Shown: piece by piece, positions 1 through 59,932 of the stretch
How the letters are laid out: the number at the start of each line of letters is the position of its first letter
Numbering within the stretch: the first letter of the stretch is position 1
Origin: a virus
Reading direction: 5' to 3' (one strand)
Virus record (IMG/VR): IMGVR_UViG_3300032322_001991
Span: 1 to 59,932 of that record
Length of the DNA stretch: 59,932 bases
Notes under the pieces: model-generated
The model's input: the letters and a program-made list of their open reading frames with translations, nothing else
Database searches by the model: none
Told to the model about the DNA's origin: nothing
Translations under genes and position numbers: made by a program

Positions 1-123
1 GGGGACGGGGAGGAACATGGTCAATCTCCGGTTGGCAGTGCGGATCGCACTCACAGGCCCCCAGGCGGGGGCTAGTGGCTGCGGTCAGGCGATTTCGTAG
101 CGGAAGCTGCTGACGCGGACGCA
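1..123. repeat. left copy of 123-bp terminal direct repeat
   Basis: Bases 1-123 are identical to 59810-59932. The simplest reading is that the contig is circular, or comes from a circularly permuted phage genome, and the assembler repeated the overlap. A true short terminal repeat cannot be excluded. Positions 1-18 on the minus strand hold the first six codons of the gene annotated at 59588-59827, so that gene is split by the arbitrary contig start. Confidence 0.95.
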
Positions 124-336
124 ATAGCCCTGCCGGTAGTCGTTGTCGGTGTCGCGGTGCGTGATCCGCACGAGGCCCATCTCGGCAAGCCGGTACATCG
201 CGTCGAGCTCGCGGCTGCCGAACGACAGCCGGCCACCGCGAGCGCCCCGGCCGCTGCCGGCCACGACGGACGCGGCACCGCCGTGCGTTTGAGCGCGGTC
301 TAGCAGGGCCTGCTGGGTTTTGGTGAGCTTGATCAT
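85..336 (-). CDS. conserved small phage protein, function unknown
   Basis: Encodes 83 residues. The ATG is preceded by GGGAG with a 6-base gap, and a promoter-like element lies 46-74 bases upstream (382-410). The protein is soluble and charged. It has an N-terminal helix rich in K and Q, a Gly/Arg-rich turn around residues 28-36, and a second half that resembles a small winged-helix layout (two helices, then a strand pair). I do not recognise a family. Across the contig join, the next gene downstream is the one at 59588-59827, so it probably heads the leftward block of small genes. Confidence 0.75.
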   Translation of the reverse strand: MIKLTKTQQALLDRAQTHGGAASVVAGSGRGARGGRLSFGSRELDAMYRLAEMGLVRITHRDTDNDYRQGYCVRVSSFRYEIA

Positions 337-381
337 CGTGATCTCCCGGTTGGCAGTAAGGTCAGGCGTTGCGATGGCTTG

Positions 382-410
382 ATTATCGGAGTGCCACTCA
401 GACTGGCCAA
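382..410 (-). promoter_or_regulatory. leftward sigma70-like promoter, copy 1
   Basis: On the minus strand, TTGGCC (-35, at 405-410) and GATAAT (-10, at 382-387) are separated by exactly 17 bases. The same hexamers with the same spacing occur at 1244-1272, and the sequence around them is also similar. Both copies lie just upstream of a leftward gene. The shared core AGTCTG sits immediately after the -35 and may bind a regulator. Confidence 0.65.
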
Positions 411-453
411 TTGATTGTTTAAATCACACCGGCCAGCCGATAGGTGCGTGCTA

Positions 454-921
454 TCAGGCAGCCGTCGCGCCGAGCGCCGCCAGCTGCGCCAGGGTGAAGG
501 GCTGAGGGCGATCCTCGGACTGGTCCCGGGTCGCGCCGGACCACGTGCGTGCGCCGCGGGGCGGGCACAGGGGCTTGCCCTCGATCGTCAGGAACTGCTC
601 GGGGTCGAAGCTGCCCCAGGCGGCCGCGTCTGGCCCGATGAGCATCCCGTGCCCGCGGCGGGCCTCGAACGCGCCGATCGCTTGCTGGCCCAGGTGAACG
701 GCCAGAGCGTAGACGGCCGTGGCCTGGAGGCTGTCGATGCCCCAGCTGGATGCCGAGTCGACCTGCGCGATGACGGTGCGCTCGGTGCTCGATTGCGCCA
801 CGCGGAGGGCCCGCAGGTTGAAGCCGAAACGCTCGATCGCCTGGACCGTCTGGGTCACGCTGTTCTCGGCGCTAGACGTGCCGACTGCCAGGCCAATGTT
901 GAGGGTGATGGTGGGGGTCAT
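454..921 (-). CDS. hypothetical protein
   Basis: Encodes 155 residues from the ATG at 921, which has AGGAG six bases upstream. An upstream in-frame ATG at 993 would add an Arg/Pro-rich stretch with no ribosome site and is rejected. The N-terminal third alternates hydrophobic and polar residues like a beta sheet, the middle is helical, and the tail is Gln/Ala-rich. No catalytic motif or membrane segment is visible and the family is not recognised. Confidence 0.65.
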   Translation of the reverse strand: MTPTITLNIGLAVGTSSAENSVTQTVQAIERFGFNLRALRVAQSSTERTVIAQVDSASSWGIDSLQATAVYALAVHLGQQAIGAFEARRGHGMLIGPDAAAWGSFDPEQFLTIEGKPLCPPRGARTWSGATRDQSEDRPQPFTLAQLAALGATAA

Positions 922-1019
922 CTCGGTCTCCTGCCCGGGAGCCGCCGGGCGGCGGAGTGCGCGGTGGGCGACACTGGCCTGCCTCCGGGGCAAGCCGCTG
1001 CCGCCGCAGCGGGGACGAG

Positions 1020-1211
1020 TCAGCAGCTGGCCCGGTCAGCGAACCAGTCGCGGGCGACCTGCTGGGCTTCTTGGCGGGTGTCGGCGCACCCAATGTAGTC
1101 GCTGCACTCGGGGCTGGCCCAGAGTTCGAACACTTCGGCACCCTCGTCCCACGTCTGCCAGACTTCCAGGCCCTGGCGGGCGTCGCGGGCGATGATGGTG
1201 GGGGTTTGCAT
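1020..1211 (-). CDS. hypothetical small acidic protein
   Basis: Encodes 63 residues from the ATG at 1211, with GGAG seven bases upstream and a promoter-like element at 1244-1272. The chain is acidic and rich in aromatic residues (three Trp), with two Cys around residues 36-42 and one at the end. It looks like a compact alpha/beta domain. It is the first gene downstream of the second leftward promoter, so it is likely expressed with 454-921. Confidence 0.65.
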   Translation of the reverse strand: MQTPTIIARDARQGLEVWQTWDEGAEVFELWASPECSDYIGCADTRQEAQQVARDWFADRASC

Positions 1212-1243
1212 GTTGGCTCTCCGGTTGACGTTGCGATGACTGG

Positions 1244-1272
1244 ATTATCGGGGCGACAGCCAGACTGGCCAA
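1244..1272 (-). promoter_or_regulatory. leftward sigma70-like promoter, copy 2
   Basis: TTGGCC (1267-1272) and GATAAT (1244-1249) on the minus strand are separated by 17 bases, matching the copy at 382-410. The spacer contains CAGTCTGGCT, a 10-mer also found in the rightward promoter candidate at 11094-11122. The rest of 1273-1476 separates the leftward block from the late operon. No convincing rightward promoter was identified there. Confidence 0.65.
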
Positions 1273-1476
1273 TTGTTTGTGGCTATCGCAAAAGCCGAAA
1301 TCGATAGCGTACGTCTATGCCAGACACGCAATGCCATGCGCTTTTCACATTGCGGAATGCACCAGCTCAAGTTGTCTCGCATAGCGAGACGGGCGTTTCA
1401 CAGGTTGAAATGTCGTTGACGGGCGTATCCGGCGACAATCAGACTGTCGCGGGTCAATTTGCAATAGACAGTCACA

Positions 1477-1704
1477 ATGGACAACACTCCGAAGATACAA
1501 ATCACCCCCGATGGCAGCGGGGGCTACGCGATCCAGGCCGGCGAGCAGACGGCCCAGGCGGCCGACCTGGACCAGCTCCTGGACATGATTCGCGACATGC
1601 TCGGTGGCGAAGAGTCGGCCGAGGACAGCTGGGAGGCCGAGGCAGCCGACCGTGGCGATGACGGCTACCGGCGCCCGACAGCCGGGCCGATGCGAGCTCT
1701 CTGA
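1477..1704 (+). CDS. hypothetical acidic protein, first gene of rightward late operon
   Basis: Encodes 75 residues, strongly acidic in the second half (residues 30-62), with an Ile/Gly beta-like start. There is no clear Shine-Dalgarno site before the ATG, so the start is less certain than for its neighbours. It lies upstream of the packaging genes. No family is recognised. Confidence 0.6.
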   Translation: MDNTPKIQITPDGSGGYAIQAGEQTAQAADLDQLLDMIRDMLGGEESAEDSWEAEAADRGDDGYRRPTAGPMRAL

Positions 1705-1795
1705 GCCCGCGTGCCTGAGATAGGACCCGAACCTTCTTCCGTTTTCCCAGGTAAACAGGCACTGCAACCGCAGGCCAGACACAGTGAGGACACAC

Positions 1796-2002
1796 ATGGC
1801 ATCGCAAACGTACGCAACCGCCCCTTCCCGCAATCCCCATGTCGCGGCCGAGGGTTTCGGCAGTGGCGCAAAGCCGGGCAAGGTGCCTGCGCCCGTGGGC
1901 GGCCAGGTCATGGGCAAGGCCCCGGCCAACGCAGACGGCGCCAAGGCCGGCACGCCGCGGGGTTTCGGCGGTGGCTTGATCGATGGCAAGGTCAAGGTCT
2001 AA
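1796..2002 (+). CDS. hypothetical Gly/Lys-rich small protein
   Basis: Encodes 68 residues from the ATG at 1796, with GAGG six bases upstream. A GTG four codons earlier (1784) has no ribosome site. The protein is basic and low in complexity (Gly, Ala, Pro, Lys) with little predicted fold, as in small phage proteins that bind nucleic acid or virion parts. Bases 2003-2155 downstream are GC-rich with runs of C and G and no recognisable gene. Confidence 0.6.
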   Translation: MASQTYATAPSRNPHVAAEGFGSGAKPGKVPAPVGGQVMGKAPANADGAKAGTPRGFGGGLIDGKVKV

Positions 2003-2155
2003 CGAGAAAATGACCCCCCTCCCCCCTGTTCGATCGGGGCTGGCGGGTGGTTTCGGCCCCCCTATGCCCCCGCTTTGGGTCCCCGGCGCGCGGGTCCCAT
2101 CCACTATGGGGGTGTGGCTCGGTCACAACACTCCGGAACTTACTTCGGGGGCCTC

Positions 2156-2611
2156 ATGAGCGACATCGAGAACCGGCGCCGGCAGGGCTTTGCTGAGCTC
2201 GCGGGCGATGTCCCTCGCGAGTCGCGGCCGGAGGTCGATGGGTTCGAGCACATGTACGAGCCCCAGATCCGCCGGCCCAACAGGCAGGGCAAGCTCAACC
2301 TGCGGGCCGTTGTCGACGTGCTCGACAGCTACGGCCTGGACCCGATCGAAGAGCTGGCCAAGGTCCTCGTGGACAAGGAGCCGGCCCGGTCTCGCGATGG
2401 CGCACCGATCATCGACCCCGCGACGGGGCAGCCGGTGATGAAGCCGAAGCTCGACATCGAGACGCACGTCAAGCTGCTGACGGAGCTGGCCCAGTACACG
2501 CGGCCGAAGCTGAAGGCGGTGGAGATCACGAACAAGACGCCCGAGCTCAGTGACGAGCAGATCGAGCGTCGGCTGCAGGCGCTCATGGACCGGAATAAGG
2601 GAGCCAAGTGA
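2156..2611 (+). CDS. putative terminase small subunit
   Basis: Encodes 151 residues from the ATG at 2156, after a run of G. The middle has a helical segment ending in a YTRPKLKAVE motif (about residues 116-125). This resembles the Y-x-(H/R)-P-K-L-K-x-(V/I)-E stretch seen in phage small terminase or TerS-like proteins. It is followed by a charged C-terminal helix with DEQIERRLQAL. It sits two genes before the large terminase, the usual TerS position. TerS recognises packaging sites and regulates the ATPase. The call rests on position and one motif. Confidence 0.55.
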   Translation: MSDIENRRRQGFAELAGDVPRESRPEVDGFEHMYEPQIRRPNRQGKLNLRAVVDVLDSYGLDPIEELAKVLVDKEPARSRDGAPIIDPATGQPVMKPKLDIETHVKLLTELAQYTRPKLKAVEITNKTPELSDEQIERRLQALMDRNKGAK

Positions 2612-2871
2612 TGGAAACGATCAAGAAGCTCTGGGATTACGCGTGCATCACGTGGCTGTCCCTGACGCCCAAGGCGCAGATCACGGTCCTCGTGGCCTTG
2701 TTCATCATGTTCTTCGCAGGCGCCGTGCTGGCCCAGGGCAAGACCTGGCAAGTGCTGGAGCACGCGTGTGACAAGTCCGGCGCCGTGAACACGCTGGTCA
2801 TCGCCGTGGCCGAGCCCGGCTTCGTGCAGATCAGCTGGGATAACGCCCACGTCTGCGGCAAGGCGTCGTGA
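2611..2871 (+). CDS. small single-pass membrane protein
   Basis: Encodes 86 residues. Its ATG overlaps the previous stop (TGATG) and AAGGGAG lies seven bases upstream. One hydrophobic segment at about residues 24-41 is followed by a short domain with two Cys (about residues 52 and 81) that could form a disulfide outside the membrane. Its GTGA overlap with the terminase start suggests translational coupling. Function is unknown. Confidence 0.65.
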   Translation: METIKKLWDYACITWLSLTPKAQITVLVALFIMFFAGAVLAQGKTWQVLEHACDKSGAVNTLVIAVAEPGFVQISWDNAHVCGKAS

Positions 2872-5800
2872 CCGACCTGGCGTCACTGTCCACAGAGGAG
2901 AAGCTGGAACTTCTTCAGCTTCTGGAGATCCGCGACCGTCGCCAGCGCGAGAACATGCTGGCGTCGTACAAGCCGTACGCCAAGCAGAAGGAATTCCACA
3001 ACGCAGGCGCCACGTACCGTGAACGCCTGTTCATGGCTGCTAATCAGTGCTCAGGCCCGTGGACGTGGGTTGAAACGCCGGGCTCCAAGGCCCTGTCCGT
3101 AGATACGTTTTTCGAGCCAGGTGCACGTGTTCAAGCGTGGGACGGTGAATCTCGATGTGTCGCTCCAGTGCGGCACGGATATCTGAAGGGCATTGAGAAA
3201 GCGTATCGTCTGGTCCTGGAGACGGGAGAGTTCTTTGACGTGACGGCCAGTCACCAAGTGCTGACCGAACAAGGCTGGCTTTCGGTTTCCCGGATAGTGT
3301 CGCTTTCAAGTGGTCTGCGTTGCTGGCAAACAACCGAAGATTTTCTGGCCAGTTGTGTTGCGGGTGGCCGTCTACATGATCCACGACTTCCGCTGGATCC
3401 AGGTAGCGACCCAGCACGACTTCTAGAACGAGTCGGTGCTCGGGAACGTAGCCTGTGCTTCTCGCTTGAGGATGCAGAGGCGCGTACACGCTCACATACC
3501 AGCCTTTTGTCAGACAACGTCCTCCACCCCAACGCTGGCTGTGACCCGCGCCAGATCGAGGCCCTGTGCGCGCAGTTCGCAGGCCCAGCGATGAGCAGTA
3601 GCGTTCTACCGTTGACCGGTGAACACCAAGCCTTCTTGCAACTTGCTCGTGTGTCTCACCTTCTTCCTCAATCAGGCGACGAACCTCGTCTCCTTTCTCT
3701 ACCAGCAGACGTCCTGGTAGGAATTGTGGCTGGATGTTTCTCCTCTGAAGAAAAGACTGCACTACGTGAGTTTTCAGACCGAGTCGCTCGGCTATCTCTT
3801 GACGTGTCAGGCCCTGGGAGTTCCATTGAAGAACTTGGTCAAGATGCGGCTCGACTAGGGACGTTCTACCCATTTGATGGTCCTCGGCTGGTTGGTGGGA
3901 GGACGATCACTGCCGTCGTCCCGATTGGTTACCAGCCGATTCTAGACTGTCATGTGGACAGGGTCAATTGCTATTGGGCAGGCGGGGTGGTGCATCACAA
4001 CAGCGGCAAGACGCTATCTGCTGCATACGAGATCGCGATCCACGCCACCGGCCGCTACCCAGACTGGTGGCAAGGCCGTCGGTTCCATCGCCCGGTCAGC
4101 ATCCTCGTCGGCTCGGAGTCGGGCGAACTGACCCGCAAGGGCCTGCAGCGCCTGATCGTGGGCTCGCCCCAGAAGCGGGAAGAGTGGGGCACTGGTGCGA
4201 TTCCTAAGGAGTGCCTGGGCAACACGACGATGAAGCCCGGCGTGCCTGACGCGCTGGCCAGCGTGACTGTCAAGAACGAGTACGGCGGAGAGTCCGTCAT
4301 CCAGTTCAACAGTTATGACCAAGGGCGCATGCAGCACGTTGATAGCCGGGTGCTGACCCCCACCGGCTGGAAACGAATCGGAGACATTCAGCCGGGCGAC
4401 GAAGTCATCACTGTCGACGGTTCAGCGACGCGTGTGCTCGGCGTATTCCCTCACGGCGTCAAAGACCTGTACGAACTCACGTTTGATTCGGGGATCAAAA
4501 CCCTAGCTGGTGCCGAGCACCTGTGGCGTGTTGGAGAGCGCACCCGCGGCCCGTGGAGAACGGTCGAGACGGCCGAGCTCATCCATCGCTACGGGGACAC
4601 TGGCGAAAGGATCAACAGCAACGACCAGGTGTCGATTCCGCACGTCGCTCCCGTTCAGTTCCCAGCCAAGCCAGTTCCGCTTGACCCGTACTTGGTCGGA
4701 GCGCTTTTGGGGGACGGTTGCGTTCGCCAGAATCGCGTGCGTTTTACGTCAAAAGATGAGCAGGTCGTGGCAGAGGTCGCAGCCGGAGCGTTTAAATCTG
4801 GCGCTCAAATTGCTCGATGGGGCGATATTCAATATGGGTTCAGGGACTCTCAAGGCATTCGAGAAGCCTTAAAAGACCTGGGCCTGGCGGACCTTGGCGC
4901 GCTGGAGAAACGAGTTCCTCACGACTACTTGTGGAACGAGCCTGAGGTTCGGTTTGCAGTTCTTCAAGGGCTGATGGACACGGACGGCTCAGTGTCTGTT
5001 AAGGGCACCATGTCGTTTTCTACGACCTCGCGTGGCCTGGCCGAGGACGTGTCCTTCCTTGTGCGGTCGTTCGGCGGAAAAGCCATTTTGCGCAGCAAGG
5101 GGCAAAAGAACCGCAACAACGAGCTGTTCCTCGTGTCCATTCGGATGCCGGGGCCTCCACCGTTCAGGCTTCAGAGAAAGCTAGACCGCTGCATAAGGCC
5201 GGAATCAGAAACGCACCGGCATCTTCTCCGGACAATCAAGAGGGTTGAGCCTGGCGAGGCGGTTTGCATTGCAGTTGAGCACCCGTCTCATCTGTACGTC
5301 ACCGATGATTTCATCGTCACCCACAACACCAAGTGGCAGGCGGACACGATCGATATCGTTGCGATGGACGAAGAGCCTCCGATGGATATCTACACGGAGG
5401 CGCTGACCCGGACCAACGCGACGGGCGGTATCGTCTTCGTCACGTTCACCCCGCTGCTGGGCATGTCCCAGGTGGTCAAGCGCTACCTGACGGAGAAGCC
5501 CGAGGGTACGACCGTCATCCGCATGACGATCGACGATGCGGAGCACTACACCCCCGAGGAGCGTGCGCGGATCATCGCCGCCTACCCTGAGCACGAGCGG
5601 GAGGCCCGGACGAAGGGCATCCCGATGCTTGGCAGCGGCGCGGTGTTCCCCGTGGCCGAGTCCGCGATCAGCGTGGCACCGTTCGAGATCCCCGCCCATT
5701 GGGCACGGATCAACGGGATCGACTTCGGCTGGGACCACCCGACTGGCTTCGTCTGCATGGCCCACGACAGGGACACGGACACGGTCTACGTGTACGACGC

Positions 5801-6299
5801 CTGGAAGCTGAAGCAGACCCCCGTCATGACTCAGGCCGGGATGGTCGTAGGCAAGGGGTACCAGAACATACCCTGGGCCTGGCCGCATGACGGCCTCCAG
5901 CATGACAAGGGGTCTGGCGAAGTCCTGAAGGACCAGTACCAGAAGTTCGGCATGAACATGCTCTCGGAGAGGGCCCAGTTCGAGAACCGTCCTGACGGGA
6001 AGCCGGGTGGCAACAGCCTTGAGGCTGGTGTATCGATGATGCTGGAGAGAATGCAAACACGCAGACTACGCGTGTTTTCCAACCTGGAGGACTGGTTCTC
6101 GGAGTTCCGGCTGTACCACCGGAAGGAAGGGATCATCGTCAAGGAGGACGACGACATTCTGTCCGCGACGCGCTACGGGATCATGATGCTGCGCAAGGCG
6201 AAGACCTTGCTGGAGATGGAACCGAGCCGTGGCACTTTCAACCGACCCGCTGCGAACCTGCCTGTTTTCCAGGTGTTCAACGCGGACTGTGCGTACTGA
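2868..6299 (+). CDS. terL: terminase large subunit precursor with two inteins
   Basis: DNA-packaging motor protein with an N-terminal ATPase and a C-terminal RNase H-like nuclease. The 1143-residue precursor would mature to 492 residues after removal of inteins at residues 61-378 and 488-820, a normal TerL length. Joining the exteins restores Walker A as AANQSGKT, the YDQGR-TKWQ segment, and Walker B as IVAMDEEPP. The nuclease half has GIDFGWDHPTG (first acidic residue), a WPHDG segment and a late EDDDILSATRYG segment. The start is GTG and overlaps the upstream stop. Both inteins interrupt the ATPase core, so splicing is required for activity. Intein 1 also contains an antisense gene. Confidence 0.95.
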   Translation: MTDLASLSTEEKLELLQLLEIRDRRQRENMLASYKPYAKQKEFHNAGATYRERLFMAANQCSGPWTWVETPGSKALSVDTFFEPGARVQAWDGESRCVAPVRHGYLKGIEKAYRLVLETGEFFDVTASHQVLTEQGWLSVSRIVSLSSGLRCWQTTEDFLASCVAGGRLHDPRLPLDPGSDPARLLERVGARERSLCFSLEDAEARTRSHTSLLSDNVLHPNAGCDPRQIEALCAQFAGPAMSSSVLPLTGEHQAFLQLARVSHLLPQSGDEPRLLSLPADVLVGIVAGCFSSEEKTALREFSDRVARLSLDVSGPGSSIEELGQDAARLGTFYPFDGPRLVGGRTITAVVPIGYQPILDCHVDRVNCYWAGGVVHHNSGKTLSAAYEIAIHATGRYPDWWQGRRFHRPVSILVGSESGELTRKGLQRLIVGSPQKREEWGTGAIPKECLGNTTMKPGVPDALASVTVKNEYGGESVIQFNSYDQGRMQHVDSRVLTPTGWKRIGDIQPGDEVITVDGSATRVLGVFPHGVKDLYELTFDSGIKTLAGAEHLWRVGERTRGPWRTVETAELIHRYGDTGERINSNDQVSIPHVAPVQFPAKPVPLDPYLVGALLGDGCVRQNRVRFTSKDEQVVAEVAAGAFKSGAQIARWGDIQYGFRDSQGIREALKDLGLADLGALEKRVPHDYLWNEPEVRFAVLQGLMDTDGSVSVKGTMSFSTTSRGLAEDVSFLVRSFGGKAILRSKGQKNRNNELFLVSIRMPGPPPFRLQRKLDRCIRPESETHRHLLRTIKRVEPGEAVCIAVEHPSHLYVTDDFIVTHNTKWQADTIDIVAMDEEPPMDIYTEALTRTNATGGIVFVTFTPLLGMSQVVKRYLTEKPEGTTVIRMTIDDAEHYTPEERARIIAAYPEHEREARTKGIPMLGSGAVFPVAESAISVAPFEIPAHWARINGIDFGWDHPTGFVCMAHDRDTDTVYVYDAWKLKQTPVMTQAGMVVGKGYQNIPWAWPHDGLQHDKGSGEVLKDQYQKFGMNMLSERAQFENRPDGKPGGNSLEAGVSMMLERMQTRRLRVFSNLEDWFSEFRLYHRKEGIIVKEDDDILSATRYGIMMLRKAKTLLEMEPSRGTFNRPAANLPVFQVFNADCAY
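3040..3873 (-). CDS. HTH-HTH-HNH homing endonuclease encoded antisense inside TerL intein 1
   Basis: Encodes 277 residues from the ATG at 3873, with GAGG (3882-3885 on the plus strand) eight bases upstream and a near-consensus promoter at 3939-3967. Two helix-turn-helix units lie at about residues 21-47 and 72-98. An HNH nuclease core at about 125-196 includes EHRLVLE (145-151), VVDHVDG (163-169), N174, PENL (176-179) and SNADH (184-188). This resembles HNH proteins of phages that combine DNA-recognition modules with a cleavage domain. The recognisable protein spans only the intein region between splicing blocks B and F. Residues after about 200 are the reverse of blocks A and B and look unconserved. 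Its TAG stop lies eight bases outside the intein, in extein DNA. Expected role: cutting intein-free terL alleles. Confidence 0.85.
   Translation of the reverse strand: MGRTSLVEPHLDQVLQWNSQGLTRQEIAERLGLKTHVVQSFLQRRNIQPQFLPGRLLVEKGDEVRRLIEEEGETHEQVARRLGVHRSTVERYCSSLGLRTARTGPRSGAGHSQRWGGGRCLTKGWYVSVYAPLHPQARSTGYVPEHRLVLEVVLGRYLDPAEVVDHVDGHPQHNWPENLRLFASNADHLKATLSGKPKASLVRSALGDWPSRQRTLPSPGPDDTLSQCPSDIRAALERHIEIHRPTLEHVHLARKTYLRTGPWSPAFQPTSTGLSTD
3048..4001 (+). mobile_element. TerL intein 1 (class 1) at Walker A
   Basis: A 318-residue intein (TerL residues 61-378). Cys61 starts block A. Block B contains T-A-S-H. Block F is DCHVDRVNCYWAGGVV, and the C-terminal His-His-Asn precedes Ser379. Excision rejoins ANQ to SGKT, the ATP-binding P-loop. 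The part between blocks B and F (about TerL residues 145-335) contains no endonuclease motif in this frame and reads as featureless Ser/Arg/Leu-rich linker. The opposite strand of this same part encodes a complete HNH endonuclease. Confidence 0.9.
3939..3967 (-). promoter_or_regulatory. antisense promoter for the intein-nested HNH gene
   Basis: On the minus strand, TTGACC (-35, 3962-3967) and TAGAAT (-10, 3939-3944) are separated by 17 bases, with five of six matches to sigma70 consensus at each box. The expected start is about 60 bases upstream of the HNH ATG at 3873. The element lies inside the plus-strand codons for intein block F, so one sequence serves protein splicing on one strand and promoter function on the other. 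Its spacer contains GACAGTC, seen in other promoter candidates here. Confidence 0.65.
4329..5327 (+). mobile_element. TerL intein 2 (class 3) with in-frame LAGLIDADG endonuclease
   Basis: A 333-residue intein (TerL residues 488-820) between YDQGR and TKWQ, just before Walker B. The first residue is Met, not Cys or Ser. Block A then reads DSRVLTPTGW. Class 3 inteins splice through a Trp-Cys-Thr set, and all three positions are visible: Trp in GAEHLW of block B, Cys in AVCIAVEH of block F, and Thr821 after the terminal His-Asn. Two LAGLIDADG-type motifs are in frame: LVGALLGDG and LQGLMDTDG. It appears to be a full, possibly active element. Confidence 0.9.
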
Positions 6300-6389
6300 A
6301 TCCGCTCGGTGGGGTGGAGACGCGAAGCCTTCGAGCGAATGGTGGCGTGGCGCCGGCCCGCGTAAGAAGGCAGCCGGCACCTGACAAAC

Positions 6390-8633
6390 ATGGACCAAGA
6401 CAAAGACGATGACGCAGTAGGACGCGAGGCCGCTCGACAGGAGCGGCTGCAGGCGTTCGGCCGCTCGCTTGCGTCCATGCGCGACAAGTGGATCCGCTCC
6501 CGCGCCGCGACCGGTTGGGACAAGAGGATCGTCGAGTCGCTCGACCAGTACCACGGCAAGGACCCGGCGACGCGGATGGCTGCGTCGATGATGGAGTCGG
6601 TCTACCAGGGATACCCGGTCACCGTCCGCGAGGCCCTGCCGACGCGTTCGACGGTGTTCGTCGGTATCACCCGGCAGAAGACCAACAGCGCCGAGGCCCG
6701 GCTGGCTGACATCCTGCTGCCCACCGACGACCGCAACTGGGGCATCAAGCCGTCTCCGGACCCCGACCTGGCCAAGGCGATCACGGACGACGACGAGCTC
6801 GTCGACCCGGCCACGGGCGAGCCGATCTTGTTCGACATCCAGGGCAACGTCGTCGACAACCCTCAAGAAGGCCGCCCGGCGAAGAAGTCGCAGATCGCCC
6901 AGGCCGTTCAACAGGTGGCTAGGCAGGCCGCCGACGCGATGCTGATGGAGATCGACGACCAGCTGGTCGAGTGCGACTACAACGGCGAGATCCGCAAGGT
7001 GATCCACGACGCTGCCGTGATGGGCACGGGCGTGATCAAGGGTCCGATGGTGACCCGAAGGACGCGCAAGGCCTGGCGGCAGAAGAAGGATCCGGTCACT
7101 GGCGAGAAGATGTACGTGATGGAGATCGTGGACGAGCTCCGCCCGGCCTCGTTCCGCGTCGACCCGCGCTTCGTCTGGGAGGACCCGACCTGCGGTGACG
7201 ACGTGAAGAAGGGCCGCGGTGTGTTCGAGCTGGCCGAGATCAACGACAAGCAGGTCCGAGACCTGGCCAAGCAGCCCGGGTACATCAAGGCCCAGCTGCG
7301 AGAGGTCATCGAGCAGGGGCCGATGCGAAGCGCTGCCCTGTACGAGATCCAGCGCACGGAGATCGACAAGAACAACAGCGAGGACGGGAAGAGCTTCCAG
7401 CACTGGATCTACTGGGGCGACCTCGACCGGAAGGACCTGGCCGCGGCTGGGGTCGAGGTGGGCGACGAAGACGACCCGCTCCTGTCGATCAGCGGGTGCG
7501 TGGAGATGATCAACGACGTCGTCGTCCGCGCGTACCTGAACCCCCTCGAAGACGGGTCGATCCCGTACGACTTCTACCCCTGGGAGAAGGTCACCAGCTC
7601 AGCCCGCGGGTACGGCATTCCGTACCTGATGAAGTCCCAGCAGAGCGTGACCAACTCCGCTTGGCGGATGCTGATGGACAACCTGGGCGTCACCTCGGGC
7701 CCTCAGATCGTGGTCAAGCGTGGCGCCGTGACGCCGGCCGACGGTCAGTGGACGCTGACCCCTCGCAAGTTCTGGTACCTGACAGACGACTCGATCGACG
7801 TCAACAAGGTCTTCGCCTCGTTCCAGTTCGAGAACCATCAGGCGCAGCTGGCCGCGGTGATCGAGATGGCCGAGAAGATCGTCGACCAGGAGACGGCCAC
7901 GCCGATGATGGCCCAGGGCCAGCAGGGCTCCGCTCCGGAGACGGTTGGCGGGATGCAGCTGCTGATGAACGGCGCCAACGTGGTCCTGCGCCGGCTGGTC
8001 AAGCAGTTCGACGACTACGTCACGAAGCCCCACATCCGTCGCTACTACGACTACAACATGGCGTACAGCGAGAAGGACGAGATCAAGGGCGACTTCCAGA
8101 TCGACGCACGTGGATCGAGCGCATTGATCATCCGTGACATCCAGAACCAGGCCTTCACGAATCTGTTGGCGATTGGTGGCAATCCTGCATATGCGGAGAT
8201 GATTGACAGGAAGAAGTTGTTCGAGAAGGCGCTTCGTGCTCAGCAGATCGACCCTCGGGACGTGATGCTGACCGACGAGCAGATCGAAGAGAACCGCAAG
8301 GCCAACCCGCCTCAGCCGGATCCGAGGATCGCAGCGGCCCAGATCAACGCCGAGGCCAGGATGATGGAGGCCCAGGCGGTGGCCGCCGGCCGCGCTGCCG
8401 AGACCGAGGCCCGCACCGAGAGCGAGGTCGAGAACCGGCGCCTGCGGATGCTGGAGCTGCAGCTCAAGCACGACCTGGCGGTGATGCAGATGGCCACTCA
8501 GCAGCAGATCACCGTGCAGCAGGTCAAAGCCCAGCTGGCCCAGACGGCGCTGCACGACAGGACCAAGAAAGAACTCGCGGCGAGCGAGATGATCTTCAAA
8601 GAGAAGGACAGCCCTGACGGGCAGGGAATCTGA
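6390..8633 (+). CDS. portal protein
   Basis: The 747-residue portal forms the dodecameric ring through which DNA is packaged and to which the tail attaches. It has the podovirus (P22-like) pattern: an acidic helical N-terminus, a central alpha/beta wing and stem with FYPWEKVTSSARGYGIPYLM, and a long C-terminal helical barrel rich in Ala, Gln and Glu (about residues 620-735). It directly follows the terminase and precedes the scaffold and capsid genes. Bases 6300-6389 before it hold no gene. Confidence 0.85.
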   Translation: MDQDKDDDAVGREAARQERLQAFGRSLASMRDKWIRSRAATGWDKRIVESLDQYHGKDPATRMAASMMESVYQGYPVTVREALPTRSTVFVGITRQKTNSAEARLADILLPTDDRNWGIKPSPDPDLAKAITDDDELVDPATGEPILFDIQGNVVDNPQEGRPAKKSQIAQAVQQVARQAADAMLMEIDDQLVECDYNGEIRKVIHDAAVMGTGVIKGPMVTRRTRKAWRQKKDPVTGEKMYVMEIVDELRPASFRVDPRFVWEDPTCGDDVKKGRGVFELAEINDKQVRDLAKQPGYIKAQLREVIEQGPMRSAALYEIQRTEIDKNNSEDGKSFQHWIYWGDLDRKDLAAAGVEVGDEDDPLLSISGCVEMINDVVVRAYLNPLEDGSIPYDFYPWEKVTSSARGYGIPYLMKSQQSVTNSAWRMLMDNLGVTSGPQIVVKRGAVTPADGQWTLTPRKFWYLTDDSIDVNKVFASFQFENHQAQLAAVIEMAEKIVDQETATPMMAQGQQGSAPETVGGMQLLMNGANVVLRRLVKQFDDYVTKPHIRRYYDYNMAYSEKDEIKGDFQIDARGSSALIIRDIQNQAFTNLLAIGGNPAYAEMIDRKKLFEKALRAQQIDPRDVMLTDEQIEENRKANPPQPDPRIAAAQINAEARMMEAQAVAAGRAAETEARTESEVENRRLRMLELQLKHDLAVMQMATQQQITVQQVKAQLAQTALHDRTKKELAASEMIFKEKDSPDGQGI

Positions 8634-8635
8634 CT

Positions 8636-8881
8636 ATGAGCACTCCCAACAGCAACACCCCCCTGTTCCCCACTTGCGCCCAGGCGCTGACGGTCGCGGA
8701 CGTGGACCTGCCCCCGGGTTCGATCTACGTCGGCACGGGCGGCGCGGTGTCGGTGATGCCCGCCGACGGCCCGGGCCCGGTGACGTTCGTCGGGATGAAC
8801 GCCGGCCAGGTCGTCCCCGTGCTGGTCAAGGGCCTGCGCGCGTCCGGCACGACCGCCCAGAACCTGGTCTTCGTTCGCTGA
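8636..8881 (+). CDS. small beta-rich virion protein
   Basis: Encodes 81 residues that alternate Gly/Val/Thr in short strands, with GSIYVGTGGAVSVM and TFVGMNAGQVVPVLVKGLRASGTTA segments. This pattern is common in short proteins encoded beside portal or capsid genes in many phages, probably as a spike, decoration or stabilising subunit. No membrane segment or signal is present. It fits tightly between portal and the next gene. The structural role is inferred from position and composition. Confidence 0.65.
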   Translation: MSTPNSNTPLFPTCAQALTVADVDLPPGSIYVGTGGAVSVMPADGPGPVTFVGMNAGQVVPVLVKGLRASGTTAQNLVFVR

Positions 8882-8882
8882 C

Positions 8883-10628
8883 ATGACGACCGCGCTCGGG
8901 CTCGGACTGGGGATGCCTTTCCGGCGTGGGGGCTTCACCCCGGCGTCTTTGTTTGTTAACGGCGAAGAAGGCGTCTGGTACGACCCGAGCGATTACGGCG
9001 TTGGAGGCACCCTCTTCACTGACGCCGCCGGCACGACGCCCGTCACCGCGGTCGAGCAGCCTGTGCGGTTGATGCTGGATAAGTCGAAGGGGCTGGTGCT
9101 GGGGCCGGAGTTGCTTGGATCTGGCGTGGTCGGACTTGTTGGCACCGCGACCGCGGCGACGTACAGCACGACCACAGGCGTCGGGTCTGCTACGCGGGTC
9201 GATGTAAACAACCAATCTTTTGTGCAGTGGACGCTGCCCAACAGTGTCGAAGGTTATCGCGTCAACATTTCTTGTGCTTCAGGAACACTCTGGATTCGTT
9301 CTGGCGGTTCCGGCGGAAATATCGCTTTCACGGTGAACGCCGGAGACACTGTAAACGGCTACGTCACACCGACATCAAATCTGATTACTGTTACGGCAGT
9401 ATCTGGAACTGCCACCTTTACTGTCAATTCCTTCAAACTCCTCCCCGGCAACCACGCCACCGCCCCCAACGACAGCGCGAGGCCGGTGCTGCGGGCGAGG
9501 TATAACCTGCTGGAGCGGACGGAGGAGTTCGAAAATGCCTATTGGGCGAAAAACGCGCTTAATGCTTTTGGATCAGGATCAGTGGCAAACACCAACGCCA
9601 CAACCGATCCACGTGGAAACAATACGGCGGACTACCTTCAGGAAAACTCTGCAAACAACGTCCATTTCGTCGGAAAAAATATTGCGATTACTGCAGTAGA
9701 TCATAAATTTTCAATATACGCAAAAGCTGCTGAACGGTCTTTTATCGCTTTAGTTGGTGAATCCAACGGCTCAAAAGCGGCTCGGTTCAATTTATCAAAC
9801 GGCACGATAGTTAGCACTGGAGCTTTAGCGACTTCTGCAATCGAAAATGCTGGAAATGGTTGGTATCAATGCTCAATTACTTTCACCGGAAGCGGAGTAG
9901 CGGCAGACACCTACGTCGCTACGCTTGAGACAGGTGGAGGCAGTCTCGTTTACACCGGCAACGGCACCTCTGGCGTGTATTACTGGGGCGCCGACCTCCG
10001 AGTCACCAACGACGCCCTGAACATGCCCGCCTATCAGCGCGTAGCCGCCGCGACGGATTACGATACGAATGGGTTCTTGCCGTATCTTGCATTCGACGGC
10101 AACGATGACGCGATGTCCACCTCGGCGATTGATTTCTCCGGCACCGACAAGATGACGGTGGTGTCTGGCGACAGAAAACTTGCGGATGGCGCATTTGGTG
10201 TGGTTGTTGAACTTACAGCAGATGCAGACGCAAACGCCGGATCATTTTTGTACGGAGAAGATTCTTCGGCTGGGAACGGGGTGCAAGTAGGCGCCATTGG
10301 CGCTCGCGTATACGGCGTTATCACTGGTTCAGCAGCGCCGGTGACATGGATAAACAGCATTGTTTTTGACCGGGCGCTATCAAACCAATCTGAAATAGCG
10401 TGGAGGCGCAACGCAACTAGTGTCAGCACCGCCGGTCTATCTGTTCAAGGCGGCGGCACAAGCGGGAATTTTGCAAATTCTGCGCTCAACATCGGCGCAA
10501 GAAACAACGGCGCGAGCTTGCGGGCCAACATCCGGCTTTATGGCTTGATCGTCCGCGGAGCCGCATCCAGCGCCGCCGAAATCGCCGCGACGGAAGCGTG
10601 GGTCAATGCAAGGACAGGGGCTTACTGA
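8883..10628 (+). CDS. tail or surface protein with lectin-like C-terminal half
   Basis: Encodes 581 residues. The start has the GVWYDPSD...LFTDAAGTTPVTAVEQPV...LMLDKSKG pattern seen in phage tail and host-contact proteins. The rest is beta-rich with many Gly, Asn, Thr and Ser residues, like concanavalin-type or jelly-roll carbohydrate-binding domains. From about 9240 to 10500 the DNA is clearly richer in A/T than its neighbours and uses codons such as TTT, AAA and ATA, which suggests a swapped receptor-binding module. Its stop overlaps the next start (TGATGA). Confidence 0.7.
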   Translation: MTTALGLGLGMPFRRGGFTPASLFVNGEEGVWYDPSDYGVGGTLFTDAAGTTPVTAVEQPVRLMLDKSKGLVLGPELLGSGVVGLVGTATAATYSTTTGVGSATRVDVNNQSFVQWTLPNSVEGYRVNISCASGTLWIRSGGSGGNIAFTVNAGDTVNGYVTPTSNLITVTAVSGTATFTVNSFKLLPGNHATAPNDSARPVLRARYNLLERTEEFENAYWAKNALNAFGSGSVANTNATTDPRGNNTADYLQENSANNVHFVGKNIAITAVDHKFSIYAKAAERSFIALVGESNGSKAARFNLSNGTIVSTGALATSAIENAGNGWYQCSITFTGSGVAADTYVATLETGGGSLVYTGNGTSGVYYWGADLRVTNDALNMPAYQRVAAATDYDTNGFLPYLAFDGNDDAMSTSAIDFSGTDKMTVVSGDRKLADGAFGVVVELTADADANAGSFLYGEDSSAGNGVQVGAIGARVYGVITGSAAPVTWINSIVFDRALSNQSEIAWRRNATSVSTAGLSVQGGGTSGNFANSALNIGARNNGASLRANIRLYGLIVRGAASSAAEIAATEAWVNARTGAY

Positions 10629-11086
10629 TGACCAAATTCAGAACCCTCATCGTCCCCGCAGCCGACGCCCCCGAGGCCCGCAGGATCGCGCAAGGCATCG
10701 ACCCGCTGAACTACAGTTATATGTGGCGCACGCCCCTCAGCGTGACCGGCGACGAGCCCGCGACGCACTACATCTCGACCGGCTACGTGTCCGATGCCTT
10801 CGCCGTCATGGCCCCGTGCACCGAATGGCAGTGGCAGCAAGACGCGGCCGACCCGCAAGCCCCAGGCCAGTGGGTGCAGACCGCGTACTACCCCGGCCGC
10901 CCTGACATCGTCGTGGAGCGCTGCGCCGAGGTTGACGTGGAGGTCACCGAGCAGGAAGTCGCGGACCTGTTCTCCCGTGCCGACTCTTCCGAGCAGGAGC
11001 CCTTCGTGGCGATGAGCCGCCTCGGCGTGCAGATGGTGAGGACGCCGATGGATGCCGCGGTCCAAACCGACCCGGGACTCGATTGA
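10628..11086 (+). CDS. hypothetical protein paired with the tail protein
   Basis: Encodes 152 residues, with its start fused to the previous stop (TGATGA). The N-terminus is alpha/beta with a FRTLIVPAADAPEARRIA stretch, then THYISTGYV and an acidic C-terminal helix. This kind of small protein often follows tail-fibre genes and may assist assembly, but no chaperone motif is visible. Base use returns to the high-GC style of the genome, unlike the gene before it. Confidence 0.6.
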   Translation: MTKFRTLIVPAADAPEARRIAQGIDPLNYSYMWRTPLSVTGDEPATHYISTGYVSDAFAVMAPCTEWQWQQDAADPQAPGQWVQTAYYPGRPDIVVERCAEVDVEVTEQEVADLFSRADSSEQEPFVAMSRLGVQMVRTPMDAAVQTDPGLD

Positions 11087-11093
11087 GCTTGAT

Positions 11094-11122
11094 TTGCGAG
11101 GACAGTCTGGCTCACATATCAT
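11094..11122 (+). promoter_or_regulatory. rightward sigma70-like promoter before scaffold and capsid genes
   Basis: TTGCGA (11094-11099) and TATCAT (11117-11122) are separated by 17 bases. The spacer contains CAGTCTGGCT, shared with the leftward promoter at 1244-1272. It would give a leader of about 45 bases for the gene at 11173 and extra transcription of scaffold and capsid. Together these suggest that one regulator acts on several phage promoters. Confidence 0.5.
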
Positions 11123-11172
11123 GGCTTCAGTCTCGATAGCACATCACTATTGCATCGAGAACCACTCCACCA

Positions 11173-11397
11173 GTGAACGATTTTTCGAACCTCGACTGGG
11201 CGCATGTCCAGAAGTGGGCCAATGAAGAGATCGGTCGTTTGCGGCAACGCAACGATTCGATGGAGTTGGACCGCGATCAGACGTGCGCCCTGAGAGGCGA
11301 GATACGTGCGCTGAAGAGGCTTCTCGCGTTACCTGAAGAGGTGGCCCGGAAGTCGCGAATGGGGCCCTCGGGCAATCCGACGGCTACCGATCTTTGA
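11173..11397 (+). CDS. small helical protein upstream of scaffold
   Basis: Encodes 74 residues from a GTG start. It is mostly helical, with an arginine-rich heptad-like stretch from residue 15 to 55 and a single Cys. It may be a coiled-coil protein. It is the first gene after the promoter candidate at 11094-11122. Function is unknown. Confidence 0.6.
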   Translation: MNDFSNLDWAHVQKWANEEIGRLRQRNDSMELDRDQTCALRGEIRALKRLLALPEEVARKSRMGPSGNPTATDL

Positions 11398-11411
11398 CGC
11401 AAGGGTAGGAA

Positions 11412-12275
11412 ATGGCAGACCAGGAATTGGCTCAAGCGGCAGCCGAGTGGGAATCGGTACAGCGAGAGCGTGAGGGCAGCGAGAATCCGCCGGAGACCCC
11501 GCCGGAGAAATTGCCCGAAGCGCCCGCAGTCGAAGCTCAAGTCGAGCAGCAGCCCGAGCAGAAACCGGTCGATCCATACGAGGGGTTGCACCAGGACGTC
11601 CGCGCCAGACTGGAGCGGTTCGACCAGATGGCAGCCTCTCAGCAGCAGCTGATCAACGAGCTCAAGGAAGCAAAGGGGCGCATCGGCGCACTGCAGTCCG
11701 AGTTTGCGAAAGCCCGCCAGGCGCAGCCTGCCGAGCAGCCGACTCAGAGGCAGATCGCAGCGGCCCAGGCTGACCCTGAGAAGTGGGCAGCTCTGAAGCA
11801 GGACTTCCCCGAGTGGGGCGAGGGCATTCAGTCCTATGTCGAGTCCAGGCTGGGCCAGCTCAGCGGCAGCGGTTTGTCGCAGGAGCAGGTCGAGCAACTG
11901 GTCTCGCAGAGAACGGGAGAGGCCGCAGCTCTGCTGGAGAAGCAGTACAACGAGGCCCTGGTCTCGGTGAAGCACAAGAGCTGGAGGCAGGACGTGAACA
12001 CGCCGGAGTTCTCGGCGTGGTTTGCGAACCAGCCAGCAGACGTGCAAGCACTGGCAGGGAGCCGAAACGGTCTCGACGCGATCGAGATGCTGGATCGGTT
12101 CCACGCGGACAAGGGCAAGCCGGTGGCAGACGTCAAGGCCGAGAGGCAGCAGAAGCTGCAGGCCGCCGTCACCACCAAGCCGGGGCCGGCGAAGGTCACG
12201 AAGACATTCGAAGACATGTCGCCGGCCGAACAGTGGGAATACATGGCCCGTGAGCGCGAGAAAGCACCGGGCTAA
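11412..12275 (+). CDS. putative capsid scaffolding protein
   Basis: Encodes 287 residues. It is very rich in Glu, Gln and Ala, with a Pro/Glu-rich low-complexity region at about residues 24-60, long coiled-coil segments, and a basic helical C-terminus around FEDMSPAEQWEYMARERE. These are typical properties of podovirus scaffolds, which bind capsid protein through the C-terminus and leave before maturation. It lies directly upstream of the major capsid gene. Sequence identity to a family is not claimed; the call rests on composition and position. Confidence 0.75.
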   Translation: MADQELAQAAAEWESVQREREGSENPPETPPEKLPEAPAVEAQVEQQPEQKPVDPYEGLHQDVRARLERFDQMAASQQQLINELKEAKGRIGALQSEFAKARQAQPAEQPTQRQIAAAQADPEKWAALKQDFPEWGEGIQSYVESRLGQLSGSGLSQEQVEQLVSQRTGEAAALLEKQYNEALVSVKHKSWRQDVNTPEFSAWFANQPADVQALAGSRNGLDAIEMLDRFHADKGKPVADVKAERQQKLQAAVTTKPGPAKVTKTFEDMSPAEQWEYMAREREKAPG

Positions 12276-12292
12276 ACAAGAGGTACCAAGAC

Positions 12293-13351
12293 ATGGCAAT
12301 TCAAGGCTACAGCACCGTCGCATCGCGGAACCTGATCCGCGCTGCCCAGGACATGCTGGCTCACGCTCAGCCGATCACCGTTCTCGGTGACTTCGGCACC
12401 CAGCGCCAGATGCCGCAGAACGCGACCGACACGCTGGTCTTCCGTCGCACGCTGCCGTTCGCGGCCAGCACGACCGGCACGACCATCGAGAACTCGCAGC
12501 GGTACATCGGCACCCCCGTCGTCGCCCCGAACAACTTCGTTCTGGGTGAGGGCGCGACGCCGAACGCGAACACGTTGGCGTTCCAGGACGTCACCGTCCA
12601 GCTGCAGCAGTACGGTCTGCTGTTCAAGTTCTCGTCCAAGGTCGAGCTGCTCTACGAGGATGACATCCCCGGCGAGATGGTCAAGATCACGGGCGAAACG
12701 ATGGCCGAGGTGCTGGAGCTGGTCCGCTACGGCGTGCTGAAGGCCGGCTCGACGATCGTCTACGCGAACGGCTCCAGCCGGTCGGCGGTCAACACCCCGA
12801 TCAGCCTGAACGCCCTCCGTCGCGCGGCCCGTACGCTGGAGAGCAACCGCGCCAAGCGCGTGACCTCCCGCCTGGCCCCGGGCGTGAACTTCGGCACCCG
12901 TGCGGTCCAGCCGGCGTTCATCGTGTTCGTCCACACGGACGCGGTGGCCGACATCCGCAACTTGCCGGGCTTCACCCGCGTGGAAGAGTACGGCTCGTTC
13001 AAGCCGATCCACGAGATGGAGATCGGCGCCTGCGAAGACTTCCGCTTCTTGAAGTCGCCCCTGCTGTCGGCCTTCCTGGCTGCCGGCTCGTCGACCCTCA
13101 ACGGCTGCCTGTCGCTGGGCGCCGCGAACGTGGACGTGTACCCGTTCCTGGTGATCGGCGAGGACTGCTGGGGCCAGGTCGCGCTGAAGGGCATGAACGC
13201 GATCACGCCTCGTGTCCTGAAGTCGGGCGACATCAACCACGCCAACCCGCTGGGCCAGTTCGGCTACGTGGGCGCGAGCACCTGGTTCGCCGCCGTCCGC
13301 CTCAACGAGGCCTGGATGGCGCGTATCGAGTGCGGCGTGACGGCGCTCTGA
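12293..13351 (+). CDS. major capsid protein, N4-gp56-like family
   Basis: The 352-residue shell subunit has a HK97-type fold by family. The N-terminus SRNLIRAAQDMLAHAQPI is followed by a domain with FSSKVELLYEDD and MAEVLELVRYGVLKAG. FIVFVHTDAVADIRNLPGF then leads into EEYGSF...IHEMEIG...FRFLKSP. This order of motifs is the signature of the N4-gp56 capsid family. A strong hairpin follows the stop, as expected for a highly expressed gene. Confidence 0.85.
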   Translation: MAIQGYSTVASRNLIRAAQDMLAHAQPITVLGDFGTQRQMPQNATDTLVFRRTLPFAASTTGTTIENSQRYIGTPVVAPNNFVLGEGATPNANTLAFQDVTVQLQQYGLLFKFSSKVELLYEDDIPGEMVKITGETMAEVLELVRYGVLKAGSTIVYANGSSRSAVNTPISLNALRRAARTLESNRAKRVTSRLAPGVNFGTRAVQPAFIVFVHTDAVADIRNLPGFTRVEEYGSFKPIHEMEIGACEDFRFLKSPLLSAFLAAGSSTLNGCLSLGAANVDVYPFLVIGEDCWGQVALKGMNAITPRVLKSGDINHANPLGQFGYVGASTWFAAVRLNEAWMARIECGVTAL

Positions 13352-13362
13352 TGGCTGAAATG

Positions 13363-13390
13363 ACCGCCCGGGATGACCGGGCGGTCTTCT
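13363..13390 (+). terminator. hairpin attenuator after capsid gene
   Basis: ACCGCCCGG at 13363-13371 pairs perfectly with CCGGGCGGT at 13377-13385 across the loop GATGA, followed by CTTCT. The nine-pair GC-rich stem with a short pyrimidine tail lies 12 bases after the capsid stop. It could act as a partial terminator or a 3' end stabiliser that sets capsid above downstream genes. Confidence 0.7.
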
Positions 13391-13410
13391 GAACGAAAGG
13401 AAGCATCCTC

Positions 13411-13890
13411 ATGGCAGGAGCTCAGTTCTACAAGCTGGTGAACGACGATCGGTTTGGCACTGTCCAGGCCGACACGTTCCTCGGCCCGCTGCAGGCACCC
13501 GGTACCCAGAACACCCTGACCCTTCAAGCCTACCAAGCGATCGTCACGGTCGCCAACGGGGCAACGACGGGCAAGGAAGCTGCGATCGGAATGCCGGCCA
13601 ACTTCATCCCGATGTGCGTCGCCGTCCACGTCCTCGTGGCAGCGACCAACGCGGTCAACCTGGTCGACATCGGTGACGATGCCGACACCGATTCCTACAC
13701 CGACGGCATCGCTGTCGCAGTGAATTCGACCGGATTCAAGGGCGTCTTCGGATGCAACGGGGTCCGCGGAATCACTGGCCTGACTGGCGCCACGACGACC
13801 CCTGACGAGGTCGAAGTCGTGGTCTCGGCAGACCCGGGCGCAACCGGCGTGACGGTCCGACTGACTTTCATGGGCATCGTCGCTGCCTGA
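13411..13890 (+). CDS. capsid decoration or minor head protein
   Basis: Encodes 159 residues, beta-rich with many Thr, Val, Ala and Gly residues and no Trp. It has GIAVAVNSTGFKGVFGCNGVRG and a strand-rich C-terminus. The size, fold type and place just after the major capsid gene suggest a head decoration protein. It has a GAACGAAAGGA ribosome site. No family motif is certain. Confidence 0.6.
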   Translation: MAGAQFYKLVNDDRFGTVQADTFLGPLQAPGTQNTLTLQAYQAIVTVANGATTGKEAAIGMPANFIPMCVAVHVLVAATNAVNLVDIGDDADTDSYTDGIAVAVNSTGFKGVFGCNGVRGITGLTGATTTPDEVEVVVSADPGATGVTVRLTFMGIVAA

Positions 13891-13915
13891 TCAAGACACG
13901 AAAGGAACACATCTC

Positions 13916-14425
13916 ATGTCCTACAACCTCGAACAAGGCTCGGGCTACACCGCCCAGTTCGGCAACGCCGTGTACGCCAACAGCGCGGGCGCGAACACGA
14001 ACATCAGCACGACCAACGCCACGACCTACACGATCGGCGGCGTGCAGTACAACGTGGCCACGATCAGCGCGGCCGCCGCCCCGACGACCGACATCCGCAC
14101 GGGCGTCGCTCCCCCGGCCCTGCTGGGCGGCCAGGCGTGCGTGGTCCTGATCGGCCTGAACGCCTCGGGCGCGCTGCGGTTCGTGCAAGGCCCGATCGTT
14201 CCCTTCCCGACCGGCACCGGCATCGGCGAGGCTTCGCTGCCGTTCGCTCCCGTCCCGGCCAACTTCTGCCCGATCGCGTACCAGGTCATCAAGAACAAGA
14301 ACACGGCCGGCACCGCCGCCTGGACCTTCGGCACGAGCAACTTCAACGCGGCCAACATCTCGACCGAGACCGCGGTGCAACTGCACACGCTGCCGAACGT
14401 CGTCGTGACCAACGCCGCGGTCTGA
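13916..14425 (+). CDS. virion-associated beta-rich protein
   Basis: Encodes 169 residues with high Ala, Thr, Asn and Gly and almost no charge, as in capsid fibres or decoration proteins. A segment YQVIKNKNTAGTAAWTFGTSNF lies near residues 122-143. It is followed by a terminator with a T run, so it closes the head-protein group that began with the capsid gene. Confidence 0.6.
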   Translation: MSYNLEQGSGYTAQFGNAVYANSAGANTNISTTNATTYTIGGVQYNVATISAAAAPTTDIRTGVAPPALLGGQACVVLIGLNASGALRFVQGPIVPFPTGTGIGEASLPFAPVPANFCPIAYQVIKNKNTAGTAAWTFGTSNFNAANISTETAVQLHTLPNVVVTNAAV

Positions 14426-14440
14426 CGACTCTCTCGTCAT

Positions 14441-14482
14441 AAGGGCCTGAGCCATCGCTAAGGCGGCGGCCGGGCCCTTTTT
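14441..14482 (+). terminator. intrinsic terminator after head genes
   Basis: AAGGGCC (14441-14447) pairs with GGCCCTT (14473-14479). The loop contains a further GCC/GGC pair. The stem runs into TTTTT at 14478-14482. This is a good Rho-independent terminator between the head and tail-adaptor genes and probably a partial one, since the operon continues. Confidence 0.75.
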
Positions 14483-14509
14483 CACATCACCACCAGAGGA
14501 ACCACCATC

Positions 14510-14953
14510 ATGGCACGCAAATCCGAACACATCGCAAGCCTTCTCGACGCGGGGGTCGACGTCATCGACGACCAGCCCGAGATCCAGGTCGTGTCCGAGA
14601 CCGACCTGGGCAAGCTCGCGGCCGACGAGTCGTTCATGAACGAGATCGTCACGATCGTCGTGCACCCGACGACCGACCCGAACGCGGCACCGTACTGCGT
14701 CCTGAACGTCAACGGCGAGCGCGCGGTCGTGTTCCGCAACGCGCCCGTCAAGCTGAAGCGCAAGTTCGTGGAGGTCCTCTCGCGGATGAAGGAGACCCGC
14801 TGGCTGCAGAGCGTCCCCGAGGGCTACGTCGGCCAGGTCGACATGGGCAGCCTGCGCGGCCACACGGGCCTCGTGTACCCGTTCTCCGTGACCGAGGACA
14901 AGAACCCGAAGGGCAGCGCCTGGCTGGCCAACATCCTGGCGGAGCCTGCCTGA
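14510..14953 (+). CDS. hypothetical structural-module protein
   Basis: Encodes 147 residues, alpha/beta, with an acidic first half and a basic centre (LKRKFVEVLSRMKETRW, about 86-102). No signal or membrane segment is visible. It sits between head genes and the head-tail adaptor, and may be a small virion or assembly factor. No family is recognised. Confidence 0.55.
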   Translation: MARKSEHIASLLDAGVDVIDDQPEIQVVSETDLGKLAADESFMNEIVTIVVHPTTDPNAAPYCVLNVNGERAVVFRNAPVKLKRKFVEVLSRMKETRWLQSVPEGYVGQVDMGSLRGHTGLVYPFSVTEDKNPKGSAWLANILAEPA

Positions 14954-14954
14954 C

Positions 14955-15665
14955 ATGGCCACCTTCCTGCAGCTCGTCAATCTGGCTCGTACCGAGGCGG
15001 GTGTCGCAGGCGGTGACCTGGTCACGCTCCAGTCCGGGCTGAGCACGGAATCGTCCCGGTTCAAGACTTGGGTCGCGAACGCCTGGAACGACATCCAGAC
15101 CAGCCAGCCCGACTGGCAGTTCATGCGCTTCAGCGGGGAGTTCAACACCTCCCCGAACCAGGCCATGTACACGCCCCAGCAGGCCAAGGCCACGAACGAC
15201 GGGACGGCCTCCGGGACGCCCATCCTGGGCGCCTGGAAGAGGGACAGCTTCCGGGTCTCGACCGCTGGCAACAACTACGCGGACGAGATGCTGTGCGGGT
15301 ACATGCCCTGGTGGCAGTACAGAAATCTGTACCAGTACGGGACCATGCGCGCACAGCGCAGCCGGCCTGTCGTGTTCAGCATCGACCCGCAGAAGAACCT
15401 CTACTTCGGGATCATCCCCGACGGCGCGTACACGATTGGGTACGAGTTCTACCGCACCCCCGTGGCGCTGAGCGCCGACGCTGACGCACCGGTCATGCCG
15501 GACAGGTTCCACAACCTGATCGCGTACAAGGCCCTGCGCGCGTACGGCATCTTCATGTCCGCGCCCGAGGTCATCGGCCGCGCAGACGACAGGATCTCGC
15601 AGCTTGAGCCTGCGCTCTTGATCGACCAGCTCCTGCCCGTGGAGAGCGGACCCCCGCTGGCCTGA
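14955..15665 (+). CDS. head-tail adaptor protein, P22 gp4-like
   Basis: Encodes 236 residues. The start MATFLQLVNLARTEAG, then WVANAWNDIQTSQPDWQFM, WWQYRNLYQYG and a C-terminal helix with HNLIAYKALRAYG are the pattern of podovirus adaptor proteins. These form a ring below the portal and connect to the nozzle. Its position just before the large nozzle-like protein supports this. Confidence 0.75.
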   Translation: MATFLQLVNLARTEAGVAGGDLVTLQSGLSTESSRFKTWVANAWNDIQTSQPDWQFMRFSGEFNTSPNQAMYTPQQAKATNDGTASGTPILGAWKRDSFRVSTAGNNYADEMLCGYMPWWQYRNLYQYGTMRAQRSRPVVFSIDPQKNLYFGIIPDGAYTIGYEFYRTPVALSADADAPVMPDRFHNLIAYKALRAYGIFMSAPEVIGRADDRISQLEPALLIDQLLPVESGPPLA

Positions 15666-15666
15666 T

Positions 15667-17712
15667 ATGGTCCCCATCCGCACGTCGCCGGTACGATATG
15701 ACACGTTCCAGCTGGCTGGCGGCCTGGACCTGATCACGCCCACCCTGAGCCTGCCTCCGGGCGTGGCGAGGGACGCGCAGAACTTCGAGGTCAGCACGAC
15801 CGGGGGCTACAGCCGCATCTCCGGCTACGAGCGTTTCGACGGGCGCAAGAGCCCGAGCACGGCCTCGTTCACGATCATCACGCTGAGCTCCGTGGTCGGG
15901 GTGTCCGTGGGCAGCACGATCAAGAACCTGGCCAACACGATCAACGGCGTGGTCGCCGCGGTCGAGGGCAACAACGTCATCTACACGAAGGCCGTCGGCA
16001 CGTTCACGGTCAGCACGAGCGTGTACATCGGTGTGAGCCTGATCGGCACGGTCACGGCTGTCGGCGTGGCCCCGGCCAACTCGCTTGCGATTGCGACCTA
16101 CACCGCGGCCGCGTCGGACATCTACCGTGCGGACATCGCGGCTGTACCGGGCAGCGGCCCGATCCGCGGCGTCGCGTACCTCGGCAACACGGTCTACGCG
16201 TGGCGGAACAATGTCGGTGCCACGGCGATGGCGATCTACAAGTCGAGCGCCACCGGGTGGACCAGCGTCGCTCTGGGCTGGGAGCTGCCTTTTACTGGCG
16301 GCACCGGCACGGCGATCGTCGCCGGGGACACTGTCGTTGGTGCTACCAGCGGGGCGACGGGCGTGGTCGCGAGGGTCGTTCTGGAAAACGGCACGACCTG
16401 GAACGGAGGCTCTGGCAGGCTGGTCCTGTCGAGCACGACCGGGACCTTTTCCGCGGCGGAGCACCTGAACGTCACCACGAAGCGGGCCGACTGCGCTGGC
16501 GCTGCGACCGCAATCACCTTGCAGCCTGGCGGACGCGTGGAGACGGTCATTGCCAACATGGGCGGCGCTGGTGCAACCAACAGGCTCTACGGCGCCGACG
16601 GGGTGAACAGGGGCTTCGAGTTCGACGGCACGGTCTATGTGCCGATCAAGACGGGGATGGCTGTCGACACGCCCCTGCACGTCTCCGTCCACAAGAACTA
16701 CCTCTTCTTCAGCTTCGGGTCGTCGGTCCAGTACAGCGGCCTGGGCACGCCTTACGTGTGGTCGATCGTCCTCGGGGCCGGCGAGCTGGTGATGCCGGAG
16801 ACGGTCACTTGTTTCCAGTCAATGCCCGGAGACGAAACAACCGGGTCTCTCGCGATTTACGGAAAGAACAACACGTTCATCCTATACGGCACCGTCGCAT
16901 CCCAGTGGAACCTGGTGCAGTACGACAGGGGCACGGGCGCGGCCGCGTACACGGTTCAAACGGTCAGCGACGCATACGGGCTGGACGACAGAGGCGTGAT
17001 GTCTCTGCGCACCTCTCGTGCGTTCGGCAACTTCAACACCTCTGCTTTGACTCTGCAACTGCGCCCGTTCATCCAGAGCCACCGCGGCCAGGCGACGGCC
17101 AGCGGTGTCAGCCGGGAGAAGAGCCAGTACCGGGTGTTCTATGGCGACGGTTTCGGCTTGTACGTGACGATCGCCAACGGCCGCCTGCTGGGATCGATGC
17201 CTGTCTACTTCCCGAACGCTGTCGAGTGCTGGTGCGAGGGCGAGTCGTCGGCCGGCTCGGAGGTGAGCTTCTTCGGGTCGGACAATGGCTACGTCTACCA
17301 GATGGAGACCGGCCCAGACTTCGACGGCGCTGCGATCAGCGCGTACCTGCGGCTCAACTACGCGTCAGAGGGCAACGCTCGTGTGCTGAAGAGGTACCGC
17401 AGGGCGTCCCTGGAGATCACCGGCAGCGGGTACGCCGCTTTCGACTTCGGCTACTCGCTCGGGTACGGGTCGTCTGCGATCGACCAGCCGCCGGAGACTT
17501 CGTATGCGGTCCCGTTCTCGGGGTCGTTCTGGGACTCTTTCGTGTGGGACGCGTTCATCTGGGACGGGCAAACGCTGTTCCCTGCTGAGACACAGGTCGA
17601 CGGGACGGCGGAGAACATCGCCATGATCGTCAACACGAACAGCAGGCTCAACCAGCCGTTCACTATCAACAGCATCACGCTGCACTATTCGCCTCGTCGA
17701 GGAATCCGGTAA
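15667..17712 (+). CDS. tail nozzle / DNA stabilization protein, P22 gp10-like
   Basis: Encodes 681 residues. The N-terminus FQLAGGLDLITPTLSLPPGVARDAQNFE is characteristic of podovirus tail-tube or nozzle proteins that plug the portal and keep DNA inside. The body has repeated blades with GGY or GTG turns, consistent with a beta-propeller. FRVGRV-type Trp/Phe-rich strands occur near the end (FWDSFVWDAFIWDG). The start is ATG, one base after the adaptor stop. Confidence 0.75.
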   Translation: MVPIRTSPVRYDTFQLAGGLDLITPTLSLPPGVARDAQNFEVSTTGGYSRISGYERFDGRKSPSTASFTIITLSSVVGVSVGSTIKNLANTINGVVAAVEGNNVIYTKAVGTFTVSTSVYIGVSLIGTVTAVGVAPANSLAIATYTAAASDIYRADIAAVPGSGPIRGVAYLGNTVYAWRNNVGATAMAIYKSSATGWTSVALGWELPFTGGTGTAIVAGDTVVGATSGATGVVARVVLENGTTWNGGSGRLVLSSTTGTFSAAEHLNVTTKRADCAGAATAITLQPGGRVETVIANMGGAGATNRLYGADGVNRGFEFDGTVYVPIKTGMAVDTPLHVSVHKNYLFFSFGSSVQYSGLGTPYVWSIVLGAGELVMPETVTCFQSMPGDETTGSLAIYGKNNTFILYGTVASQWNLVQYDRGTGAAAYTVQTVSDAYGLDDRGVMSLRTSRAFGNFNTSALTLQLRPFIQSHRGQATASGVSREKSQYRVFYGDGFGLYVTIANGRLLGSMPVYFPNAVECWCEGESSAGSEVSFFGSDNGYVYQMETGPDFDGAAISAYLRLNYASEGNARVLKRYRRASLEITGSGYAAFDFGYSLGYGSSAIDQPPETSYAVPFSGSFWDSFVWDAFIWDGQTLFPAETQVDGTAENIAMIVNTNSRLNQPFTINSITLHYSPRRGIR

Positions 17713-20120
17713 TGGCAAATCCGTACTACACCCCGACTGGTTACCCCGCGACCGGAGCCTCCGGGTCGTCCGCTTCGATGCGCTCGGAGCTGGCGTTGGT
17801 GGAGGACGGTTTCGACCTGTTGCCCACACTCTCCGGCAACGGCGGGAAGCACGTGACGATCAACGCTGGTGGAACGGCGTTGGTGGCTTCGGGGGTTGTT
17901 TCGGAGTCCGGGTCTACCTTGACCGTCGCGGGCAACCTTTCGGTAACGGGCACCACGAGTTTGACGTCGCCCCTACCCGCAGCCTCGGGCGGCACGGGTC
18001 AGTCTTCGTACACGGCGGGGGATCTGCTGTATGCGACGGGCGCGACGGCGCTGAGCAAGCTGGGAGTGGGCACGGCTGATCAGGTACTGACTTCGTCTGG
18101 TACTGCGCCGCAGTGGAGTTCGGGTCTGACGCTGACGACGCTGACGGCGTCGGGTACGGTGTCTTTCACGGGCGGCACGGTCACGCTGGGCAGCTCCACG
18201 GGTGCCTCGACGCTGGGTCTGGGGACCGGCGCCACGTTGTCCGGTCAGACGAAGACCATCAACATCGGCACCGCTGGCGTCAGCGGCAGCACGACCAACA
18301 TCAACATCGGCTCCGCGGTGTCGGGGTCTACGACGAGCATCATCTTCAACTCGGGCGGCGCCGAGGCTGGGCGGTTCAGTGGGGGCAACCTCGGCGTTGG
18401 TACCTCCTCTCCCGCTCAGCTCATCGACGCCGTTCGGTCGCATAACGCAGGCACGAGCGTCACCGTCCGCAATGCGAACACCGGGGCTTCAGCCAACGCG
18501 CAGTTCATTGCCAACGCGGACACGACTGTGGGCCGCTTCTCGGTATATTCCTCCGGTGCGGGGGCGCTTGCCAACCTCGTCGCCATCGAGCAGTCGACCA
18601 ACAACCCGATTGTTTTCTACCTGAACAGCACGGAGCGGGTTCGGATCACCGGAAGCGGTGATGTTGGTATTGGGACGAACGCTCCAAGCCAAAAACTTGA
18701 CGTCAACGGTTCTGTTCAGCTTCAGGCCACAGGCACTCTTTATCTTAACAACGTCGACAACACCAACCAATACTACTTCCAAAACATTGGCGGAAGTGGT
18801 GCGAACAACGCCGTATTGACGTTGTCCAGAACGAATGCTGGCGAGACGCTTCGGGTTGACGCGTCCGGCAACCTCGGGATTGGGACGAACAATCCCGCAA
18901 CACGTCTTGACCTCGGGGGCGGCTCACTGACCCTCGCTGGTAGTACCGCTGCTAACGCACGCATCAATCTATACCGCGCCTCGGCCAGTGATCTTGCCGC
19001 AATCGGAACTGAAAGTGGCGGCGGCATTACGTTCACGACGGGCACCAGCGCCCCGGCCGAACGCGTCCGGATCGACTCCAGCGGCAACCTCGGGGTTGGT
19101 ACCCTCGGCTTCACCGCCCGCGGCAACCTCGACATCAGCACTGGTAACCTCACCACCGCGCAGACGCGCAACCTTCACTTCGGCTATTCCGCTGCGGACT
19201 ACTACGGCTGGCGGATTTCCAATACCAACACGCCGACAGTCACGGCAGCCGGTACGTTGTCCTTCCAGCGCGGCACGCTTTCCGCCTGGGTCGATGCGGT
19301 GACGTTGGATGACAACGGCAACCTCCTTGTCGGGACCACCACGGCCAATGGCCGCCTGAGCGTCACTGCTGCAGCTTCGCAGTTATATGGTGACTTTGAC
19401 GCGCCGACTAACGGATTTGCTTATTTTCGTTACCGCGTTAACGGTAGCGTTCTTGGCTATATAGGCCAAGCCAGCGGCATTGTTACTGCAGGCAACACAA
19501 CTGATTTTTCTCTTCGTGCAGAGCAAGTTTTTTCGATTTCTACTGGTGGCGCCACCGAACGCGCCCGGATCGACTCCAGCGGCAACGTCTTCATCAACAC
19601 CACCACGACTTCTCAAGGCGGCAGCCCGAAGCTGGTGGTCAACGGCGGAGCAGGGCAAGCTATTGAAGCCCGTGTAACCGATGCCGGTTTCTACCCATTA
19701 ATTTGCGGCAACACTGCAACTTCTGGCGACAATCAGTTCATATTTTTTGGCACCGAAGCAGGCGGCACCACCGCTCGCGGCTCCATCTCCTACAACCGCT
19801 CCGGTGGTTTGACCGCGTACAACACCACCTCGGACTACCGTGCCAAGGACATCCTGGGCCCCGTTGCCGACCCCGGCGATGTCATCGACTCGTTGAAGGT
19901 CTACACGGGCAAGATGAAGGGCGCCACGGTCGAGCGCCCGATGCTGGTGGCTCACGAGACCCAGGCTGTTGCTCCCTACGCGGTCACGGGTGAGAAGGAC
20001 GCCGTCAACGAAGACGGCACGCCGAAGTTCCAGCAGATGGACGTGTCTTCCCTGGTGCCGCTGCTGATTGCCGAGATCCAAACCCTGCGCGCCCGCGTGG
20101 CCGCTCTGGAGGCCCAATGA
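17712..20120 (+). CDS. tail fibre or spike with C-terminal S74 chaperone domain
   Basis: The 802-residue trimeric host-binding protein has a short N-terminal virion-binding part. It then carries many repeats ending in ERVRIDSSGNLGVGT (near residues 455, 615 and others) as in fibre shafts. The C-terminus has TTSDYRAKDILGPV, VDSLKVYTGKMKG, HETQAV and a final coiled coil LRARVAALEAQ. That C-terminus is the S74 intramolecular chaperone, which assembles the trimer and then cleaves itself off. Short A/T-rich patches (near 18700-18800, 19390-19550 and 19690-19760) point to past recombination. Its stop overlaps the next start. Confidence 0.85.
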   Translation: MANPYYTPTGYPATGASGSSASMRSELALVEDGFDLLPTLSGNGGKHVTINAGGTALVASGVVSESGSTLTVAGNLSVTGTTSLTSPLPAASGGTGQSSYTAGDLLYATGATALSKLGVGTADQVLTSSGTAPQWSSGLTLTTLTASGTVSFTGGTVTLGSSTGASTLGLGTGATLSGQTKTINIGTAGVSGSTTNINIGSAVSGSTTSIIFNSGGAEAGRFSGGNLGVGTSSPAQLIDAVRSHNAGTSVTVRNANTGASANAQFIANADTTVGRFSVYSSGAGALANLVAIEQSTNNPIVFYLNSTERVRITGSGDVGIGTNAPSQKLDVNGSVQLQATGTLYLNNVDNTNQYYFQNIGGSGANNAVLTLSRTNAGETLRVDASGNLGIGTNNPATRLDLGGGSLTLAGSTAANARINLYRASASDLAAIGTESGGGITFTTGTSAPAERVRIDSSGNLGVGTLGFTARGNLDISTGNLTTAQTRNLHFGYSAADYYGWRISNTNTPTVTAAGTLSFQRGTLSAWVDAVTLDDNGNLLVGTTTANGRLSVTAAASQLYGDFDAPTNGFAYFRYRVNGSVLGYIGQASGIVTAGNTTDFSLRAEQVFSISTGGATERARIDSSGNVFINTTTTSQGGSPKLVVNGGAGQAIEARVTDAGFYPLICGNTATSGDNQFIFFGTEAGGTTARGSISYNRSGGLTAYNTTSDYRAKDILGPVADPGDVIDSLKVYTGKMKGATVERPMLVAHETQAVAPYAVTGEKDAVNEDGTPKFQQMDVSSLVPLLIAEIQTLRARVAALEAQ

Positions 20121-20371
20121 TCGACAAGGACAAGCTATTCCACGCCGCCGCTGGTGCGGTCACGGTCATCGGTGCGTTCGTCGCGATCATGCTCTACAGC
20201 GCCTTCGGCTGGGGCCCTGCCTTTGCCTTCGCCAGCACCGCGGTGGGCATCGGCTATGAGGTGGTTCAGGGCCTGCGCAACGAAGGCGATCCCGACCCTG
20301 TCGACGCTGCATTCACCGCAGCCCCTGGCTGGCTGGCCTGGGCCCTGATCGAACTCACGAGGGTCGCATGA
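20117..20371 (+). CDS. small membrane protein, holin-like candidate
   Basis: Encodes 84 residues, with its ATG overlapping the fibre stop. Two or three hydrophobic segments (about residues 8-28, 33-50 and 66-80) are joined by short loops. An FHAAAGAVTVIGAF start resembles small integral proteins next to phage lysis genes. It could be a holin, or an unrelated membrane protein; the better holin candidate is at 21792-21983. Confidence 0.55.
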   Translation: MIDKDKLFHAAAGAVTVIGAFVAIMLYSAFGWGPAFAFASTAVGIGYEVVQGLRNEGDPDPVDAAFTAAPGWLAWALIELTRVA

Positions 20372-20727
20372 TCGGCGAATTCATCGCCCTGCTCTTCCTC
20401 AGCCGTGAGGTGGCCCACCGGGCCCACCTGGCCACGACGAGCTATTCGCAGCACATGGCCCTGGGCGCCTTCTACGAGGGCATCGTGCCCTTGGTCGACA
20501 CGCTGGCCGAGGCATACCAGGGCCGCAACGGACTCATCGACGACATCCCCATTCTCGATCGCGAGTCTCCGGCGGACATCCTCGACACCCTCACCGCGCA
20601 CCTGGCGTGGGTCGAGGCGAACAGGTACGAGGCGGCCCCCAAGGAAGACAGCACGCTGCAGAACATCATCGACGAGATCATCTCTCTGTACCTGTCGACG
20701 TTTTACAAATTGAAGAACCTGAAGTGA
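20368..20727 (+). CDS. helical protein, DUF5856-like (ferritin-like fold)
   Basis: Encodes 119 residues, helical throughout. The pattern AHLATTSYSQHMALGAFYEG, DTLAEAYQGRNG and LYLSTFYKLKNL matches, as far as I recall, a DUF5856-type phage protein with a Dps/ferritin-like four-helix layout. A catalytic role is not known. It starts inside the previous stop (ATGA) and belongs to the lysis segment by position only. Confidence 0.6.
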   Translation: MIGEFIALLFLSREVAHRAHLATTSYSQHMALGAFYEGIVPLVDTLAEAYQGRNGLIDDIPILDRESPADILDTLTAHLAWVEANRYEAAPKEDSTLQNIIDEIISLYLSTFYKLKNLK

Positions 20728-20731
20728 GGAC

Positions 20732-21019
20732 ATGATGCCCGCGGACTTCGCCGACACCGGATCTCAGCGACGCAAGCTGACCTTCGACCCGACGATCAAC
20801 CTCGGGCACATCCTCACCGCGGCCGCAATGCTGGCCAGCGGAATCGCAGCGTACAACACGCTCGACAAGCGCGTGGCCGTGATCGAGGTCCAGCACACCG
20901 CGGCCAAGGAGCACCAGGCGCTGAAAGACTCATCCCAGGACCTGATGCTGCGCGAGTCCGTGCTGAGGATCCAGGAAACCCTGACCCGGCTCGACCAGGA
21001 GCGGAGGAACAGCAAATGA
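20732..21019 (+). CDS. membrane-anchored coiled-coil protein before endolysin
   Basis: Encodes 95 residues. A hydrophobic helix at about residues 25-43 is followed by a charged coiled coil to the end. A second ATG one codon later is equally possible. Its stop overlaps the endolysin start. Proteins of this layout often occur beside endolysins as holin, antiholin or accessory spanin. The precise role cannot be assigned from sequence. Confidence 0.6.
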   Translation: MMPADFADTGSQRRKLTFDPTINLGHILTAAAMLASGIAAYNTLDKRVAVIEVQHTAAKEHQALKDSSQDLMLRESVLRIQETLTRLDQERRNSK

Positions 21020-21792
21020 TGCACCCGATCATCGAAGAGGCCCGCCCGGCGCTGGTCAAGCTCCTCAAGCGTGAGGAGGGGCTTCGCCTCAAGCCGTACC
21101 TTTGCAGCGCTGGCGTGCCCACGATCGGTGTCGGCGCAACGACCTACCCTGACGGCACGCCCGTCCGGCTGAGTGACCCGCCGATCACCGAGAAGATGGC
21201 CATGCAGATGCTGGCCGTCGAGGCCGACCGGTACATGCAGTCGGCCCTGGAGGTGTGCAAGGTATGGCCGACCGTCAACCAGCTCTGCGCGATGGCGAGC
21301 CTGGCGTACAACATCGGCGTGGCCGGGTTCAAAAGTTCGAGCGTCGCTCGCCTGCACAACCGTGGCGACCACGAAGGCGCCGCTCGCGCATTCAACCTGT
21401 GGAACCAGGCCACGGTCAAAGGGCGTCGTCAGGTTCTTCCGGGTCTCGTCGCGCGTCGGGCGCGTGAGGCTGCCCTCTACCTGACCCCTTCCGACGACGA
21501 GCAGGTCGCCCCCGTTCCGCAGGCGGTGGCCTCTGAGTCGAGACTGGCCGCGTCCCCGATCGCAGCCAGCGGAGCCTCGGTCACGATCGGCGGCACCGCT
21601 CTCGGTTTCGCACCCGCACTGGACGGCCTGCAGCAGGCCTCGCAGGCGGTGGACACGAGCACCGGCATGCTGGCCAAGATCAAGGACACGACGATGATGC
21701 ACCCGTCGGTGATCCTCGGCGTTCTCCTGGTGATCGCTGGCGCGGTCATCGTCTGGCAGCGCTACAAGCAGCGCTCTGGCGGGTGGGCGTGA
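21016..21792 (+). CDS. endolysin, GH24 lysozyme with C-terminal membrane segment
   Basis: The 258-residue muramidase cuts the glycan backbone of peptidoglycan. Glu21, Cys30 and Thr36 match the spacing of the Glu-Asp-Thr triad of T4-type lysozymes (9 and 6 residues apart), with Cys in the middle place as in some phage members. PTIGVGATTYPDG and NQLCAMASLAYNIGVAGFKSSS follow. After residue 155 comes a Pro/Ala/Ser linker and a hydrophobic helix at about 229-248 ending in WQRYKQR. The tail anchor is unusual for this family. GGAGG lies eight bases before the ATG. Confidence 0.85.
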   Translation: MMHPIIEEARPALVKLLKREEGLRLKPYLCSAGVPTIGVGATTYPDGTPVRLSDPPITEKMAMQMLAVEADRYMQSALEVCKVWPTVNQLCAMASLAYNIGVAGFKSSSVARLHNRGDHEGAARAFNLWNQATVKGRRQVLPGLVARRAREAALYLTPSDDEQVAPVPQAVASESRLAASPIAASGASVTIGGTALGFAPALDGLQQASQAVDTSTGMLAKIKDTTMMHPSVILGVLLVIAGAVIVWQRYKQRSGGWA

Positions 21793-21983
21793 TGGAAGAG
21801 CGCCGATACGCGAGCAGGAAGTTCCTGATCGCAGTCGTCCTGGTCGCGGCCACGATGGCTCTTTTCGTCTTGGGCCGTATCGACGCCGTGCTGTGGGCTG
21901 ACGTGACCAAGTGGATCGTCGGTCTTTACTACGCTGGCAATGTCGGAACGTGGCTGACTGAAGCCATCCGGAGCAAGAATTGA
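21792..21983 (+). CDS. putative holin
   Basis: Encodes 63 residues, with the start overlapping the endolysin stop (TGATG). A basic N-terminus is followed by a hydrophobic helix (about residues 10-28), then a second amphipathic or membrane helix (about 36-54), ending in RSKN. Size, topology and location between endolysin and Rz fit a class II-like holin, which forms the hole that triggers lysis. No sequence signature separates it from other small membrane proteins. Confidence 0.65.
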   Translation: MEERRYASRKFLIAVVLVAATMALFVLGRIDAVLWADVTKWIVGLYYAGNVGTWLTEAIRSKN

Positions 21984-22345
21984 TACCCGCAGCAGCCCTG
22001 CCGTATTTCTTCGCCGCGGCTCTTGTTGCGGCGGGGATGGCGTACGTGCAGGGCCGAAGGGATGGCCGCGAGCTGGAGACCGCACGTGCAGCACGTGAGC
22101 ACCAGATCGCGGTCATGGCCGTGGACAAGGCTTCGAGCGCTGCCGCGGCCGCGATCAGAGAGATCAAGGTCACCAACACCACCATCAAGCAGAGGGTCGA
22201 GCGTGAGATTCAAACTCGTGTTGAGTACCGCGACTGCCGCCATGCTCCTGGGGTGCTCGACGACATCAACGAAACCCTCACCGGCAAACGGCCCAAGCCC
22301 CCTGGTGGTGGCGTCGTGCCCTCCGCTAACTCCGCTGGACGATGA
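21980..22345 (+). CDS. Rz: i-spanin, Rz-like
   Basis: The 121-residue inner-membrane spanin subunit has an N-terminal transmembrane helix at about residues 5-22, then a long charged coiled coil crossing the periplasm, ending in a Pro/Gly-rich tail. A second gene encoding the lipoprotein partner begins inside it in another frame. With that partner it would fuse the inner and outer membranes at the end of lysis. Starts by ATGA overlap with the holin candidate. Confidence 0.8.
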   Translation: MIPAAALPYFFAAALVAAGMAYVQGRRDGRELETARAAREHQIAVMAVDKASSAAAAAIREIKVTNTTIKQRVEREIQTRVEYRDCRHAPGVLDDINETLTGKRPKPPGGGVVPSANSAGR

Positions 22346-22430
22346 CACTTTCGGGGCCACCACGCGCAAGCTGATCGAGGTGGCGGGAATCTACAGGGAG
22401 TGCAGGGCTGCGATCGGATTGAAGGACTGA
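22203..22430 (+). CDS. Rz1: o-spanin, Rz1-like lipoprotein overlapping Rz
   Basis: Encodes 75 residues from a GTG at 22203, with GAGGG six bases upstream. A basic start and hydrophobic stretch end in the lipobox LLGC (Cys at about residue 18), followed by a Pro/Ser-rich mature part. The first half overlaps Rz in a different frame, which is the classical Rz/Rz1 arrangement. A longer open frame starting at 22023 is not the real start, because it would hide the signal peptide. Confidence 0.75.
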   Translation: MRFKLVLSTATAAMLLGCSTTSTKPSPANGPSPLVVASCPPLTPLDDDTFGATTRKLIEVAGIYRECRAAIGLKD

Positions 22431-22431
22431 A

Positions 22432-24858
22432 ATGGCAACGACGAACCCGTTCAACATCAAACCGACTTCGGCCCCCAGCGGGGGGATCCTGACGTCTGCC
22501 ATGCAGAACGTGAGCGCACCGAACACGACCGGCTCGGTGGCTCAGGTCAACACGGGCGCGTTCAACCCGTTTGCCCCGACCGCGGGTTCGATGACTGCCT
22601 CCGGGTACGGCGCCACGGGGGCGAACGCGACCGGCTACGGCGCGACCTCCGCCGGCTCGCAGGGGTACAACGCCGCGGCCCAGAGCGCGACCGGTTACGG
22701 CACGAGGGACGCCGGGGCTCAGGGCTACAACGCGGCCAGCACCTACGGGACTGGCTATGGCGCCTCGACCGCCGGCTCGCAGGGCTACGGCGCGTCCAAC
22801 GCCGGCTCGCAGGGCTACGGCGCGGCCACTACCGGGGCTCAGGGCTACGGCGCGGCAGGGGTCGGCTCGCAGGGGTACAACGCTGCGGCCGCCGGCTCGC
22901 AGGGGTACCGGGCCGTGGACGCGGCCTCGCGCGGGTTCGACGCCGTCAACCAGCGATTCCAGGGCTACAACGCCGACGACGCGGCCTCGCGTGGCTACGA
23001 CGCTACGGGGATGTCCGCGACCAACTGGAACCTGAACCCGCAGCAGACTGTCGCCGGTCAAGCGCGTGGTCTTCTGGACAGCAGCAACCCGCTCCTTCAG
23101 CGTGCCCAGGCTCTCGGTCTGGAGCAGGCCGCCTCTCGTGGTCTCCTGAACAGCAGCATGGCTGCCCAGCTCGGGACCAACGCAATGCTCGACCGGGCTC
23201 TGCAGATCGCTGGCGCGGACGCGCAAGCCAACCTTGCCTCGGGTCAGTTCAACGCACAGGCGGCCAATGCCGCAGCCGCAGCGAACCAGGCCGCAGCGAA
23301 CCAGGCGGCTCAGTTCGGAGCCGGTGCGTTCAACCAGGCCGCTCTCGCCAATGCTGCCGCACGCAACCAGGCCGCTCAGTTCGGTGCTGGGGCAGCGAAT
23401 GCCGCATTCTCCGCGGACGCCGCAGCCGCCAACCGGGCCGCCGAGTTCGGTGCGGGCGCGTTCAACCAGGCCGCGCTGGCCAACGCTGCAGCGCAGAACC
23501 GCGCGGGCGAGTTCAGCTCCGCGGCTGTCAACGCTGCCGCCCTGCAGAATGCCCAGCTGGCCTCGCGCGCGAGCGAGTTCGGCGCGGGTGCGGCCAACAC
23601 CGCGGCGCTGTCGACTCAGGCTGCGCTGAACCGCGCTTCGGAGTTCGGTGCCGCCGCTCAGAACCAGGCCCTCTTGTCCAACCAGGCCGCGTTCAACCAG
23701 GCTTCGCAGTTCGGCGCGAACGCAGCCAACACCGCCGCACTGGCCAACGCCGCTGCGCAGAACCAGGCTGCTCAGTTCGGTGCTGCGTCCGCCAACACTG
23801 CGGCCCTGACCAACCGCGACGCGCTCAACCAGGCGGCGCAGTTCGGGGCTTCCGCGCAGAACCAGGCCCTCCTGCAGAACGCGCAGCTGGCTTCGCGGGC
23901 GGGCGAGTTCGGCGCCGCGGCGCAGAACCAGGCCGCGCTGGCGAACGCTGCCGCGGCCAACGAGGCGGCTCAGTTCGGCGCAGCCGCGCAGAACCAGGCC
24001 GCGGCCGCGAACGCTGCCGCGCTGAATCGCGCTGGCGAGTTCGGTGCGGGGGCAGCCAACACCGCCGCGCTGGCCAACGCAGCGGCGATGAATCAGGCCG
24101 GTCAGTTCGGTGCTGCAGCCCAGAACCAGGTCGCCCTCGCGAACCAGGCCGCGTTCAACCAGGCCGCGCAGTTCGGTGCTGCCGCTCAGAATGCAGCTGC
24201 CTCGCAGAACGCCCAGGCTCAGAACGCTCTCCAGCAGCAGCAATACGGTCTGCTGGCGAACGCGATGTCTCAGAACGCACAGGCTCAGAACCAGGCCGTG
24301 TCTCAAACTGCGCAGATGATGATGCAGGCCGGGCTGGCCAATCAAAGCCAGGCTTTTCAGGCCGCGTCGATGCAGTACGACGCCGCGTTCAAGGCTTCGA
24401 TGGCCGACGCTGACGCGAACAACCGGATGGCCCTGACCCAGCTCGACGGTCAGATCAAGAACGGTCTGGCCAACATCGAGGCCCAGTTCAAGACCCAGAT
24501 GCAGGCGAGCCAGTCGGCCTCGACGATGTACGCGCAGACGATCCAGGCGCTGGGCCAGATCATGAACAACAAGGACCTCGACGCTGGCGCACGCAACAAC
24601 ATGGTCAACCAGCAGATGTCCGTCCTCGCCAACGGCCTCGCGCTGCAGGGCTCGATCAGCAACATCTCTGGGCTGGACAGTTACATCCAGGACATCCGCA
24701 ACACGTTCGGTCAGGCAGGCCCTGCACCCGCCCCTGCGCCATCTCCCGGAGCTCCCGCGCCCGGGTCGCCCGGGTCACCCGGGTCGCCCGCTCCCGCGCC
24801 CGGAGGCGGCTACAACTACAACACGGGCGGGTACGACTACTACTTCCCGGAACGGTAA
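22432..24858 (+). CDS. repeat-rich putative internal virion protein
   Basis: Encodes 808 residues. Residues about 55-200 repeat GYGA-x-x-AGSQ-like units. Residues about 270-610 hold some 14 copies of a 22-residue unit of the form (Q/E)FGA-x-A-x-N-x-AAL-x-N-x-AA-x-N-x-A. The C-terminus has an Ala/Gln helix and then a Pro/Gly/Ser tail. The DNA is repetitive too (66-base unit). No catalytic motif is present. Its position between lysis and ejection-type proteins suggests a flexible internal or ejected protein. Copy number could vary between strains or be misassembled. Confidence 0.65.
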   Translation: MATTNPFNIKPTSAPSGGILTSAMQNVSAPNTTGSVAQVNTGAFNPFAPTAGSMTASGYGATGANATGYGATSAGSQGYNAAAQSATGYGTRDAGAQGYNAASTYGTGYGASTAGSQGYGASNAGSQGYGAATTGAQGYGAAGVGSQGYNAAAAGSQGYRAVDAASRGFDAVNQRFQGYNADDAASRGYDATGMSATNWNLNPQQTVAGQARGLLDSSNPLLQRAQALGLEQAASRGLLNSSMAAQLGTNAMLDRALQIAGADAQANLASGQFNAQAANAAAAANQAAANQAAQFGAGAFNQAALANAAARNQAAQFGAGAANAAFSADAAAANRAAEFGAGAFNQAALANAAAQNRAGEFSSAAVNAAALQNAQLASRASEFGAGAANTAALSTQAALNRASEFGAAAQNQALLSNQAAFNQASQFGANAANTAALANAAAQNQAAQFGAASANTAALTNRDALNQAAQFGASAQNQALLQNAQLASRAGEFGAAAQNQAALANAAAANEAAQFGAAAQNQAAAANAAALNRAGEFGAGAANTAALANAAAMNQAGQFGAAAQNQVALANQAAFNQAAQFGAAAQNAAASQNAQAQNALQQQQYGLLANAMSQNAQAQNQAVSQTAQMMMQAGLANQSQAFQAASMQYDAAFKASMADADANNRMALTQLDGQIKNGLANIEAQFKTQMQASQSASTMYAQTIQALGQIMNNKDLDAGARNNMVNQQMSVLANGLALQGSISNISGLDSYIQDIRNTFGQAGPAPAPAPSPGAPAPGSPGSPGSPAPAPGGGYNYNTGGYDYYFPER

Positions 24859-24870
24859 GGTATCCGAAAC

Positions 24871-25194
24871 ATGTTCGAGCGCGTCGCTGATCCCTGGCAG
24901 GAGACGTTCTACGAGAAGGACGGCCAACGCGTGGCCAGGCTCATGCACGTCGGCACGGAGGTCCACTTCGAGATCTTGCCCGAGTACCGTCACAAGGTCA
25001 TTTTCAGGGACGTCACACGGGAATTCCTCAAGCCGGTCTTCGACAAGCAGGGGTTCCTCACGACCAAGGCCCCGGTCGATGACGTGGTCAACCAGAGGTT
25101 TGTGCGCAGGCTCGGCTTCGTCGAGACCTGGTCGGACGGGATCTATCGCTACTACATGATGACGGCCCTGCCGTTCGAGAAGAAGGAACACTGA
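24871..25194 (+). CDS. GNAT-like small protein of the ejection module
   Basis: Encodes 107 residues with an alpha/beta pattern: RLMHVGTEVHFEILPEYRHKVIFRDVTREFLKPVFDKQGFLTTKAP, then VNQRFVRRLGFVETWSDGIYRYYMM. The order strand, helix, RLGF, strand recalls the acetyl-CoA binding end of GNAT folds that occur in some phage virion modules (DUF2824-like by my recollection). The acetyl-CoA loop is not clear, so it may be a non-enzymatic relative. Confidence 0.5.
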   Translation: MFERVADPWQETFYEKDGQRVARLMHVGTEVHFEILPEYRHKVIFRDVTREFLKPVFDKQGFLTTKAPVDDVVNQRFVRRLGFVETWSDGIYRYYMMTALPFEKKEH

Positions 25195-25195
25195 C

Positions 25196-26161
25196 ATGCC
25201 AGCAGCAATACCACTCGTAGGGGCGGCGTTCAGCATCGGCGGCGGACTGGCTGCAGCGGGCACCGCCGCGGGACTGGGCGGCACCATCGCCGGGGGTCTT
25301 GCCGCGGTCAGCGCTGGCGGACTGACCGCGCTGGGGCTAACTGGCGGCCTGATGGTCGCAGGCGGGGCCCTGACCGCGATCGGCACCCTGACAGGCAACA
25401 AGAAGCTGGCCACGATCGGGTCTGTTCTTGGCCTCGCGGGCGGCATCGGCAGCGCTCTCGGCAAGGGCGCGGAGACCGCCGCTGCCGACGTTGCTGGAAG
25501 CGCCGCTGGGGAGGCCGGGGCCAGCACGACGGCCAACGTGGGCGGGGAGATCGCTCAGGGAGCTGTTGCGGATGCGGCAACGAGTGTTGCCGAGTCAGCA
25601 TCGAAAACGGCCAGCGCCACTGGCGAAGCTCTGCGTGGTGGCGGGCTGATCGAGTCTGCCACCCAGGGCCCTCTGGACGCTCTTGGCCAGGAGGCCGCCG
25701 CGGCGTCGTTCGCTCCGCCGGCTGCTCCGGCCGCGGAGGCGCTGACCGGCACCCCGATGGCCGCGCCTGGCGCTCCCGCGCCCGCGGTCGTGGCCCCGAG
25801 CGAGGCCGCGAGGAACTACGGCACGTACGCCACCGAGAGCCGCAACTTCGTCCCGAACATGGCCGGCGGCCCCGACACCGGAACCGGCTGGTGGGACAAG
25901 ATGAAGGACTTCGGGAAGGACTTCGCCAAGTTCACCAAGGAGAACCCGACCCTGACCCAAGTGGGTGGCGGGCTGATCTACGGCGTGGCGCAGGGTATCG
26001 GCCAGGATAACGCCGTCAAGAAGCAGGCCGCCGAGCGGAAGAAATACGACGAGTGGGTATCCCAGAGGTACAGTGACAGTGTCCGCAATCTCACGATTGG
26101 TGCTGTAGGGGGCAGGAAGCCTGTCCCATCTGGAGGCATAATCGGGGGAGCGAGGGGTTGA
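25196..26161 (+). CDS. Gly/Ala-rich putative DNA-ejection protein
   Basis: Encodes 321 residues. The first 110 are almost only Gly, Ala, Leu, Ile, Val and Thr, forming hydrophobic helices. This is followed by Ala/Glu-rich spacers and a soluble basic C-terminus with FGKDFAKFTKENPTLTQVGGGLIYG. This layout is typical of podovirus ejection proteins that leave the capsid and enter the host envelope. No domain is named with confidence. Confidence 0.6.
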   Translation: MPAAIPLVGAAFSIGGGLAAAGTAAGLGGTIAGGLAAVSAGGLTALGLTGGLMVAGGALTAIGTLTGNKKLATIGSVLGLAGGIGSALGKGAETAAADVAGSAAGEAGASTTANVGGEIAQGAVADAATSVAESASKTASATGEALRGGGLIESATQGPLDALGQEAAAASFAPPAAPAAEALTGTPMAAPGAPAPAVVAPSEAARNYGTYATESRNFVPNMAGGPDTGTGWWDKMKDFGKDFAKFTKENPTLTQVGGGLIYGVAQGIGQDNAVKKQAAERKKYDEWVSQRYSDSVRNLTIGAVGGRKPVPSGGIIGGARG

Positions 26162-26162
26162 C

Positions 26163-26729
26163 ATGGCTGGAATGATCGACGAAGCGCGCGGGCAGGAGAA
26201 ACCTGAGGGCGAAACTACGCCTAAGGCGGATAGCCTGACTGTCACCCCCAAGAGCGTCCGCTCGAAAATGAGCATGCCCAAGGACATGGGCGCTGCCTAT
26301 GACGCGGTCATCTCCGCGGCCAAGCGGATCATGTACAGCGAGGAGATGAAGCCCCAGATGGTGGAGCTCTTGCGCGGCCCGGGCGAGCTCGGGGACAAGA
26401 TCGGCCAGGGCGTTGTCGCTCTGATGGCGATCCTGTACACGCAGACCAACGGCACGATGCCGCCGCAGTTGATCATCCCCGCCGCCACCGAGCTGGTCGC
26501 CGAGGCTGGCGACTTCCTCAAGAAGGTCGGCGTCAAGGTCACCGACAACGACATCGCAGAGGGCATGGCCGCGGTGGTCGAGCAGATCCTCGGCACGGCC
26601 GGTATCCAGCCCGAGCAGATCCCTGAGCTGCTTTCCCAGCAGGGTCAGCCGCAGCCCCAGCAGGCCGCTCCGGGCGGCGCACCCGAGCTGTCGCCTGACG
26701 GCCGTCCGATGGGAGGCTTCGAGCCATGA
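26163..26729 (+). CDS. hypothetical virion-module protein
   Basis: Encodes 188 residues. A polar N-terminus, then a helical core (about 40-150) with AYDAVISAAKRIMYS and GDKIGQGVVALMAILYTQTNGTM, and a Gln/Pro-rich tail. It is conserved in style with small proteins flanked by ejection proteins. No motif is recognised. Its end overlaps the next gene by four bases. Confidence 0.55.
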   Translation: MAGMIDEARGQEKPEGETTPKADSLTVTPKSVRSKMSMPKDMGAAYDAVISAAKRIMYSEEMKPQMVELLRGPGELGDKIGQGVVALMAILYTQTNGTMPPQLIIPAATELVAEAGDFLKKVGVKVTDNDIAEGMAAVVEQILGTAGIQPEQIPELLSQQGQPQPQQAAPGGAPELSPDGRPMGGFEP

Positions 26730-27640
26730 GCCTGAAGGGAATCATCGCAGGGGCGCTCGGCGGCGTTGGGTCGGCGGTGGCCAAGATCGGCGCCGAGGAG
26801 ATGGCCCAGCAGAACCGGATGGCGATCTACGACAAGCAGGCCGAGCTGGAGGAGCGCAAGCTCCGCCTGGCCGACGAGCTGTCTCGCTCCCGCGCCGAGT
26901 GGGAGGTCAGCACCGACGGTCTGGGCGGGAAGAAGATCGAGTTCGAGACACAGCGGACAGCAAAGGTGGGCGCTGCTCAAACCGGGGTCGAGGTCGAACG
27001 TGAGAGGACTTTGGCCCCCGAGCGGCAGAAGAGCGCCGTCAACCAGGCGGTGGCGGTCAAGACCGCAGAGGGCAATCTGGAGCGCGAGCAGACGATTGCA
27101 CGTGGTACGGACAATCAGTACCTGGCCGCCTTCCGTGCGATGAACGACGCGAAGGAAAGCTCCGCATCGCGTGCCTCGGCGGCCGCGGCCTTCTACGAGC
27201 TCACCCGAAAGAGGACGGCGGACAAGCTGCGCGACCAAGCGGCGGATGCCCTCAAGGCCGGCGACAAGGAGAGCGCTGACAACCTGATCCGTCAGGCGGA
27301 CGTCGTGGTCGGCAAGGTCTCGGCGAAGAGCTACAGCGACGTCGTCGGGGCGATGAAGGTCCTCGAAGGCCAGGCCGCGGCACTGCTGGACCCGATGAAG
27401 GGTGGCGACCCGGACAAGCCCGAGAACGTGGCCGAGGCCAACGCGATCCGTCAGCAGATCCGCACGCTGGGGGAGAACATCGGCTCGGCCAAGGGTTTGG
27501 GCGCTGGCGGCGGGGCGCCCCCTCCGGCCCCGGCAGTGGTGCCATCGGCAGCAGTCGAAGCCCTTCGCAAGAACCCCTCCCGCGCTGCTGAGTTTGACGC
27601 CAAGTACGGCGCGGGCGCGTCCAAGCAATACCTGAAGTAG
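26726..27640 (+). CDS. coiled-coil putative ejection protein
   Basis: Encodes 304 residues. A short Gly/Ala hydrophobic start (residues 4-22), then continuous charged coiled coil to about 210, then a Pro/Ala linker and a C-terminal segment EALRKNPSRAAEFDAKYG, often seen at the ends of such phage internal proteins. It directly precedes the giant polyvalent gene. The ejection role is inferred from context. Confidence 0.6.
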   Translation: MSLKGIIAGALGGVGSAVAKIGAEEMAQQNRMAIYDKQAELEERKLRLADELSRSRAEWEVSTDGLGGKKIEFETQRTAKVGAAQTGVEVERERTLAPERQKSAVNQAVAVKTAEGNLEREQTIARGTDNQYLAAFRAMNDAKESSASRASAAAAFYELTRKRTADKLRDQAADALKAGDKESADNLIRQADVVVGKVSAKSYSDVVGAMKVLEGQAAALLDPMKGGDPDKPENVAEANAIRQQIRTLGENIGSAKGLGAGGGAPPPAPAVVPSAAVEALRKNPSRAAEFDAKYGAGASKQYLK

Positions 27641-27644
27641 CTTG

Positions 27645-30600
27645 ATGGCCAACTTCTTCGATCAGTTCGACAAGCCCGCGAAGGGTAACTTCTTCGATCA
27701 GTTTGACGGCCCTGAAAAGAAAGAAGGCGCCTTCGAACGGGCTGCGCGTATTGCCCGCGACGAGGACGGCGGCGTTCTGCCCGCGGTGGGATCGCTCATC
27801 GCGTCGGCCCTGCCCGAGGGTGGCGACAAGAGAACCGCTGGCGGCTTCTTCAAAGACACCGCTGTCGACCTCACCCGTGGCGTGGTCGGTCTGGGTCAGA
27901 GCGCGGTCGGCTTGGGCAACCTTGCCCGGGGGGTGATCGGGACGGTCGCATTCGGCGGGCTTGTCAGCCCGGGCGCTCTCGGCAAAGACCTGGAGGACCT
28001 TGGGTACAGCGGCGAGCAGACCCAGAAATTCCTTAGCGGTCTGTACACGCAGGACCGCCAGGAGGCGGACCGGAACGTCGAAGAGGCGAAGGGCTTCTTC
28101 AACACGCTCGGCGCCCTGGCCGTCAACCCCAGCTCGCTGGTGGGCCAGGTCGTTCAGTCTGTCCCCCAGACGGTCGCTGCTGGTGCTGCTGGCGGGGCCA
28201 TCGTCCGCGCGCTGCTGCCTGGGGCGACCCAGGCCGCGGCTGCTGCCGGCCTCGTTGGCGACGACGCTGCCAACTTCATCTCCAACTACGTGTCCAAGCG
28301 GGCTCTCGCCGCTGCTGCGGGGAGCGAAGGCGCGCTGACCGCCGGCTCGATCGCAGAGTCCGGCCGAGAAGCCGGTCAGGAGTTCTCGACGTATGCGCCA
28401 GCGGCCGTAGTTGGCGGCGTTGGGACGGGCCTCATCGGCGCCGCGAGTGGCGCCATCGGACGTCGTCTCGGGATCGGAGACATCGAGGCCGACATCGCCA
28501 TGCGGGGCGCGGGCGTTGTCCCGACCGCGGGCGCAGGCAGCAGGCTCAAGCAGATCGGCAAGGACGCCCTCAAAGAGGGTGTCCTGGAGGAGGCCCCGCA
28601 ATCGTTCCAGGAGCAATTGGCCACGCAGTACGCACAGGGCAGGCCTTTCGACCTGGAAGAGGCCGCCAGCGCGGCCGCTCAGGGTCTCGCTTCTGGCGCC
28701 GTCATGGGCGGCGCTGGCGCCCTGGTTCGCCCACGTGCGCCAGCTCAAGTCCCGGCGGCCCCCGCGGACCAGGACGCGGCCCTCACCGGCCAGGCCGGCC
28801 GCCTGACCGCGGCCACGGACGCGTACCTGCGCGGCGGCCTGCAGTCGTCAGACCCGACCGACGTGCTGTCGTCCGTCGTCTCCGCTCCGACGCCGAACGG
28901 GGACATCGGCGCTGCGATCACCGCAGCCGACCAGGCCGCCGGCCCGTCGATCGAGGAGATGATGCGCCAGAAGCGGCAGGCAGCCGCCGACCGCGTGGCC
29001 CAGGAGCTGGGCTACCCGACGATCGACGTGAACGCCCCCGCTGACGGCGGCTTGATCGCCGACATCCAGGCCCGCAGCCAGGCCGCGGTGAGCGCAGCCC
29101 AGGCCGAGCTCGGTCTTCCCCCGGCCACCGCCCCCGTGGTCCAGCAGGACTTCGCAGCACGTCGCGAGTCGGCGGCTCGTGCTGCTCAGGGCGAGCTCGG
29201 GATCGAACTGCCGACCGCCCCGCCGGTTGTTGGCGATCAGCTCACGCCGACCCAGAAGCAGGAGCTCGTGCGTCAGCAGATGCAGGCCCCTGCTCGGGCC
29301 CCGGACCTCGTCACGCAGGTCCAGCAGCAGGTCCAGACGGAGCCCGCGACCACGAGCCAGGACGTGGCCCGGGTCCGCACGGAGGTCGAGGAGCAGGCCC
29401 TCCAGCGGTGGCAGGCTGAGTACGACCAGCAGACCGCGGCTCAGGCCGAGAAGCAGGGCGTCGAGGCGGCAAAGGCTGCCACCGAGACCCAGGCTCGCAT
29501 GCGCGAGTCCCAAGACGAAACGGCTCTTGCGGAGCTTGACCGGATCGCTCAAGGGGAGCGCCAGCGTGCCGTCGACTCTCTCGTGCGCGCGTACGGCGAG
29601 AGGACGCAGTTCAGCTCCGCTGCAACCGTCCTGCAGACCAACCAGCAACTGACCCGGCTGGGCCAGCAACCGCTGACCAAGTCCGAGCGCGACCGAGTCG
29701 TGACGCTTCTGGACAGCGCACGCACGTTCACCGCTCCCGCCCAGGAGCAGGTCCAGGTCATCCCCGACCGTGGCGCGGACAACGCCGTCCTGGAGCAGCA
29801 GATCCCGGAGAAGAAGGACAACCTTCCTCGCCCGGCGAACATCGGCGGCCAGCCGGCGGCCAGCTATTCGGTGTCTCAGCTCACCGATCTGATCGCCAAC
29901 ACCAGCATCCCTGCGATCACGAGGCGAGGCGCTCAGGTCGAGCTGCTTGCCCGTCAACAGGAGCAGGAGGCTCAGGCCCCGGCAGCGCCTGCCCTCCCCG
30001 CTGCCGTTACGCCTGCCGGACCCACGATCGTTCCGAGCGCCAAGCGCACCCCCGAGCAGGGCCTCCAGGTGGCCGCTGCCAAGAGGAGCGAGAAGACTGG
30101 CCAGCAGGTCACGTTCACCGTCGCTGACGTGGCCACGCTGCCGACGATGGCCAAGGCCGGGGGCGGGCTGTCGAAGCAGGCCCACACGATTATCAACAAC
30201 GTCTCCCGGGTGTTCGGGAAGAAGCTGGTCGTGTTCGACTCGGACGACGCCGGGGCGGCAGATGGCTTCGTGATTGACGACGATCCGGACACGATCTACC
30301 TGAATCGCAAGAGCGAGGTGCCGCACCTGGTCGTGTTCGGCCACGAGCTGCTGCACTCCCTTCGCCGCGACAACAAGGACGCCTACGAGTCGATCGTCAA
30401 GTCGATCAAGATGGCCGAGGGTGTGGACATCTCCGAGACCCCGGGCATCCGGGGCGACATCGAGGAGTTCACCGCCGACCTTCTGGGCAACAGGTTCCGC
30501 GAGACGGAATTCTGGGTCGGGACGTTCCGCGACATCATCGCCAGCAAGGGCCAGGCAGAGGGCAAGAAGGTCGTCACTCGTCTGGCGGCCACGGCCACCC

Positions 30601-33600
30601 GTGCGATCAACGGCCTGATGAAGGCCCTCGGCCGCGCGCCTGGGTTCAACACCGACGAGATGGTCGCCAACCTGGGCGACGTGAAGACGGCCCTCCGCGG
30701 CGCGCTGTCCAACTACGCCAACCAACGGTACGACGCCGCGGTGGCGCTGGAGCGCGAGCGGCTGCAAGGCCCTGCGCGAGGCGAGACCGTGCCCGTGGCC
30801 GAGTCTGGCGGCGAGGTCGTCACCAGCGCCCGCCGCGGCGAGAAGCCTGGTCAGCTCGACGGGCTTGTCGGGTACCATTTCAGCAACCAGGCCCGGCAGA
30901 CGCTCAGCACGGGCTTCTACGGCACGGGCCTGCGCGGCAGTGACAGGGACGAGATCCAGTCATACCCCGACAAGCGCGTGGGCAAGCGGCTGTCGTTCTA
31001 CTTCGACAAGGGCACGGGCGTGCGGCCCGAGTCCGGTGTCGGAGGGGTTGCCCACCGCGTTGCGCTCGACAACATCTACGACTCGGACTCCGATCCGCTC
31101 AAGCTGAAGAGGGGCGCCAACAAGAGGGCGTTCGAGGCGGCCGTCCTGGACGCAGGCTTCGACGGGTACATGACCCGCCTGGAGGGCACCCAGCCCGGCC
31201 AGGTGGTCGTCCTCGGAGACCGCACGTACCAGCCCGAGGTGCTCGGCCCCCGCTCGCGTATCGACGACAGCGAGCCTGCCGTCGCGCAAGCAGCGCAAGA
31301 GCCGCAGTGGAAGAACGTCGCCACCGGCCCGACCCGCGAGGGCCTGCAGGACCGGATGGCCCGGATGGAGTCGTCCGGCAGCTGGTCCGGGTACGACATG
31401 CAGATCGTCGAGGCCGGGCGTGGGTTCTACGCGCTGCAGACGCGGCCCAAGTCGCAGGTCGCGGCCAGCGAGAAGCGTGGCCAGCTGACCCGCGGCGGCG
31501 TCAAGGAAGAGGTCGGCGGGTTCACGATCCGCACCCAGAAGGACGGCACGTTGGGCGTCCTCGGTGACGTGCAGGAGATCCGCGCGCTGATGCCCGCGGG
31601 CGTCGTCGGCCGTCCGCTGCCGGGCGGGATCCTCTTCCCCGCGTCGCAGGCCCAGCGCGTGCGCGCTGCCCTGGAGGGCCGCAAGGTCGCGTACAGCCGC
31701 GCCGGTCAGGTCGTCGAGCGGCTGCCGATGAAGGACGGCAAGTACGTCGGTGCGCCGGAGAAGTACAACACCCCGGCCAAGATCGCAACCCTGCGCCGCA
31801 ACCTGCGCAACCTCGCCGACGAGGGCGCGCCCGGGCGCTACTGGTACGAGAACAGCAGCCGCGAGGTGCTGGCGATGGTCGGCGGCAACGTGCAGGAGGC
31901 GCGCAAGTTCGTCGCCCTGCTGGCCATCTACTCGCCCCAGGCGAAGGTCATCTCCAACAGCACGTTCGCGTTGCGCGCGTGGGCTCAGTACAAGGCGGGC
32001 CAGCCGATCAGCGTCAAGACGGGCGTGATGGACCGCAAGGCGCAGTCCGCCCTCGACGACGTGGACGCGTTCTGGTCGGGGGAGAAGACGGGCAACTTCT
32101 TCAACAACCTCCTGCGCGAGATCGACCCCAGCCTGCCGCAGGGGGCGACGATCGACATGTGGATGATGCGTGCCGCCGAGTACGCCAGCGACGCGCCCAC
32201 GGCCACGCAGTACGCGTTCATGGAGAACGAGACCAACCGCCTGGCGCAGGAGCTCGGCTGGGAGCCGCAGCAGGTCCAGGCCGCGATCTGGGTGGCGATG
32301 AAGGCCCGCATGGAGAACGCGGGCGTGAAGACGCGCACCGAGGCCACCAGCGAAAAGAAGGGCTGGATCCGCTTCGAGCGCAACGCCAATGGGAAGAAGG
32401 TGCGCGTGATCGTCAACGCGCAGGCGCACCGCGACAACTGGCTCAAGCACGCGTTCCAGCACGACCCGACGAAGAGCGACACGCAGGGCGCGAAGTTCGA
32501 CTTCAGCGACGGTCTGCGCCGGCACATCGGCCAGCTCTCGTGGGAGGCCCGCCCGGGCCGCACGACGGGCGTCCTGCCTGGCGTGAACGACGCACCGTAC
32601 GAGCAGCAGGTCGAGTTCCAGCAGGCCGTGCAGAAGGCGCTCCTGGACGACGACGGCGTGGACCTGCTGGCCTACAAGCTCGGCCTCCTGGTCGACGGTC
32701 CGGACATCCTCGCCCCGGGCGTGTGGCAGGGCGAGATCGCTGCCGGCATGCAGAAGCAGGTCGGCATGGCGCCGGCAAAGGGCGAAGAAGGACAGACCCG
32801 CATCGACCCGGCACAGAAGAAGACGCTGGAGGTCTACGCGTCCGTCCTCGGCCTGCTCCTGCGCCAGGAGGGCGTCGGCTACCACCGGCCGTTCTACAAG
32901 AACAACAAGTCCGAAGAGAACGCGGTCAACCTCGACATCGGCCGCACGTTCACGCCGGCCGAGGCGCAGGCACTGTGGTCGGCAATGGACCAGCGCATGC
33001 GCGCCGCCGGAGTCCCGAACTGGGAGAACGACGCCGGTCTGGTCTCTTCCCCGGACGGGATGCGCGTTATAAACTATGGCGCCCTGGCGGACAATTCCAA
33101 GTTCCGGGCAATGGTGGCGTCTGCCGCCGAGACGCTGCCTGTTGGCGAGGTCAGCCTGCAAAGTTTCTCGACCGACGGCAACCTGGTCACCAACAACTGG
33201 AAGGACAACCCGAATGGCGAAGGTTATCGATCGAGGATCAGCGAAGCCTACGGATCCTATCTACTCGACTGGACCCGAGATGTTCTCGCCCCGCGCGTTC
33301 AATCCGTCTTCGACGAGTTCAGCTCCAAGTACGGATGGGGCAACGCCGGAAATGTCCAAGACCTCTTCCAGCGGCCAGCCGCCCCCGCCCCCTTCACCCG
33401 CGCCCGAAGCCTGACCCAGCGCCAGGCGGGGGACACCGGCCCGGCTGACGTCGTGGCCAGTGAGCCCCCGGCCGAACCGCGGGTCGTGCTGAGCGAGAAG
33501 CGCAACATCCCCGACCTGAACGCGGCCCAGGAGCAGGCGCTGCGCAACGTGGGTGGTGTGGTCGTCGAGCAGACCGTCGGCGAGCGCGCGGCTGAGTTCA

Positions 33601-35987
33601 AGAACGCTTTCGCTCGCAACTGGATCGGGGGCATCTTCGACCAGTTCAACGAGCTGCGCAGCCTGGGCCCCAAGGCTTACATGCTGGCACGCATGTCCAA
33701 GGGTTCGGAAGGCACGCTCGAAGCGACCATGCTCTACGGCAAGCCGTTCCTCACCGCCGACGGTGTCGCAGACGTCAAGCTCGGTGGCGAAGGCTTCGCC
33801 AAGGTGCTGGGCAAGCTCGAAGGCGAGCACGACCGGTTCCTGTGGTGGGTCGCGGCACAGCGCGCAGACCAGCTCAAGGCGCAGGGCCTGGAGAACCTGT
33901 TCACCGACAAGGACATCAGCGCACTCAAGTCGCTGAACCAGGGCAATACCGCCCGCGGGACGGCTCGCGGCCGCCTGTACGCAGAGGCCCTGCGGGACAT
34001 GAACGACTTCAACGACGCGATCCTCAAGATCGCCGAGCAGTCGGGGCTGGTCGACCCTGAGGCCAGGGCGCTGTTCAAGAACAACCCCTACGTCCCGTTC
34101 TACCGGGTCATGGAGGGCGATGGTGTTTCGGGCCCGACGTTCAGCTCCGGACTGACCAACCAGTACGCGTGGAAGAAGCTCAAGGGGGGCTCGCAGAAGC
34201 TGAACAACGACCTGCTGGCCAACGTCCTGATGAACTGGTCCCATCTTCTCTCGGCCTCCGCCAAGAACCGCGCCCTGACCGAGTCGCTGAAGGCGGGCGT
34301 TGCCGCGGGCGTGGCGCAGAAGGTCCCCTCCGGGACCAAGGAGTCCGTGCGCGTGCGGGTCAACGGCAAGGAAGAGCACTACCTGGTCAGCGACCCCGGC
34401 GTGATGTCGGCGATCTCTGCGATCGAGTACCGCACCCCTGGATTCTTCCGGCCGTTCAGCACGATGAAGCGGTGGCTGTCTGTGGGCGTGACCGCGAACC
34501 CGGCCTACAAGGTGAAGAACCTGATCCGGGACTCGGTCGCAGCGCCAGCGGTGTCGGATCTCAGCGGGAACGTGATCGGCAACGTCGCACAAGGTATCCG
34601 CCAGGGGGCCGAGGACTCGCAGACGTTCGCCTCGATGCTGGCCGGCGGCGGCGTTATCCGATTCGGCTCGATGCTCGACGGCGGCAACGCAGACCGCACT
34701 CGGACTTTGGTTCGAAAGGAAGGCGGGGTCCTGCTGGACGAGGCCGGTTGGAAGAAGGTGTCCAACTGGATGGGTGACCTCTGGGATGCGTACAACACCG
34801 TCGGCGACAAGTTCGAGAACGCCAACCGTGTGGCCCTGTACGAGCAGCTGAAGGCCAAGGGCTACAGCGACCTGGAAGCCAATTTCCTCGCGCGAGACCT
34901 GATGGACTTTTCCATGTCCGGTCGCTGGCCGCTGATCCGCTTCCTGGTCGAGACGGTGCCCTTCCTCAACGCGCGACTGCAGGGCCTGTTCAAGCTCGGC
35001 CGCGGCGCCAAGGAGAACCCGCGCAAGTTCGGCGCGGTGGTCGGGGCCGTGGCCCTGGCCAGCATCGCCCTGCTGGCCGCGTACGAGGACGACGAGGACT
35101 GGAAGCGTCGGGAAGACTGGGACCGAGACACGAACTGGTGGTTCAAGATCGGCGACATGTCCTTCCGCATCCCGAAGCCTTTCGAGGTTGGCGCGATCGG
35201 GACCATCGCCGAGCGCGGATGGGAGATGGCGTTCAACAAGGAGATGGACATGAAGAGGTTCGGGCAGTCCCTGTCCCGGATGATCTTCTCCACCTTCGCG
35301 ATGGACCCAACCCCGCAGATCGTGAAGCCAATCCTCGACGTGTACATGAACAAGGGCGCGTTCACCAACCGCCCGATCGAGTCGATGACGATGGCCCGCC
35401 AGAGGCCCGAGGATAGGTACGACGAGAACACCAGCTACGCCGCCCGGTTCCTCGGACAGATGGGCATTCCCAGCCCTCTCGGCCTGGCCAGGGCGGAGTA
35501 CACGAAACTGTCCCCGGTGCAGATCGACTACCTCATCCGGGGCTACTTCGCCTGGCTGGGCACGGCCGCGACCACGGTCCTGGACTTCGGCATTCGCCCG
35601 ATGATGGACGCTGGGGACCGTCCGGATCGGACCCTCAAGGACACGTTCTTCGTTGGCAACTTTGTCGAGACGCTGCCCGCTGGCGGAAGCCGGTACGTCA
35701 CGCAGTTGTACGAGCAGTCGAGGGAAATCGAGCAGGCTTACGCCAGCTACCGGGACGCTCTCAAGGAGAACGACCGGGAGCGAGCCCGCGAGCTGAGGGA
35801 GGACTACGCCGAAGAGTTCCGGGCCCGGCCGAGGGTCAACAAGGCCACGAAGGAGATCGCCGAGATCCGGCGGCAGATCAACATGATTGAGTCGTCGAAG
35901 TCCATCACCGGCGAGACGAAGCGGGTCCGGATCGACAACCTGCGGCAGAAGATGGCGCGCATCGCGGAGCGGGCCACCGCACCGTAA
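27645..35987 (+). CDS. giant polyvalent ejection protein (2780 residues)
   Basis: The N-terminus carries a duplicated NFFDQFD motif. Glycine/alanine-rich hydrophobic helices (about 85-240) and Pro/Gln linkers follow. A zinc-protease-like HELLH motif lies near residue 900. At about 1075-1200, GYHFSNQARQTL...FYGTGLRG and later FDGYMTRL resemble an ADP-ribosyltransferase-like polyvalent domain. At about 1395-1570, RYWYENSSREVL...VALLAIYSPQAKV matches a DUF7178-like domain. The last 800 residues (NPAYKVKNLIRD near 2285) resemble the LPD38 large polyvalent domain, with a membrane-like helix near 2461-2485. Such proteins are packaged and ejected with the DNA, and may act on host targets. ATG at 27645 is preferred over TTG at 27642. 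Confidence 0.75.
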   Translation: MANFFDQFDKPAKGNFFDQFDGPEKKEGAFERAARIARDEDGGVLPAVGSLIASALPEGGDKRTAGGFFKDTAVDLTRGVVGLGQSAVGLGNLARGVIGTVAFGGLVSPGALGKDLEDLGYSGEQTQKFLSGLYTQDRQEADRNVEEAKGFFNTLGALAVNPSSLVGQVVQSVPQTVAAGAAGGAIVRALLPGATQAAAAAGLVGDDAANFISNYVSKRALAAAAGSEGALTAGSIAESGREAGQEFSTYAPAAVVGGVGTGLIGAASGAIGRRLGIGDIEADIAMRGAGVVPTAGAGSRLKQIGKDALKEGVLEEAPQSFQEQLATQYAQGRPFDLEEAASAAAQGLASGAVMGGAGALVRPRAPAQVPAAPADQDAALTGQAGRLTAATDAYLRGGLQSSDPTDVLSSVVSAPTPNGDIGAAITAADQAAGPSIEEMMRQKRQAAADRVAQELGYPTIDVNAPADGGLIADIQARSQAAVSAAQAELGLPPATAPVVQQDFAARRESAARAAQGELGIELPTAPPVVGDQLTPTQKQELVRQQMQAPARAPDLVTQVQQQVQTEPATTSQDVARVRTEVEEQALQRWQAEYDQQTAAQAEKQGVEAAKAATETQARMRESQDETALAELDRIAQGERQRAVDSLVRAYGERTQFSSAATVLQTNQQLTRLGQQPLTKSERDRVVTLLDSARTFTAPAQEQVQVIPDRGADNAVLEQQIPEKKDNLPRPANIGGQPAASYSVSQLTDLIANTSIPAITRRGAQVELLARQQEQEAQAPAAPALPAAVTPAGPTIVPSAKRTPEQGLQVAAAKRSEKTGQQVTFTVADVATLPTMAKAGGGLSKQAHTIINNVSRVFGKKLVVFDSDDAGAADGFVIDDDPDTIYLNRKSEVPHLVVFGHELLHSLRRDNKDAYESIVKSIKMAEGVDISETPGIRGDIEEFTADLLGNRFRETEFWVGTFRDIIASKGQAEGKKVVTRLAATATRAINGLMKALGRAPGFNTDEMVANLGDVKTALRGALSNYANQRYDAAVALERERLQGPARGETVPVAESGGEVVTSARRGEKPGQLDGLVGYHFSNQARQTLSTGFYGTGLRGSDRDEIQSYPDKRVGKRLSFYFDKGTGVRPESGVGGVAHRVALDNIYDSDSDPLKLKRGANKRAFEAAVLDAGFDGYMTRLEGTQPGQVVVLGDRTYQPEVLGPRSRIDDSEPAVAQAAQEPQWKNVATGPTREGLQDRMARMESSGSWSGYDMQIVEAGRGFYALQTRPKSQVAASEKRGQLTRGGVKEEVGGFTIRTQKDGTLGVLGDVQEIRALMPAGVVGRPLPGGILFPASQAQRVRAALEGRKVAYSRAGQVVERLPMKDGKYVGAPEKYNTPAKIATLRRNLRNLADEGAPGRYWYENSSREVLAMVGGNVQEARKFVALLAIYSPQAKVISNSTFALRAWAQYKAGQPISVKTGVMDRKAQSALDDVDAFWSGEKTGNFFNNLLREIDPSLPQGATIDMWMMRAAEYASDAPTATQYAFMENETNRLAQELGWEPQQVQAAIWVAMKARMENAGVKTRTEATSEKKGWIRFERNANGKKVRVIVNAQAHRDNWLKHAFQHDPTKSDTQGAKFDFSDGLRRHIGQLSWEARPGRTTGVLPGVNDAPYEQQVEFQQAVQKALLDDDGVDLLAYKLGLLVDGPDILAPGVWQGEIAAGMQKQVGMAPAKGEEGQTRIDPAQKKTLEVYASVLGLLLRQEGVGYHRPFYKNNKSEENAVNLDIGRTFTPAEAQALWSAMDQRMRAAGVPNWENDAGLVSSPDGMRVINYGALADNSKFRAMVASAAETLPVGEVSLQSFSTDGNLVTNNWKDNPNGEGYRSRISEAYGSYLLDWTRDVLAPRVQSVFDEFSSKYGWGNAGNVQDLFQRPAAPAPFTRARSLTQRQAGDTGPADVVASEPPAEPRVVLSEKRNIPDLNAAQEQALRNVGGVVVEQTVGERAAEFKNAFARNWIGGIFDQFNELRSLGPKAYMLARMSKGSEGTLEATMLYGKPFLTADGVADVKLGGEGFAKVLGKLEGEHDRFLWWVAAQRADQLKAQGLENLFTDKDISALKSLNQGNTARGTARGRLYAEALRDMNDFNDAILKIAEQSGLVDPEARALFKNNPYVPFYRVMEGDGVSGPTFSSGLTNQYAWKKLKGGSQKLNNDLLANVLMNWSHLLSASAKNRALTESLKAGVAAGVAQKVPSGTKESVRVRVNGKEEHYLVSDPGVMSAISAIEYRTPGFFRPFSTMKRWLSVGVTANPAYKVKNLIRDSVAAPAVSDLSGNVIGNVAQGIRQGAEDSQTFASMLAGGGVIRFGSMLDGGNADRTRTLVRKEGGVLLDEAGWKKVSNWMGDLWDAYNTVGDKFENANRVALYEQLKAKGYSDLEANFLARDLMDFSMSGRWPLIRFLVETVPFLNARLQGLFKLGRGAKENPRKFGAVVGAVALASIALLAAYEDDEDWKRREDWDRDTNWWFKIGDMSFRIPKPFEVGAIGTIAERGWEMAFNKEMDMKRFGQSLSRMIFSTFAMDPTPQIVKPILDVYMNKGAFTNRPIESMTMARQRPEDRYDENTSYAARFLGQMGIPSPLGLARAEYTKLSPVQIDYLIRGYFAWLGTAATTVLDFGIRPMMDAGDRPDRTLKDTFFVGNFVETLPAGGSRYVTQLYEQSREIEQAYASYRDALKENDRERARELREDYAEEFRARPRVNKATKEIAEIRRQINMIESSKSITGETKRVRIDNLRQKMARIAERATAP

Positions 35988-36007
35988 CCGTGCCGCGGTT
36001 ACCGTGC
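35979..36007 (+). terminator. hairpin spanning the stop of the late operon
   Basis: GCAC-c-GTAACCG (35979-35990) pairs with CGGTTAC-c-GTGC (35996-36007) over a five-base loop, with one C-C mismatch. The TAA stop of the giant gene lies in the stem. There is no T run, so it may be a Rho-assisted end or an mRNA-stabilising structure. Confidence 0.55.
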
Positions 36008-36278
36008 GCCGCCAGCGTTCCGGGCTGCAGGCAACGGCCCGGCAGTGCCGGCATTCTGGAACCATGCTGGCACACAACCAACGGAAAAACGTGTGTCAGT
36101 GTGCAACGTCATGCAAGCCTAAGTGCATGATTCTCCGATAGAAATTCCCCCGTCTGAGGGGGCCTTGGTGCCGGCTGAGGGACCCGTACACCGGCCTGAA
36201 GCCCGCATGTTTGCTTGACCCCTTGTGGCCCGGTCACAGTTCTGGCACAGTACACGCTCCACCACCAAGGAGCAGTAG
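36008..36278. other. intergenic region before integrase, possible attP area
   Basis: No gene is seen. It contains a 10-pair hairpin (36045-36054 with 36064-36073, one G-T pair) and a second inverted repeat, CCCCC (36147-36151) with GGGGG (36158-36162). AAGGAG lies six bases before the integrase ATG. The attachment site of such phages often lies beside the integrase gene, but no tRNA-like end or direct repeat was found to locate it. Confidence 0.4.
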
Positions 36279-37295
36279 ATGGCCACCTTCGATCAGCGCC
36301 CGAACGGGAAGTGGCGGGCCCAGATCCGCCGGACCGGCTTCGCGGCGAAGGCAAAGACCTTCCGCACCAAGGCCGAGGCCGAGAAGTGGGCCAGGTCCCT
36401 GGAGACCCAGCTCGACAAGGGGTTCGAGATCGACGTCTCGGAGATGCGCAAGACCCGGGTCTGCGACATCCTGAACCAGTTTCTAGAGAAGAAGGTCCCC
36501 TACCGCAAGGGCGGCAAGTGGGAGACCGTGCGGATCAACATGATGCTGCGCGAGCCCTTCGCATCCCAGCGTCTGGACCAGCATCTATCGAACGCTATCT
36601 CCGGCTGGATAGACGATCGGATGAAGGTCTGCTCCGCGGCCACCGTCAACCGCGACCTGAACCTGCTCTCGTCCGTGTTCACGTTCGCGATCCGCGAAAT
36701 GCGAATACCGCTGCCGGTCAACCCGGTCCACAACGTCAAGCGGCCCAAGGTCGACGACAAGAGCCGGGGCAAGATCTGGTCCGAGGCAGACCTGGAGAAG
36801 CTGCGCGCTGCAGCGGCAGCCGAGCGTCACCGCGAGGGGACGACCTACGACTACGTCGTGCCCGCGGTCGAGCTCGCGCTGGCCACGGCCATGCGGCTGG
36901 GCGAGGTCTGCTCTCTGACCGTGGGCAACGTCCACCTGGACGAGCGCTACGCGTACCTGGCCGAGACCAAGAACGGAGACAGCCGCGAGGTGCCCCTGCC
37001 CACGCGTGCGCTCAAGGTGCTGCAGCCGCTGATCCAGGCCGCGAAGGACGCGGGCCGCGAGGATCTTTTCCCCGTTGGGAAGGACGTCCTCGGGCTACGA
37101 TTCCGCCAGCTGCGCGCCAAGGCGGGGCTGGGCGACCTGCGGTTCCACGACACCCGGCACACCGCCGCGACTCGCGCGAGCAAGGTCCTGCACAACGTGC
37201 TGGAACTCGCTGCCTTCACCGGCCACCGCAGCCTGAAGTCCCTCCAGCGGTACTACCACGCCGACGCCAGCGAGCTGGCCCGCAGGCTCGGGTAG
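36279..37295 (+). CDS. int: tyrosine recombinase (phage integrase)
   Basis: The 338-residue site-specific recombinase should integrate and excise the phage genome. The N-terminal arm-binding domain (about 1-50: FDQRPNGKWRAQIRRTGF) is followed by a core-binding SAM-like domain (about 60-150) and the catalytic domain. Catalytic residues visible are Arg206 (AMRLGEV), Lys231, His290 and Arg293 (HDTRHT), His316 (GHRS) and the nucleophile Tyr325 or Tyr326. All are present, so it should be active. It marks the phage as temperate. The excisionase-like gene lies close by on the other strand. Confidence 0.9.
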   Translation: MATFDQRPNGKWRAQIRRTGFAAKAKTFRTKAEAEKWARSLETQLDKGFEIDVSEMRKTRVCDILNQFLEKKVPYRKGGKWETVRINMMLREPFASQRLDQHLSNAISGWIDDRMKVCSAATVNRDLNLLSSVFTFAIREMRIPLPVNPVHNVKRPKVDDKSRGKIWSEADLEKLRAAAAAERHREGTTYDYVVPAVELALATAMRLGEVCSLTVGNVHLDERYAYLAETKNGDSREVPLPTRALKVLQPLIQAAKDAGREDLFPVGKDVLGLRFRQLRAKAGLGDLRFHDTRHTAATRASKVLHNVLELAAFTGHRSLKSLQRYYHADASELARRLG

Positions 37296-37321
37296 ACCCA
37301 GCTGCTCGCGGAAGTAGGGGC

Positions 37322-37522
37322 TCACTGGGGTCCCTCGATCAGCACCTTGATCGCGTCCGCGATCGAGCGGGAGGTCTCCTCCCACGAGTCCGAGTCGTAG
37401 AACTTGCAGTGCAGGTCGACCTGGACCACGCCTTCGTCGACCGCCGTGGCGGTGTAAACGATCTCGTTGTCCATCTCGGTGTCGTGCCCGCAGATCTTGT
37501 TGACTTTGTTCTTGATGGTCAT
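37322..37522 (-). CDS. hypothetical small acidic protein
   Basis: Encodes 66 residues from the ATG at 37522 with AGGTG upstream; an upstream GTG-type extension looks unreal. The chain is alpha/beta, with two Cys (about residues 11 and 38) and an acidic C-terminal helix. Last gene of the leftward operon, convergent with integrase. Its start overlaps the excisionase-like gene by four bases. Function is unknown. Confidence 0.6.
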   Translation of the reverse strand: MTIKNKVNKICGHDTEMDNEIVYTATAVDEGVVQVDLHCKFYDSDSWEETSRSIADAIKVLIEGPQ

Positions 37523-37704
37523 CGCTGCACCTTTTCTTCCATCCACCTCTCGACGTCGATCCGACGCCACAGCACCCGGCGGCTGCCGGGGATCTTCATC
37601 CGCGGGGGCAGAACGTGCGGCCGGCGGCTGACGTCTGCCTTGACGGTGTTCACGGACATCCGCAGGAATTCAGCGAGTTCCTTGACGGTCAGAATGTGGG
37701 GCAT
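37519..37704 (-). CDS. AlpA/excisionase-like HTH protein
   Basis: Encodes 61 residues. It starts ILTVKELAEFLRMSVNTVKADVSRR, a MerR/AlpA-type helix-turn-helix, followed by a wing with a basic loop and WRRIDVERWMEEK, the typical end of excisionase-like (HTH_17) proteins. A strong GGAGG lies seven bases upstream. Its place beside the integrase suggests a directionality factor or regulator of integrase. Single-domain proteins like this may also be transcription regulators. Confidence 0.75.
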   Translation of the reverse strand: MPHILTVKELAEFLRMSVNTVKADVSRRPHVLPPRMKIPGSRRVLWRRIDVERWMEEKVQR

Positions 37705-37999
37705 TGTCTTTCCTCCAACGAAGAACTGTTCGTTTGCTCACGTTCAAGAAGGACGAGACAGACAACGCGTCCCATCCAGACCTCATCATGTCCAGGGCCT
37801 TGATCTTGGCGGCCTCTCTCCGCCTGGCTCGGACCCACTGCACGGCTCGGTCGTGTGCTCGTCCTTGCGTGTTGATCGAGACCCACACCTCAATCGGTAC
37901 CTCGATCGTGGTATAGCGGACCCCGTCACTGCGCTCGTACCTTCTGCGTACGAAACCGTCCTTTGACGACCTTGTCTGCAGGCACTTCGAATCCTTCAC
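37670..37999 (-). CDS. HTH DNA-binding protein, unknown role
   Basis: Encodes 109 residues from a GTG start that overlaps the upstream stop (GTGA). The N-terminal part is beta-like with Arg/Lys. The second half is helical and holds a helix-turn-helix-like stretch, MMRSGWDALSVSSFLNVSKR, then TVLRWRKD. Its 3' end overlaps the excisionase-like gene by 35 bases. It may regulate the integration or early genes. Confidence 0.6.
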   Translation of the reverse strand: MKDSKCLQTRSSKDGFVRRRYERSDGVRYTTIEVPIEVWVSINTQGRAHDRAVQWVRARRREAAKIKALDMMRSGWDALSVSSFLNVSKRTVLRWRKDNAPHSDRQGTR

Positions 38000-38379
38000 T
38001 CGACAACCTCTTCCCAGTCTTTCAGCTTCTCCGCGGCCCGGTCCCAGGTCTTATGCACCCGGGACATGTCGAACACGTCCACGGGCGCCGAGGCCACCGC
38101 GAGCTGAGCGAAGCTCCACTTCGAAATCTCGCACGCCGTCCGGGGCCTGACCCTGGTCAAGGCCAGCTCGCGGTTGTAGTGGTCGATGCTCTTCTGCGTG
38201 GGCACGAACAGCATGTCGTTGCCGAGGACGGCCACCTTCTTTCCCGCGGGGGCGATGTAATCGTTCTCGACCAAGTAGTCGACGGCTTCGATCATCCGCT
38301 CCCGGCCCATCCTCAAGCCCCAGCAGTCGATCGTCTGCAGGCACAGAGGGTCCTTGCTGAGGACGAACTCGACGATCAG
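37996..38379 (-). CDS. hypothetical protein with uncertain start
   Basis: The reading frame is clearly protein-like from about 38400 down to 37996 (IVEFVLSKDP, GRERMIEAVDYLVENDYIAPAG, FDMSRVHKTWDRAAEKL), with a winged-helix-like arrangement. No ATG, GTG or TTG lies close to the region that begins to look real. A CTG overlapping the upstream stop (38379) is given as a provisional start. Alternatives are ATG at 38310, giving 104 residues, or a GTG at 38628 that would fully overlap the upstream gene with unlikely Arg/Pro-rich sequence. Confidence 0.5.
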   Translation of the reverse strand: MIVEFVLSKDPLCLQTIDCWGLRMGRERMIEAVDYLVENDYIAPAGKKVAVLGNDMLFVPTQKSIDHYNRELALTRVRPRTACEISKWSFAQLAVASAPVDVFDMSRVHKTWDRAAEKLKDWEEVVE

Positions 38380-38621
38380 CTTTTCCCAGTCTGTGTGCTT
38401 TGCCTGTCTCTTTCCTCCTCGATGAGACCCAGCGCGAGCTCCCTCTTCTCCCTCCGGTACCTCGCAGCCAAAGCCTTCATCTGCTTCTGGGTCTCGTAGT
38501 GCCTGCCGGACTCGTCGGAAAGCCAACCGCGGAGGCTTCTGATCTCGTTCCTCTGAAAGAGGATGACGCCCAGGAGGGCGGCCACGACGGCGGCCGCTAG
38601 GAGGTAGAGAATGATTTCCAT
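38376..38621 (-). CDS. membrane-anchored coiled-coil protein
   Basis: Encodes 81 residues. The N-terminal hydrophobic helix at residues 3-21 is followed by a basic, then mixed-charge coiled coil. It resembles small inner-membrane proteins of the spanin type, but no lipoprotein partner is nested in it and it is far from the lysis genes. It is one of three successive membrane proteins in this operon. Confidence 0.65.
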   Translation of the reverse strand: MEIILYLLAAAVVAALLGVILFQRNEIRSLRGWLSDESGRHYETQKQMKALAARYRREKRELALGLIEEERDRQSTQTGKS

Positions 38622-38935
38622 CAGACACGTCCAGCCAACCGAATTGACGCGGCGTGGAGCCGCTCTTGAAACCAGCGCCGAATGGCGTACTGGCGGAGGA
38701 TGCTGACCGAAGTGTAGATCCACCCCATCCAGAAGTTCTGGGTCAGGGTGATCTCCGCCTCGATCAGCGGGAGGATCAGAAGGTTCGCGATGAAGTTCAC
38801 CGAGAACCCCAGGACGATGTTCGCCCACGCCTCGATGATAGCGGCCCGGGGGTCCTTCCCGCCGTGGTAGGTAGTCCATGTGAACCAGGCTACGAAGATG
38901 AACGAGGCCGCCCCGAGGACGGTGAGCAGGGTCAC
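38621..38935 (-). CDS. membrane protein, DUF7220-like
   Basis: Encodes 104 residues from a GTG start, with GGAGG eight bases upstream. Two or three transmembrane helices are seen, including FVAWFTWTTYHGG and a second segment around IVLGFSVNFIANLLILPLI, then a helical basic tail. The EAWANIVLGFSVNF pattern resembles what I recall as DUF7220 phage proteins. Function is unknown. Confidence 0.6.
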   Translation of the reverse strand: MTLLTVLGAASFIFVAWFTWTTYHGGKDPRAAIIEAWANIVLGFSVNFIANLLILPLIEAEITLTQNFWMGWIYTSVSILRQYAIRRWFQERLHAASIRLAGRV

Positions 38936-39111
38936 GGGAGATGCCTCCAGGCCAGCGTCAGGAGGGAGACCGCGATCATCATCACACCCACGATGAAAGA
39001 CACGACCCCGATCGTATCCGCGTGGTTCCACCGCATGGCGTTCGGGCCGCCGAAGAAGTTGACGATCAGCCAGCCGATGGCTATCAGGATCGCTCCCGCG
39101 GTGAAGATCAT
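38932..39111 (-). CDS. small two-helix membrane protein
   Basis: Encodes 59 residues with two hydrophobic helices (about residues 3-20 and 34-53) joined by a polar loop. AGGGG lies seven bases before the ATG. Both ends overlap neighbours by four bases, so translation is probably coupled. No family is recognised. Confidence 0.6.
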   Translation of the reverse strand: MIFTAGAILIAIGWLIVNFFGGPNAMRWNHADTIGVVSFIVGVMMIAVSLLTLAWRHLP

Positions 39112-39755
39112 TGCTCGCCCCTCTCGTCGTAGGTCACGGTCGACGTGTCGCCCAGGCGCCACTTGGACGTGTTTTCCACTCTGTACTCTTGTGTGCAAAC
39201 CTTGAAGTCGGGGCGCAGGAGTTCGGAGTGTGTGAGGGCGGGGTCGAAGAAACGGCAGCGGTTGTTCGGCTGCAGCGCGAACTGGCCATTGTCCAGCTTG
39301 ATCAGGTTGAAGCTCTTGTGCTCCTCGGCCGTCTCGCTGAAGCCAAAGTCGGGGATCCTCGGGTCGGGGCTGCACGAGTCGATCGTGAGCATGTACTCGC
39401 CCGGGTGCAGCTTGCGATCCTTGCCGAAGAACTCCGCACGCAAGCCCTTCAGCAGGGGCTTCTCGACGACGTCCACGTGGTAGCTCATGCAGTCCCAGAT
39501 CTGGAGCATGTCCAGGGCCAGCAGCTCGCCGGCAGGGGCGTCGCTGTGCCACAGGAATGCGCTGACCGGCAGCTTGTCGTAGAGCGCGCCGTACTGGGGC
39601 AGGTACGTCTCGAACCGGAAAGCCTGGCCGCGGATGGACTTCAGGCTGACCCAGATCCCCTCGACCGTGTTGCCGAGCTTGTCCGGGTCGTGTCCGTACA
39701 AATACTCGCTGCGGACCTGCACCTTGACGGGCGGGAGCGGGGTAACGAAACTCAT
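39108..39755 (-). CDS. conserved phage protein, unknown function
   Basis: Encodes 215 residues from the ATG at 39755 with GGAG eight bases upstream. It is an alpha/beta soluble protein with many aromatic residues. Segments include EYLYGHDPDKLGNTVEGIWVSL, LWHSDAPAGELLALDMLQIWDCMSY and a C-terminal part rich in basic and aromatic residues. No catalytic signature stands out. Its place in the nucleotide/replication operon may mean an early role. Confidence 0.6.
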   Translation of the reverse strand: MSFVTPLPPVKVQVRSEYLYGHDPDKLGNTVEGIWVSLKSIRGQAFRFETYLPQYGALYDKLPVSAFLWHSDAPAGELLALDMLQIWDCMSYHVDVVEKPLLKGLRAEFFGKDRKLHPGEYMLTIDSCSPDPRIPDFGFSETAEEHKSFNLIKLDNGQFALQPNNRCRFFDPALTHSELLRPDFKVCTQEYRVENTSKWRLGDTSTVTYDERGEQ

Positions 39756-40009
39756 CGTCTGGTCTCCATGAACTCGGTCTTGCACCACTGCTTGTCCACG
39801 AACAGGGACAGGTGGATCGTCCGCCCGTACTGAGCCTGCCACTCGACCACTCGCGTGCGCAGGTTCTTGGCGATCGCCGCGGCCGCGTCGTTCACGACGG
39901 CGTCAGCGACACGCTGCAGGCGTTGGCGAATCGTTTCCCGCAGCTGGGCCTCCAGGCCCTCCGCCACGAGGTCTGCGATCCTGTGCTCGCTCAGACGGAC
40001 CTTGGCCAC
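39752..40009 (-). CDS. hypothetical helical protein
   Basis: Encodes 85 residues, mainly helical with many Ala, Arg and Val residues, and a final beta-like segment (YGRTIHLSLFVDKQWCKTEF). No membrane segment or motif. It overlaps the next gene by four bases and follows the MazG-like gene after a one-base gap. Confidence 0.55.
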   Translation of the reverse strand: MAKVRLSEHRIADLVAEGLEAQLRETIRQRLQRVADAVVNDAAAAIAKNLRTRVVEWQAQYGRTIHLSLFVDKQWCKTEFMETRR

Positions 40010-40010
40010 G

Positions 40011-40313
40011 TCACTCCTTCACAAACGTCCCGTCGAGCATGAGCCTGCCCTTGCGGTCCTTGATCTGCTCGTATGCGCCAGCGAAGCACCGGACCAGGTC
40101 GATGTCCTTCAACGCGCAATAGGCCACGAGACAAACAACCACGTCGCCGACGGCGTCCTTGATCGCGTCCAGGTCCTTCTTGCCCTCAGCATCACAGAGC
40201 TCGCCCATCTCGCTGACTGCCTTCAGCAGCTGACTCGCGGGCGATGCGTTTGGAATGATCCCGCGGGCCTCGGCCCAACGGATGACTTCCAACTCGGTCG
40301 TGCGGTAGTTCAT
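40011..40313 (-). CDS. MazG-like nucleotide pyrophosphohydrolase
   Basis: Encodes 100 residues. The all-alpha NTP-PPase pattern is visible: LLKAVSEMGELCDA, with the E-x-x-E metal site, then IKDAVGDVVVCLVAYC with the D-x-x-x-D site. Enzymes of this type hydrolyse (d)NTPs to monophosphates, lowering toxic or unwanted nucleotides or reducing the alarmone response. It is translationally coupled with the DUF5664-like gene upstream and close to the DNA polymerase, so nucleotide-pool control during replication is likely. Confidence 0.8.
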   Translation of the reverse strand: MNYRTTELEVIRWAEARGIIPNASPASQLLKAVSEMGELCDAEGKKDLDAIKDAVGDVVVCLVAYCALKDIDLVRCFAGAYEQIKDRKGRLMLDGTFVKE

Positions 40314-40744
40314 TGGCCTACGGTGTCCTTGATCGTGTAGTGCCGCGGGTTCTTGTCGGCATGCTTGTCGATGATTCGACCGGCCGCCTCGTTCAGCTCG
40401 CTGTAGAACGGCTTGCTCGAAGGGAACCGGTCGTCTTCGCACATGCCCTGGATCTGCGCGTCTCGCCACACGGTCAGAGATGCGATCGCTTTGGTCAGGT
40501 GGCTCATGCCACTGTCGGGATCGAGGTCTTCGCCTTCCCAGTAGGCGATCAAGTGCCGCATGGTCGCGTCGAAATACACGCTTGACCGAACGCCCACCGC
40601 GCGGAAATTCCCTCTTCCATATTTGCTCGCGCCTTCGAGCATGGCCACGCCGAGCTCCGCAACAACGGCCATCGGGACAACAGACAGGGGCGCTTTGCGA
40701 ACGCCGACACAGTCCTTCGGATTGCTCGCTTTGATCTCGCTCAC
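40310..40744 (-). CDS. DUF5664-like phage protein, possible dATP/dGTP hydrolase-related
   Basis: Encodes 144 residues from a GTG with GGAGG eight bases upstream. It has the family pattern NPKDCVGVRKAPLSVVPMAVV, EGASKYGRGNFR, RHLIAYWEGEDLDPDSG and HLTKAIASL. The domain is often described as the N-terminal part of dATP/dGTP diphosphohydrolases and occurs in many phages next to MazG-like genes, as here. Enzymatic activity is not proven by sequence. Confidence 0.75.
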   Translation of the reverse strand: MSEIKASNPKDCVGVRKAPLSVVPMAVVAELGVAMLEGASKYGRGNFRAVGVRSSVYFDATMRHLIAYWEGEDLDPDSGMSHLTKAIASLTVWRDAQIQGMCEDDRFPSSKPFYSELNEAAGRIIDKHADKNPRHYTIKDTVGQ

Positions 40745-43700
40745 TTCTTAAACCTCCTCGAACGGTATGCCTCGTAGCTCAGCGGAAGGTCCGCGTACCA
40801 GTCGGCAGGCTTGCACATCAGTCGCCCAAATTCTTCCTCGGATCCAAAGCCCTCGGGCACGTGGGCCATCAGCTCGTCGTGGGCCATCAGCACGATCGGG
40901 TACCCGGCGGCCTCGACGTTCATCGCGCCCTGGGCCAGGATGTCGCGAGCGGTGCCCTGCACAGCGCTCTGGTAGATGCTGCTGCCGATCAGCTTGTGCC
41001 GGCAGAACTTGCGCGTGTACGTGTCGACAGACTCGACCGTGACCACCGGCCGGCGGGCCTTGCGCTTCTCGGTGGCGCCCGTCTCCGGGTTGTAGAAGTC
41101 CTCGAACCAGGGCGCGTCCTGAATCTCCACACGAGGCGACGACCAGGCGATCACGCGGCCGCTCGGCAGACGCATCCAGAGGAAGTTCTTGTGGACTTTC
41201 AGCGCCAGCTTCTCGCCGGCCTTGAACCACTCGCCAGGGTTCTGCGTGGCCTTGATCGAGGCGTCGCCGCAGGCGTACCAGAGCTTGCGCACCTTGTCGT
41301 ACTCGCTGCGGTAGGCGTTCACGACCCCCTCGCTGCGCGCGAGCGTGAGCGTGACGCCGTACCCCTTCGCGTAGTCGATCAGCCCCTGCGGGCCTTGGCC
41401 GAAAAGGCAGTTGTGCGCAATAACAACTCCGGCGTCAGTCCGTATTGCAAATCGACTCCGAGGTCCGCAGTTCACGATGTCGTACGTATGCTCCTCGGCA
41501 ACCGGACTGCGCGGCGATGATCTGCTCGGGACTTTGGCCCTCTCGAATCTTGCGAGCGACGGTTCCGGAAGACCGGTACGAGGAGCAATACTTTTGCCAG
41601 AAATCGCGGGCGGTGAGAGTCTCGCCTGCCCATACAACCCGGTGAGTTCGGCGCGTGTTTGAACACTGTTCCTTGCGCGTTGCCAGCCTGCAGTTATCCG
41701 GCGAGTAGGGCCCGTCGTTGTCCACACGTTCCAGCTCAAGCTTGGGGTTGTCCCAGCCCGGCTGGGCCACGACCCAGCGCAGAAAAGCCGCGCCGTCGTA
41801 GCGCCACTCATCGCAAAAGAATATGCCGCGCTGGCCGTAGTTTGGATAGTGGCGGCAATCTGGGTCGTGGCAACGAGCGATTGCACCCAGCCTACGATTG
41901 AGCCAACGCTCTCGCAAAGCCGAATCCGGAATGATGCTTGCGTAGCCGGTTTTGTCTCGGAGAACCTGGTGCGTGTCGGAGTTTGCGCACCACCTGCACG
42001 CTCGGGACGTTCCGCGTTTAAGGTTGTAGAAAGGCACCACCCGTTCGACGCCGCATTCACACCGAACGCGGGCCGCAATCTCTTTTCTGTATCTTTCGTG
42101 GCCGATAACAGTCCAGCGGCTAAACACGTCGCCGATCTCAGGTCGACCAAGTCTGCTCGTTCCCATCCGTTTTCCTGAAGAAGCAAGTGCTCCGGCGTAA
42201 CCCGCACGCCAGCAAGGTCTATGACCGCTTTCTTTCCCTGGTAAACGACCCCGCCGTGCTCTACGAAATCAACGCCATCCCATATTCGGTCATTGTTGCG
42301 GACTTGGTGTATGGGCACAAACCCCCTACAAGTCAGCACTTCCGTGTCCGCAGCAAAGCACCCAAGCACGGCGCTCTTGCTCATCTGGCGCATGTCTTTC
42401 GTGACCTGGTCGTACGGCACGTTGTAGAGGCTCGTGCTGGCGAAGACCTTGTACTCGTCCAGGCCCTTGGCAAACATGTCGACCTTGTCCTGCTGCCCGG
42501 CCAGCCACACGCCGACCCGGTTCTCCACCGAGCTGTAGTCAGCGTCGATGAAGTCGTGCCCTGGCTTGGCCTTGAGCACGCCGCGGATGCAGCTCACGGC
42601 CGCGTCCATGACATCGTCGCCCCACAACAGGATCGCGGCCTCGTGGTCGCCCGAGCCGAGAATCACGTGCGCGTTGGCGATGTCGTCGAGGCCCTTCTTC
42701 TCGTTAACCATCAGCGTGGGCCGAGCGATGTTTTGCACGTTGAAGCCACCTCGGCTGGCCCACCGACCGGTGCCCGCGCCGTGGTACACGAACAGGTTCT
42801 TCATCGTGCCGTCGTCGGCGGCGATCTTCAGTATCCGGTCGTACTTGGCCGTGCTCGTTTGGCAGACGGCAGCGCGGATCTCCAAGGCTCGGCGCACCTC
42901 GGGCGTCAGGTCGGTCCTCTTGAGCACGGACTCTACCGTGTCCCCGGTCATGTCCGGCATCAGGTCGTCGGTGTCCTTCTCCTCGTCGAAGGTCACCGGC
43001 TCGGCGAGGCCATGCTGCTCGTTGACCCATGTCAGCAGCCCGTTGCGATTGGTGGCTCGCAACACCCGCCGGCCGGTGATCCGTCTGAGTTCCCTGTTCA
43101 GCCGCTCCTTCTCGTCCTCGACCAGGGTGCGGATGTTCTTCGCCTCGTCCAGTGCCACGGGCACGCCACGCAGGTTCATCCTCTGCGTGAGCAGCCACAC
43201 CTCCTGCTCGAAGTCGGACAGCGGGCGTAGCTTGGCGGCTACAGCCTCCTCCGCGACCACATCTTGGGTGTTGTACGGGACGAACTCGGCGAACAGCTTC
43301 TCGTCCTCGACCCACTTTCCCGGCCGAGTCTTCGTGGGCGGATGGGGCTTGCACAACCTCTGGATCAGGTACTTGCCACGCTTGTCCTTCTGCTTGTCTG
43401 CCGGCAGGCCGAGCACCTTGGCGCACTCGCCTAGCTTCTGAGGCAGGTTCATCGCCGCTGCCTGCGCCATCGTGTCGACGCACTGCTCCAGCTTCAACGG
43501 TGGCCAGCCGTACTTGGGCACGCAGACGTTGGCCCAGATGTTGCATTCGAACATCGCGTTCCAGGCCCGGATGCGGCCGCCCGAGGCAACGTGGTCGAGC
43601 AGCTGCTCCAGCTCCTGACGTCGGCACCAGTCGTCGGACAGGTGCGGCCCGCGGTGGGACACGACCGGCACGGCCATGTCCGGCATGCGGAAGGCCAGCA

Positions 43701-43803
43701 TCAGAGCCTCGCACTCGGGATCCTTCGAGTAGCGCTCGACACCGAGCTTGATGTCGGTGGCACTGCGTGACTCAAAGTCGATCGGTACGATGCTCGTGCT
43801 CAT
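40741..43803 (-). CDS. family A DNA polymerase precursor with intein
   Basis: Replicative polymerase with 3'-5' exonuclease and polymerase domains. The 1020-residue precursor becomes 703 residues after removal of the intein at 482-798. Exonuclease motifs are DFES (9-12), WNAMFECNIW (81-90) and YNTQD (177-181). Polymerase motif A is DADYSSVENR (420-429). Motif B (the O-helix) is RQMSKSAVLG joined to CLFGQG. Motif C is HDE at 975-977. The intein splits the O-helix that binds dNTPs, so only spliced protein can work. The start overlaps a very short upstream frame (ATGA). Member of the leftward replication operon. Confidence 0.9.
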   Translation of the reverse strand: MSTSIVPIDFESRSATDIKLGVERYSKDPECEALMLAFRMPDMAVPVVSHRGPHLSDDWCRRQELEQLLDHVASGGRIRAWNAMFECNIWANVCVPKYGWPPLKLEQCVDTMAQAAAMNLPQKLGECAKVLGLPADKQKDKRGKYLIQRLCKPHPPTKTRPGKWVEDEKLFAEFVPYNTQDVVAEEAVAAKLRPLSDFEQEVWLLTQRMNLRGVPVALDEAKNIRTLVEDEKERLNRELRRITGRRVLRATNRNGLLTWVNEQHGLAEPVTFDEEKDTDDLMPDMTGDTVESVLKRTDLTPEVRRALEIRAAVCQTSTAKYDRILKIAADDGTMKNLFVYHGAGTGRWASRGGFNVQNIARPTLMVNEKKGLDDIANAHVILGSGDHEAAILLWGDDVMDAAVSCIRGVLKAKPGHDFIDADYSSVENRVGVWLAGQQDKVDMFAKGLDEYKVFASTSLYNVPYDQVTKDMRQMSKSAVLGCFAADTEVLTCRGFVPIHQVRNNDRIWDGVDFVEHGGVVYQGKKAVIDLAGVRVTPEHLLLQENGWERADLVDLRSATCLAAGLLSATKDTEKRLRPAFGVNAASNGWCLSTTLNAERPERAGGAQTPTRTRFSETKPATQASFRIRLCESVGSIVGWVQSLVATTQIAATIQTTASAAYSFAMSGATTARLFCAGSWPSRAGTTPSLSWNVWTTTGPTRRITAGWQRARNSVQTRAELTGLYGQARLSPPAISGKSIAPRTGLPEPSLARFERAKVPSRSSPRSPVAEEHTYDIVNCGPRSRFAIRTDAGVVIAHNCLFGQGPQGLIDYAKGYGVTLTLARSEGVVNAYRSEYDKVRKLWYACGDASIKATQNPGEWFKAGEKLALKVHKNFLWMRLPSGRVIAWSSPRVEIQDAPWFEDFYNPETGATEKRKARRPVVTVESVDTYTRKFCRHKLIGSSIYQSAVQGTARDILAQGAMNVEAAGYPIVLMAHDELMAHVPEGFGSEEEFGRLMCKPADWYADLPLSYEAYRSRRFKK
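41410..42360 (-). mobile_element. DNA polymerase intein (class 1) in the O-helix motif
   Basis: A 317-residue intein from Cys482 to Asn798, followed by Cys799. Block A is CFAADTEVLTCRGF, block B is VTPEHLLLQENGW with the T-x-x-H, block F is HTYDIVNCGPRSRFAI, and the end is Ala-His-Asn. The interior of this frame has no endonuclease motif and is made largely of Thr, Ala, Ser, Arg, Gly and Pro residues. The same DNA, read in another frame on the same strand, encodes a full HNH endonuclease. Confidence 0.9.
41435..42166 (-). CDS. HNH homing endonuclease overprinted inside the polymerase intein
   Basis: Encodes 243 residues from an ATG with AGGA seven bases upstream, in a different frame of the same strand as the polymerase. 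A treble-clef/zinc-ribbon-like start (GDVFSRWTVIG, Cys36, Cys38, Cys57, Cys60) is followed by an HNH core: YGQRGIFFCDEW (110-121), LERVDNDGPYSPDNCRLAT (145-163), EQCSNTR (166-172). A C-terminal DNA-recognition segment includes AGETLTARDFWQKY. It starts right after block B of the intein and ends nine codons before the intein end. It is probably translated from the polymerase message by internal initiation. Expected role: cutting intein-free polymerase genes. Confidence 0.9.
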   Translation of the reverse strand: MGTSRLGRPEIGDVFSRWTVIGHERYRKEIAARVRCECGVERVVPFYNLKRGTSRACRWCANSDTHQVLRDKTGYASIIPDSALRERWLNRRLGAIARCHDPDCRHYPNYGQRGIFFCDEWRYDGAAFLRWVVAQPGWDNPKLELERVDNDGPYSPDNCRLATRKEQCSNTRRTHRVVWAGETLTARDFWQKYCSSYRSSGTVARKIREGQSPEQIIAAQSGCRGAYVRHRELRTSESICNTD

Positions 43804-43868
43804 GTGAAAAGGACCAGATTGCCCGCCATCCTGCTGTTGTTGTTACCCCAGGGGAGCAGTTTGTGCAT
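43800..43868 (-). CDS. possible 22-residue leader peptide before DNA polymerase
   Basis: ATG at 43868 opens a frame of 22 codons whose TGA overlaps the polymerase ATG (ATGA). It could couple translation, as the polymerase itself has no strong ribosome site. The same frame stays open and protein-like upstream for about 45 codons (for example KVPIEFNFLG) but with no start codon, so this may be the end of a decayed or non-canonically started gene. Low confidence. Confidence 0.3.
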   Translation of the reverse strand: MHKLLPWGNNNSRMAGNLVLFT

Positions 43869-43971
43869 GCCGAGAAAGTTGAACTCGATCGGGACTTTCC
43901 GGCTAGCATGGCGGGCCTTGGCAGCACCGTGGTCAGCGGCGCTTAGGAGATCCCCCGGCCCGGTTGTTCCG

Positions 43972-44157
43972 TCAGTCGGCGGCGCCGCCCTCGCTGATCT
44001 CGTCGTGCAGCGTGGGGAAGTCGCCAGTGGGCGGGAGCTGCGCTTCGGCCTGGACCTTGATCGTGGTCAGCGCGTTGGCGGTGTTCTGCTGCAGGAGGTT
44101 CAGCGCGTTCAGGGCCGCGTTAACCGTCTCCAGCGAGAGTTCGAGCTTGAGGATCAT
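43972..44157 (-). CDS. small conserved helical protein
   Basis: Encodes 61 residues, with AAAGGA six bases before the ATG. It is an amphipathic helix hairpin rich in Leu, Asn and Ala (residues 1-38), then an acidic tail. It may be a small oligomeric accessory protein of replication, given that it lies between polymerase and ssDNA-binding genes. The 168 bases downstream to the polymerase contain no clear gene apart from the short frame described there. Confidence 0.6.
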   Translation of the reverse strand: MILKLELSLETVNAALNALNLLQQNTANALTTIKVQAEAQLPPTGDFPTLHDEISEGGAAD

Positions 44158-44168
44158 GCTGGTTCCTT

Positions 44169-44786
44169 TCAGTTCAGGAGGTCGTCTTCGTCGTCGAAGT
44201 CGTCGAACTCGTCAGCGGCGCTGCGTCGCGAACCGCCCAGCGCCTCGCCGTCGCGGACCTTCTGCAGGCTGTTCAGGTACACGCCGACGCCGCCCTTGCC
44301 CTTCGGGTAGAAGGCGAAGTTGACCGACGCGCGACCCCAGTCGCCGCTCTTGACCTGGGACTCGGTCAGGGTCTTCAGCTTCCCCTCGGAGTCACGCTCC
44401 ATGCCCACGACCTGGGGCGCCTGGAGGGCGTTGCCGTCCTTGTCCTCGGCGGCCGTCTTGGCGCTGACCACCCACACGCCGGGGATCGGCTTCGGGTTGC
44501 CCTTGCTGTCGGTCAGCTTGTCGCCGTCCTTGATCGGGCAGTGGAACTCGGGGCCGGGCTTGCCCTCGTGCTTAATGTACAGGTCGCGCTGCTCCTTGTA
44601 GGCGGCGTCGAGGGCGGCCTTGTCCTCGGAGTTGGCCTTCGGAATCAGCAGCTGGACGCTGTACTCCTCCTTGCTGTTCTGCGTGTTCAGGTGCGGGCGG
44701 AACACGTGGAGGTAGCTGAAGCGGACGGGCTTGCCCTTCTCGCCTCCCAGACGCACGGTCGTTGCCTTCGGTTTCTCGGTTGCCAT
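44169..44786 (-). CDS. ssDNA-binding protein, DUF2815-like
   Basis: Encodes 205 residues. The pattern VRFSYLHVFRPHL, EEYSVQLLIPK, DAAYKEQRDLYI, GVWVVSAKTA and DWGRASVNFAFYPKGKGGVGVYLNSLQKV is that of DUF2815 proteins, an OB-fold family related in role to T7 gp2.5. The last 15 residues are very acidic (DEFDDFDDEDD), as in ssDNA-binding proteins that contact polymerase and helicase. It lies next to a DUF2800 nuclease, a common pairing in phages. Confidence 0.8.
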   Translation of the reverse strand: MATEKPKATTVRLGGEKGKPVRFSYLHVFRPHLNTQNSKEEYSVQLLIPKANSEDKAALDAAYKEQRDLYIKHEGKPGPEFHCPIKDGDKLTDSKGNPKPIPGVWVVSAKTAAEDKDGNALQAPQVVGMERDSEGKLKTLTESQVKSGDWGRASVNFAFYPKGKGGVGVYLNSLQKVRDGEALGGSRRSAADEFDDFDDEDDLLN

Positions 44787-44831
44787 CGTTGACTTTCGGT
44801 TGACTGCCGGCGTCCGGCCGGCGGCGGGCGA

Positions 44832-46049
44832 TCAGTCGAGGTGACCGAACGCTTCGTCTGCGTCCCCCTTGGACGCGGACGTGACCTTCCTGCCGCTGCC
44901 CTTCGGGGCCAGGGTCGGGGCCCCCGGGGGCTTGTGCAGCAGGTCACCCAGGAGTTCGGTCAGGTTCTTCGCACCGACCAGCTTCTCCAGCTGGGTCAGG
45001 TTGACCAGCTCCGGGTCCTTGTAGATCTCGCCGGGCTTGTACCCGTTGTGGATCAGCACGTGCGCGGCCTTGACGGGATCCCTGACGACACGGTTGCTGC
45101 GCCCCTCGACGACCTCGTACCTGCTCAACTCGATCAGCCCACGGCTGGCGCTCTTGACCAGGTACGACTTGACGTCGCCCATCCACTTCGTCGCGATCGC
45201 CGCCCTGTCGTAGACCCGCTCCAGCTGCTCGGGTGTCAGCTCCTCGGGGTCGCGCAGGCTCCACGGCTGCTCGGCCGCTTCCAGCATGTACCGAGCCCTG
45301 GCCGCGCACTTGAACCGGGCCTTGCAGAACCCCGACGAGCAGTGCTCACCAGGCGAGAACCTGGCCTGGCTGAAGTCGCCGTGCAACGCAGCCCACGCGA
45401 TCGCTGCCCGCGGCACGACCAGCTCGTCGGCCCACGCCAGGATCCCCTCCGGGCCCTCGACGTCCAGCGTCTCCGCGGCGACGTTGCTCAGCCTGGGCTG
45501 GTGGATGACCACCTCGACCTGGCTGAAGTCGTACAGGAGGTGGTACGCGTGGTAGGCGCCCAGCCCGTACAGGCGAAGCTGGCCCTTGTCCGTGACGCGC
45601 ACGCCCTGACCGAACTTGAGGTCGATCACGATCACCCGGCCGGGCATGATGATGACCACGTCGCCCGTGCCGAAACCCTCCGGTACCCACTGGCTGAAGT
45701 CGAGGCGCTGCTCCAGCATCACGACGACGTTCTTCGCGCCGTACTTCTTGCGGCATTCCTCGATCGTCTTGATCACGTACTCGACGTACGTGTCGATGTG
45801 GTCGCTGAACTCGCGGTTGTAGAACTCGCTGTAGTCGGGGACCAAAGACTCATCGTCGTGCGGACCCTGGCCCAGGTAGTTCCTCAGCCGGGTCTCTGCG
45901 ACAGCGTGTGAGCACGTCCCCTCGCGGCTGTAGTCGCTGTCCTCGTCCTCGATGTCGCGCTCCATGTAGGCGCTCATCGTGCAAGCGGACCACTTCTTAA
46001 AACCGCTCGCGCTGAGCTTCGCATGCGCCCGCGGCGCGGCATCGGTCAC
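44832..46049 (-). CDS. DUF2800-like Cas4/RecB-type nuclease
   Basis: Encodes 405 residues from a GTG overlapping the upstream stop. The PD-(D/E)XK core is visible: MLEQRLDFS, then GTGDVVIIMPGRVIVIDLKFGQG with the D-x-x and D-x-K residues. A Cys cluster (HCSSGFCKARFKC, about residues 236-248) plus an N-terminal Cys suggests an iron-sulfur site as in Cas4/AddB-like nucleases. It likely acts in phage recombination or DNA end processing with the neighbouring ssDNA-binding protein. Confidence 0.8.
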   Translation of the reverse strand: MTDAAPRAHAKLSASGFKKWSACTMSAYMERDIEDEDSDYSREGTCSHAVAETRLRNYLGQGPHDDESLVPDYSEFYNREFSDHIDTYVEYVIKTIEECRKKYGAKNVVVMLEQRLDFSQWVPEGFGTGDVVIIMPGRVIVIDLKFGQGVRVTDKGQLRLYGLGAYHAYHLLYDFSQVEVVIHQPRLSNVAAETLDVEGPEGILAWADELVVPRAAIAWAALHGDFSQARFSPGEHCSSGFCKARFKCAARARYMLEAAEQPWSLRDPEELTPEQLERVYDRAAIATKWMGDVKSYLVKSASRGLIELSRYEVVEGRSNRVVRDPVKAAHVLIHNGYKPGEIYKDPELVNLTQLEKLVGAKNLTELLGDLLHKPPGAPTLAPKGSGRKVTSASKGDADEAFGHLD

Positions 46050-46360
46050 TCGTCGCCCCCGGCCAGCAGGTCGCGGCGGCCGCTCTCGACCACGATCGTC
46101 CGCTCACGGTCGGGGCCGATGATCGACTCGCCCGCGTCGGGGCGGTTGACCGCGGCCTGGGACGCAGCCGCGGCCAGGATCTGGTCCATGTTCTCGGCCA
46201 GGAACTTGCCCACCACGTGCGCGGCGCTGCGCGGGTTGAACTCGATCGGCTTCTGCACGCCGCCGATCTCCAGCTCGCCCGTGCGCAGGTTGTCCTGCAG
46301 GACGATCACCACGCTCGGCGCGTCCGCATCCGAGTTCAGCTCGGTGCTCTCGTCAGACAT
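46046..46360 (-). CDS. hypothetical acidic protein
   Basis: Encodes 104 residues from the ATG at 46360, AGGAG seven bases upstream. Acidic N-terminus, a beta hairpin with SVVIVLQDNLRTGELEIGG, a helix SAAHVVGKFLAENMDQILAAAASQ, and a polar tail. No family is recognised. Overlaps both neighbours and belongs to the leftward replication operon. Confidence 0.6.
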   Translation of the reverse strand: MSDESTELNSDADAPSVVIVLQDNLRTGELEIGGVQKPIEFNPRSAAHVVGKFLAENMDQILAAAASQAAVNRPDAGESIIGPDRERTIVVESGRRDLLAGGDE

Positions 46361-46778
46361 TGCAGAACTCCTTCGCCGCTGCCAGGAAGGCAGCCAGACT
46401 GTCACTCGGGACCGACTTGAGGCCGTCGGGGCCGAAACGCTTGATCAGGGCGCGGGCCTCGGCCGATCGCTCGCCGCGCATGTGCGGGGTCAGCAGCGTG
46501 CGGATCTGCACACGGACTTCCTCCTCGTCAGCCGCGGGCGGGGGCGGGGGCGGGGGCGTGGGTGGGGGCGGGGACGGTTCCACGCCGGCCATCTCGTCGA
46601 CCAGGGCCACGTCCTCCGCGGCCAGCGTGACCGGGGCGGGCGGGGCAGGGAGGACGCGGACCAGGCCCGGCGCGGTCCACACGTCCTGCGTGACGGGCGC
46701 CCGCCACTCCTTGACCGCGCGCTCGGCGGCGGCCATCACCTCGTCCAGCGAGGCACCGCTGAATTCGATCTTGATCAC
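46353..46778 (-). CDS. hypothetical protein with polyproline linker
   Basis: Encodes 141 residues from a GTG with GGAGG seven bases upstream. Residues 1-66 form a small alpha/beta domain, residues about 68-81 are nearly all Pro, and residues 84-141 form a helical domain with LIKRFGPDGLKSVP. Two-domain proteins joined by proline hinges occur in phage early operons; function is unknown. A longer upstream frame to 47162 is rejected, as it runs through the intergenic control region. Confidence 0.6.
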   Translation of the reverse strand: MIKIEFSGASLDEVMAAAERAVKEWRAPVTQDVWTAPGLVRVLPAPPAPVTLAAEDVALVDEMAGVEPSPPPPTPPPPPPPAADEEEVRVQIRTLLTPHMRGERSAEARALIKRFGPDGLKSVPSDSLAAFLAAAKEFCNV

Positions 46779-46969
46779 GGCAGCACCTCCAGCGCGACCG
46801 CGCGGACACGCACCACCGCTCCGGTGTGCACGTCCTTGATCTCGAACCAATAGCCGCGGCCGGTCCGCAGCACTCGGGCGATCTCGCCCAGTCCCTCCTG
46901 GACGCCTCGGGGGGTCCTGTACAGGACTCGCACTCCGGGCACCAGGTTGGCGTACAGTTTGGTGGTCAT
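46775..46969 (-). CDS. small beta-barrel-like protein, first gene of leftward operon
   Basis: Encodes 64 residues with GGAGG just upstream of the ATG. Strands VRVLYRTPRG, GLGEIARVL, GYWFEIKDVHTGAVVRV and VRAVALEVLP suggest an SH3-like small barrel. As the first gene after the divergent control region it may be a regulator or a nucleic-acid-binding protein, but no motif proves this. Confidence 0.6.
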   Translation of the reverse strand: MTTKLYANLVPGVRVLYRTPRGVQEGLGEIARVLRTGRGYWFEIKDVHTGAVVRVRAVALEVLP

Positions 46970-46992
46970 CTGTCCTCCATTGGTGGCGCGCC

Positions 46993-47077
46993 AGTATAGC
47001 TGTCATCTCCTGACAATGCCCCGGAATTCTTGACAAGACAACCCGGGCTTTGCATGTCAACTCTTGTCGATTACATT
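46993..47077. promoter_or_regulatory. divergent control region with repeated TGTCA/TGACA half-sites
   Basis: It separates the leftward and rightward operons. TGTCA-TCTCC-TGACA forms a perfect palindrome at 47001-47015. TTGACA (47030-47035) and TGTCAA (47055-47060) form a wider inverted pair. A leftward -10-like TATACT lies at 46993-46998 next to the first palindrome. A rightward candidate is TTGCAT (47050-47055) with TACATT (47072-47077), 16 bases apart. The half-sites overlap both promoter candidates, so a repressor could switch the two operons. The protein that binds them is not identified. Confidence 0.5.
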
Positions 47078-47124
47078 CAGCTGCGACGACAGCGAGGCTG
47101 TCCTTCAACCGAACGGAGATCAAC

Positions 47125-47451
47125 TTGAGACCGAACTTCCTGGGGCCCAGCGCGGCCCCCAACCCCGACGTCGGCGAGGACGAAGAGTGGATGCCGGTCG
47201 AGTCCGGCGCCTACGCCATGCTGGTCCATTGCTACGGGACCGGCGGGGAGCTGCAGAACGTGATCCCCTGTTCGATCCTCGGGTTCGTGCTGCGGCCCTG
47301 CGGGGTCCACAGGGCTCTGAGCCTGCGCGGGTGGGTTCTGATGTCCGAGATCTCCGTCTGGACGCCCGACGGGTGCGTCATGGCCAAGGGCGGGGTCATG
47401 TTCCCCGACCGCGAAACCTACATCGTGTGGGCAAAGGAGAACGTGTCGTGA
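47125..47451 (+). CDS. hypothetical protein, first gene of rightward early operon
   Basis: Encodes 108 residues from a TTG start with GGAG six bases upstream. An upstream ATG at 47050 lies inside the control region and is not used. An acidic start leads to a beta-rich core (VESGAYAMLVHCYGTGG, IPCSILGFVLRPCGV), with three Cys. Its GTGA overlap with the next gene implies coupling. No family is recognised. Confidence 0.6.
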   Translation: MRPNFLGPSAAPNPDVGEDEEWMPVESGAYAMLVHCYGTGGELQNVIPCSILGFVLRPCGVHRALSLRGWVLMSEISVWTPDGCVMAKGGVMFPDRETYIVWAKENVS

Positions 47452-47846
47452 CTCCCTGGGGTGCGGTCGTCGAAAGCGTCATCCTGGCCCTGCAGACGCT
47501 TGGCAAGGGCACTCTCCACGACGTCGTCGAGGAGACCGGCCTGAGTCAAGAGGCCGTGCGCAAGCCTCTGAACAGGATGTGCCGAGAGCCGATCGAGAAC
47601 CGGCGTCTGCACATCTGCGAGTGGACCAGGGTCGCGTTCCACGGGCGTGTCTACCCGCGGCCGGTGTACGCGCTCGGTGCCAAGCCGAACGCCAAGAAGC
47701 CGAAGCCGAAGACCCACACCGAGCTCGCTCGTGAGTGGGCCAGGAAGAGCCAGGCGCTGGCCTCGGCGATCCGTTTCGGGCACGTGCCTCAGAAGGAGGC
47801 GATCAAGATCGTGGCCGCGGCGCGCAAGGCCGGGGCCCGCATTTGA
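47448..47846 (+). CDS. winged-helix DNA-binding protein
   Basis: Encodes 132 residues from a GTG. GKGTLHDVVEETGLSQEAVRKPLNRM (about residues 17-42) is a helix-turn-helix, with a wing after it containing RLHICEW and VYPRPVYALG. The C-terminal half is basic (NAKKPKPK) and helical. This could be a regulator of the early operon and a candidate for binding the control region at 46993-47077. Confidence 0.65.
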   Translation: MTPWGAVVESVILALQTLGKGTLHDVVEETGLSQEAVRKPLNRMCREPIENRRLHICEWTRVAFHGRVYPRPVYALGAKPNAKKPKPKTHTELAREWARKSQALASAIRFGHVPQKEAIKIVAAARKAGARI

Positions 47847-47858
47847 AAGGAGTACGAG

Positions 47859-48005
47859 ATGAAGCGAATCGACCCCGAGCAGCCGCCCTATGTCGAGGAC
47901 AGCACTCGCACGTGCGTGGGCCTGAGGATCATCCTCGCGGCAGCGATCGTGTGGATGCTCGCCGTCGCTGCGGTGATCGTCGTCGCCACGGGGAGCGGGG
48001 CATGA
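47859..48005 (+). CDS. small single-pass membrane protein
   Basis: Encodes 48 residues from ATG 47859, with AAGGAG six bases upstream. A polar, proline-containing N-terminus of about 20 residues is followed by a strongly hydrophobic helix (IILAAAIVWMLAVAAVIVV). Its TGA overlaps the next ATG. Too short for assignment to a family. Confidence 0.6.
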   Translation: MKRIDPEQPPYVEDSTRTCVGLRIILAAAIVWMLAVAAVIVVATGSGA

Positions 48006-48223
48006 AGTGGCGCAAGGGCTCGCCGCCCAGCATCGGCTGGTGGCCGGCGAGCAACGTTCGCAAGCCCGGGTTCGTGCGCTGGTGGGACGGCAGCCTGTGG
48101 AGCATGTACGCACGCCCAGAAGACACGCCCGAGCGCGCAGCACAGCGCGCAGCCAGCAAGGCACCGGACCAAGAGCACATCGAGTGGGCGGAGCGCCCTG
48201 CCTCGTGGGGGATGAAGTGCTGA
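48002..48223 (+). CDS. small tryptophan-rich protein
   Basis: Encodes 73 residues with seven Trp. SIGWWPASNVRKPGFVRWWDGSLWSMY is a repeated WW-x-G motif that resembles short surface or cell-wall-binding repeats, while the rest is helical and charged. It lies between two membrane proteins, and the next gene begins inside its 3' end. Function is unknown. Confidence 0.6.
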   Translation: MKWRKGSPPSIGWWPASNVRKPGFVRWWDGSLWSMYARPEDTPERAAQRAASKAPDQEHIEWAERPASWGMKC

Positions 48224-48873
48224 CCGCCGCTGCCCTGGCTGTGGGAACAGTCATCGGGGCATGCAGTTGGGACAGACCGGGTGTCGACCCGTTCATGGGC
48301 GACGTCGTGTCCGCCGTTGACCGCTACACGGATATCCCCGCCGACGTCAGGGCTAGGCTCAAGGCGCGCATGTTCGCTCGCCAGTACGACGAGGTGGCAG
48401 TAATCACGCGGGACGAGATCAAGGGCGAGTTCTTCTACTCGGACCTACGCGACATGCACTTCGGTGACGGCCGCATCTGCCGGCGCGTCTCGCGCAACTG
48501 GCCCTCCGGGCTGGTCGAGCGGGGCCTCGTGTACTGCGAGGAGGGCCGCTGCCTGATCGTGCCCACGGTCTGCCGCAACGTCAGCCGCATCACCCGCGTG
48601 AGCCGCGCGCAGCGCTCCGAGGAGCTGCCTGAGATCCGCATCGAGATCCCCGGCGGGTCTGGCCGGGACGGGCAGGTGCTGCCCTTCGGTGATGATCCCA
48701 CGACGCGGACCTTCGCCCCGCTCGAAACCGATGAGAGGCACCAGCCGGTGCCGCCCCTGCCGCCCATGCGTGGCGGCTTCACAGAGCCGATCCCCGAGCC
48801 CAGCACCTGGGCGCTGTTCATGCTGGGGATCCTGATGCTGCTGATTGCAGCGAAGAAAGGATGGGAGAGATGA
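48217..48873 (+). CDS. exported protein with PEP-CTERM-like C-terminal anchor
   Basis: Encodes 218 residues from a GTG. The N-terminus is hydrophobic (AAALAVGTVIGAC), with a Cys placed as in a lipobox, so it may be a lipoprotein. The middle is a mixed soluble domain with several Cys. The C-terminus reads IPEPSTWALFMLGILMLL then AAKKGWER. That is Pro-Glu-Pro, a membrane helix and a basic end, the tripartite PEP-CTERM sorting signal that host exosortases cut. Its presence in a phage gene is unusual and suggests cargo placed on the lysogen surface, and a host with exosortase. Confidence 0.6.
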   Translation: MLTAAALAVGTVIGACSWDRPGVDPFMGDVVSAVDRYTDIPADVRARLKARMFARQYDEVAVITRDEIKGEFFYSDLRDMHFGDGRICRRVSRNWPSGLVERGLVYCEEGRCLIVPTVCRNVSRITRVSRAQRSEELPEIRIEIPGGSGRDGQVLPFGDDPTTRTFAPLETDERHQPVPPLPPMRGGFTEPIPEPSTWALFMLGILMLLIAAKKGWER

Positions 48874-49436
48874 AAAACGTAACTGAAAACGCCAAGGTCT
48901 ACGGCGACGCTCGGGTCTCCGGCAACGCTTCGGTCTACGGCGACGCTCGGGTCTCCGGCAACGCCAGGGTCTACGGCGACGCTCTGGTCTGCGGCAACGC
49001 TTCGGTCTACGGCGACGCTCTGGTCTTAGGCAACGCTCAGGTCTGCGGCAACGCTGAGGTCTGCGGCAACGCTCAGGTCTTCGGCAACGCTGAGGTCTCC
49101 GGCAACGCCAGGGTCTACGGCAACGCTCGGATCTTGGGCAACGCTCAGGTCTACGGCGACGCTCAGGTCTCCGGCAACGCTCGGGTCTCCGGCAACGCAG
49201 TGATCGAGAAGACCAGCGACTACCTCGTCATCGGCCCAGCCAAGTCGAGCGGGCGCTTCACCACGGCGCACCGCGACAGCAAAATCGGCGTGCGGGTCAA
49301 CTGCGGGTGCTTCACCGGCACGGTGCGGGAGTTCAGCGCGGCCATCGAGGAGACGCACAAAGACAACCGCGAGGCGCTAGAGCAGTACCGACTGTTCTGC
49401 CAACTGATCGCATTCAACTTTGGAGTGACGGAATGA
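48870..49436 (+). CDS. hexapeptide-repeat left-handed beta-helix protein
   Basis: Encodes 188 residues. Residues about 8-110 contain 17 consecutive six-residue units of the form V-x-G-(D/N)-A-x, encoded by 18-base repeats. Such units form a left-handed beta-helix. A C-terminal domain (about 112-188) with YLVIGPAKSSGRFTTAHRDS and VNCGCFTGTVREFSAAI follows and is seen with such repeats in other phages. It may bind surfaces or nucleic acids. AAGGA eight bases upstream supports the ATG at 48870. Repeat number may vary between strains. Confidence 0.7.
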   Translation: MKNVTENAKVYGDARVSGNASVYGDARVSGNARVYGDALVCGNASVYGDALVLGNAQVCGNAEVCGNAQVFGNAEVSGNARVYGNARILGNAQVYGDAQVSGNARVSGNAVIEKTSDYLVIGPAKSSGRFTTAHRDSKIGVRVNCGCFTGTVREFSAAIEETHKDNREALEQYRLFCQLIAFNFGVTE

Positions 49437-49924
49437 ACGGGCAACCCGAAGCGCTGCGGCTTGCCACTTGGCTAGACCACGTAGACCTTGCCCCGATGGG
49501 CTGCGAAGACGCCGAGAAAGCTGCAGCCGAACTGCGCCGGTTGCACGCGGTGGAAGAAGAGTGGGCGAGGTTGTCGCAGGACGAAGGCAAAGCCGAGCGT
49601 GAGATAGAGCACCTGCACGAAGAGAACCGCAAGCTCAAGACCGTGATGGTCGCCGCAGCAGAAGAAATCTCTGCCCACTGGGACGCTCACTGCGACAGCG
49701 AGGGGTACGGCCCCGCAAACCTGATGCGACGGCTTGAGGATGGCATCGCCAGCGAGTACGGATACACGGCAGGTGCCTTTGCACGCCTTCGTGCGGTGAA
49801 TCAGGAACTTCTGCACGCACTGCACTGCATCAGCCTAGCTGCGCAGGACTCTGGCAGCACACGAGAAGGCATGGGGTTGTACGCCCGCGCCGTCATCGCC
49901 AAAGCGGAAGGAGAACCGAAATGA
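49433..49924 (+). CDS. coiled-coil accessory protein
   Basis: Encodes 163 residues; its start overlaps the previous stop. It has a central coiled coil (about 40-85, with EREIEHLHEENRKLKTVMVAAAEE), a middle segment HWDAHCDSEGYGPANLMRRLEDG, and a C-terminal helical part. This style of protein is common in accessory regions of beta-proteobacterial phages. Function is unknown. Confidence 0.55.
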   Translation: MNGQPEALRLATWLDHVDLAPMGCEDAEKAAAELRRLHAVEEEWARLSQDEGKAEREIEHLHEENRKLKTVMVAAAEEISAHWDAHCDSEGYGPANLMRRLEDGIASEYGYTAGAFARLRAVNQELLHALHCISLAAQDSGSTREGMGLYARAVIAKAEGEPK

Positions 49925-50466
49925 CTATCTACACCACCCTCAACAAAATCCGCCAGCACGGACCCTGCGCCAACGGCTGGGCCAAATTGCTGCGCTACCT
50001 CGGCAAGACGCAAGCCGACGACGAGCCGCTGGCTCTTGTCACGATCCTAGCCAGCAACGGCTTGGACGACGCGCTGTGGTGCTTGCGTGCCTGCGACGGT
50101 ATCGACAGCGAGGCGCGGCTCTACGCCGTGTGGTGCGCCCGACGGGTGCAGCACCTGATGACGGACCCGCGCTCGCTGACTGTGATGGATGCTGCCGAGC
50201 GGCACGCTAACGGCGAGGCGACAGACAAAGAGCTGACCACAGCGGAGGACGCAGCGAGGGCCGCAGCGAGGCACGCAGCGTGGGACGCAGCGAGGGGCGC
50301 AGCGAGGGCCGCAGCGAGGCACGCAGCGTGGGCCGCAGCGAGGGACGCAGCGAGGGACGCAGCGAGGGGCGCAGCGAGGGCCGCAGCGAGGGCCGCAGCG
50401 AGGGCCGCAGCGAGGGCCGCAGCGTGGGACGCACAAGCCGACGAATTCCGCAGGAGGTTTGGATGA
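49921..50466 (+). CDS. helical protein with Ala/Arg tandem repeat
   Basis: Encodes 181 residues. The first 100 form a helical domain ([53 protein letters not shown]) common in phage accessory regions. Residues about 111-170 are 15 copies of a four-residue A-A-(R/W)-x unit from a 12-base DNA repeat, likely one long helix. The DNA repeat number can vary by slippage without breaking the frame. Confidence 0.65.
50251..50430 (+). repeat. 15-copy 12-base tandem repeat (minisatellite)
   Basis: Fifteen consecutive 12-mers beginning GCAGCG, in variants such as GCAGCGAGGGCC, GCAGCGAGGCAC and GCAGCGTGGGAC. The unit length is a multiple of three, so copy changes keep the reading frame. It encodes the Ala/Arg helix of the gene at 49921-50466. 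The variants themselves repeat in blocks (copies 1-3 resemble 5-7), which indicates duplication of larger segments. Confidence 0.9.
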
Positions 50467-50723
50467 CCACCGAAGACATCATCCGCCTCGCGCGGGAGGC
50501 GCATCGCCGCGTTGTGACCGATGACTACCCGGGGCACGCGGGTCAGCTTGACGCGTGGACGCTGGCGCTGCTTGAGCGCTTCGCCGCGCTCGTCGCCGCT
50601 GCGGAGCGCGAAGCGTGTGCGAAGGTGTGTGAGCAACGTGACGAAGATGGCGAAGGCCCTGACTGCTGGGGCTGGCACGCAAAGGACTACGCGAAAGCGA
50701 TCCGAGCAAGGAGCAAGGAATGA
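50463..50723 (+). CDS. small helical accessory protein
   Basis: Encodes 86 residues with AGGAGG five bases before the ATG. Helical, with [24 protein letters not shown], a motif recurrent in phage accessory genes, then a Cys/Trp/His segment ([11 protein letters not shown]). Function is unknown. The frame is open upstream through the 12-base repeat, but the ribosome site marks this start. Confidence 0.6.
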
Positions 50724-50950
50724 ACACCGACCACACCTGCAGTTACTACTGCGACCGCCCCGAGTGCATCCGTGCGCAGCGGGATGAGCTGGGGGAGAAG
50801 GTGCTTGGCAAGCCGATGCAACAGTGGCCCAGCCCCAATCGGCAGTATAGATGCCGTGTGTGCAACAACGGTACTCAGGTAGGAGCGACGGGCTACGTCT
50901 GCCCACGGACGGACTGCCCGACGAAGATTACTTGTGGAGGTGTCGTATGA
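50720..50950 (+). CDS. small Cys-rich, possible zinc-binding protein
   Basis: Encodes 76 residues with nine Cys. Pairs include CSYYC near the start, CRVC at about residues 45-48, and CPRTDC later, a layout like a double zinc ribbon. No other motif. It overlaps the next gene by four bases. Confidence 0.6.
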   Translation: MNTDHTCSYYCDRPECIRAQRDELGEKVLGKPMQQWPSPNRQYRCRVCNNGTQVGATGYVCPRTDCPTKITCGGVV

Positions 50951-51210
50951 ACGACCTGAGAACCGTCCCCGCCGTGCAGAAGACACACGACTACACGCGG
51001 CGCACATGGGGCCACGACTGCACCACGATGGCGGTGACTGACGGCGGGCGACAACTGCGCCTGAGCGGCTGGGGCTCCGGCATTGAGGCTGGCGACTACC
51101 TGATTCTGCCGAACGGCGACAGCACGACGCGCTACCAAGTGGAGAAGATCGATTACCGCATGGACCCGCCGGACATGTGGTTTGCAGAGGCCACGTTCGC
51201 ACCGCGATGA
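50947..51210 (+). CDS. DUF3850-like small protein of the MNDL group
   Basis: Encodes 87 residues. It starts MNDLRTVP like the next genes, but the body is beta-rich: RQLRLSGWGSGIEAGDYLILPNGDSTTRYQVEKIDYRMDPPDMWFAEATF. That is the shape of a small ASCH/PUA-like RNA-binding domain (DUF3850-like by pattern). The shared 5' end hints that leader and first codons were copied between genes of this cluster. Confidence 0.55.
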   Translation: MNDLRTVPAVQKTHDYTRRTWGHDCTTMAVTDGGRQLRLSGWGSGIEAGDYLILPNGDSTTRYQVEKIDYRMDPPDMWFAEATFAPR

Positions 51211-51222
51211 AGGAGAAGAACC

Positions 51223-51540
51223 ATGACTGACCTGAGAACCGTCCCCGTGGAGCTGCTGCGGCAGGCGCTGGAGGCGTTGGAGAACACCACGCCGACCGGC
51301 TGGAACATGGAGCGAGACAAGCAGTTCTTTGCCGCCATGAACGCACTGCGCGCCGCGCTGGAGCAGCCGGAGCAGGGGCCGCACGGCTGCCACTGCGATC
51401 TTGAAGAGGGCATGGAGCCCGACGGCTGCGTGCTCGATGAAGGCAGGCCCGAGCACTGCATCTACGCCGGCAGCCTGCTGCGTGAAGGCAAGGACAAGAC
51501 CGCCTGTGAGTATTGGAAACCGATTGAGGTGAAGAGATGA
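51223..51540 (+). CDS. paralog 1 of the AAQQALEALE gene array
   Basis: Encodes 105 residues, AAGGAG seven bases upstream. It begins MTDLRTVPVELLRQALEALE, then ALRAALEQPEQ, matching three following genes. The C-terminal part has several Cys (CHCDLEEGMEPDGC, HCIYAG, ACEYW) that may bind metal. The array seems to reuse one N-terminal helical module with different tails. Function is unknown. Confidence 0.6.
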   Translation: MTDLRTVPVELLRQALEALENTTPTGWNMERDKQFFAAMNALRAALEQPEQGPHGCHCDLEEGMEPDGCVLDEGRPEHCIYAGSLLREGKDKTACEYWKPIEVKR

Positions 51541-52064
51541 ACAACCTACGAGAAGCCGCCCAGCAGGCGCTGGAGGCGTTGGAAGATTTGGGGATGAAGC
51601 ACTGCGAGATCACGGGCGAGGTGCTTCACAAGGAAGCGTACGCCGCCCTGCGCGCCGCGCTGGCGCAGCAGGAGCCTGACCTGCGCAACGCCAACCCCAT
51701 CGGCCTCACTCCACCTCAGAAGGCTCTGCAACAGGCGCAATTTCGCGTTGACGCGCTGGCGCAGCAGGAGCAGGCCGAGCCGGTGTTGGTCGTAGAAAAA
51801 GAGCCAGACTACATGAGCCGTGGGCATTTCTACGAGGGAAGCAAGCCGTTTATCGACCCGACATTAGTCTGGAAGCTACCAATCGGTACAAAGCTCTACA
51901 CCGCCCCACCCCGCCGCGAGTGGCGAGGGCTGTCGGTGGATGAGATCGACCGCATCGCCAAACAAGAATGGGGCGAAGACCACGAGATTTTTTGGTTCGA
52001 TGACGACGGTATCGCGCTGTTCGCCCGCGCCCTTGAAACTGCATTGAAGGAGAAGAACACATGA
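51537..52064 (+). CDS. paralog 2 of the AAQQALEALE gene array
   Basis: Encodes 175 residues. Starts MNNLREAAQQALEALE, has ALRAALAQQEP, a Gln-rich linker, and then KLYTAPPRREWRGLSVDEIDRIA with a C-terminal FARALETALKEKN helix. The PPRREW segment and the end recur in paralog 3. No catalytic motif. Start overlaps the preceding stop. Confidence 0.6.
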   Translation: MNNLREAAQQALEALEDLGMKHCEITGEVLHKEAYAALRAALAQQEPDLRNANPIGLTPPQKALQQAQFRVDALAQQEQAEPVLVVEKEPDYMSRGHFYEGSKPFIDPTLVWKLPIGTKLYTAPPRREWRGLSVDEIDRIAKQEWGEDHEIFWFDDDGIALFARALETALKEKNT

Positions 52065-52570
52065 CTGACTTGAGAACCGCAGCGCAGCAGGCGCTGGAGG
52101 CGTTGGAGAATGGAAAGCGTGTCCGCGCTGGTGAAGGAGGAACCAAGTATCAACCGCCGCTGGAAGACTCGGCCATCGCCGCCCTGCGCGCCGCGTTGGA
52201 GCAGCCGGAGCCGATGTGCGTCGGATGCGAGGGAAAGCCGACGCTCCAAAATAGCCCGTGCGCCGTTTGCGGCAAGATTGCGCAGCAGGAGCAGGAGCCG
52301 GTGGCTCGTATGCACGAAGATGGTAGCGGGCGGGTCATCAATCAGCGCAGCTACGCAGAGGCGCGGCGAGATGGCGGAGCATCGTGGTCGAGCGTCAAGA
52401 ACTACACGATTCCCCTCTACACCCATCCACCCCGCCGCGAGTGGCAGTCGTTGACGGAGGAGGAGCGCGACACTGCCATACGGTGGGCGGTAAACCAAGA
52501 AGACACGCACTTTTCACGCACCGTTGCCCGCGCCATCGAGCAAGCCTTGAGGAGCAAGAACCATGAATGA
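52061..52570 (+). CDS. paralog 3 of the AAQQALEALE gene array
   Basis: Encodes 169 residues. It shares the first 16 residues, the ALRAALEQPE helix, PLYTHPPRREWQSLTEEE and the ARAIEQALRSKN end with its neighbours, and adds a Cys segment (CVGCEGKPTLQNSPCAVCG) like a zinc ribbon. The leader AAGGAGAAGAAC is also copied. Function is unknown. Confidence 0.6.
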   Translation: MTDLRTAAQQALEALENGKRVRAGEGGTKYQPPLEDSAIAALRAALEQPEPMCVGCEGKPTLQNSPCAVCGKIAQQEQEPVARMHEDGSGRVINQRSYAEARRDGGASWSSVKNYTIPLYTHPPRREWQSLTEEERDTAIRWAVNQEDTHFSRTVARAIEQALRSKNHE

Positions 52571-53003
52571 CCTGAAGAAAGCCGCCCAGCAGGCGCTGGA
52601 GGCGTTGATGTGGCACGACGAAACCGTGCGGACAAGGGGTGATAACGAGGCCATCACCGCCCTGCGCGCCGCGTTGGAGCAGCCCAGCCCCGTCTTTCAA
52701 GACCATTCGATCCCGCTCGGGCGACGCACGCAGGAGCAGCCGATTCAGCCAACAGCGTGGCTGACCGACAGGCAAACCATGTACTTCGACAAGGAAGACG
52801 CGCGGCGCGATTGCGACGGGTTCATTCAACCCCTCTACACCCACCCCGCCGAACCCGACCCCCCGCCCGAGCCGATCTCCGACGCGAAGATCCGCGCGGA
52901 ATTCCGCGACATCGAGCGGCACACGTTGCTCGGCGAGATGACGCTTGAGGACTGGTTCGAGGCCGGCGTGCGCTACGCGGAGCGACAGCATGCCCAACAG
53001 TGA
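52563..53003 (+). CDS. paralog 4 of the AAQQALEALE gene array
   Basis: Encodes 146 residues beginning MNDLKKAAQQALEALM, then ITALRAALEQPSP, a polar linker, PLYTHPAEPDPPPEP and a helical end DWFEAGVRYAERQH. Overlaps the gene before by eight bases and the one after by 14. It looks like a diverged copy with a new C-terminal tail. Function is unknown. Confidence 0.6.
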   Translation: MNDLKKAAQQALEALMWHDETVRTRGDNEAITALRAALEQPSPVFQDHSIPLGRRTQEQPIQPTAWLTDRQTMYFDKEDARRDCDGFIQPLYTHPAEPDPPPEPISDAKIRAEFRDIERHTLLGEMTLEDWFEAGVRYAERQHAQQ

Positions 53004-53328
53004 CTACACCCTCCCGTCGTCCGACTGGGTCCCGTCCAGGTTCGAGTTCGAGCAGCAGCGACAGCGGGCCTGGCGCGAGCTGAGGACCGGCGGCGCGCAG
53101 CGGTGCGCGTCGGGGCGCGTCCTCCCGTGGCCAATCCGCAACGGCCAGCGTCAGCGTCCGGTAGCGTCCGACGACGTGCGGCAGCGTCCGAGGAGGGCCG
53201 CCTCGCTGGTCCAGGTGCTGCGCCAGCGGGTCAATTGGGACGGCCTGGCCGTGACAGCGATCGTCCTGTCGGCGATCATCTGGCTATGGGTCGTCGGCTC
53301 GCTCCTGTATCGATTCGCCAGCTTGTGA
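52990..53328 (+). CDS. basic protein with C-terminal membrane helix
   Basis: Encodes 112 residues from the ATG at 52990. The N-terminal 80 residues are very basic (many Arg), and a hydrophobic helix spans about residues 88-107, so it may be tail-anchored with a DNA- or membrane-facing basic domain. No ribosome site is strong. The start lies inside the previous gene. Function is unknown. Confidence 0.5.
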   Translation: MPNSDYTLPSSDWVPSRFEFEQQRQRAWRELRTGGAQRCASGRVLPWPIRNGQRQRPVASDDVRQRPRRAASLVQVLRQRVNWDGLAVTAIVLSAIIWLWVVGSLLYRFASL

Positions 53329-53425
53329 CAGTTGGGCTGTCGCCCCCATAATCTTCACCCCCGCCGCAAGAGCCGCAGGACATGTGGCCGCTGCGGCGGT
53401 TGCGTTTCAACACCGAAAGGTGAGC

Positions 53426-55915
53426 ATGACCACCGAGTACACCACTCCACCGAAACCGGACACGATCAACCTTCGGATCGACAGCATCCCGAAGGTCCTG
53501 CAGAAAAAGAACAGATGGATCCTCTGGAGGTACGAGCTGAGGACCACGTCCAAGGGCGCGCAGAAGTGGGCCAAGGTGCCCAAGAACATCCGCGGCGGGC
53601 CGGCGTCCAGCACCGACCCGGCCACGTGGTCGTCGTTCGACGACGCTGTCGACGCATACATCGACTCGGGCGACCGTTTCGAAGGTGTCGGTTTTGTCCT
53701 CGACGCCAGCGACGGTGTCGTCGGTGTCGACCTTGACGACCACCGAGACCCGGCCACGGGAGATCTCGACCATCTGGCCTCGTCGGCGGTCGAGAGCATG
53801 CACGGATACTGGGAGGTGTCCCCCAGCGGGACCGGTGTCAAGGGCCTCGTCTTTGCTCCGTCGTCAGTGGACAGCCAGGCTGACCACAAGTCGGGGATCG
53901 AGATCTACACCAGCGGCCGGTACTTCGCGATCACGGGCCACGCGCTGAGGTCCGACATCGGCCCCGACCAGGGCCAGCAGCTGAAGGAATTCCTGGCCAA
54001 GCACGTGGGCCAGGTCAAGGAGGCGTCGACACGATCGTCGAGGGTCGGGCCGTCAGCGGCCGACATGGACCCCGACGCGCTCGACTTTTTCGAGCAGGCC
54101 GAGCACCCGGTCGTCCGCGGGTGGGACCTGCAGCGTGTCGTGGACGAGGTCCTGCCACACCTCGACGGGTCCGCATACCAGGACTGGATCCGCGTCGGGC
54201 AGGTCCTCCACCATCAGTGCAACGGGTCCCAGGAGGCTCTCCAAGAGTGGGACATGTGGAGCCGTGAGTTCGCCGGTTTCCAGGAGGGAGCATGCTCGGA
54301 CAAGTGGGACACTTTCGGCCTCAGCGGCCGCGTGACCACGCTCGCAGGGCTCCTGTCGGAGACACGTGACCAGCGGGAGGCGGTCGAGGGGGCGAGGCGG
54401 GAGAAGAAGCGACAAGAGCGTAGCGAGCATGTCAAGACCCTCGTCGAGCGGGTCCTCGGATGCGGGGACGTGGAGTCGCTCAAGGATGTCGTGGCCACCG
54501 TTCGGGAAGACACGACGATCGACGACACTGACCGCAACGGGTCGCTGACCGTCGCCGTCCAGCAGCGGTTCAAGGATCTCGGGTCGCCGCAGAAGCGGGA
54601 CGACGTGCGCAAGATGCTGAAGCCTGTCGGCGGTGCCGTTGGGCTGTCGGCGGGGCCTGACTGGCTCGATCGTTGGGTCTACGTGACCGACACCGACAGG
54701 TTCTTCAACCTGGACAGCAAGAGCACCGTCTCGGGCCGCGGTTTCGACGCGATCAACTCCCACCAGATGCCCGTCTCGCAGGACGGCCTGCACCGCGAGA
54801 GCGCGTCCGACTTCGCCATCAACGTGTGGCGCATCCGCGAAGTCAAGCAGGTCCTCTACGCACCCGGCCAGGGTGAGGTCTTCGAGATGCTCGGCGTGAC
54901 GTGGGCCAACGAGTACCGCGAGGCAACCGTCCCGAAGGCAGGGCCGGGGGGCGAGGCCGCGGTGAAGATGGTCCTCGCTCACCTAGAGAGGCTCTTCCCG
55001 GACCAGCGCGAGCGAGAGGTGCTGCTGTCGTGGATGGCTTGGAACGTCCGCAACCCCGGCCGGAAGGTCAGGTGGGCGCCCTACGTGTACGGCCCCCAGG
55101 GGACCGGCAAGACGTTCATCGCCGAGCTCATGGGGATGGTCATGGGCGACGCCAACACACGCGTCCTGGCGGGCACGACGATCCACTCGCCGTTCAACGG
55201 GTGGGCCACCGGGAGCGCACTGGTCACTCTGGAGGAGGCTTACCAGTCGGGGCACCTGTTCGAGACCGAGGAGAAGCTCAAGGGCCCGATCGCGAACAAC
55301 CAGATCGACGTCCACCGGAAAGGCAAGGACAGTTACCGTGCCCCGAACTTCACCAACTACCTGATCCTGTCCAACCACCCCGACGGGATCCCGATCGGTT
55401 CAGGCGACAGGCGGTTCTTCATTCTCCACTGCTCGATGACCGAGGATGAGGCCACGGCACTGTCCGAGGAAGGCTACTTCGACAGCCTCTTCGAGACCTG
55501 CAGGGCCAGCGTGCCGGGCCTCCGCCGATGGCTGGAGAGGGAGGTCCAGATGCACCCCGACTTCGACCCCGACGGTCGGGCACCCATCACCGAGGCCAGG
55601 CAGCAGGTCATCGAGATGAGCAAGGGCGACGACGAAGTCGCGCTCGAATCGGCGCTCGAAGGGGTCCAGGCGGTCACCGGGGCGAAGGTCAACTCGATCC
55701 TGTCCGATGCCGGGCTGCCCCAGGCGAAGCGTCAGAGGCTGCAGAAACTGCTGCAGAAGCTCGGCTTCGAGCAGCGTCAGAGTCGCATTCGGGTCGTCGC
55801 CGGGGGGCCCCAGCACCGGATCTACACCCGTCCCGGGCTGAGAACAGCGCACGACGATCGCGTGCGGGAGGAGCTGCTGGCCCAGGGGGGAGCCGAGCAG
55901 GATGGCTTCGCCTGA
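53426..55915 (+). CDS. bifunctional primase-polymerase / SF3-type helicase
   Basis: Encodes 829 residues from the ATG at 53426 with AAGG upstream. The N-terminal PrimPol module has VGVDLDDH (near residue 100), SPSGTGVKGL and a GIEIYTSGRYFAITGH segment. These are its metal-binding and nucleotide-binding motifs. The C-terminal ATPase has Walker A GPQGTGKT (556-563), Walker B ALVTLEEA and NNQIDVHRKGKDSY, followed by FTNYLILSNHPDGIPI, as in primase-helicase or virulence-associated E-like proteins. It would unwind and prime the phage origin. The repeat-rich region directly downstream is a good origin candidate. Confidence 0.85.
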   Translation: MTTEYTTPPKPDTINLRIDSIPKVLQKKNRWILWRYELRTTSKGAQKWAKVPKNIRGGPASSTDPATWSSFDDAVDAYIDSGDRFEGVGFVLDASDGVVGVDLDDHRDPATGDLDHLASSAVESMHGYWEVSPSGTGVKGLVFAPSSVDSQADHKSGIEIYTSGRYFAITGHALRSDIGPDQGQQLKEFLAKHVGQVKEASTRSSRVGPSAADMDPDALDFFEQAEHPVVRGWDLQRVVDEVLPHLDGSAYQDWIRVGQVLHHQCNGSQEALQEWDMWSREFAGFQEGACSDKWDTFGLSGRVTTLAGLLSETRDQREAVEGARREKKRQERSEHVKTLVERVLGCGDVESLKDVVATVREDTTIDDTDRNGSLTVAVQQRFKDLGSPQKRDDVRKMLKPVGGAVGLSAGPDWLDRWVYVTDTDRFFNLDSKSTVSGRGFDAINSHQMPVSQDGLHRESASDFAINVWRIREVKQVLYAPGQGEVFEMLGVTWANEYREATVPKAGPGGEAAVKMVLAHLERLFPDQREREVLLSWMAWNVRNPGRKVRWAPYVYGPQGTGKTFIAELMGMVMGDANTRVLAGTTIHSPFNGWATGSALVTLEEAYQSGHLFETEEKLKGPIANNQIDVHRKGKDSYRAPNFTNYLILSNHPDGIPIGSGDRRFFILHCSMTEDEATALSEEGYFDSLFETCRASVPGLRRWLEREVQMHPDFDPDGRAPITEARQQVIEMSKGDDEVALESALEGVQAVTGAKVNSILSDAGLPQAKRQRLQKLLQKLGFEQRQSRIRVVAGGPQHRIYTRPGLRTAHDDRVREELLAQGGAEQDGFA

Positions 55916-55930
55916 GACAGCACCACGCCC

Positions 55931-56146
55931 AAGACAAGCCGTTTTTGTCTTGTCTCGTGCATTGTCTCAGTTCTAAGTTGTTGATTTTATTTGTATTTAC
56001 ACTTTATTGAGACAATGAGACAAGACAATGTAAAAAGTCCGCATGTGCGTTGTGAATGTGTTTTTTGATGGGGGGTACATAAAAAACGCATCGCGCATAG
56101 TGTGAAGCAGAGTAGGAAATGCTGTCTCAGTCGTCTCATCGTCTCA
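55931..56146. repeat. A/T-rich repeat region, candidate replication origin
   Basis: The motif TGTCTC or its reverse recurs at 55952, 55964, 56008 (reverse), 56016 (reverse), 56124, 56133 and 56141. CATTGTCTCA (55960-55969) and TGAGACAATG (56008-56017) form a perfect ten-base inverted repeat around a 38-base A/T-rich centre. AAGACAA (55931-55937) and TTGTCTT (55945-55951) form a small hairpin that may end the upstream transcript. No gene fits here. It lies immediately after the primase-helicase, where phage origins are often found. Confidence 0.55.
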
Positions 56147-56165
56147 GTTACAAAAAGGTCCGCAC

Positions 56166-56486
56166 TTGAGGGAGTCCAAAGTCGAGTCGAGGCTGGTCCG
56201 GGATGTCTCCCGATCGGGCGGTATCGCGGCAAAGCACGTCAGCCCCGGCCGTGCGGGAGACCCTGACAGGCTTGTGGTCATTCCGAGGAGGAGCCCTTGC
56301 CCCGTCTGCGGGTCGGCGTCGGTCGTCGGGCTGGTCGAGGTGAAGGCCCCCGGGCAGAGACCGAGGCCACTTCAGTCCCACCGGATTCGAGAATGGGAAT
56401 CGGTTGGGATGCGGGTGGCTGTGGTCTCAGACTTTGAGCAGGTCGGACAGATTGTCAGACAATGGTCCGAGGAGGCTGCCCGATGA
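56166..56486 (+). CDS. VRR-NUC domain nuclease
   Basis: Encodes 106 residues from a TTG start with AAGG upstream. The pattern ESRLVRDVSRSGGIAAKHVSPGRAGDPDRLVVIP, then VGLVEVKAPGQRPRPLQSHRI and VAVVSDFEQV, is the VRR-NUC fold, with the D-x-x (PDR) and E-x-K catalytic residues. The stand-alone phage type acts on branched or damaged DNA. It overlaps the helicase gene, and the two may work on the same intermediates. Confidence 0.85.
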   Translation: MRESKVESRLVRDVSRSGGIAAKHVSPGRAGDPDRLVVIPRRSPCPVCGSASVVGLVEVKAPGQRPRPLQSHRIREWESVGMRVAVVSDFEQVGQIVRQWSEEAAR

Positions 56487-57901
56487 CTGCGAGGGTGTGG
56501 ACCCCACGCGAAGGCCAGGCAAAGGTCCTTGAGCGGATCAGGGGCGTCAGGAAGAAGGTCCTGACCCTGCCCACGGGTGAAGGGAAGACCGTCCTCGCGG
56601 CGACGTGGCTGGCAGAAGGCGTGCAGGACCTGACGGTGGGCCGGTGCCTGATCGTCGCGCCGAGGCTCGTGGCCACGAGCAGCTGGTCGGGACCGATATC
56701 GGTGTGGAACACGTGGGCCCACCTGGAATGGATGGCACCGGGCGTCAGGAGTATCCCTTTCGAGATGCTTGGCATGAAACGCGGCACCGAAGGTCTCGAG
56801 TTTAGGGATAAGAAGCGGGCGAAGGGGGATATCGATGGCCTAGGGGGACACATACACGTCTGCTCGTGGGAAGCTTTTCCCTGGGTCGTGAAGGCATTCG
56901 GCGGGAGCTGGCCGTACGACACACTGGTATTGGACGAGTCGTCTTTCATCAAGGACCACAAAAGCGAGAGGTCGAAAGCGGCGAGGCACGTGGTCAAGAG
57001 GTTGGGCAAGGTGGAGAATCTTCTGCTATTGACCGCGACGCCGGCCTCCAATCATGAGGAGGCGATATATGCACAGGTGGATCTGGTCGAGCCTGGAATA
57101 CTCGGGAAGAGCCTGACCGATTTCAGGGAAGTCTGGTGCGAGGCGAAGTCGAAGGACTGGAGGACTGGGCAGGTCTACAGCTGGCGGGTCAGGCCGGACT
57201 TGGCAGACGAGTTCGCAAAGGTCTGCGCAAAGGTCTGCGTGAGCCTGCCGAAGAGCCTGCGGGTGCCCCTGGTTGAGGCGCCGAGGTGGGTGCAGCCGTC
57301 AGAACGCGCCAGGGAGGCTCTGGAGGCCCTGGAAAGGCACTCCTGCTGGGGTGACGTGGTCTGCCCGAATGCGGCCGCCGTGCATGCCCGCAAGAGGCAG
57401 GTCTGCAATGGCTTCGTCTACAAGGGCGAGAGCGTCGACTCGGAGGCCGACCCGGTCGACGTGGACGAGACCAAAGTGGGGGAGCTTGAAGAGCTTCTGG
57501 AATCCATAGATACCCCGGTCGTGATCGTGTATCAGTGGATTGAGGAGCTGAGGAGGCTGAAAGCCAAGATGGGTAAGAGAATGGTCGAGATCAACCAGAA
57601 GGGTGCGATCGAGAGGTTTATATCGGGCGGGGTTAAGTATCTCGTTTTGAACCCTAAATCCGCCGGTCACGGGGTGGATGGTTTGCAGTTAGTCTCGAAC
57701 GATATTGTCTGGGTCAGCGTCCCGGAAGACAGGGAATTGTATGACCAGACGAACGGGAGACTGCATCGCACCGGAACGAGGGCCAGCACGGTATATGTGC
57801 ACGTGCTGATTGCGGCCGGCACCGTCGAGCAGGATATATGGGAGAGGGTATTACCGGCGAAGAAAGAAATGCAGGACAGGATTATCTCGGCAGCCCTATG
57901 A
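56483..57901 (+). CDS. SNF2-type helicase
   Basis: Encodes 472 residues from the ATG at 56483 with GAGGAGG upstream. Helicase motifs are LPTGEGKT (29-36, Walker A), VLDESS (near 150, DExx box), LLTATPASN (motif III), LVLNPKSAGHGVDGLQ (motif V), and QTNGRLHRTGT (motif VI). This set and the spacing are of phage SNF2/DEAD-like ATPases often encoded next to VRR-NUC nucleases. A role in replication restart or recombination is likely. Confidence 0.85.
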   Translation: MTARVWTPREGQAKVLERIRGVRKKVLTLPTGEGKTVLAATWLAEGVQDLTVGRCLIVAPRLVATSSWSGPISVWNTWAHLEWMAPGVRSIPFEMLGMKRGTEGLEFRDKKRAKGDIDGLGGHIHVCSWEAFPWVVKAFGGSWPYDTLVLDESSFIKDHKSERSKAARHVVKRLGKVENLLLLTATPASNHEEAIYAQVDLVEPGILGKSLTDFREVWCEAKSKDWRTGQVYSWRVRPDLADEFAKVCAKVCVSLPKSLRVPLVEAPRWVQPSERAREALEALERHSCWGDVVCPNAAAVHARKRQVCNGFVYKGESVDSEADPVDVDETKVGELEELLESIDTPVVIVYQWIEELRRLKAKMGKRMVEINQKGAIERFISGGVKYLVLNPKSAGHGVDGLQLVSNDIVWVSVPEDRELYDQTNGRLHRTGTRASTVYVHVLIAAGTVEQDIWERVLPAKKEMQDRIISAAL

Positions 57902-58443
57902 AACGGTGCCTGTCTTGCGGCCTGGAGAAGGCCCGACACGAGTTCCACGCCAGCACGTCCGCCAGTGACGGGCTCCAGTCATGGTGCAGGCAGTGCAAGG
58001 CCGAGTCTGCAGCCCGCTACCGTGCCCAGGATCCGGAGAGGCACGCGGAGAGGGTCAGGGCCTGGAGGCAGCGCAACCCTGACGCCAACAGGAGCAGCGT
58101 CAAGAGGTGGGCGCAGGGCAACCCGGAGAAGGTGGCGGCGAACAATGCCGCCCAGCGTCGAGTAAGGCGGGCGGCGCAGGTCAGCTGGAGATCCTCGGAA
58201 CTTGTGGCCCGCGTGTACCGACTGGCGCGTGCTCTGAGGTCCTGGGGGCTGCGGGTTGTCGTGGACCATTGGTTGCCGCTCAAGGGCAAGGACGTGTGTG
58301 GATTGCACGTCGAGGACAACCTGGTCCTGATCGACGCCAGTTGCAACGGCCGAAAGAAGAACCACAGGCCCCCGGACACGCAGCCCCCTGCGATCGCAGT
58401 CCCACGGGCATTCCGGATGAGCATGTTCGGCTGCGGCCGCTGA
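57898..58443 (+). CDS. HNH endonuclease, recombination endonuclease-like
   Basis: Encodes 181 residues, start overlapping the helicase stop. An N-terminal zinc module (CLSCGLEKARHEFHA, WCRQCK) is followed by a basic region and a nuclease core VVDHWLPLKGKDVCGLHVEDNL, then NGRKKNH. This is the DH-x(n)-N-x(n)-N arrangement of HNH or endonuclease VII-like enzymes. It may resolve branched DNA or act as a free-standing homing nuclease. The place after VRR-NUC and helicase fits a repair role. Confidence 0.75.
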   Translation: MKRCLSCGLEKARHEFHASTSASDGLQSWCRQCKAESAARYRAQDPERHAERVRAWRQRNPDANRSSVKRWAQGNPEKVAANNAAQRRVRRAAQVSWRSSELVARVYRLARALRSWGLRVVVDHWLPLKGKDVCGLHVEDNLVLIDASCNGRKKNHRPPDTQPPAIAVPRAFRMSMFGCGR

Positions 58444-58449
58444 CCGGGC

Positions 58450-58472
58450 AAAAGAAAAGCCCCCGAAGGGGC
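58450..58472 (-). terminator. intrinsic terminator of the leftward block
   Basis: Read leftward, GCCCC-TTCG-GGGGC (58472-58459) forms a five-pair stem with the stable UUCG loop, followed by TTTTCTTTT. It lies between the convergent HNH gene and the gene at 58496-58819, and would stop leftward transcripts, with a weaker hairpin effect for rightward ones. Confidence 0.8.
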
Positions 58473-58495
58473 CTGGCGGTGGCGGTGCGGCTGGT

Positions 58496-58819
58496 CTAGC
58501 CGGGTCGGCCGAAGGCGATGTCGGGAATGTCCCGGTTGACCGACTGCATGAGCGCAAGCAGGTCGGGCTTCGGGACCTGGCAGACGCGGACCAGGATCAC
58601 GTGGCCCACCCGGGTCATGTAATCGCCGATCTTGCGCCCCCACTCGTCCTCGATGTCGTCGGCCGCCAGAGAGGCGCTGATGCCCGTCGAGCAGAGGGAG
58701 ATCATCAGCCCCACCAGCTGCTTCAGTTGCTCCTGGTCGAGCTGCAGGCCCCCGGTGCGGGCTACGTATGCGTCCAGGACCTCGTTGGCCCTGGGCAGGT
58801 CGTGATCGGTCACTCGCAT
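58496..58819 (-). CDS. hypothetical helical protein, last gene of the leftward block
   Basis: Encodes 107 residues from the ATG at 58819, AGGAG eight bases upstream. Helical, with LQLDQEQLKQLVGLMISLCSTGISASLAADDIEDEWGRKIGDYM and a C-terminal VCQVPKPDLLALMQSV. No motif is recognised. A terminator follows its stop. Confidence 0.6.
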   Translation of the reverse strand: MRVTDHDLPRANEVLDAYVARTGGLQLDQEQLKQLVGLMISLCSTGISASLAADDIEDEWGRKIGDYMTRVGHVILVRVCQVPKPDLLALMQSVNRDIPDIAFGRPG

Positions 58820-58830
58820 GTCAGTTGCTC

Positions 58831-59220
58831 CTACTTCCAGTGAACGATGATGGCGCGCGTCTGACCGCGGACCTCGTACGTGTCGAAATGCTTGTCTTCG
58901 GTGCCGGTCTTTTGGGCCCAAAGACTGCGGGAGGTGTACTCCTGCCGGAACCGAGGCTTCCCGAACCACTGCCCGGAGAACTTGTCCGCGACGACCTCGT
59001 CGATCGGGATCGTCAGGTCGGGGGTCACGAACCCGCGTTTTGCGGGCGACGGCGCGGTCATTCTGACCCCCAGTCGCTGGTACAGGTCCTTGTCCCGGAT
59101 GGTCCCGAGCATGGTCCACTCGGGCGCCCCGTGGATCCGCACGTGGACCTCGCCGTTTTGCGTGATCCGGTACTTCCAGGCCCCGAACTGGCTCTTGAGT
59201 GCTCTGCGCAAGGCATGCAT
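58831..59220 (-). CDS. hypothetical alpha/beta protein
   Basis: Encodes 129 residues from the ATG at 59220, with GAGGGGG seven bases upstream (a GTG two codons earlier is too close to that site). Strands WKYRITQNGEVHVRIHG and EWTMLGTIRDKDLY, a basic middle, and an aromatic C-terminus (QWFGKPRFRQEYTSRSLW). No family is recognised. Possible nucleic-acid binding by charge. Confidence 0.6.
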   Translation of the reverse strand: MHALRRALKSQFGAWKYRITQNGEVHVRIHGAPEWTMLGTIRDKDLYQRLGVRMTAPSPAKRGFVTPDLTIPIDEVVADKFSGQWFGKPRFRQEYTSRSLWAQKTGTEDKHFDTYEVRGQTRAIIVHWK

Positions 59221-59232
59221 GATCACGCCCCC

Positions 59233-59475
59233 TCACTGCACCGACACGGGCGGCAGGAGCTGGATCGACTCCTGCGCGTATCCCTCGGGGTCGCGCGCCA
59301 TCAGGCGCTTGACGAGTTCTTGGCGGGCGTGGGCCCGGGCCAGGTCGGCGTGGACCGAGTAGTCGTGGATCCGACCCTGGCGGGCACGGGCGAGCACGTA
59401 GTGACCCGCCTCGCGGGCGGAGCGGATGCCGGCGAGCAGCTGCTCCCGGGTAGCGATTTGTCCGGAAGTGGGCAT
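59233..59475 (-). CDS. hypothetical basic helical protein
   Basis: Encodes 80 residues from the ATG at 59475, AGGAG seven bases upstream. Almost all helical and Arg/Ala/His-rich. Its ATG overlaps the TAA stop of the upstream 37-residue membrane peptide. No motif is visible. Confidence 0.6.
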   Translation of the reverse strand: MPTSGQIATREQLLAGIRSAREAGHYVLARARQGRIHDYSVHADLARAHARQELVKRLMARDPEGYAQESIQLLPPVSVQ

Positions 59476-59588
59476 TAGATGACTCCTAGAAGCATGAGGG
59501 TGACGGCGATGACTGCGACAACGAGCAGCCATATGTCGGGGTCCCGGGCCAGGTCGGCCCAGGTGCGGGGGCGGCGGTCGTAGTCCAT
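59475..59588 (-). CDS. 37-residue membrane peptide
   Basis: A short frame with its ATG inside the upstream stop (TGATG) and its TAA overlapping the next ATG. A polar, tryptophan-containing start is followed by a hydrophobic helix (WLLVVVAVIAVTLMLLGVI-like). The overlaps at both ends argue that it is translated. Function is unknown. Confidence 0.55.
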   Translation of the reverse strand: MDYDRRPRTWADLARDPDIWLLVVAVIAVTLMLLGVI

Positions 59589-59827
59589 CACAGGGCCGCC
59601 TGGGGGAGCGCGTCGAGCTCGGCGACGGACATGGCCGTCTCGCGCACGGCGGGTGCGGTGCTCGGGTAGACCAGCAGGCCCGCCGGGAACGGCCAGCGGC
59701 CCTCGCGCCGAAGCGCGTTGATCGCCATCAGACGCGATTGCTCGTGGCGATACGCCTGGAGCGGGTCGAGGCCCAGCGCGGTTTGCACGCGCTCGACAGC
59801 GGCGGGATCGGGGACGGGGAGGAACAT
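59588..59827 (-). CDS. hypothetical protein at the contig join
   Basis: Encodes 79 residues from the ATG at 59827, with GGAG seven bases upstream. Helical start, then WPFPAGLLVYPSTAPAVRETAMS. The first codons lie inside the terminal repeat, so they also appear at 1-18 on the minus strand. On the circular map it follows the gene at 85-336 after 66 bases. Confidence 0.65.
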   Translation of the reverse strand: MFLPVPDPAAVERVQTALGLDPLQAYRHEQSRLMAINALRREGRWPFPAGLLVYPSTAPAVRETAMSVAELDALPQAAL

Positions 59828-59932
59828 GGTCAATCTCCGGTTGGCAGTGCGGATCGCACTCACAGGCCCCCAGGCGGGGGCTAGTGGCTGCGGTCAGGCG
59901 ATTTCGTAGCGGAAGCTGCTGACGCGGACGCA
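59810..59932. repeat. right copy of 123-bp terminal direct repeat
   Basis: Identical over its whole length to bases 1-123. See the left copy for interpretation. Removing one copy gives a circular sequence of 59,809 bases in which the leftward small-gene block is continuous. Confidence 0.95.

Follow-up and report, generated by a model that had tools for sequence, protein, structure and literature searches.

Putative HNH endonuclease genes encoded antisense to, or out of frame with, inteins in phage terminase and DNA polymerase genes

Inteins are usually described as a single polypeptide that combines a splicing part with a nuclease part. The mycobacteriophage TerL inteins TerL1-a to -e and others, which occupy P-loop and Walker B sites and belong to class 1 and class 3, fit this description: the endonuclease is presented there as a domain of the intein, and nuclease activity has been shown for the BAKA and Bethlehem inteins; the main text does not use the terms "antisense", "opposite strand" or "overlapping" (PMC5050341). 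Class 3 inteins such as MchDnaB1 (PDB 6rix) lack a position-1 nucleophile and use a block B H-x-W, a block F Cys and a block G Thr (as outlined in PMC7664689). Hidden nuclease genes have been described in other settings. The ShiLan domain and the Pacc40 insertion of phage methylases conceal an out-of-frame HNH while the host frame stays open (passages on these elements in PMC11855218), and in myxomycete nuclear group I introns a homing gene lies antisense to the splicing element and is expressed and active (passages on these introns in PMC9548176).

We analyzed IMG/VR virus record IMGVR_UViG_3300032322_001991, positions 1 to 59,932 (the window), which shares features with each of these systems. 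The window contains two predicted inteins in TerL and one in a family A DNA polymerase (Table 1), just where a sequence-only reading of this DNA had placed them, and the three endonuclease architectures proposed there, all within essential genes, are supported, namely an antisense HNH, an in-frame LAGLIDADG and a same-strand overprinted putative HNH. The spliced lengths given in that reading, 492 residues for TerL (60+109+323) and 703 for the polymerase, were also obtained when recomputed from the intein edges. Its placement of every site in a catalytic motif holds for the P-loop and for the O-helix of the polymerase. Site 2 instead lies about 10 residues before Walker B, in the conserved stretch SYDQGR.KW and not at a catalytic residue. 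We estimate a probability of roughly 0.85 that these are three real inteins, two of them from lineages in which the homing endonuclease is not a domain of the intein but has a gene of its own that overlaps it; splicing, transcription, cognate-site cutting and timing are inferred.

Table 1. Features of the two host genes and their inteins; a slash marks an intein boundary or insertion point.
Feature	Positions	Strand	Details
TerL gene with two inteins	2868-6299	+	1143 aa; Terminase_6N/6C and LAGLIDADG_3 matches
Intein 1, class 1, 318 aa	3048-4001	+	TerL residues 61-378; P-loop NQ/SGKT; C1...HHN/S
Antisense HNH gene	3040-3873	-	277 aa plus stop; extends 8 nt beyond the 5' edge of intein 1
HNH motif of antisense gene	3298-3441	-	EHR...VVDH.D...HN.P.NLR...NADHL; key residues invariant in 7/7 aligned
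Intein 1 spacer, residues 90-280	3315-3887	+	mostly opposite HNH gene; low pLDDT, block means 35-80
Shine-Dalgarno-like AGGA	3881-3884	-	7 nt ahead of antisense HNH ATG
Promoter-like TTGACC-17-TAGAAT	3939-3967	-	upstream of antisense HNH, within intein codons
Intein 2, class 3, 333 aa	4329-5327	+	TerL residues 488-820; M1...THN/T
LAGLIDADG endonuclease domain of intein 2	4680-5147	+	in-frame; PF14528 1.9e-13, two stretches
Family A DNA polymerase gene with intein 3	40741-43803	-	1020 aa; phrog_17 4.9e-76, DNA_pol_A
3' flank of intein 3	41293-41409	-	50-63% DNA identity to G001
Intein 3, class 1, 317 aa	41410-42360	-	residues 482-798; O-helix VLG/CLFGQG; C1...AHN/C
Overprinted HNH gene, 243 aa	41435-42166	-	same strand, frame +2 relative to polymerase; phrog_374 "HNH endonuclease" 4.9e-39
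Intein 3 spacer, residues 78-278	41527-42129	-	overprinted by HNH gene; predicted disordered, pLDDT <50 throughout
5' flank of intein 3	42361-42543	-	52-72% DNA identity to G001, against 95-100% over the next 300 nt

A search of relatives, proposed in the same reading, found occupied and empty sites at all three positions. Sites 2 and 3 are both empty in a near relative; L006 and L007 show the empty site 2 and the near relative G001 the empty polymerase site, and the left edge of intein 2 was set by empty-site relatives reading SYDQGR/SKWQ and SYDQGR/TKWQ. Among TerL alleles, the window is occupied at both sites, L179 and L180 at site 1 only, and L182 and L183 at site 2 only; the other 75 of 79 TerL relatives have neither intein signature, and 77 of the 79 show no site-1 intein. 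Alleles that carry or lack an intein at the exact insertion point, as expected of a homing endonuclease, are therefore present among these relatives. The low-identity flanks of intein 3 are possibly a co-conversion tract, and could alternatively reflect old allelic divergence or recombination.

The antisense gene within intein 1 encodes two HTH segments and an HNH_3 match (Pfam, 1.1e-5, over the cut-off), and it also matches phrog_20891 (4.1e-21). Its promoter-like element is the sole sigma-70-like site in positions 2900-4600, where 0.4 would be expected. Across the family, Shine-Dalgarno matches of at least 5 nt precede 20 of 52 first ATGs against a background of 3.7%, and sigma-70-like promoters scoring 10/12 or more occur in 17 of 55 members, with 3.2 expected under synonymous recoding. 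A search started from the HNH found the gene antisense in a single phase at 83 of 83 loci. The arrangement was also present in all four bacterial genomes and in two of the four phage records examined. Searching from the splicing domain, with a profile built from the seven nearest inteins because all 49 are too diverse for one profile, recovered an antisense HNH in one phase in 40 of 40 inteins. HNH proteins can aid terminases (passages on this role in PMC11855218), which would fit a reading of the antisense HNH as a packaging cofactor of TerL rather than a homing enzyme. We regard this as improbable: distances between HNH sequences correlate with those between splicing domains once the extein is accounted for (partial correlation 0.45) but not with the extein once splicing is accounted for (0.08), the HNH also occurs within an SNF2-type helicase gene (L126), and nearly all TerL relatives do without the site-1 intein.

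The overprinted gene of intein 3 belongs to a different, putative HNH family. Its name rests on PHROGs, because neither Pfam (seven overprinted members and two free-standing homologues searched) nor the PDB gave an HNH match. An hhalign comparison of the antisense and overprint families found no similarity, and we reject a common origin for the two. Among the nearest relatives found from the HNH, 24 of 26 have the overprint arrangement, all 24 spanning ones in the same relative frame; of the two exceptions, L029 has an intein frame broken near its start, apparently by one extra base, and L040 has no spanning ORF. From the splicing domain, an out-of-frame HNH was found in 80 of 80 polymerase inteins, 65 in +2 and 15 in +1. 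Shine-Dalgarno sequences are not enriched at the overprint starts (0 of 12 at 5 nt). On a tree of overprinted genes and free-standing homologues, in which three long or fragmentary rows are included, the three groups require four changes where the minimum is two.

Both hosts of these hidden genes have the sequence features of class 1 inteins: a Cys at position 1, a block B His, a C-terminal His-Asn and a +1 nucleophile. In the intein 1 lineage (n=49 aligned inteins), C1, H69, Y309 and N318 are invariant and H317 nearly so, and the +1 residue is S, T or C at 50 of 50 boundaries; L026, whose C-terminal junction reads SN/C, was excluded from this alignment. In the intein 3 lineage, C1, T55, H58, H316 and N317 are invariant (n=22 and n=20 aligned inteins). 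Of 20 host ORFs tested from the antisense lineage, 14 match the Pfam Intein_splicing profile at E≤0.01, and four of these exceed its cut-off. AlphaFold models are confident at both ends of intein 3 and reach block means above 90 at residues 1-80 and 281-318 of intein 1, and Foldseek comparison with the PDB ranks inteins best for both (E 2.2e-5 for intein 1 and 4.4e-4 for intein 3), consistent with a predicted Hint fold. These features weigh against two other readings. The insertions could be group I introns that carry an intron ORF and are removed from RNA, the in-frame reading being incidental, and the Sodalis phage SO-1 record indeed notes a "type I self-splicing intron" at gp38/gp39. This is highly unlikely and we reject it, as no Rfam intron matched at the gathering threshold in the window or in nine loci (SO-1, APSE-1, L001, L003 and five others), the host frame is open throughout, and C1, the block B His and the terminal Asn are invariant. 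The Rfam matches in APSE-1 are to unrelated small RNAs only. The insertions could also be of the ShiLan type, with a non-splicing out-of-frame HNH insertion tolerated by the host protein. The out-of-frame logic is alike, but ShiLan is located in a dispensable methylase and is described as having no detectable splicing domain (passages on ShiLan in PMC11855218), whereas inteins 1 and 3 have splicing domains with invariant residues and occupy the P-loop and polymerase active-site motifs, which leaves this reading very little probability.

When the HNH genes of the window are shuffled synonymously, the intein frame acquires on average 5.8 stops (antisense) or 4.2 stops (overprint), compared with an actual count of 0; the fraction of shuffles as low as the actual sequence is 0.002 and 0.001, respectively. 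Intein-frame stops are likewise absent from 84 of 84 antisense and 28 of 28 overprint genes, for which the shuffled means are 1.5-12, and at least two stops interrupt the corresponding frame in 54 of 54 free-standing homologues of the overprint HNH. Over almost the full length of the gene, HNH identity is higher than the null set by the intein frame; intein identity likewise exceeds the null set by the HNH frame, above all at the splicing blocks. The shuffle nulls ignore phylogeny, and the alignments were built in the HNH frame. These comparisons covered all 16 overprint representatives and 38 of the 55 from the antisense family (9 near and 29 far), the others having been dropped for length or set aside by hand. 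The HNH core provided an internal control, as intein identity stays near its null there. Where the C-terminal part of the antisense HNH is dual-coded (far group, columns 261-280), identity is 0.63 against a null of 0.25 for the HNH and 0.58 against 0.19 for the intein. Because both frames exceed their nulls, neither frame's conservation explains the other, which leads us to reject passive antisense conservation. By these measures, both reading frames are constrained. It is hardly credible that GC-rich coding DNA has left the hidden ORFs open by accident, because, although the window is 59-70% GC and long antisense ORFs are common at such values, the HNH profile matches with a single fixed phase, the presence of the antisense family at loci with 37-45% GC, and the Shine-Dalgarno and promoter enrichment of the antisense gene all speak against it, and the stop shuffling and HNH-frame conservation refute it for both families.

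Intein 2 is, by its sequence, a conventional class 3 LAGLIDADG intein. Its H-L-W, Cys and THN align with PDB 6rix to give the WCT motif, M1 leaves it without an N-terminal nucleophile, and its closest PDB sequence match is the class 3 MchDnaB1 intein, from which it differs in carrying a LAGLIDADG domain and in residing in TerL. Being class 3 (W-C-T), intein 2 cannot be placed as a step in the history of inteins 1 and 3, which are both class 1. Furthermore, no in-frame or nuclease-less member exists among the inteins found for either hidden-HNH lineage, each arrangement being fixed in its own lineage (83/83 and 40/40 antisense; 80/80 out of frame), and the earlier proposal that the three inteins display side-by-side stages of nuclease gain, keeping and exchange therefore finds no support, and we reject it. 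That both hidden-HNH arrangements are found together in a single phage seems coincidental. The hidden-HNH arrangements are widespread, conserved and stable, and on this comparative evidence they are separate lineages of selfish elements rather than accidents.

In the mechanism that we propose, the host ORF would be translated straight through intein 1 or 3. The two Hint halves, N- and C-terminal, would then fold and excise themselves, and whatever the HNH gene encodes in the host frame would leave with them as a spacer loop. Production of the HNH protein itself would be separate from that of the host protein. In the P-loop lineage of TerL it would come from an antisense message whose sigma-70-like promoter and ribosome-binding site both lie in codons of the intein's C-terminal region; in the polymerase lineage, translation would begin internally on the sense mRNA. 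The HNH would then cut intein-less alleles in co-infecting phages, and repair would copy the intein together with the HNH. TerL is normally a late gene, so a host-type promoter would let the nuclease be made independently and early, which is the likely reason for the antisense form; we accordingly hypothesize early expression of the antisense HNH.

We think it fairly probable that these loci represent a large and old class of "entangled" inteins, in which an autonomous nuclease gene occupies the very DNA that encodes the splicing element, and that whole lineages have only this form. In the P-loop lineage the gene would be antisense, with its sigma-70 promoter and ribosome-binding site in intein codons, so that its expression would not depend on the late host gene and would probably precede it; in the polymerase active-site lineage it would be on the same strand out of frame, mainly +2 at the O-helix and +1 at the EN-QA region. 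If so, this would explain how a homing gene lodged in a late gene might be active early. Where two genes overlap, annotation tends to keep only one, so such elements would be hidden, and they would have been overlooked in well-studied phages of Salmonella, E. coli, Hamiltonella and Pectobacterium. InBase lists APSE polymerase inteins. Single pieces, either an overlapping HNH or an intein, are annotated in APSE-1 (P45/P46), SO-1 (gp38/gp39), Salmonella phage Ent2 (gp37 intein) and Pseudoalteromonas phage PHS3 (HNH), and none of these records joins an intein with a hidden HNH, the SO-1 label being a type I intron. We found no report of an antisense or overprinted HNH within an intein in open-licence papers. 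The ShiLan and Pacc40 insertions differ from the elements described here in that they are not inteins, show no detectable splicing domain, are known from few phages and are not described as antisense in the passages on their frames (PMC11855218). Here, by comparison, whole lineages place the nuclease in a separate gene over the splicing element, in one case antisense to it and with expression signals of its own. The myxomycete element is an RNA intron in rDNA, where non-coding sequence is allowed and no double protein-coding constraint applies (as described in PMC9548176), whereas the inteins described here would, if our reading is correct, provide an example from nature in which some 200-280 codons serve two conserved proteins at once.

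The 59,932 bases of the window make up a complete IMG/VR virus record, in which we find insertions with intein anatomy in both the terminase large subunit (TerL) and the family A polymerase. Domain searches found no nuclease domain in the inteins' own frames for inteins 1 and 3. No tRNA genes were found in the window.

Features of the window phage (a slash marks the insertion point)
Feature	Position	Location	Description
TerL ORF	2868-6299		two insertions with intein anatomy
Intein 1	3048-4001	TerL P-loop, NQ/SGKT	splits the P-loop
Antisense HNH ORF, 277 aa	3040-3873	minus strand, opposite intein 1	two helix-turn-helix segments and HNH_3 domain
Promoter-like site	3967-3939		TTGACC-17-TAGAAT
Intein 2	4329-5327	TerL, ahead of Walker B	in-frame LAGLIDADG domain
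Portal	6390-8633		SU10-like, weak match
Major head protein	12293-13351
Family A polymerase ORF	43803-40741		one insertion with intein anatomy
Intein 3	42360-41410	polymerase O-helix, VLG/CLFGQG
Overprinted ORF, 243 aa	42166-41435	within intein 3, same strand, other frame	PHROG family named HNH
Primase	53384-55915
SNF2/DEAD helicase	56462-57901

Among 49 aligned relatives of intein 1, residues C1, H69, Y309, and N318 never vary and H317 almost never does; in 22 relatives of intein 3, the invariant residues are C1, T55, H58, H316, and N317. AlphaFold models of both inteins are confident in the N- and C-terminal Hint parts and poor in the spacer, and the top PDB matches returned by Foldseek for both are inteins. 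For intein 2, the match is to a class 3 intein, MchDnaB1 (6rix), whose W, C, and T residues line up with its own. By every feature testable in sequence or structural model, the element is an intein.

The hidden HNH genes show signs of constraint in both frames. The intein frame has no stops in any of 84 antisense and 28 overprint genes, and the fraction of synonymous shuffles with counts as low is ≤0.025 for 81 of the former and ≤0.031 for 27 of the latter; all 54 free-standing homologs of the overprint HNH have 2 to 19 stops in that frame. Identity in the HNH frame exceeds the level forced by the intein frame along nearly the whole gene, and identity in the intein frame exceeds that forced by the HNH, most strongly at the splicing blocks. 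After the window and two sequences without an in-frame ATG there were set aside from 55 antisense representatives, which share ancestry and are not independent trials, SD-like matches at the first ATG number 32 of 52 at ≥4 nt (background 11%) and 20 of 52 at ≥5 nt (background 3.7%). The overprint gene shows no such enrichment (3/12 and 0/12, respectively). Promoter-like sites scoring ≥10/12 lie upstream of 17 of the 55 antisense genes, again related by descent, versus 1.1 in Markov shuffles and 3.2 when the intein frame is recoded synonymously (maximum 10 in 20,000 draws). At one locus, L138, the site upstream of the antisense gene is perfect; that of the window phage reads TTGACC-17-TAGAAT.

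The antisense arrangement recurs among relatives. In virus contigs scanned with the antisense HNH, 13 of 13 loci lie antisense within an intein adjoining a P-loop, and in bacterial genomes 4 of 4 are antisense, including Acinetobacter sp. WU_MDCI_Axc73 and Enterobacter cloacae DSM 26481. From the 233 relatives in a profile scan, the best 80 were classified together with three earlier loci, and all 83 are antisense within a longer ORF and in one phase. We also searched independently with the splicing domain, so that loci were not chosen by their nuclease, and found an antisense HNH in the same phase in 40 of 40 inteins. At the 50 boundaries read, the +1 residue is always S, T, or C, and a P-loop-like lysine follows within five residues of the junction in 49. 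Pfam matches to host proteins among 20 ORFs include Terminase_6, Terminase_3, and one SNF2-type helicase, with no host match for some; in the helicase (locus L126, 2640-4910), the antisense-HNH intein occupies that protein's P-loop instead of that of TerL. Four phage records were opened: the arrangement is present in Pectobacterium phage Sabo and in Pseudoalteromonas phage PHS3. In Vibrio phage 1.030.O and phiH1, the only HNH genes are distant ones, which the records list as ordinary genes in their own right. The PHS3 record (L176, KX912252.1) annotates the HNH, and TerL only from downstream of the intein; because the TerL frame is open for 708 codons through the HNH, the annotated protein appears to lack its N-terminal part. 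Another locus (L151, 1455-4745) encodes a TerL with two inteins, the P-loop one with an antisense HNH and the second farther along.

A scan with the polymerase-intein HNH found at least 579 relatives, and we kept the best 80. In 24 of the nearest 26, the HNH lies inside an ORF on its own strand, always in one relative frame, and is flanked by polymerase exteins or intein blocks; the exceptions are L029, whose intein frame has an apparent single extra base, and L040, which has no spanning ORF. No same-strand ORF spans the HNH in the remaining 54. Antisense ORFs at two loci (L048 and L098) differ in phase and were taken as accidental. When we searched instead with the splicing domain, the HNH shared the intein's strand but not its reading frame in all of the best 80 of 431 relatives: it is in frame +2 in 65 and frame +1 in 15, and each frame forms nearly one group in a quick tree. 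The O-helix is the main site of frame +2 elements, and a second region (YGGK/CVENxxQA or EN/CTQA) that of frame +1 elements. The link between frame and site is not strict, since two +2 elements sit elsewhere: L272 at YGGKLAEN/CVQALSRIVL, in the region usual for frame +1, and L326 at IA/CQSLTRSLIT. Known carriers include Salmonella and E. coli Guernseyvirinae, Sodalis phage SO-1 (frame +2), and APSE-1 (frame +1, P45/P46). The SO-1 polymerase (L379, NC_013600.1 30312-33500) is annotated with a type I self-splicing intron; we found no Rfam intron there, and we read the insert as an intein that contains an HNH in another frame.

Comparison with a near relative of the window phage, G001 (61,443 bases; ≈98% DNA identity over positions 1218-7585, less upstream), shows both occupied and empty sites. 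Its intein 1 is identical, its site 2 is empty (SYDQGR/SKWQ), and its polymerase lacks intein 3. The empty site fixes the start of intein 2 at Met, and with that edge the predicted spliced TerL has the 492 residues given by the sequence-only reading. We read 79 of the 80 loci found in a scan with the C-terminal part of TerL (all but L249, a late partial match): two (L179 and L180) have an intein at site 1, two others (L182 and L183) at site 2, and 75 neither signature, as judged by pattern. Among ten loci inspected closely, the P-loop is AGNQLGKT in all nine without intein 1. Together with the window, these patterns mean that sites 1 and 2 are found in every one of the four possible combinations, and the occupied and empty alleles that the sequence-only reading proposed seeking in related phages were found at both TerL sites and the polymerase site. 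Between the window and G001, extein DNA directly beside intein 3 is 50 to 72% identical, and beyond ≈180 nt on either side mostly 95 to 100%. This pattern is the one expected if flanking DNA had been copied in with the intein, although it is suggestive rather than proof because other low-identity patches (0.75-0.90) lie farther off.

Literature searches confined to open-licence papers turned up no account of inteins with an antisense or out-of-frame homing gene. Because single parts of these arrangements are already annotated in database records, the novelty lies in the synthesis and in the antisense family. Here a splicing element has its nuclease as a separate protein. The same holds for group I introns whose homing genes are antisense (PMC9548176), and the ShiLan insertion (PMC11855218) likewise has a separate nuclease but is non-splicing.

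Follow-up and report, generated by a model that had tools for sequence, protein, structure and literature searches.

The large terminase gene (terL) of the viral DNA analysed here (the window: 59,932 nucleotides, positions 1 to 59,932 of IMG/VR virus record IMGVR_UViG_3300032322_001991) very probably carries an ambisense mobile intein, a reading to which a probability of about 0.9 was assigned. The plus strand would encode a self-splicing intein in the Walker A motif of TerL, and the minus strand a free helix-turn-helix (HTH)-HNH homing endonuclease with its own promoter and ribosome binding site. Direct support comes from the structures of the two genes, selection on both frames, a phase and geometry that are conserved, the existence of empty sites, movement from one terminase family to another and decay of the nuclease in copies that keep their splicing residues. 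The name 'ambisense inteins' is proposed for such elements.

The terL gene and intein 1

The features of the terL region are listed below; a slash marks an intein junction.

2868-6299, plus strand: TerL open reading frame, 1143 aa, large terminase subunit with two inteins
2868-3047, plus strand: TerL N-extein, stopping directly before the Walker A motif (...AANQ/)
3048-4001, plus strand: intein 1 (318 aa), with a class 1-type splicing domain in two parts on either side of a middle that is probably antisense-imposed filler
3048-3317, plus strand: N-terminal Hint part of intein 1 (blocks A and B), overlapped by the C-terminal part of the antisense gene
3858-4001, plus strand: C-terminal Hint part of intein 1 (blocks F and G), containing the promoter-like site, Shine-Dalgarno sequence and start codon of the antisense gene
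4002-4328, plus strand: TerL extein segment, from SGKT (Walker A) up to intein 2; Terminase_6N
4329-5327, plus strand: intein 2, TerL residues 488-820, with an in-frame LAGLIDADG enzyme, starting with Met and not Cys
3040-3873, minus strand: predicted antisense homing endonuclease gene, 277 aa, ATG at 3873-3871, stop codon TGA at 3042-3040
3589-3852, minus strand: two HTH units, residues about 8-44 and 61-95 (Pfam HTH_23 and others), predicted DNA-recognition part
3292-3519, minus strand: HNH catalytic core, residues about 119-194
3882-3885, minus strand: Shine-Dalgarno sequence GAGG, 8 nt before the antisense ATG
3939-3967, minus strand: sigma-70-like promoter TTGACC-17-TAGAAT (10/12), 65 nt before the antisense ATG

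Intein 1 extends from Cys61 to Asn378 of TerL, and its junctions, AANQ/CSGPWT...VVHHN/SGKT, are located inside the Walker A motif. The residues of a class 1 intein were all present (C1, H69 of block B, H317-N318 of block G and S+1), and C1, H69, H317 and N318 were invariant across the family alignments. A profile of intein 1 matched the DnaB intein 4o1r with an E value of 1.4e-20, and Foldseek with the structural model of intein 1 found 6frg at E 3.5e-5. Pfam Intein_splicing was matched in 22 of 36 relatives, not in intein 1 of the window. AlphaFold2 (AF2) predicted a confident Hint fold, similar to those of the DnaB and RecA inteins, for residues 1-90 and 271-318, with pLDDT values mostly of 91-97 for residues 1-80 and of 85 for residues 81-90. 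The middle of the intein was modelled with low confidence, as is expected of filler set by the opposite strand, and showed some helices with pLDDT values of about 60-75.

Searches with Pfam and PHROG profiles found no endonuclease family in the sense frame of intein 1. Judged by its sequence, intein 1 is a class 1-type intein with predicted splicing activity and without an endonuclease in its own frame. The original prediction of such an intein at TerL residues 61-378 was thereby confirmed, no Pfam endonuclease being matched, and the element is for the same reason not a large intein with an in-frame endonuclease. A split intein or fractured gene does not describe it either; in the 97 and 113 loci presented below, one sense open reading frame runs uninterrupted across the intein. 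A group I intron was rejected on the grounds that seven relatives gave no Rfam match and that the sense frame retains the intein blocks.

The antisense HTH-HNH gene

Two HTH units and an HNH core had been predicted on the opposite strand, and both were recovered in profile searches, in which the antisense protein matched PHROG 20891 (E 4e-21), PHROG 10730 (E 6e-20) and HNH_3 (1e-5). The invariant residues of the HNH core are E145, H146, R147, H166, N174, N178, N185 and H188. The AF2 model of the antisense protein had a mean pLDDT of 83.8; the HTH and HNH parts were both confident, the HTH part mostly above 90. Foldseek with the HNH model gave no significant match, I-HmuI (1u3e) being fifth at E 1.1, and the HNH assignment is therefore carried by the sequence profiles. 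Homologues of the antisense protein, which the original prediction had called for, proved to be many, and full-length relatives with 51-58% identity were found at the same terL site in other virus contigs.

The gene was initially drawn from 3040 to 3967. The stretch 3040-3873 is indeed the antisense gene, whereas 3967 approximately marks where the promoter-like site begins. The gene is not confined to the interval between blocks B and F, where it had been placed. Its C-terminal third shares DNA with the N-terminal splicing domain, and both proteins are consequently constrained there.

Antisense open runs in nine other long genes of the window were used as a chance control. They were no longer than 186 aa in the phase used by the antisense gene; the longest were found elsewhere, up to 908 aa in a different phase. 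This control, together with the sense-stop permutation test described below, rejected a chance open reading frame in high-GC DNA, and the antisense gene is not a chance product. A defence system was also considered and rejected, as PADLOC gave only weak matches, two of them labelled 'homing endonuclease'.

The two-strand layout in related loci

An alignment of nine antisense proteins was searched against IMG/VR (80 loci) and GTDB (6 loci). Among 99 loci retrieved by HNH similarity and scored with an HNH profile, 97 had the HNH gene antisense inside a long sense open reading frame or intein, in one phase, and the two exceptions (L017 and L018) were distant free-standing HNH genes. A search with the sense N-terminal Hint part alone gave 113 loci, and an antisense HNH gene in the same phase was present in 113/113, a figure that may not extend to more distant relatives because the Hint retrieval partly re-uses DNA encoding the HNH C-terminus. 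The codon phase was constant, codon position 1 being opposite codon position 1. Nearly all of the HNH-profile-scored loci showed ...HN/[SCT]GK[ST] after the intein, nearly always as a Walker A site. Cys1 was conserved in 111 and the terminal His-Asn in all of 112 non-redundant inteins. On the other strand, the HNH catalytic residues were invariant in 42 aligned antisense proteins, 39 of which matched HNH_3, and HNH profiles matched the antisense side at up to E 1e-110. Stop codons in the antisense frame of relatives had been named as evidence that would count against the gene; the frame was open in nearly all homologues, and the exceptions were recognisable decayed copies.

The host genes belonged to the Terminase_6 and Terminase_3 families, with one SNF2-like helicase. 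In the latter (L089, 2640-4910) an intein of the same ambisense family was located in the Walker A motif of the helicase and not of a terminase. Cultured carriers were one strain of Pseudoalteromonas phage PHS3 and eight Pectobacterium/Dickeya phages. These were found by HNH and profile searches; BLAST of intein 1 gave almost no matches in cultured phages, which is explained by the divergence of the splicing domain. Among the sampled bacterial species genomes the element was present only in the two centre genomes (1/395 and 1/369). It is thus mainly an element of phages and seldom carried by chromosomes. Existing annotation misses the element. In the GenBank record of PHS3 (L016, KX912252) the terL coding sequence starts after the intein and the HNH gene is listed as an opposite-strand neighbour, and in that of Pectobacterium phage Sabo (L015, PQ008974) TerL is 'hypothetical' and the HNH gene unlisted.

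Selection on both strands

The stop test was performed on 47 non-redundant HNH cores of 130 codons each, with synonymous codons permuted within each gene. No stop was found in the sense frame of the 47 cores, against 148 expected; the other two opposite frames contained 282 and 225. Substitution rates at sense codon positions 1, 2 and 3 were 0.129, 0.059 and 0.367 in the C-terminal Hint part and 0.117, 0.309 and 0.086 in the HNH core, where the maximum is shifted to the antisense third position. This flip of periodicity was observed in 31/31 disjoint pairs, of which about 26 are truly distinct (26/26), the pairs not being fully independent. Amino acid identity over the HNH core was 0.86 in the antisense frame versus 0.64 in the sense frame, and was higher in the antisense frame in 26/26 distinct pairs; related sequences in these selection counts are non-independent observations. 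Where the HNH C-terminus overlaps the N-terminal Hint part, substitution was slow at all three positions, as expected of doubly used DNA. As judged from these substitution patterns, both strands are under selection, with purifying selection on the antisense codons. The conservation per strand raised in the original prediction thus came out in favour of the antisense frame.

Two other explanations bear on these results. The antisense gene could be a decayed relic, homing being inactive and the open frames remnants or the product of GC-driven chance. Some copies are clearly decayed (L116, L122, L182 and L186), and high-GC genomes do yield long chance antisense frames. This explanation is nevertheless regarded as very unlikely: the antisense codons are under purifying selection in all 26 distinct pairs, the catalytic residues are invariant, and the chance runs of the window were longest in another phase and did not exceed 186 aa in the phase used. 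The second explanation, that the middle of intein 1 is a functional domain of the sense protein and the antisense HNH resemblance is secondary, could draw on the helices in the AF2 model (pLDDT about 60-75). It is hardly credible: sense amino acids change fastest there (position 2 rate 0.31), locus L122 has lost about 97 middle residues and kept its splicing residues, and the matches to HNH profiles, with E values down to 1e-110, lie on the antisense side.

Mobility, empty sites and decay

A prophage of Enterobacter cloacae carries the element, and the same terL without it was found in Escherichia phage PHB10 and in a prophage of E. coli ET729, with C-extein identities to the Enterobacter carrier of 92.7% and 84%, respectively. 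When the Enterobacter flanks were joined, a gapless alignment of 90-92% identity was obtained around an exact 1008-nt insertion at FG/SGKT. A near-identical intein-free allele of the terL of the window itself was searched for and not found, its empty relatives being about 58% identical. Loci L110 and L111 shared 70% identity in the splicing domain and 58% in the HNH core, compared to 16% in TerL. In pairs such as L050/L056, 37% of third positions differed in the extein versus about 2% in the N-terminal splicing part. The HNH gene was decayed, with the splicing residues kept, by a stop in L116 (3508-3512) and by deletions in L122/L123, L182 and L186. Loss of the HNH gene with retained splicing fits the prediction of the homing cycle (PMC1654191). 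Mobility is thus supported, at the level of sequence comparison, by precise empty sites, by transfer between unrelated terminases and by HNH decay with persisting splicing residues. The decayed loci resemble natural mini-inteins in the making. In a further pair, L081 and L085, the C-exteins are identical over 459 codons and the N-exteins differ at about 18% of bases, a pattern suggestive of recombination, with its breakpoint close to the intein.

In HK97-type phages, HNH proteins adjoining terminase genes take part in packaging, a role that need not exclude homing (PMC10448857). The antisense protein could accordingly be a packaging accessory factor, as HK97 gp74, which adjoins the terminase, and be found in terL only incidentally, with no homing. 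Such a role on its own is considered highly improbable. Every close relative examined had the gene within an intein, TerL retains the splicing residues where the HNH gene is broken or truncated, intein-free terminases lack the HNH gene, and one host gene is an SNF2-like helicase.

Expression signals of the antisense gene

The Shine-Dalgarno sequence GAGG with a gap of 8 bases was correctly predicted, and similar sequences precede most of the homologous antisense starts. A single sigma-70-like match was found within positions 2700-4500, namely the one on the minus strand before the antisense ATG. Within the 140 nt preceding the antisense start, the promoter consensus was matched at 9/12 or better in 20 of 41 loci, whereas 5.0 such loci were expected from shuffled sequences and the opposite strand gave 6; the evidence is consensus matching, and about half of the loci have no such match. 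The distance from the antisense start to the intein end was 125-131 nt in most loci (range 107-149), which means that the promoter, ribosome binding site and start codon all fall within the DNA that encodes blocks F and G. The predicted signals are consistent with, though not proof of, independent expression of the antisense gene.

Proposed mechanism

From the ambisense layout we infer actual splicing, expression of the antisense gene with its own timing, and DNA cleavage at a specific site. Intein 1 would be removed from TerL after translation. The antisense enzyme would cut or nick an intein-free terL at the conserved P-loop, the sequence of which is conserved in DNA across hosts, and the whole element would be copied in during repair from an intein-bearing allele. 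Because of splicing, the host gene would suffer no harm from the insertion. About residues 90-270, the middle of the intein, may be filler that has its sequence dictated by the nuclease gene and need only lack stop codons. With the two functions on opposite strands, production of the endonuclease can be independent of terL, and probably earlier. terL is a late gene, and a host-type promoter could let the antisense gene act before it. Considered as a family, these inteins are likely to be a widespread composite selfish element, with splicing and homing encoded on opposite strands in a fixed codon phase, decoupled timing and repeated invasion of the Walker A sites of unrelated phage ATPases.

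Relation to known systems

The nearest large inteins are the TerL inteins of mycobacteriophages with in-frame LAGLIDADG enzymes (PMC5050341). As in these large inteins, the target is the ATPase site of TerL, Walker A being among the known sites, and a mobile element combines a splicing domain with a homing enzyme (PMC5050341). In large inteins, however, the endonuclease, LAGLIDADG or HNH, is in frame between blocks B and F, whereas the present element has it as a separate gene on the opposite strand. Homing genes in opposite orientations are known from the Didymium group I introns S956-1 and S956-2 (PMC13182076), and an antisense gene for a His-Cys box homing endonuclease is present in a group I intron of Porphyra, in the P1 extension (PMC2585584). 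These introns are likewise mobile, self-removing elements with a homing gene on the complementary strand. Unlike the present element, they splice at the RNA level and have no second protein frame to keep open; here a single stretch of DNA would have to be translated from both strands. In 2009 Dassa et al. reportedly described split inteins whose two halves flank a free-standing endonuclease gene. These share with the present element an endonuclease that is a protein separate from the splicing domain, but their host gene is broken in two, whereas here the nuclease gene overlaps one continuous open reading frame made up of host gene and intein. Free-standing phage HNH endonucleases (Thibault gp148, PHROG 20891/7545) have the same HTH-HNH architecture and a homologous core, but stand alone, outside inteins.

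Full-text searches of 5.4 million open papers found none that describes an intein with its endonuclease gene in antisense orientation. An antisense endonuclease gene is therefore provisionally regarded as new for inteins and as already known for group I introns. The original claim that no class with this layout had been described holds for inteins and fails overall, since group I introns with antisense homing genes exist (PMC13182076, PMC2585584). Splitting the two parts onto opposite strands changes the time at which the enzyme can be made and the way in which each part can be lost. To our knowledge, inteins and their homing enzymes have hitherto been understood as one fused protein from one transcript. 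The family also provides a large natural set of opposite-strand overlapping protein pairs in one phase, in which splicing and catalytic residues test how two proteins share DNA.

Intein 2 and other features of terL

Intein 2 may be of class 3 type, given the Trp that follows its block B His and the Cys in its block F. It is absent from L001 and L002, the flanks of which are about 98% identical, and is thus a recent arrival. TerL was present as two open reading frames, an ATPase part and a nuclease part, in many relatives of the phage of the window (L005, L031, L036, L203, L208, L214, L216-L218 and L222). A gap of about 20 to 700 nt, close to the motif TFTPLxG, separated the two parts, and no Rfam intron was found. 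A further Hint/intein domain was detected in one of 58 scanned C-exteins (A9 members), so that at least one more TerL has two inteins.

Follow-up and report, generated by a model that had tools for sequence, protein, structure and literature searches.

Does a nuclease gene that runs antisense through an intein carry a promoter of its own, written into codons that also have to specify the splicing domain? This question is raised by the terL locus of the 59,932-nucleotide viral stretch analysed here, to which we refer at its full length as the window (IMG/VR record IMGVR_UViG_3300032322_001991). Its terL frame includes two inteins, the first of which is overlapped on the opposite strand by an HNH gene (Table 1). 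An earlier note, made from the letters alone, had proposed that a near-consensus sigma70 promoter for this antisense gene sits inside block F of the intein.

Table 1. Coordinates in the window of terL, its inteins, the antisense HNH gene and the associated signals
Feature	Position	Strand	Remarks
terL with two inteins	2868..6299	+	Pfam Terminase_6N and 6C
Intein 1, 318 aa	3048..4001	+	Within the TerL Walker A motif, AANQ / SGKT; Hint halves 1-93 and 271-318
Antisense HNH gene, 277 aa	3040..3873	-	Two HTH-like repeats, then HNH nuclease domain
Shine-Dalgarno-like GAGG	3882..3885	-	8 nt before the HNH ATG
Decayed counterpart of putative promoter P2	3906..3934	-	-10 box 90 nt from the Asn codon; window score 0.4, p=0.77
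Intein 1 block F region, PILDCHVDRVNC	3936..3971	+	Bases shared with P1; Asp nearly invariant in 42 inteins
Sigma70-like putative promoter P1	3939..3967	-	-35 TTGACC 3967-3962, 17 nt, -10 TAGAAT 3944-3939; expected start near 3932
Intein 2	4329..5327	+	LAGLIDADG domain, sense strand; internal control: no antisense promoter signal
Tyrosine integrase	36279..37295	+	Suggests a temperate phage

Sequence motifs and structure modelling identify intein 1 as an intein that is predicted to splice: it possesses a nucleophilic residue of the Cys/Ser type, the block B His, block F, the terminal His-Asn pair and the Hint fold. Within its family C1, H69, H317 and N318 are invariant and D300 is nearly so (42 inteins), and the N-terminal Cys is present in 44 of 45 aligned inteins; in the related locus L043 the intein start was not placed. 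Residues 1-90 and 271-318, which make up the Hint fold, were modelled at block pLDDT 79-97, and the best PDB matches of intein 1 are inteins. The middle of the polypeptide, residues 91-270, was poorly modelled (block pLDDT 36-71). A Pfam scan of terL detected no endonuclease domain in the intein 1 polypeptide, LAGLIDADG being found in intein 2 only. A group I intron around the HNH gene was considered and rejected, as no Rfam match was obtained in window positions 2500-6600 at E values up to 1 and the intein frame is open. Intein 2 begins with Met, not with Cys or Ser; the related locus L002 has an empty intein 2 site, DQGR/SKWQAD, and intein 2 of L108 has a like start, MQRVDS. In L006, terL downstream of the intein is interrupted by ~500 nt with small frames, after which the nuclease domain resumes.

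The antisense nuclease gene assumed by the earlier note proved to be real and conserved at the sequence level, as judged from domain matches, selection on its frame and the existence of relatives. Its product matches Pfam HTH_23 and HNH_3 over the cut-off as well as PHROG HNH families, and the structure model contains an ordered HTH and HNH. Similarity to I-HmuI (1u3e) is weak in sequence (E 0.1) and extends over 76 residues in fold (Z 5.0, 3.1 A), in a structure-match list that is dominated by HTH and from which the absence of other folds carries no meaning. The HNH stop codon of the window lies in the N-extein of terL, just past the intein border (3040-3047), and would depend on the insertion site since it is supplied by terL codons; wherever else the intein start could be placed (43 loci), the gene stops within the intein, 7 to 223 nt short of the border.

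Scans with the HNH protein yielded loci from viral contigs, bacterial genomes and cultured phages; in one of these scans 278 of 406 candidate stretches were relatives, and the best 80 of the 278 were kept. Altogether 108 sequences were examined, 107 of which had a forward HNH match, the remaining one (L001) being the window in opposite orientation; by reading of the lists, about 11 of the 107 loci repeat contigs already counted, so that distinct records number ~96. A long open frame lies opposite the HNH match in all 107 loci. This frame includes an HN(S/T/C) intein end in 90 of them and lacks it in 17, two of which were read (L064 and L066) and end in KN/SGKT. Nearly all of the loci seen have terL as their host gene. 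L087 carries the same antisense-HNH intein at 1640-3910 in a helicase-like P-loop gene (WCHN/TGLGKS), not in terL. Cultured examples whose antisense frames were read are Pseudoalteromonas phage PHS3 and Pectobacterium phage Sabo, and nine records, PHS3 included, are listed with at least 80% of the PHS3 HNH; L097 and L098 are relatives in bacterial chromosomes. In the deposited PHS3 annotation (KX912252; L016, L188) the HNH gene is called and terL is shortened, which indicates that the overlap is easily missed. In that of Sabo (PQ008974; L015) the long frame is labelled "hypothetical" and the HNH gene is missed. Seven loci without an unbroken HNH frame over the alignment (L023, L025, L026, L027, L028, L032 and L107) were excluded from the 100-locus counts; translated, L025, L028 and L032 have a stop only near the alignment end, L023 and L107 have internal stops in the HNH frame with the intein frame still open, and the upstream DNA of L026 and L027 is that of L025.

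HNH and intein frames stand in a single relative phase in all 100 loci scored. Over the same bases, HNH identity exceeded intein-frame identity in 30 of 30 pairs (means 0.69 vs 0.49), these being one pair per cluster combination from 153 pairs in the identity range. This implies that the HNH protein matters. Differences at positions 1, 2 and 3 of the HNH codons numbered 1640, 1439 and 2820, an excess at third positions. Furthermore, the intein frames of 47 cluster representatives contain no stop, compared with 300.5 expected when HNH codons were shuffled synonymously. Altogether, these comparisons indicate that both frames are under selection. Since the intein frame is free of stops, the Hint ends are conserved and the part between them is poorly modelled, this middle stretch, which lies opposite the HNH gene, resembles a passive linker whose only requirement is to stay open.

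The boxes described in the earlier note are present exactly on the minus strand of the window, matching the consensus at 5 of 6 bases each with N17 spacing, and codon reading affirmed that they overlap block F here. From the last base of the -10 box to the HNH ATG (3873) the distance is 65 nt, and the expected start would give a leader of ~59 nt. Only three places on both strands of the 59,932-base window, P1 included, match at least 10 of 12 consensus bases at 16-18 nt spacing, at a window GC content of 64.5%; the exact pattern TTGACC-N17-TAGAAT occurs once in the window and in none of 100 shuffles. Under nulls that keep the intein protein, the promoter score of the window gave p=0.11 when its own synonymous codons were permuted and p=0.017 when codon usage was resampled. 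Compared to control windows p was 0.019, none of the 51 other antisense windows of the frame scoring as high, and a null specific for the P1 site gave p=0.012. The sense codons over P1 read ATT CTA GAC TGT CAT GTG GAC AGG GTC AAT and include the rare CTA, a codon used for 3.1% of the leucines encoded by 11 window genes. Taken alone, the window site provides moderate evidence for a promoter. Elsewhere in the window, two 52-nt direct repeats (85%) at 367-418 and 1229-1280 hold TTGGCC-17-GATAAT on the minus strand and precede small minus-strand frames; they are possible phage promoters.

Across the family, the 200 nt before the HNH start were scored in 47 clusters formed at 75% nucleotide identity, using a matrix for E. 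coli sigma70, which may not be that of the host. Scores at p<0.05 were obtained for 15/47 clusters upon permutation of their own synonymous codons (Fisher 8e-10), for 22/47 upon resampling of codons from the gene (Fisher 1e-16), and for 32/47 in comparison with other antisense windows of the same frame (Fisher 2e-16). Shine-Dalgarno matches were found in 37/47 clusters vs 18 expected, an excess that is biased upward because HNH start codons were picked partly by this match. A promoter test whose window was fixed relative to the end of the intein is free of this choice of start, and gave 3/45 clusters by permutation (combined p 2e-6) and 22/45 by usage (5e-19). On the sense strand of the same fixed window 0/45 (permutation) and 3/45 (usage) clusters reached p<0.05, and for control inteins with a sense-strand endonuclease these numbers were 1/32 and 0/32. 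The control set comprised 58 regions from 80 loci plus intein 2 of the window, resulting in 32 clusters with apparent near-duplicates left out. Family and control inteins differed at p=4e-8 (permutation) and 8e-10 (usage). The clusters share ancestry; upon coarser clustering into 8 HNH clusters the signal was weaker and still there (Fisher 0.036 by permutation, 5e-6 by usage). Some lineages have no convincing site: L051, L085 and L041 score <6, and L015, the Pectobacterium phage, scores 7. At the family level, sigma70-type -35/-10 hexamers at 16-18 nt spacing occur above chance, with p values from 0.012 to 0.11 for the window alone, which supports the view that the HNH gene has its own promoter-like element inside the intein. 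The architecture, the selection on two frames and the antisense-specific promoter-like boxes are established for these inteins from their nucleotide sequences.

The position of the boxes varies among lineages. Most clusters have the -10 box at a distance of 84-119 nt from the Asn codon of the intein; relative to the HNH start it is frequently 26-35 nt upstream. The boxes read TTGACA-17-GATAAT in L016 (PHS3), TTGACA-17-TAGAAT in L069 and TTGACT-17-TATAAT in L007, there 47 nt before the HNH start. A -10 box at block F, 57 nt from the Asn codon, is found in the window (site p 0.012), L006 (0.05) and L029 (0.047), and at 55 nt in L030; weaker shifted sites are those of L019 (p 0.02) and L030 (p 0.017). 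The idea that homologous inteins with an HNH gene keep the boxes holds for the window and a few relatives, whereas the exact boxes are lost in most relatives that retain the HNH frame, an outcome which the earlier note had named as refuting, and block F as a general promoter is ruled out by the other box positions in most lineages. P2, the site 90 nt from the Asn codon, reads TGGAAA-N17-TATAAT in L004 and L019 with TGC before the -10 box (extended -10). In the window, L006 and L029 this 90-nt site is lost and the block F score is good. A high score at one of the two sites goes with a low score at the other in the window's subfamily (rho -0.73, n=10, p=0.017), a correlation from which L023, L025, L028 and L032 and the more distant L088 and L096 were left out though scored. 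The block F box reads as a lineage-specific solution reached via promoter turnover, and in the window's lineage the putative promoter appears to have moved to block F, 33 nt farther from the HNH start than its earlier site.

We consider it likely that P1 is a host-type promoter of an autonomous antisense unit consisting of promoter, RBS and HNH gene, and that the HNH protein is the homing endonuclease of the intein. Intein 1 is missing from L108 and L109 (TerL 81% identical), which do carry intein 2; of the two inteins, L002 and L003 carry intein 1 only. Such patchy presence in close relatives is as expected of mobile inserts. The tyrosine integrase makes a prophage state plausible, and together with the relatives in bacterial chromosomes it renders expression of the HNH gene from a prophage possible. 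In the proposed mechanism the HNH gene would be expressed while terL is silent, in the prophage or early in infection, and its product would cleave, at the Walker A site, terL alleles that lack the intein. Repair would then copy the intein into the cut terL, and the intein would splice out of TerL afterwards. Promoter activity, timing, cutting and splicing are what we infer here, as is homing by the HNH protein, the latter by analogy.

In a window as GC-rich as this one long antisense frames are frequent, and the HNH frame might on this ground be taken for a spurious open frame over an ordinary intein. However, the Pfam and PHROG matches, the ordered HTH and HNH model, the greater conservation of the HNH frame in every pair and the deficit of intein-frame stops led us to reject this explanation, whose probability is practically nil. 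A different doubt concerns the boxes themselves, which could be a by-product of locally AT-richer DNA and of the protein sequence that the intein requires, with the real HNH gene driven from elsewhere. The outcome of own-codon permutation for the window is in keeping with this, as is the tendency of the block F codons for P-I-(I/L/V)-D toward AT-rich hexamers in relatives. Nevertheless, the usage and site-specific nulls and the use of the rare CTA codon argue against a by-product, and many relatives keep a site somewhere upstream of the HNH gene, whereas control inteins do not; this origin of the boxes appears unlikely.

Two further explanations accept the antisense unit and assign it another role. 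Its transcript would be antisense to terL and might mainly repress this gene by interference, the HNH protein being secondary; for the endonuclease genes of group I introns, interference of this kind has been discussed (PMC9548176). As the HNH frame is the better-conserved one, we regard this role as unlikely. The HNH protein might instead serve DNA packaging rather than homing, given that its host gene is nearly always terL and that phage HNH proteins are reported to be linked to packaging (PMC5304195). Yet the close relatives L108 and L109 do without the whole intein and its HNH gene, and L087 has the same arrangement outside terL, which makes a packaging function very unlikely. Returning to the homing endonuclease with its own promoter, one may conceive of a class of selfish inteins with an autonomous antisense homing endonuclease, whose promoter lies in splicing-domain codons and shifts among lineages; prophage expression would let lysogens cut incoming intein-free terL, and the transcript would also hold resident terL down. 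We offer this wider proposal tentatively, and in its full extent it is doubtful. If the homing reading is true, one DNA segment serves as splicing domain on one strand and as nuclease gene plus promoter on the other, and an intein in a late gene has its endonuclease expressed separately from the host gene. The arrangement also offers a clean measure of the synonymous codon choice spent on a second message.

In split inteins with free-standing endonuclease genes (fractured genes), intein and endonuclease are separate genes at one locus, whereas the endonuclease gene described here overlaps an intein that is unbroken. I-HmuI, which is intron-coded, is likewise an HNH homing endonuclease and its HNH region aligns at a modest Z; in contrast to I-HmuI, the HTH repeats of the window's HNH protein are N-terminal. 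Antisense endonuclease genes in group I introns (PMC9548176) and hidden out-of-frame HNH genes in a phage methylase (PMC11855218) are already known. In the literature searched (open-licence papers, partial coverage), no intein with an antisense endonuclease gene was found. The ShiLan domain is a hidden out-of-frame HNH in a phage methylase, and resembles our case in that an HNH gene overlaps the open frame of its host gene in phages; it differs in using another forward frame and in that no intein or intron was detected, and the words "promoter" and "antisense" are absent from the main text of that paper (PMC11855218). The group I intron Dsq.L2066 shares with our element an antisense endonuclease gene within a self-splicing element, and a potential internal promoter of a related intron is mentioned (PMC9548176). 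Elements of the Dsq.L2066 type, according to the same source, are RNA introns of myxomycete rDNA with the gene in a peripheral segment, whereas here protein splicing forces both strands to be read. The TerL inteins of mycobacteriophages are mobile inteins with an in-frame homing endonuclease (PMC5050341); like intein 1 they lie in the terminase ATPase domain, keep their splicing residues and are patchily distributed, whereas in the inteins described here the endonuclease is a separate gene on the opposite strand, outside the intein polypeptide.

Follow-up and report, generated by a model that had tools for sequence, protein, structure and literature searches.

The window analysed here, a stretch of 59,932 nucleotides of viral DNA (IMG/VR record IMGVR_UViG_3300032322_001991), encodes at 48217..48873 (+) a protein that is better explained as a phage-carried, shortened member of a known bacterial family, the MHFG family of PEP-CTERM proteins, than as an isolated curiosity. 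The most interesting outcome of the analysis is the recurrence across phages, and to judge from their tails phage-borne PEP-CTERM proteins look recurrent beyond the MHFG family. For the window protein itself we give roughly even chances to a model in which the Sec pathway and exosortase of the host bring the core domain to the envelope of the infected cell, where it is displayed and affects the cell surface.

The coordinates and the length of 218 amino acids reported in a preliminary description of the gene were confirmed. The start is a GTG at 48217 and the stop codon lies at 48871-48873, and direct reading revealed a Shine-Dalgarno sequence, GGGGGA (48206..48211, +), about 5 nucleotides 5' of the start. 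The GTG and the stop codon of the gene before it overlap, and an ATGA overlap joins the stop of the MHFG gene to the gene downstream. The whole protein matches the NCBIfam profile NF038119 ("MHFG family PEP-CTERM protein") with 217.7 bits (E 3.3e-64), where the curated cut-off of this equivalog profile is 100 bits; this membership had not been seen in the preliminary description. The MHFG motif, the conserved cysteines and the VPTVCRNVS block, all of which occupy conserved alignment columns, are present. No PHROGs family was matched by the window protein, and the floc_PepA profile gave 11 bits at a cut-off of 80.

The sorting tail (residues 192-218; 48790..48870, +) comprises the motif PEPSTWA, a membrane helix with a KD value of 2.58 and a basic cluster after the helix (AAKKGWER, ending in KKGWER). 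With this tail, EPIPEPSTWALFMLGILMLLIAAKKGWER, TIGR02595 scores 20.9 (cut-off 16) and Pfam PF07589 scores 20.7 bits, which is exactly at its gathering score of 20.7. The PEP-CTERM-like signal proposed earlier is thus a genuine tail. The motif on its own is moderately surprising, as a PEP-type tail was found in 1 of the 540 open reading frames of the window and in 6 of 60,002 from codon-shuffled windows, equivalent to about 0.05 expected per window. What lifts the tail above chance is the full-length match to NF038119, the presence of a tail in 10/12 phage rows (one of the two rows without it runs off the contig end) and the identical PEPSTWA in the sibling phage L095.

The core domain (residues 16-136; 48262..48624, +), supported by the AlphaFold2 model and the conserved columns, contains the cysteines C16, C88, C107, C112 and C119. 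It was predicted by AlphaFold2 as a small alpha/beta fold (pTM 0.82, mean pLDDT 88), with the C-terminal helix 195-217 separate from it. Core and tail are connected by a low-confidence linker of variable length (residues 137-191; 48625..48789, +; pLDDT mostly 50-70), in which the window protein and its sibling differ by a 9-residue indel. Searches with Foldseek and VIA-align, using the full model and the core alone against the PDB and the full model also against a viral library, yielded no significant match, and a sequence-profile search of the PDB gave nothing useful. This absence of a structural match does not establish that the predicted fold is new. An MHFG-like core also forms the N-terminus of S8 subtilases of about 710 amino acids in several Burkholderiales genomes (L194:5047-7182 (+), L195:3083-5218 (-), L196:4875-7028 (+), L197:2702-4816 (+) and L198:2442-4652 (+)), where it is combined with a fervidolysin-type prodomain and bacterial Ig domains. 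These modules keep the equivalents of C16, C88, C107 and C112 and are without C119, by this comparison apparently the odd cysteine of MHFG proteins that end in a PEP-CTERM tail. The subtilases with the related core are expected to be secreted. A function was found for none of the MHFG proteins.

The N-terminus of the window protein is a short hydrophobic leader (residues 1-15, MLTAAALAVGTVIGA; 48217..48261, +) with a KD value of 2.04 over 11 residues and no basic residue. Between the window phage and its sibling, nucleotide changes in the leader have reached saturation, and the leader is hydrophobic in both. The suggestion that it may be a lipoprotein signal did not hold up: processing by signal peptidase II was rejected because the lipobox is not conserved, being found in 6/12 phage rows and 1/79 chromosomal rows, because the n-region has no basic residue and because the cysteine is shared with the subtilase modules. 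VIGAC in the window protein is a loose lipobox fit and the sibling has Thr at position -1, hence no lipobox. Chromosomal members mostly have Q, H or N immediately before C16, and the equivalent cysteine of the subtilase modules follows PE in L194 and AQ in L196. Since these modules keep it, C16 is most simply read as a structural residue, probably engaged in a disulfide, and not as a lipidated cysteine. The subtilase leaders, MPVLATLALAASLSSLPEC, are of the same lysine-free kind as the leader of the window protein, which argues that such leaders can function in export, and we infer that the window protein is exported by means of its leader.

Three phage homologues deviate from this organization. 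L100 (L100:10007-10693), L101 (L101:10001-10639) and L102 (L102:1897-2547) begin with M[IL]xxCSW and have no leader; the starts of L100 and L101 overlap the upstream stop, and that of L102 follows closely after it. The core is retained in all three, as is a hydrophobic tail. In L101 the PEP motif has been lost, yet the family score is 177 bits. Because these three are leaderless and one of them is without the PEP motif, it is unlikely that all phage MHFG proteins are processed by an exosortase.

The genetic setting is clearly that of a phage, with a large terminase, a portal-like head-tail protein, a capsid protein, an endolysin, a family A DNA polymerase, a primase, a helicase and a tyrosine integrase (36279..37295, +; PF00589, E 8e-25; phrog_1), which indicates a temperate lifestyle. 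Upstream of the MHFG gene are located a weakly HTH-like gene (47448..47846, +; PF08221, E 0.002, below the cut-off), a reading frame for a 48-residue protein with one hydrophobic span (47859..48005, +; direct reading) and a DUF2510-like gene (48002..48223, +; PF10708, 21.4 bits, just under the cut-off of 24), for which the sibling phage has no match. A YdcK-type beta-solenoid gene (48870..49436, +; PF18836, E 4.6e-24) follows directly downstream, and a primase-like replication protein with PriCT_2 and DUF5906 (53384..55915, +) is encoded further downstream on the same strand. Gene order, overlapping starts and the integrase support the earlier assignment of the gene to an early or replication operon of a temperate phage. 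Nucleotide comparison of the right-hand third of the window revealed no close match among isolated phages, and a tblastn search of INPHARED and PLSDB with the window protein found no isolated-phage relative. When the 331-base region before the integrase was compared with 399 genomes in a search for the host attachment site, only short, chance-like matches were obtained.

Several further features of this region were recorded. The repeat region of the YdcK-type gene (48870-49436, +) differs between the window phage and its sibling. The protein encoded at 49921-50466 (+) ends in a low-complexity repeat (15 protein letters, not shown), and a relative with 79% identity adjoins the MHFG gene downstream in the otherwise different phage L099. 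Four adjacent genes at 51223-53003 (+) have similar N-termini (e.g. MTDLRTAAQQALEALE) and look like tandem paralogues. The DNA polymerase A reading frame (40741-43803, -; 1020 amino acids) contains an intein-like insertion (CFAADTEVLTCRG ... IAHNC), which is apparently absent from the roughly 700-residue counterpart of the sibling (L095:2054-4156, -). The large terminase reading frame (2868-6299, +; 1143 amino acids) is apparently split by a LAGLIDADG/Hint-type intein (PF14528, E 1.9e-13).

In IMG/VR we identified 11 further contigs with an MHFG gene, mostly on unrelated backbones. L095 is the sole sibling of the window phage among them; L097 and L098 are alike, L008 and L009 share the sequence, and the remaining contigs have, outside the gene, no more than scattered weak matches to the window phage. 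The phage MHFG genes are found next to genes for DNA polymerase A, YqaJ, RecT, helicase, integrase, DNA methylase, portal, large terminase, tail protein and endolysin, and from these neighbours they tend toward regions of early or replication genes. A tree built from the core puts the phage copies on long branches and requires 4 label changes for them; a single origin of the phage copies is possible on this tree. A comparison of the core between window and sibling resulted in a dN of 0.043 and a dS of 0.206 (dN/dS about 0.21), and the window gene is under purifying selection: the low core dN/dS, the leader that stays hydrophobic and the unchanged PEPSTWA show that the gene is maintained by selection. 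A divergent MHFG-like PEP-CTERM protein was additionally noticed on a 118-kb IMG/VR contig (L117:4780-4803, +).

A search of IMG/VR with a strict DNA pattern for PEPxTWA[LM] returned 72 stretches (L116-L187). In 72/72 the motif is in frame, at most 45 residues from the end of the reading frame and followed by a hydrophobic stretch, so that all of them have PEP-CTERM-like tails and the rarity of phage PEP-CTERM proteins had been overstated before. Fifty of the contigs are 15 kb or longer, and at least 26 of these contain a terminase of phrog_2. Such phrog_2 counts are lower bounds, since this family detected no terminase in the MHFG phage records, although a phrog_675 terminase and a portal are encoded in one of them, L100; some contigs without a phrog_2 terminase may include host flanks. 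The PEP-CTERM protein of L136, whose gene has genes for a terminase and a major head protein next to it, is a member of the NF038126 FxDxF family (58.7 bits, cut-off 50). For two other phage PEP-CTERM proteins, tblastn against INPHARED and PLSDB identified no isolated-phage relatives, and a literature search, incomplete in its coverage, found no paper describing phage-encoded PEP-CTERM proteins. An exosortase was present neither in the window nor in 10 MHFG viral records nor on any of these 50 longer contigs (0/50); under the display model the phage would rely on the exosortase of its host. It is conceivable, though we hold it only tentatively and would sooner doubt it, that many unrelated phage lineages have repeatedly recruited PEP-CTERM proteins of at least two families and display them via a host exosortase absent from the examined records, as an unrecognised general route of surface conversion.

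On the bacterial side, a scan with one genome per species detected 106 MHFG relatives, and the 80 listed are almost all from Burkholderiales, among them Roseateles, Paucibacter, Pelomonas, Rubrivivax and Janthinobacterium. Neighbour clustering revealed a fixed housekeeping locus consisting of a SWIB-domain gene, a response regulator, the MHFG gene and uvrA, each neighbour being common to 45 to 55 of the 80 loci listed. Extra or divergent chromosomal copies were considered as prophage genes and rejected, as no phage genes were recognised nearby in five such regions read by eye. Within 298 genomes of the taxonomic family, 44 with an MHFG core and 161 with an exosortase, the enzyme occurs in 41/44 MHFG-positive genomes versus 120/254 without MHFG (Fisher p = 1.8e-9, a value inflated by shared ancestry). 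An order-wide NF038119 tally was left out of this comparison because it is dominated by the PEP-CTERM tails of other families. The co-occurrence fits a need of the members for the sorting enzyme and bears out the earlier view of a normally chromosomal family tied to exosortase carriers. An exosortase is also encoded in 3 of 5 genomes that hold relatives of the phage portal. The proposal that the protein narrows the host range to exosortase carriers stays plausible, but it is weaker than first stated since the three leaderless homologues may not reach the exosortase. Sigma-54 sites were not enriched versus background 5' of the chromosomal MHFG genes, and no good site was detected within 400 nucleotides upstream of the window gene.

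According to the display model, the protein would be translated from the early replication operon, as gene order and overlapping starts suggest, and the short uncharged leader would take it through Sec. In the periplasm the core is predicted to fold with two disulfides formed by C16, C88, C107 and C112, leaving C119 as the odd cysteine. The C-terminal PEP helix would probably hold the protein in the inner membrane until the host exosortase acts and processes it to the outer surface or the exopolysaccharide, where the MHFG protein of the host itself may be expected too. Speculatively, a cell that is infected or lysogenic could have its envelope changed in this way, for example in the adsorption of other phages or in aggregation; superinfection exclusion or altered aggregation is a possible phenotype. 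Arguments against this model are the leader without a basic residue, the leaderless L100-L102, the lost PEP motif of L101 and the location of the gene in a multi-gene operon.

Four other explanations were weighed. The phage protein could act as a sorting decoy that occupies or saturates the host exosortase, so that the PEP-CTERM proteins of the host remain undisplayed and the core matters little. The tail is indeed the part common to unrelated phage PEP-CTERM proteins, and the phages have no exosortase of their own; however, purifying selection acts on the core too, the core is the most conserved part among the phage copies, and leaderless members should miss the periplasmic active site, which makes a decoy rather improbable. 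Equally improbable is a role in which the phage protein acts on a secreted subtilase of the host as its partner or regulator, by binding, inhibiting or tethering the protease. It draws on the MHFG-like module in front of the prodomain of S8 proteases from several Burkholderiales genomes and on the common four-cysteine scaffold, but the modules share just 36-42% identity with the window core and do not have C119, such a long subtilase-type reading frame exists in only 9/44 MHFG-positive genomes, and the interaction is a proposal.

That the protein is not exported and uses its C-terminal helix merely as an inner-membrane anchor for an intracellular role would suit L100-L102 with their core and hydrophobic tail. 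Such a role is quite unlikely, because a hydrophobic leader is kept in the window protein and 7 other phage copies, and the four conserved cysteines and the fusion to subtilases indicate a location outside the cytoplasm. Least probable, and already disfavoured, is a passenger gene picked up by chance from a host without gain for the phage: the chromosomes of some Burkholderiales commonly carry the family, but neither the core dN/dS nor the long-branched phage copies on several backbones and in compact overlapping operons agree with it.

The PEP-CTERM/exosortase system has so far been described as chromosomal and linked to exopolysaccharide. Should its substrates be routine phage cargo, environmental bacteria of biofilms and flocs could, on infection or lysogeny, be altered in their surface, in aggregation and in their susceptibility to phages. 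The phage copies, with a core related to a module on secreted subtilases, would in that case also offer a way into the function of the MHFG family.

Compared with the chromosomal NF038119 proteins of Burkholderiales, the window protein has the same core from C16 to VPTVCRNVSRI, five cysteines and a PEP-CTERM tail, but it is phage-encoded in an overlapping multi-gene operon, its linker is shorter and its leader runs directly into the first cysteine; the best chromosomal match is only about 48% identical over the full length. With the PEP-CTERM/EpsH (exosortase) system (PMC1569441) it has in common the C-terminal PEP motif, the membrane helix and the basic residues, whereas the phage possesses the substrate only and no exosortase, and the gene is not a single-gene operon as is typical of PEP-CTERM genes (PMC1569441). 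PepA, which promotes floc formation in Aquincola by retaining exopolysaccharide on the cells (PMC9850573), resembles the window protein in its PEP-CTERM tail and Burkholderiales setting and differs in being a chromosomal, RpoN-dependent member of another protein family. The protein of L136 is likewise a PEP-CTERM protein, and the phage contig that encodes it has no exosortase, but its core is unrelated and its signal peptide looks conventional. Superinfection-exclusion proteins such as P22 SieA (PMC10883804) are comparable as phage-encoded envelope proteins, by analogy only.
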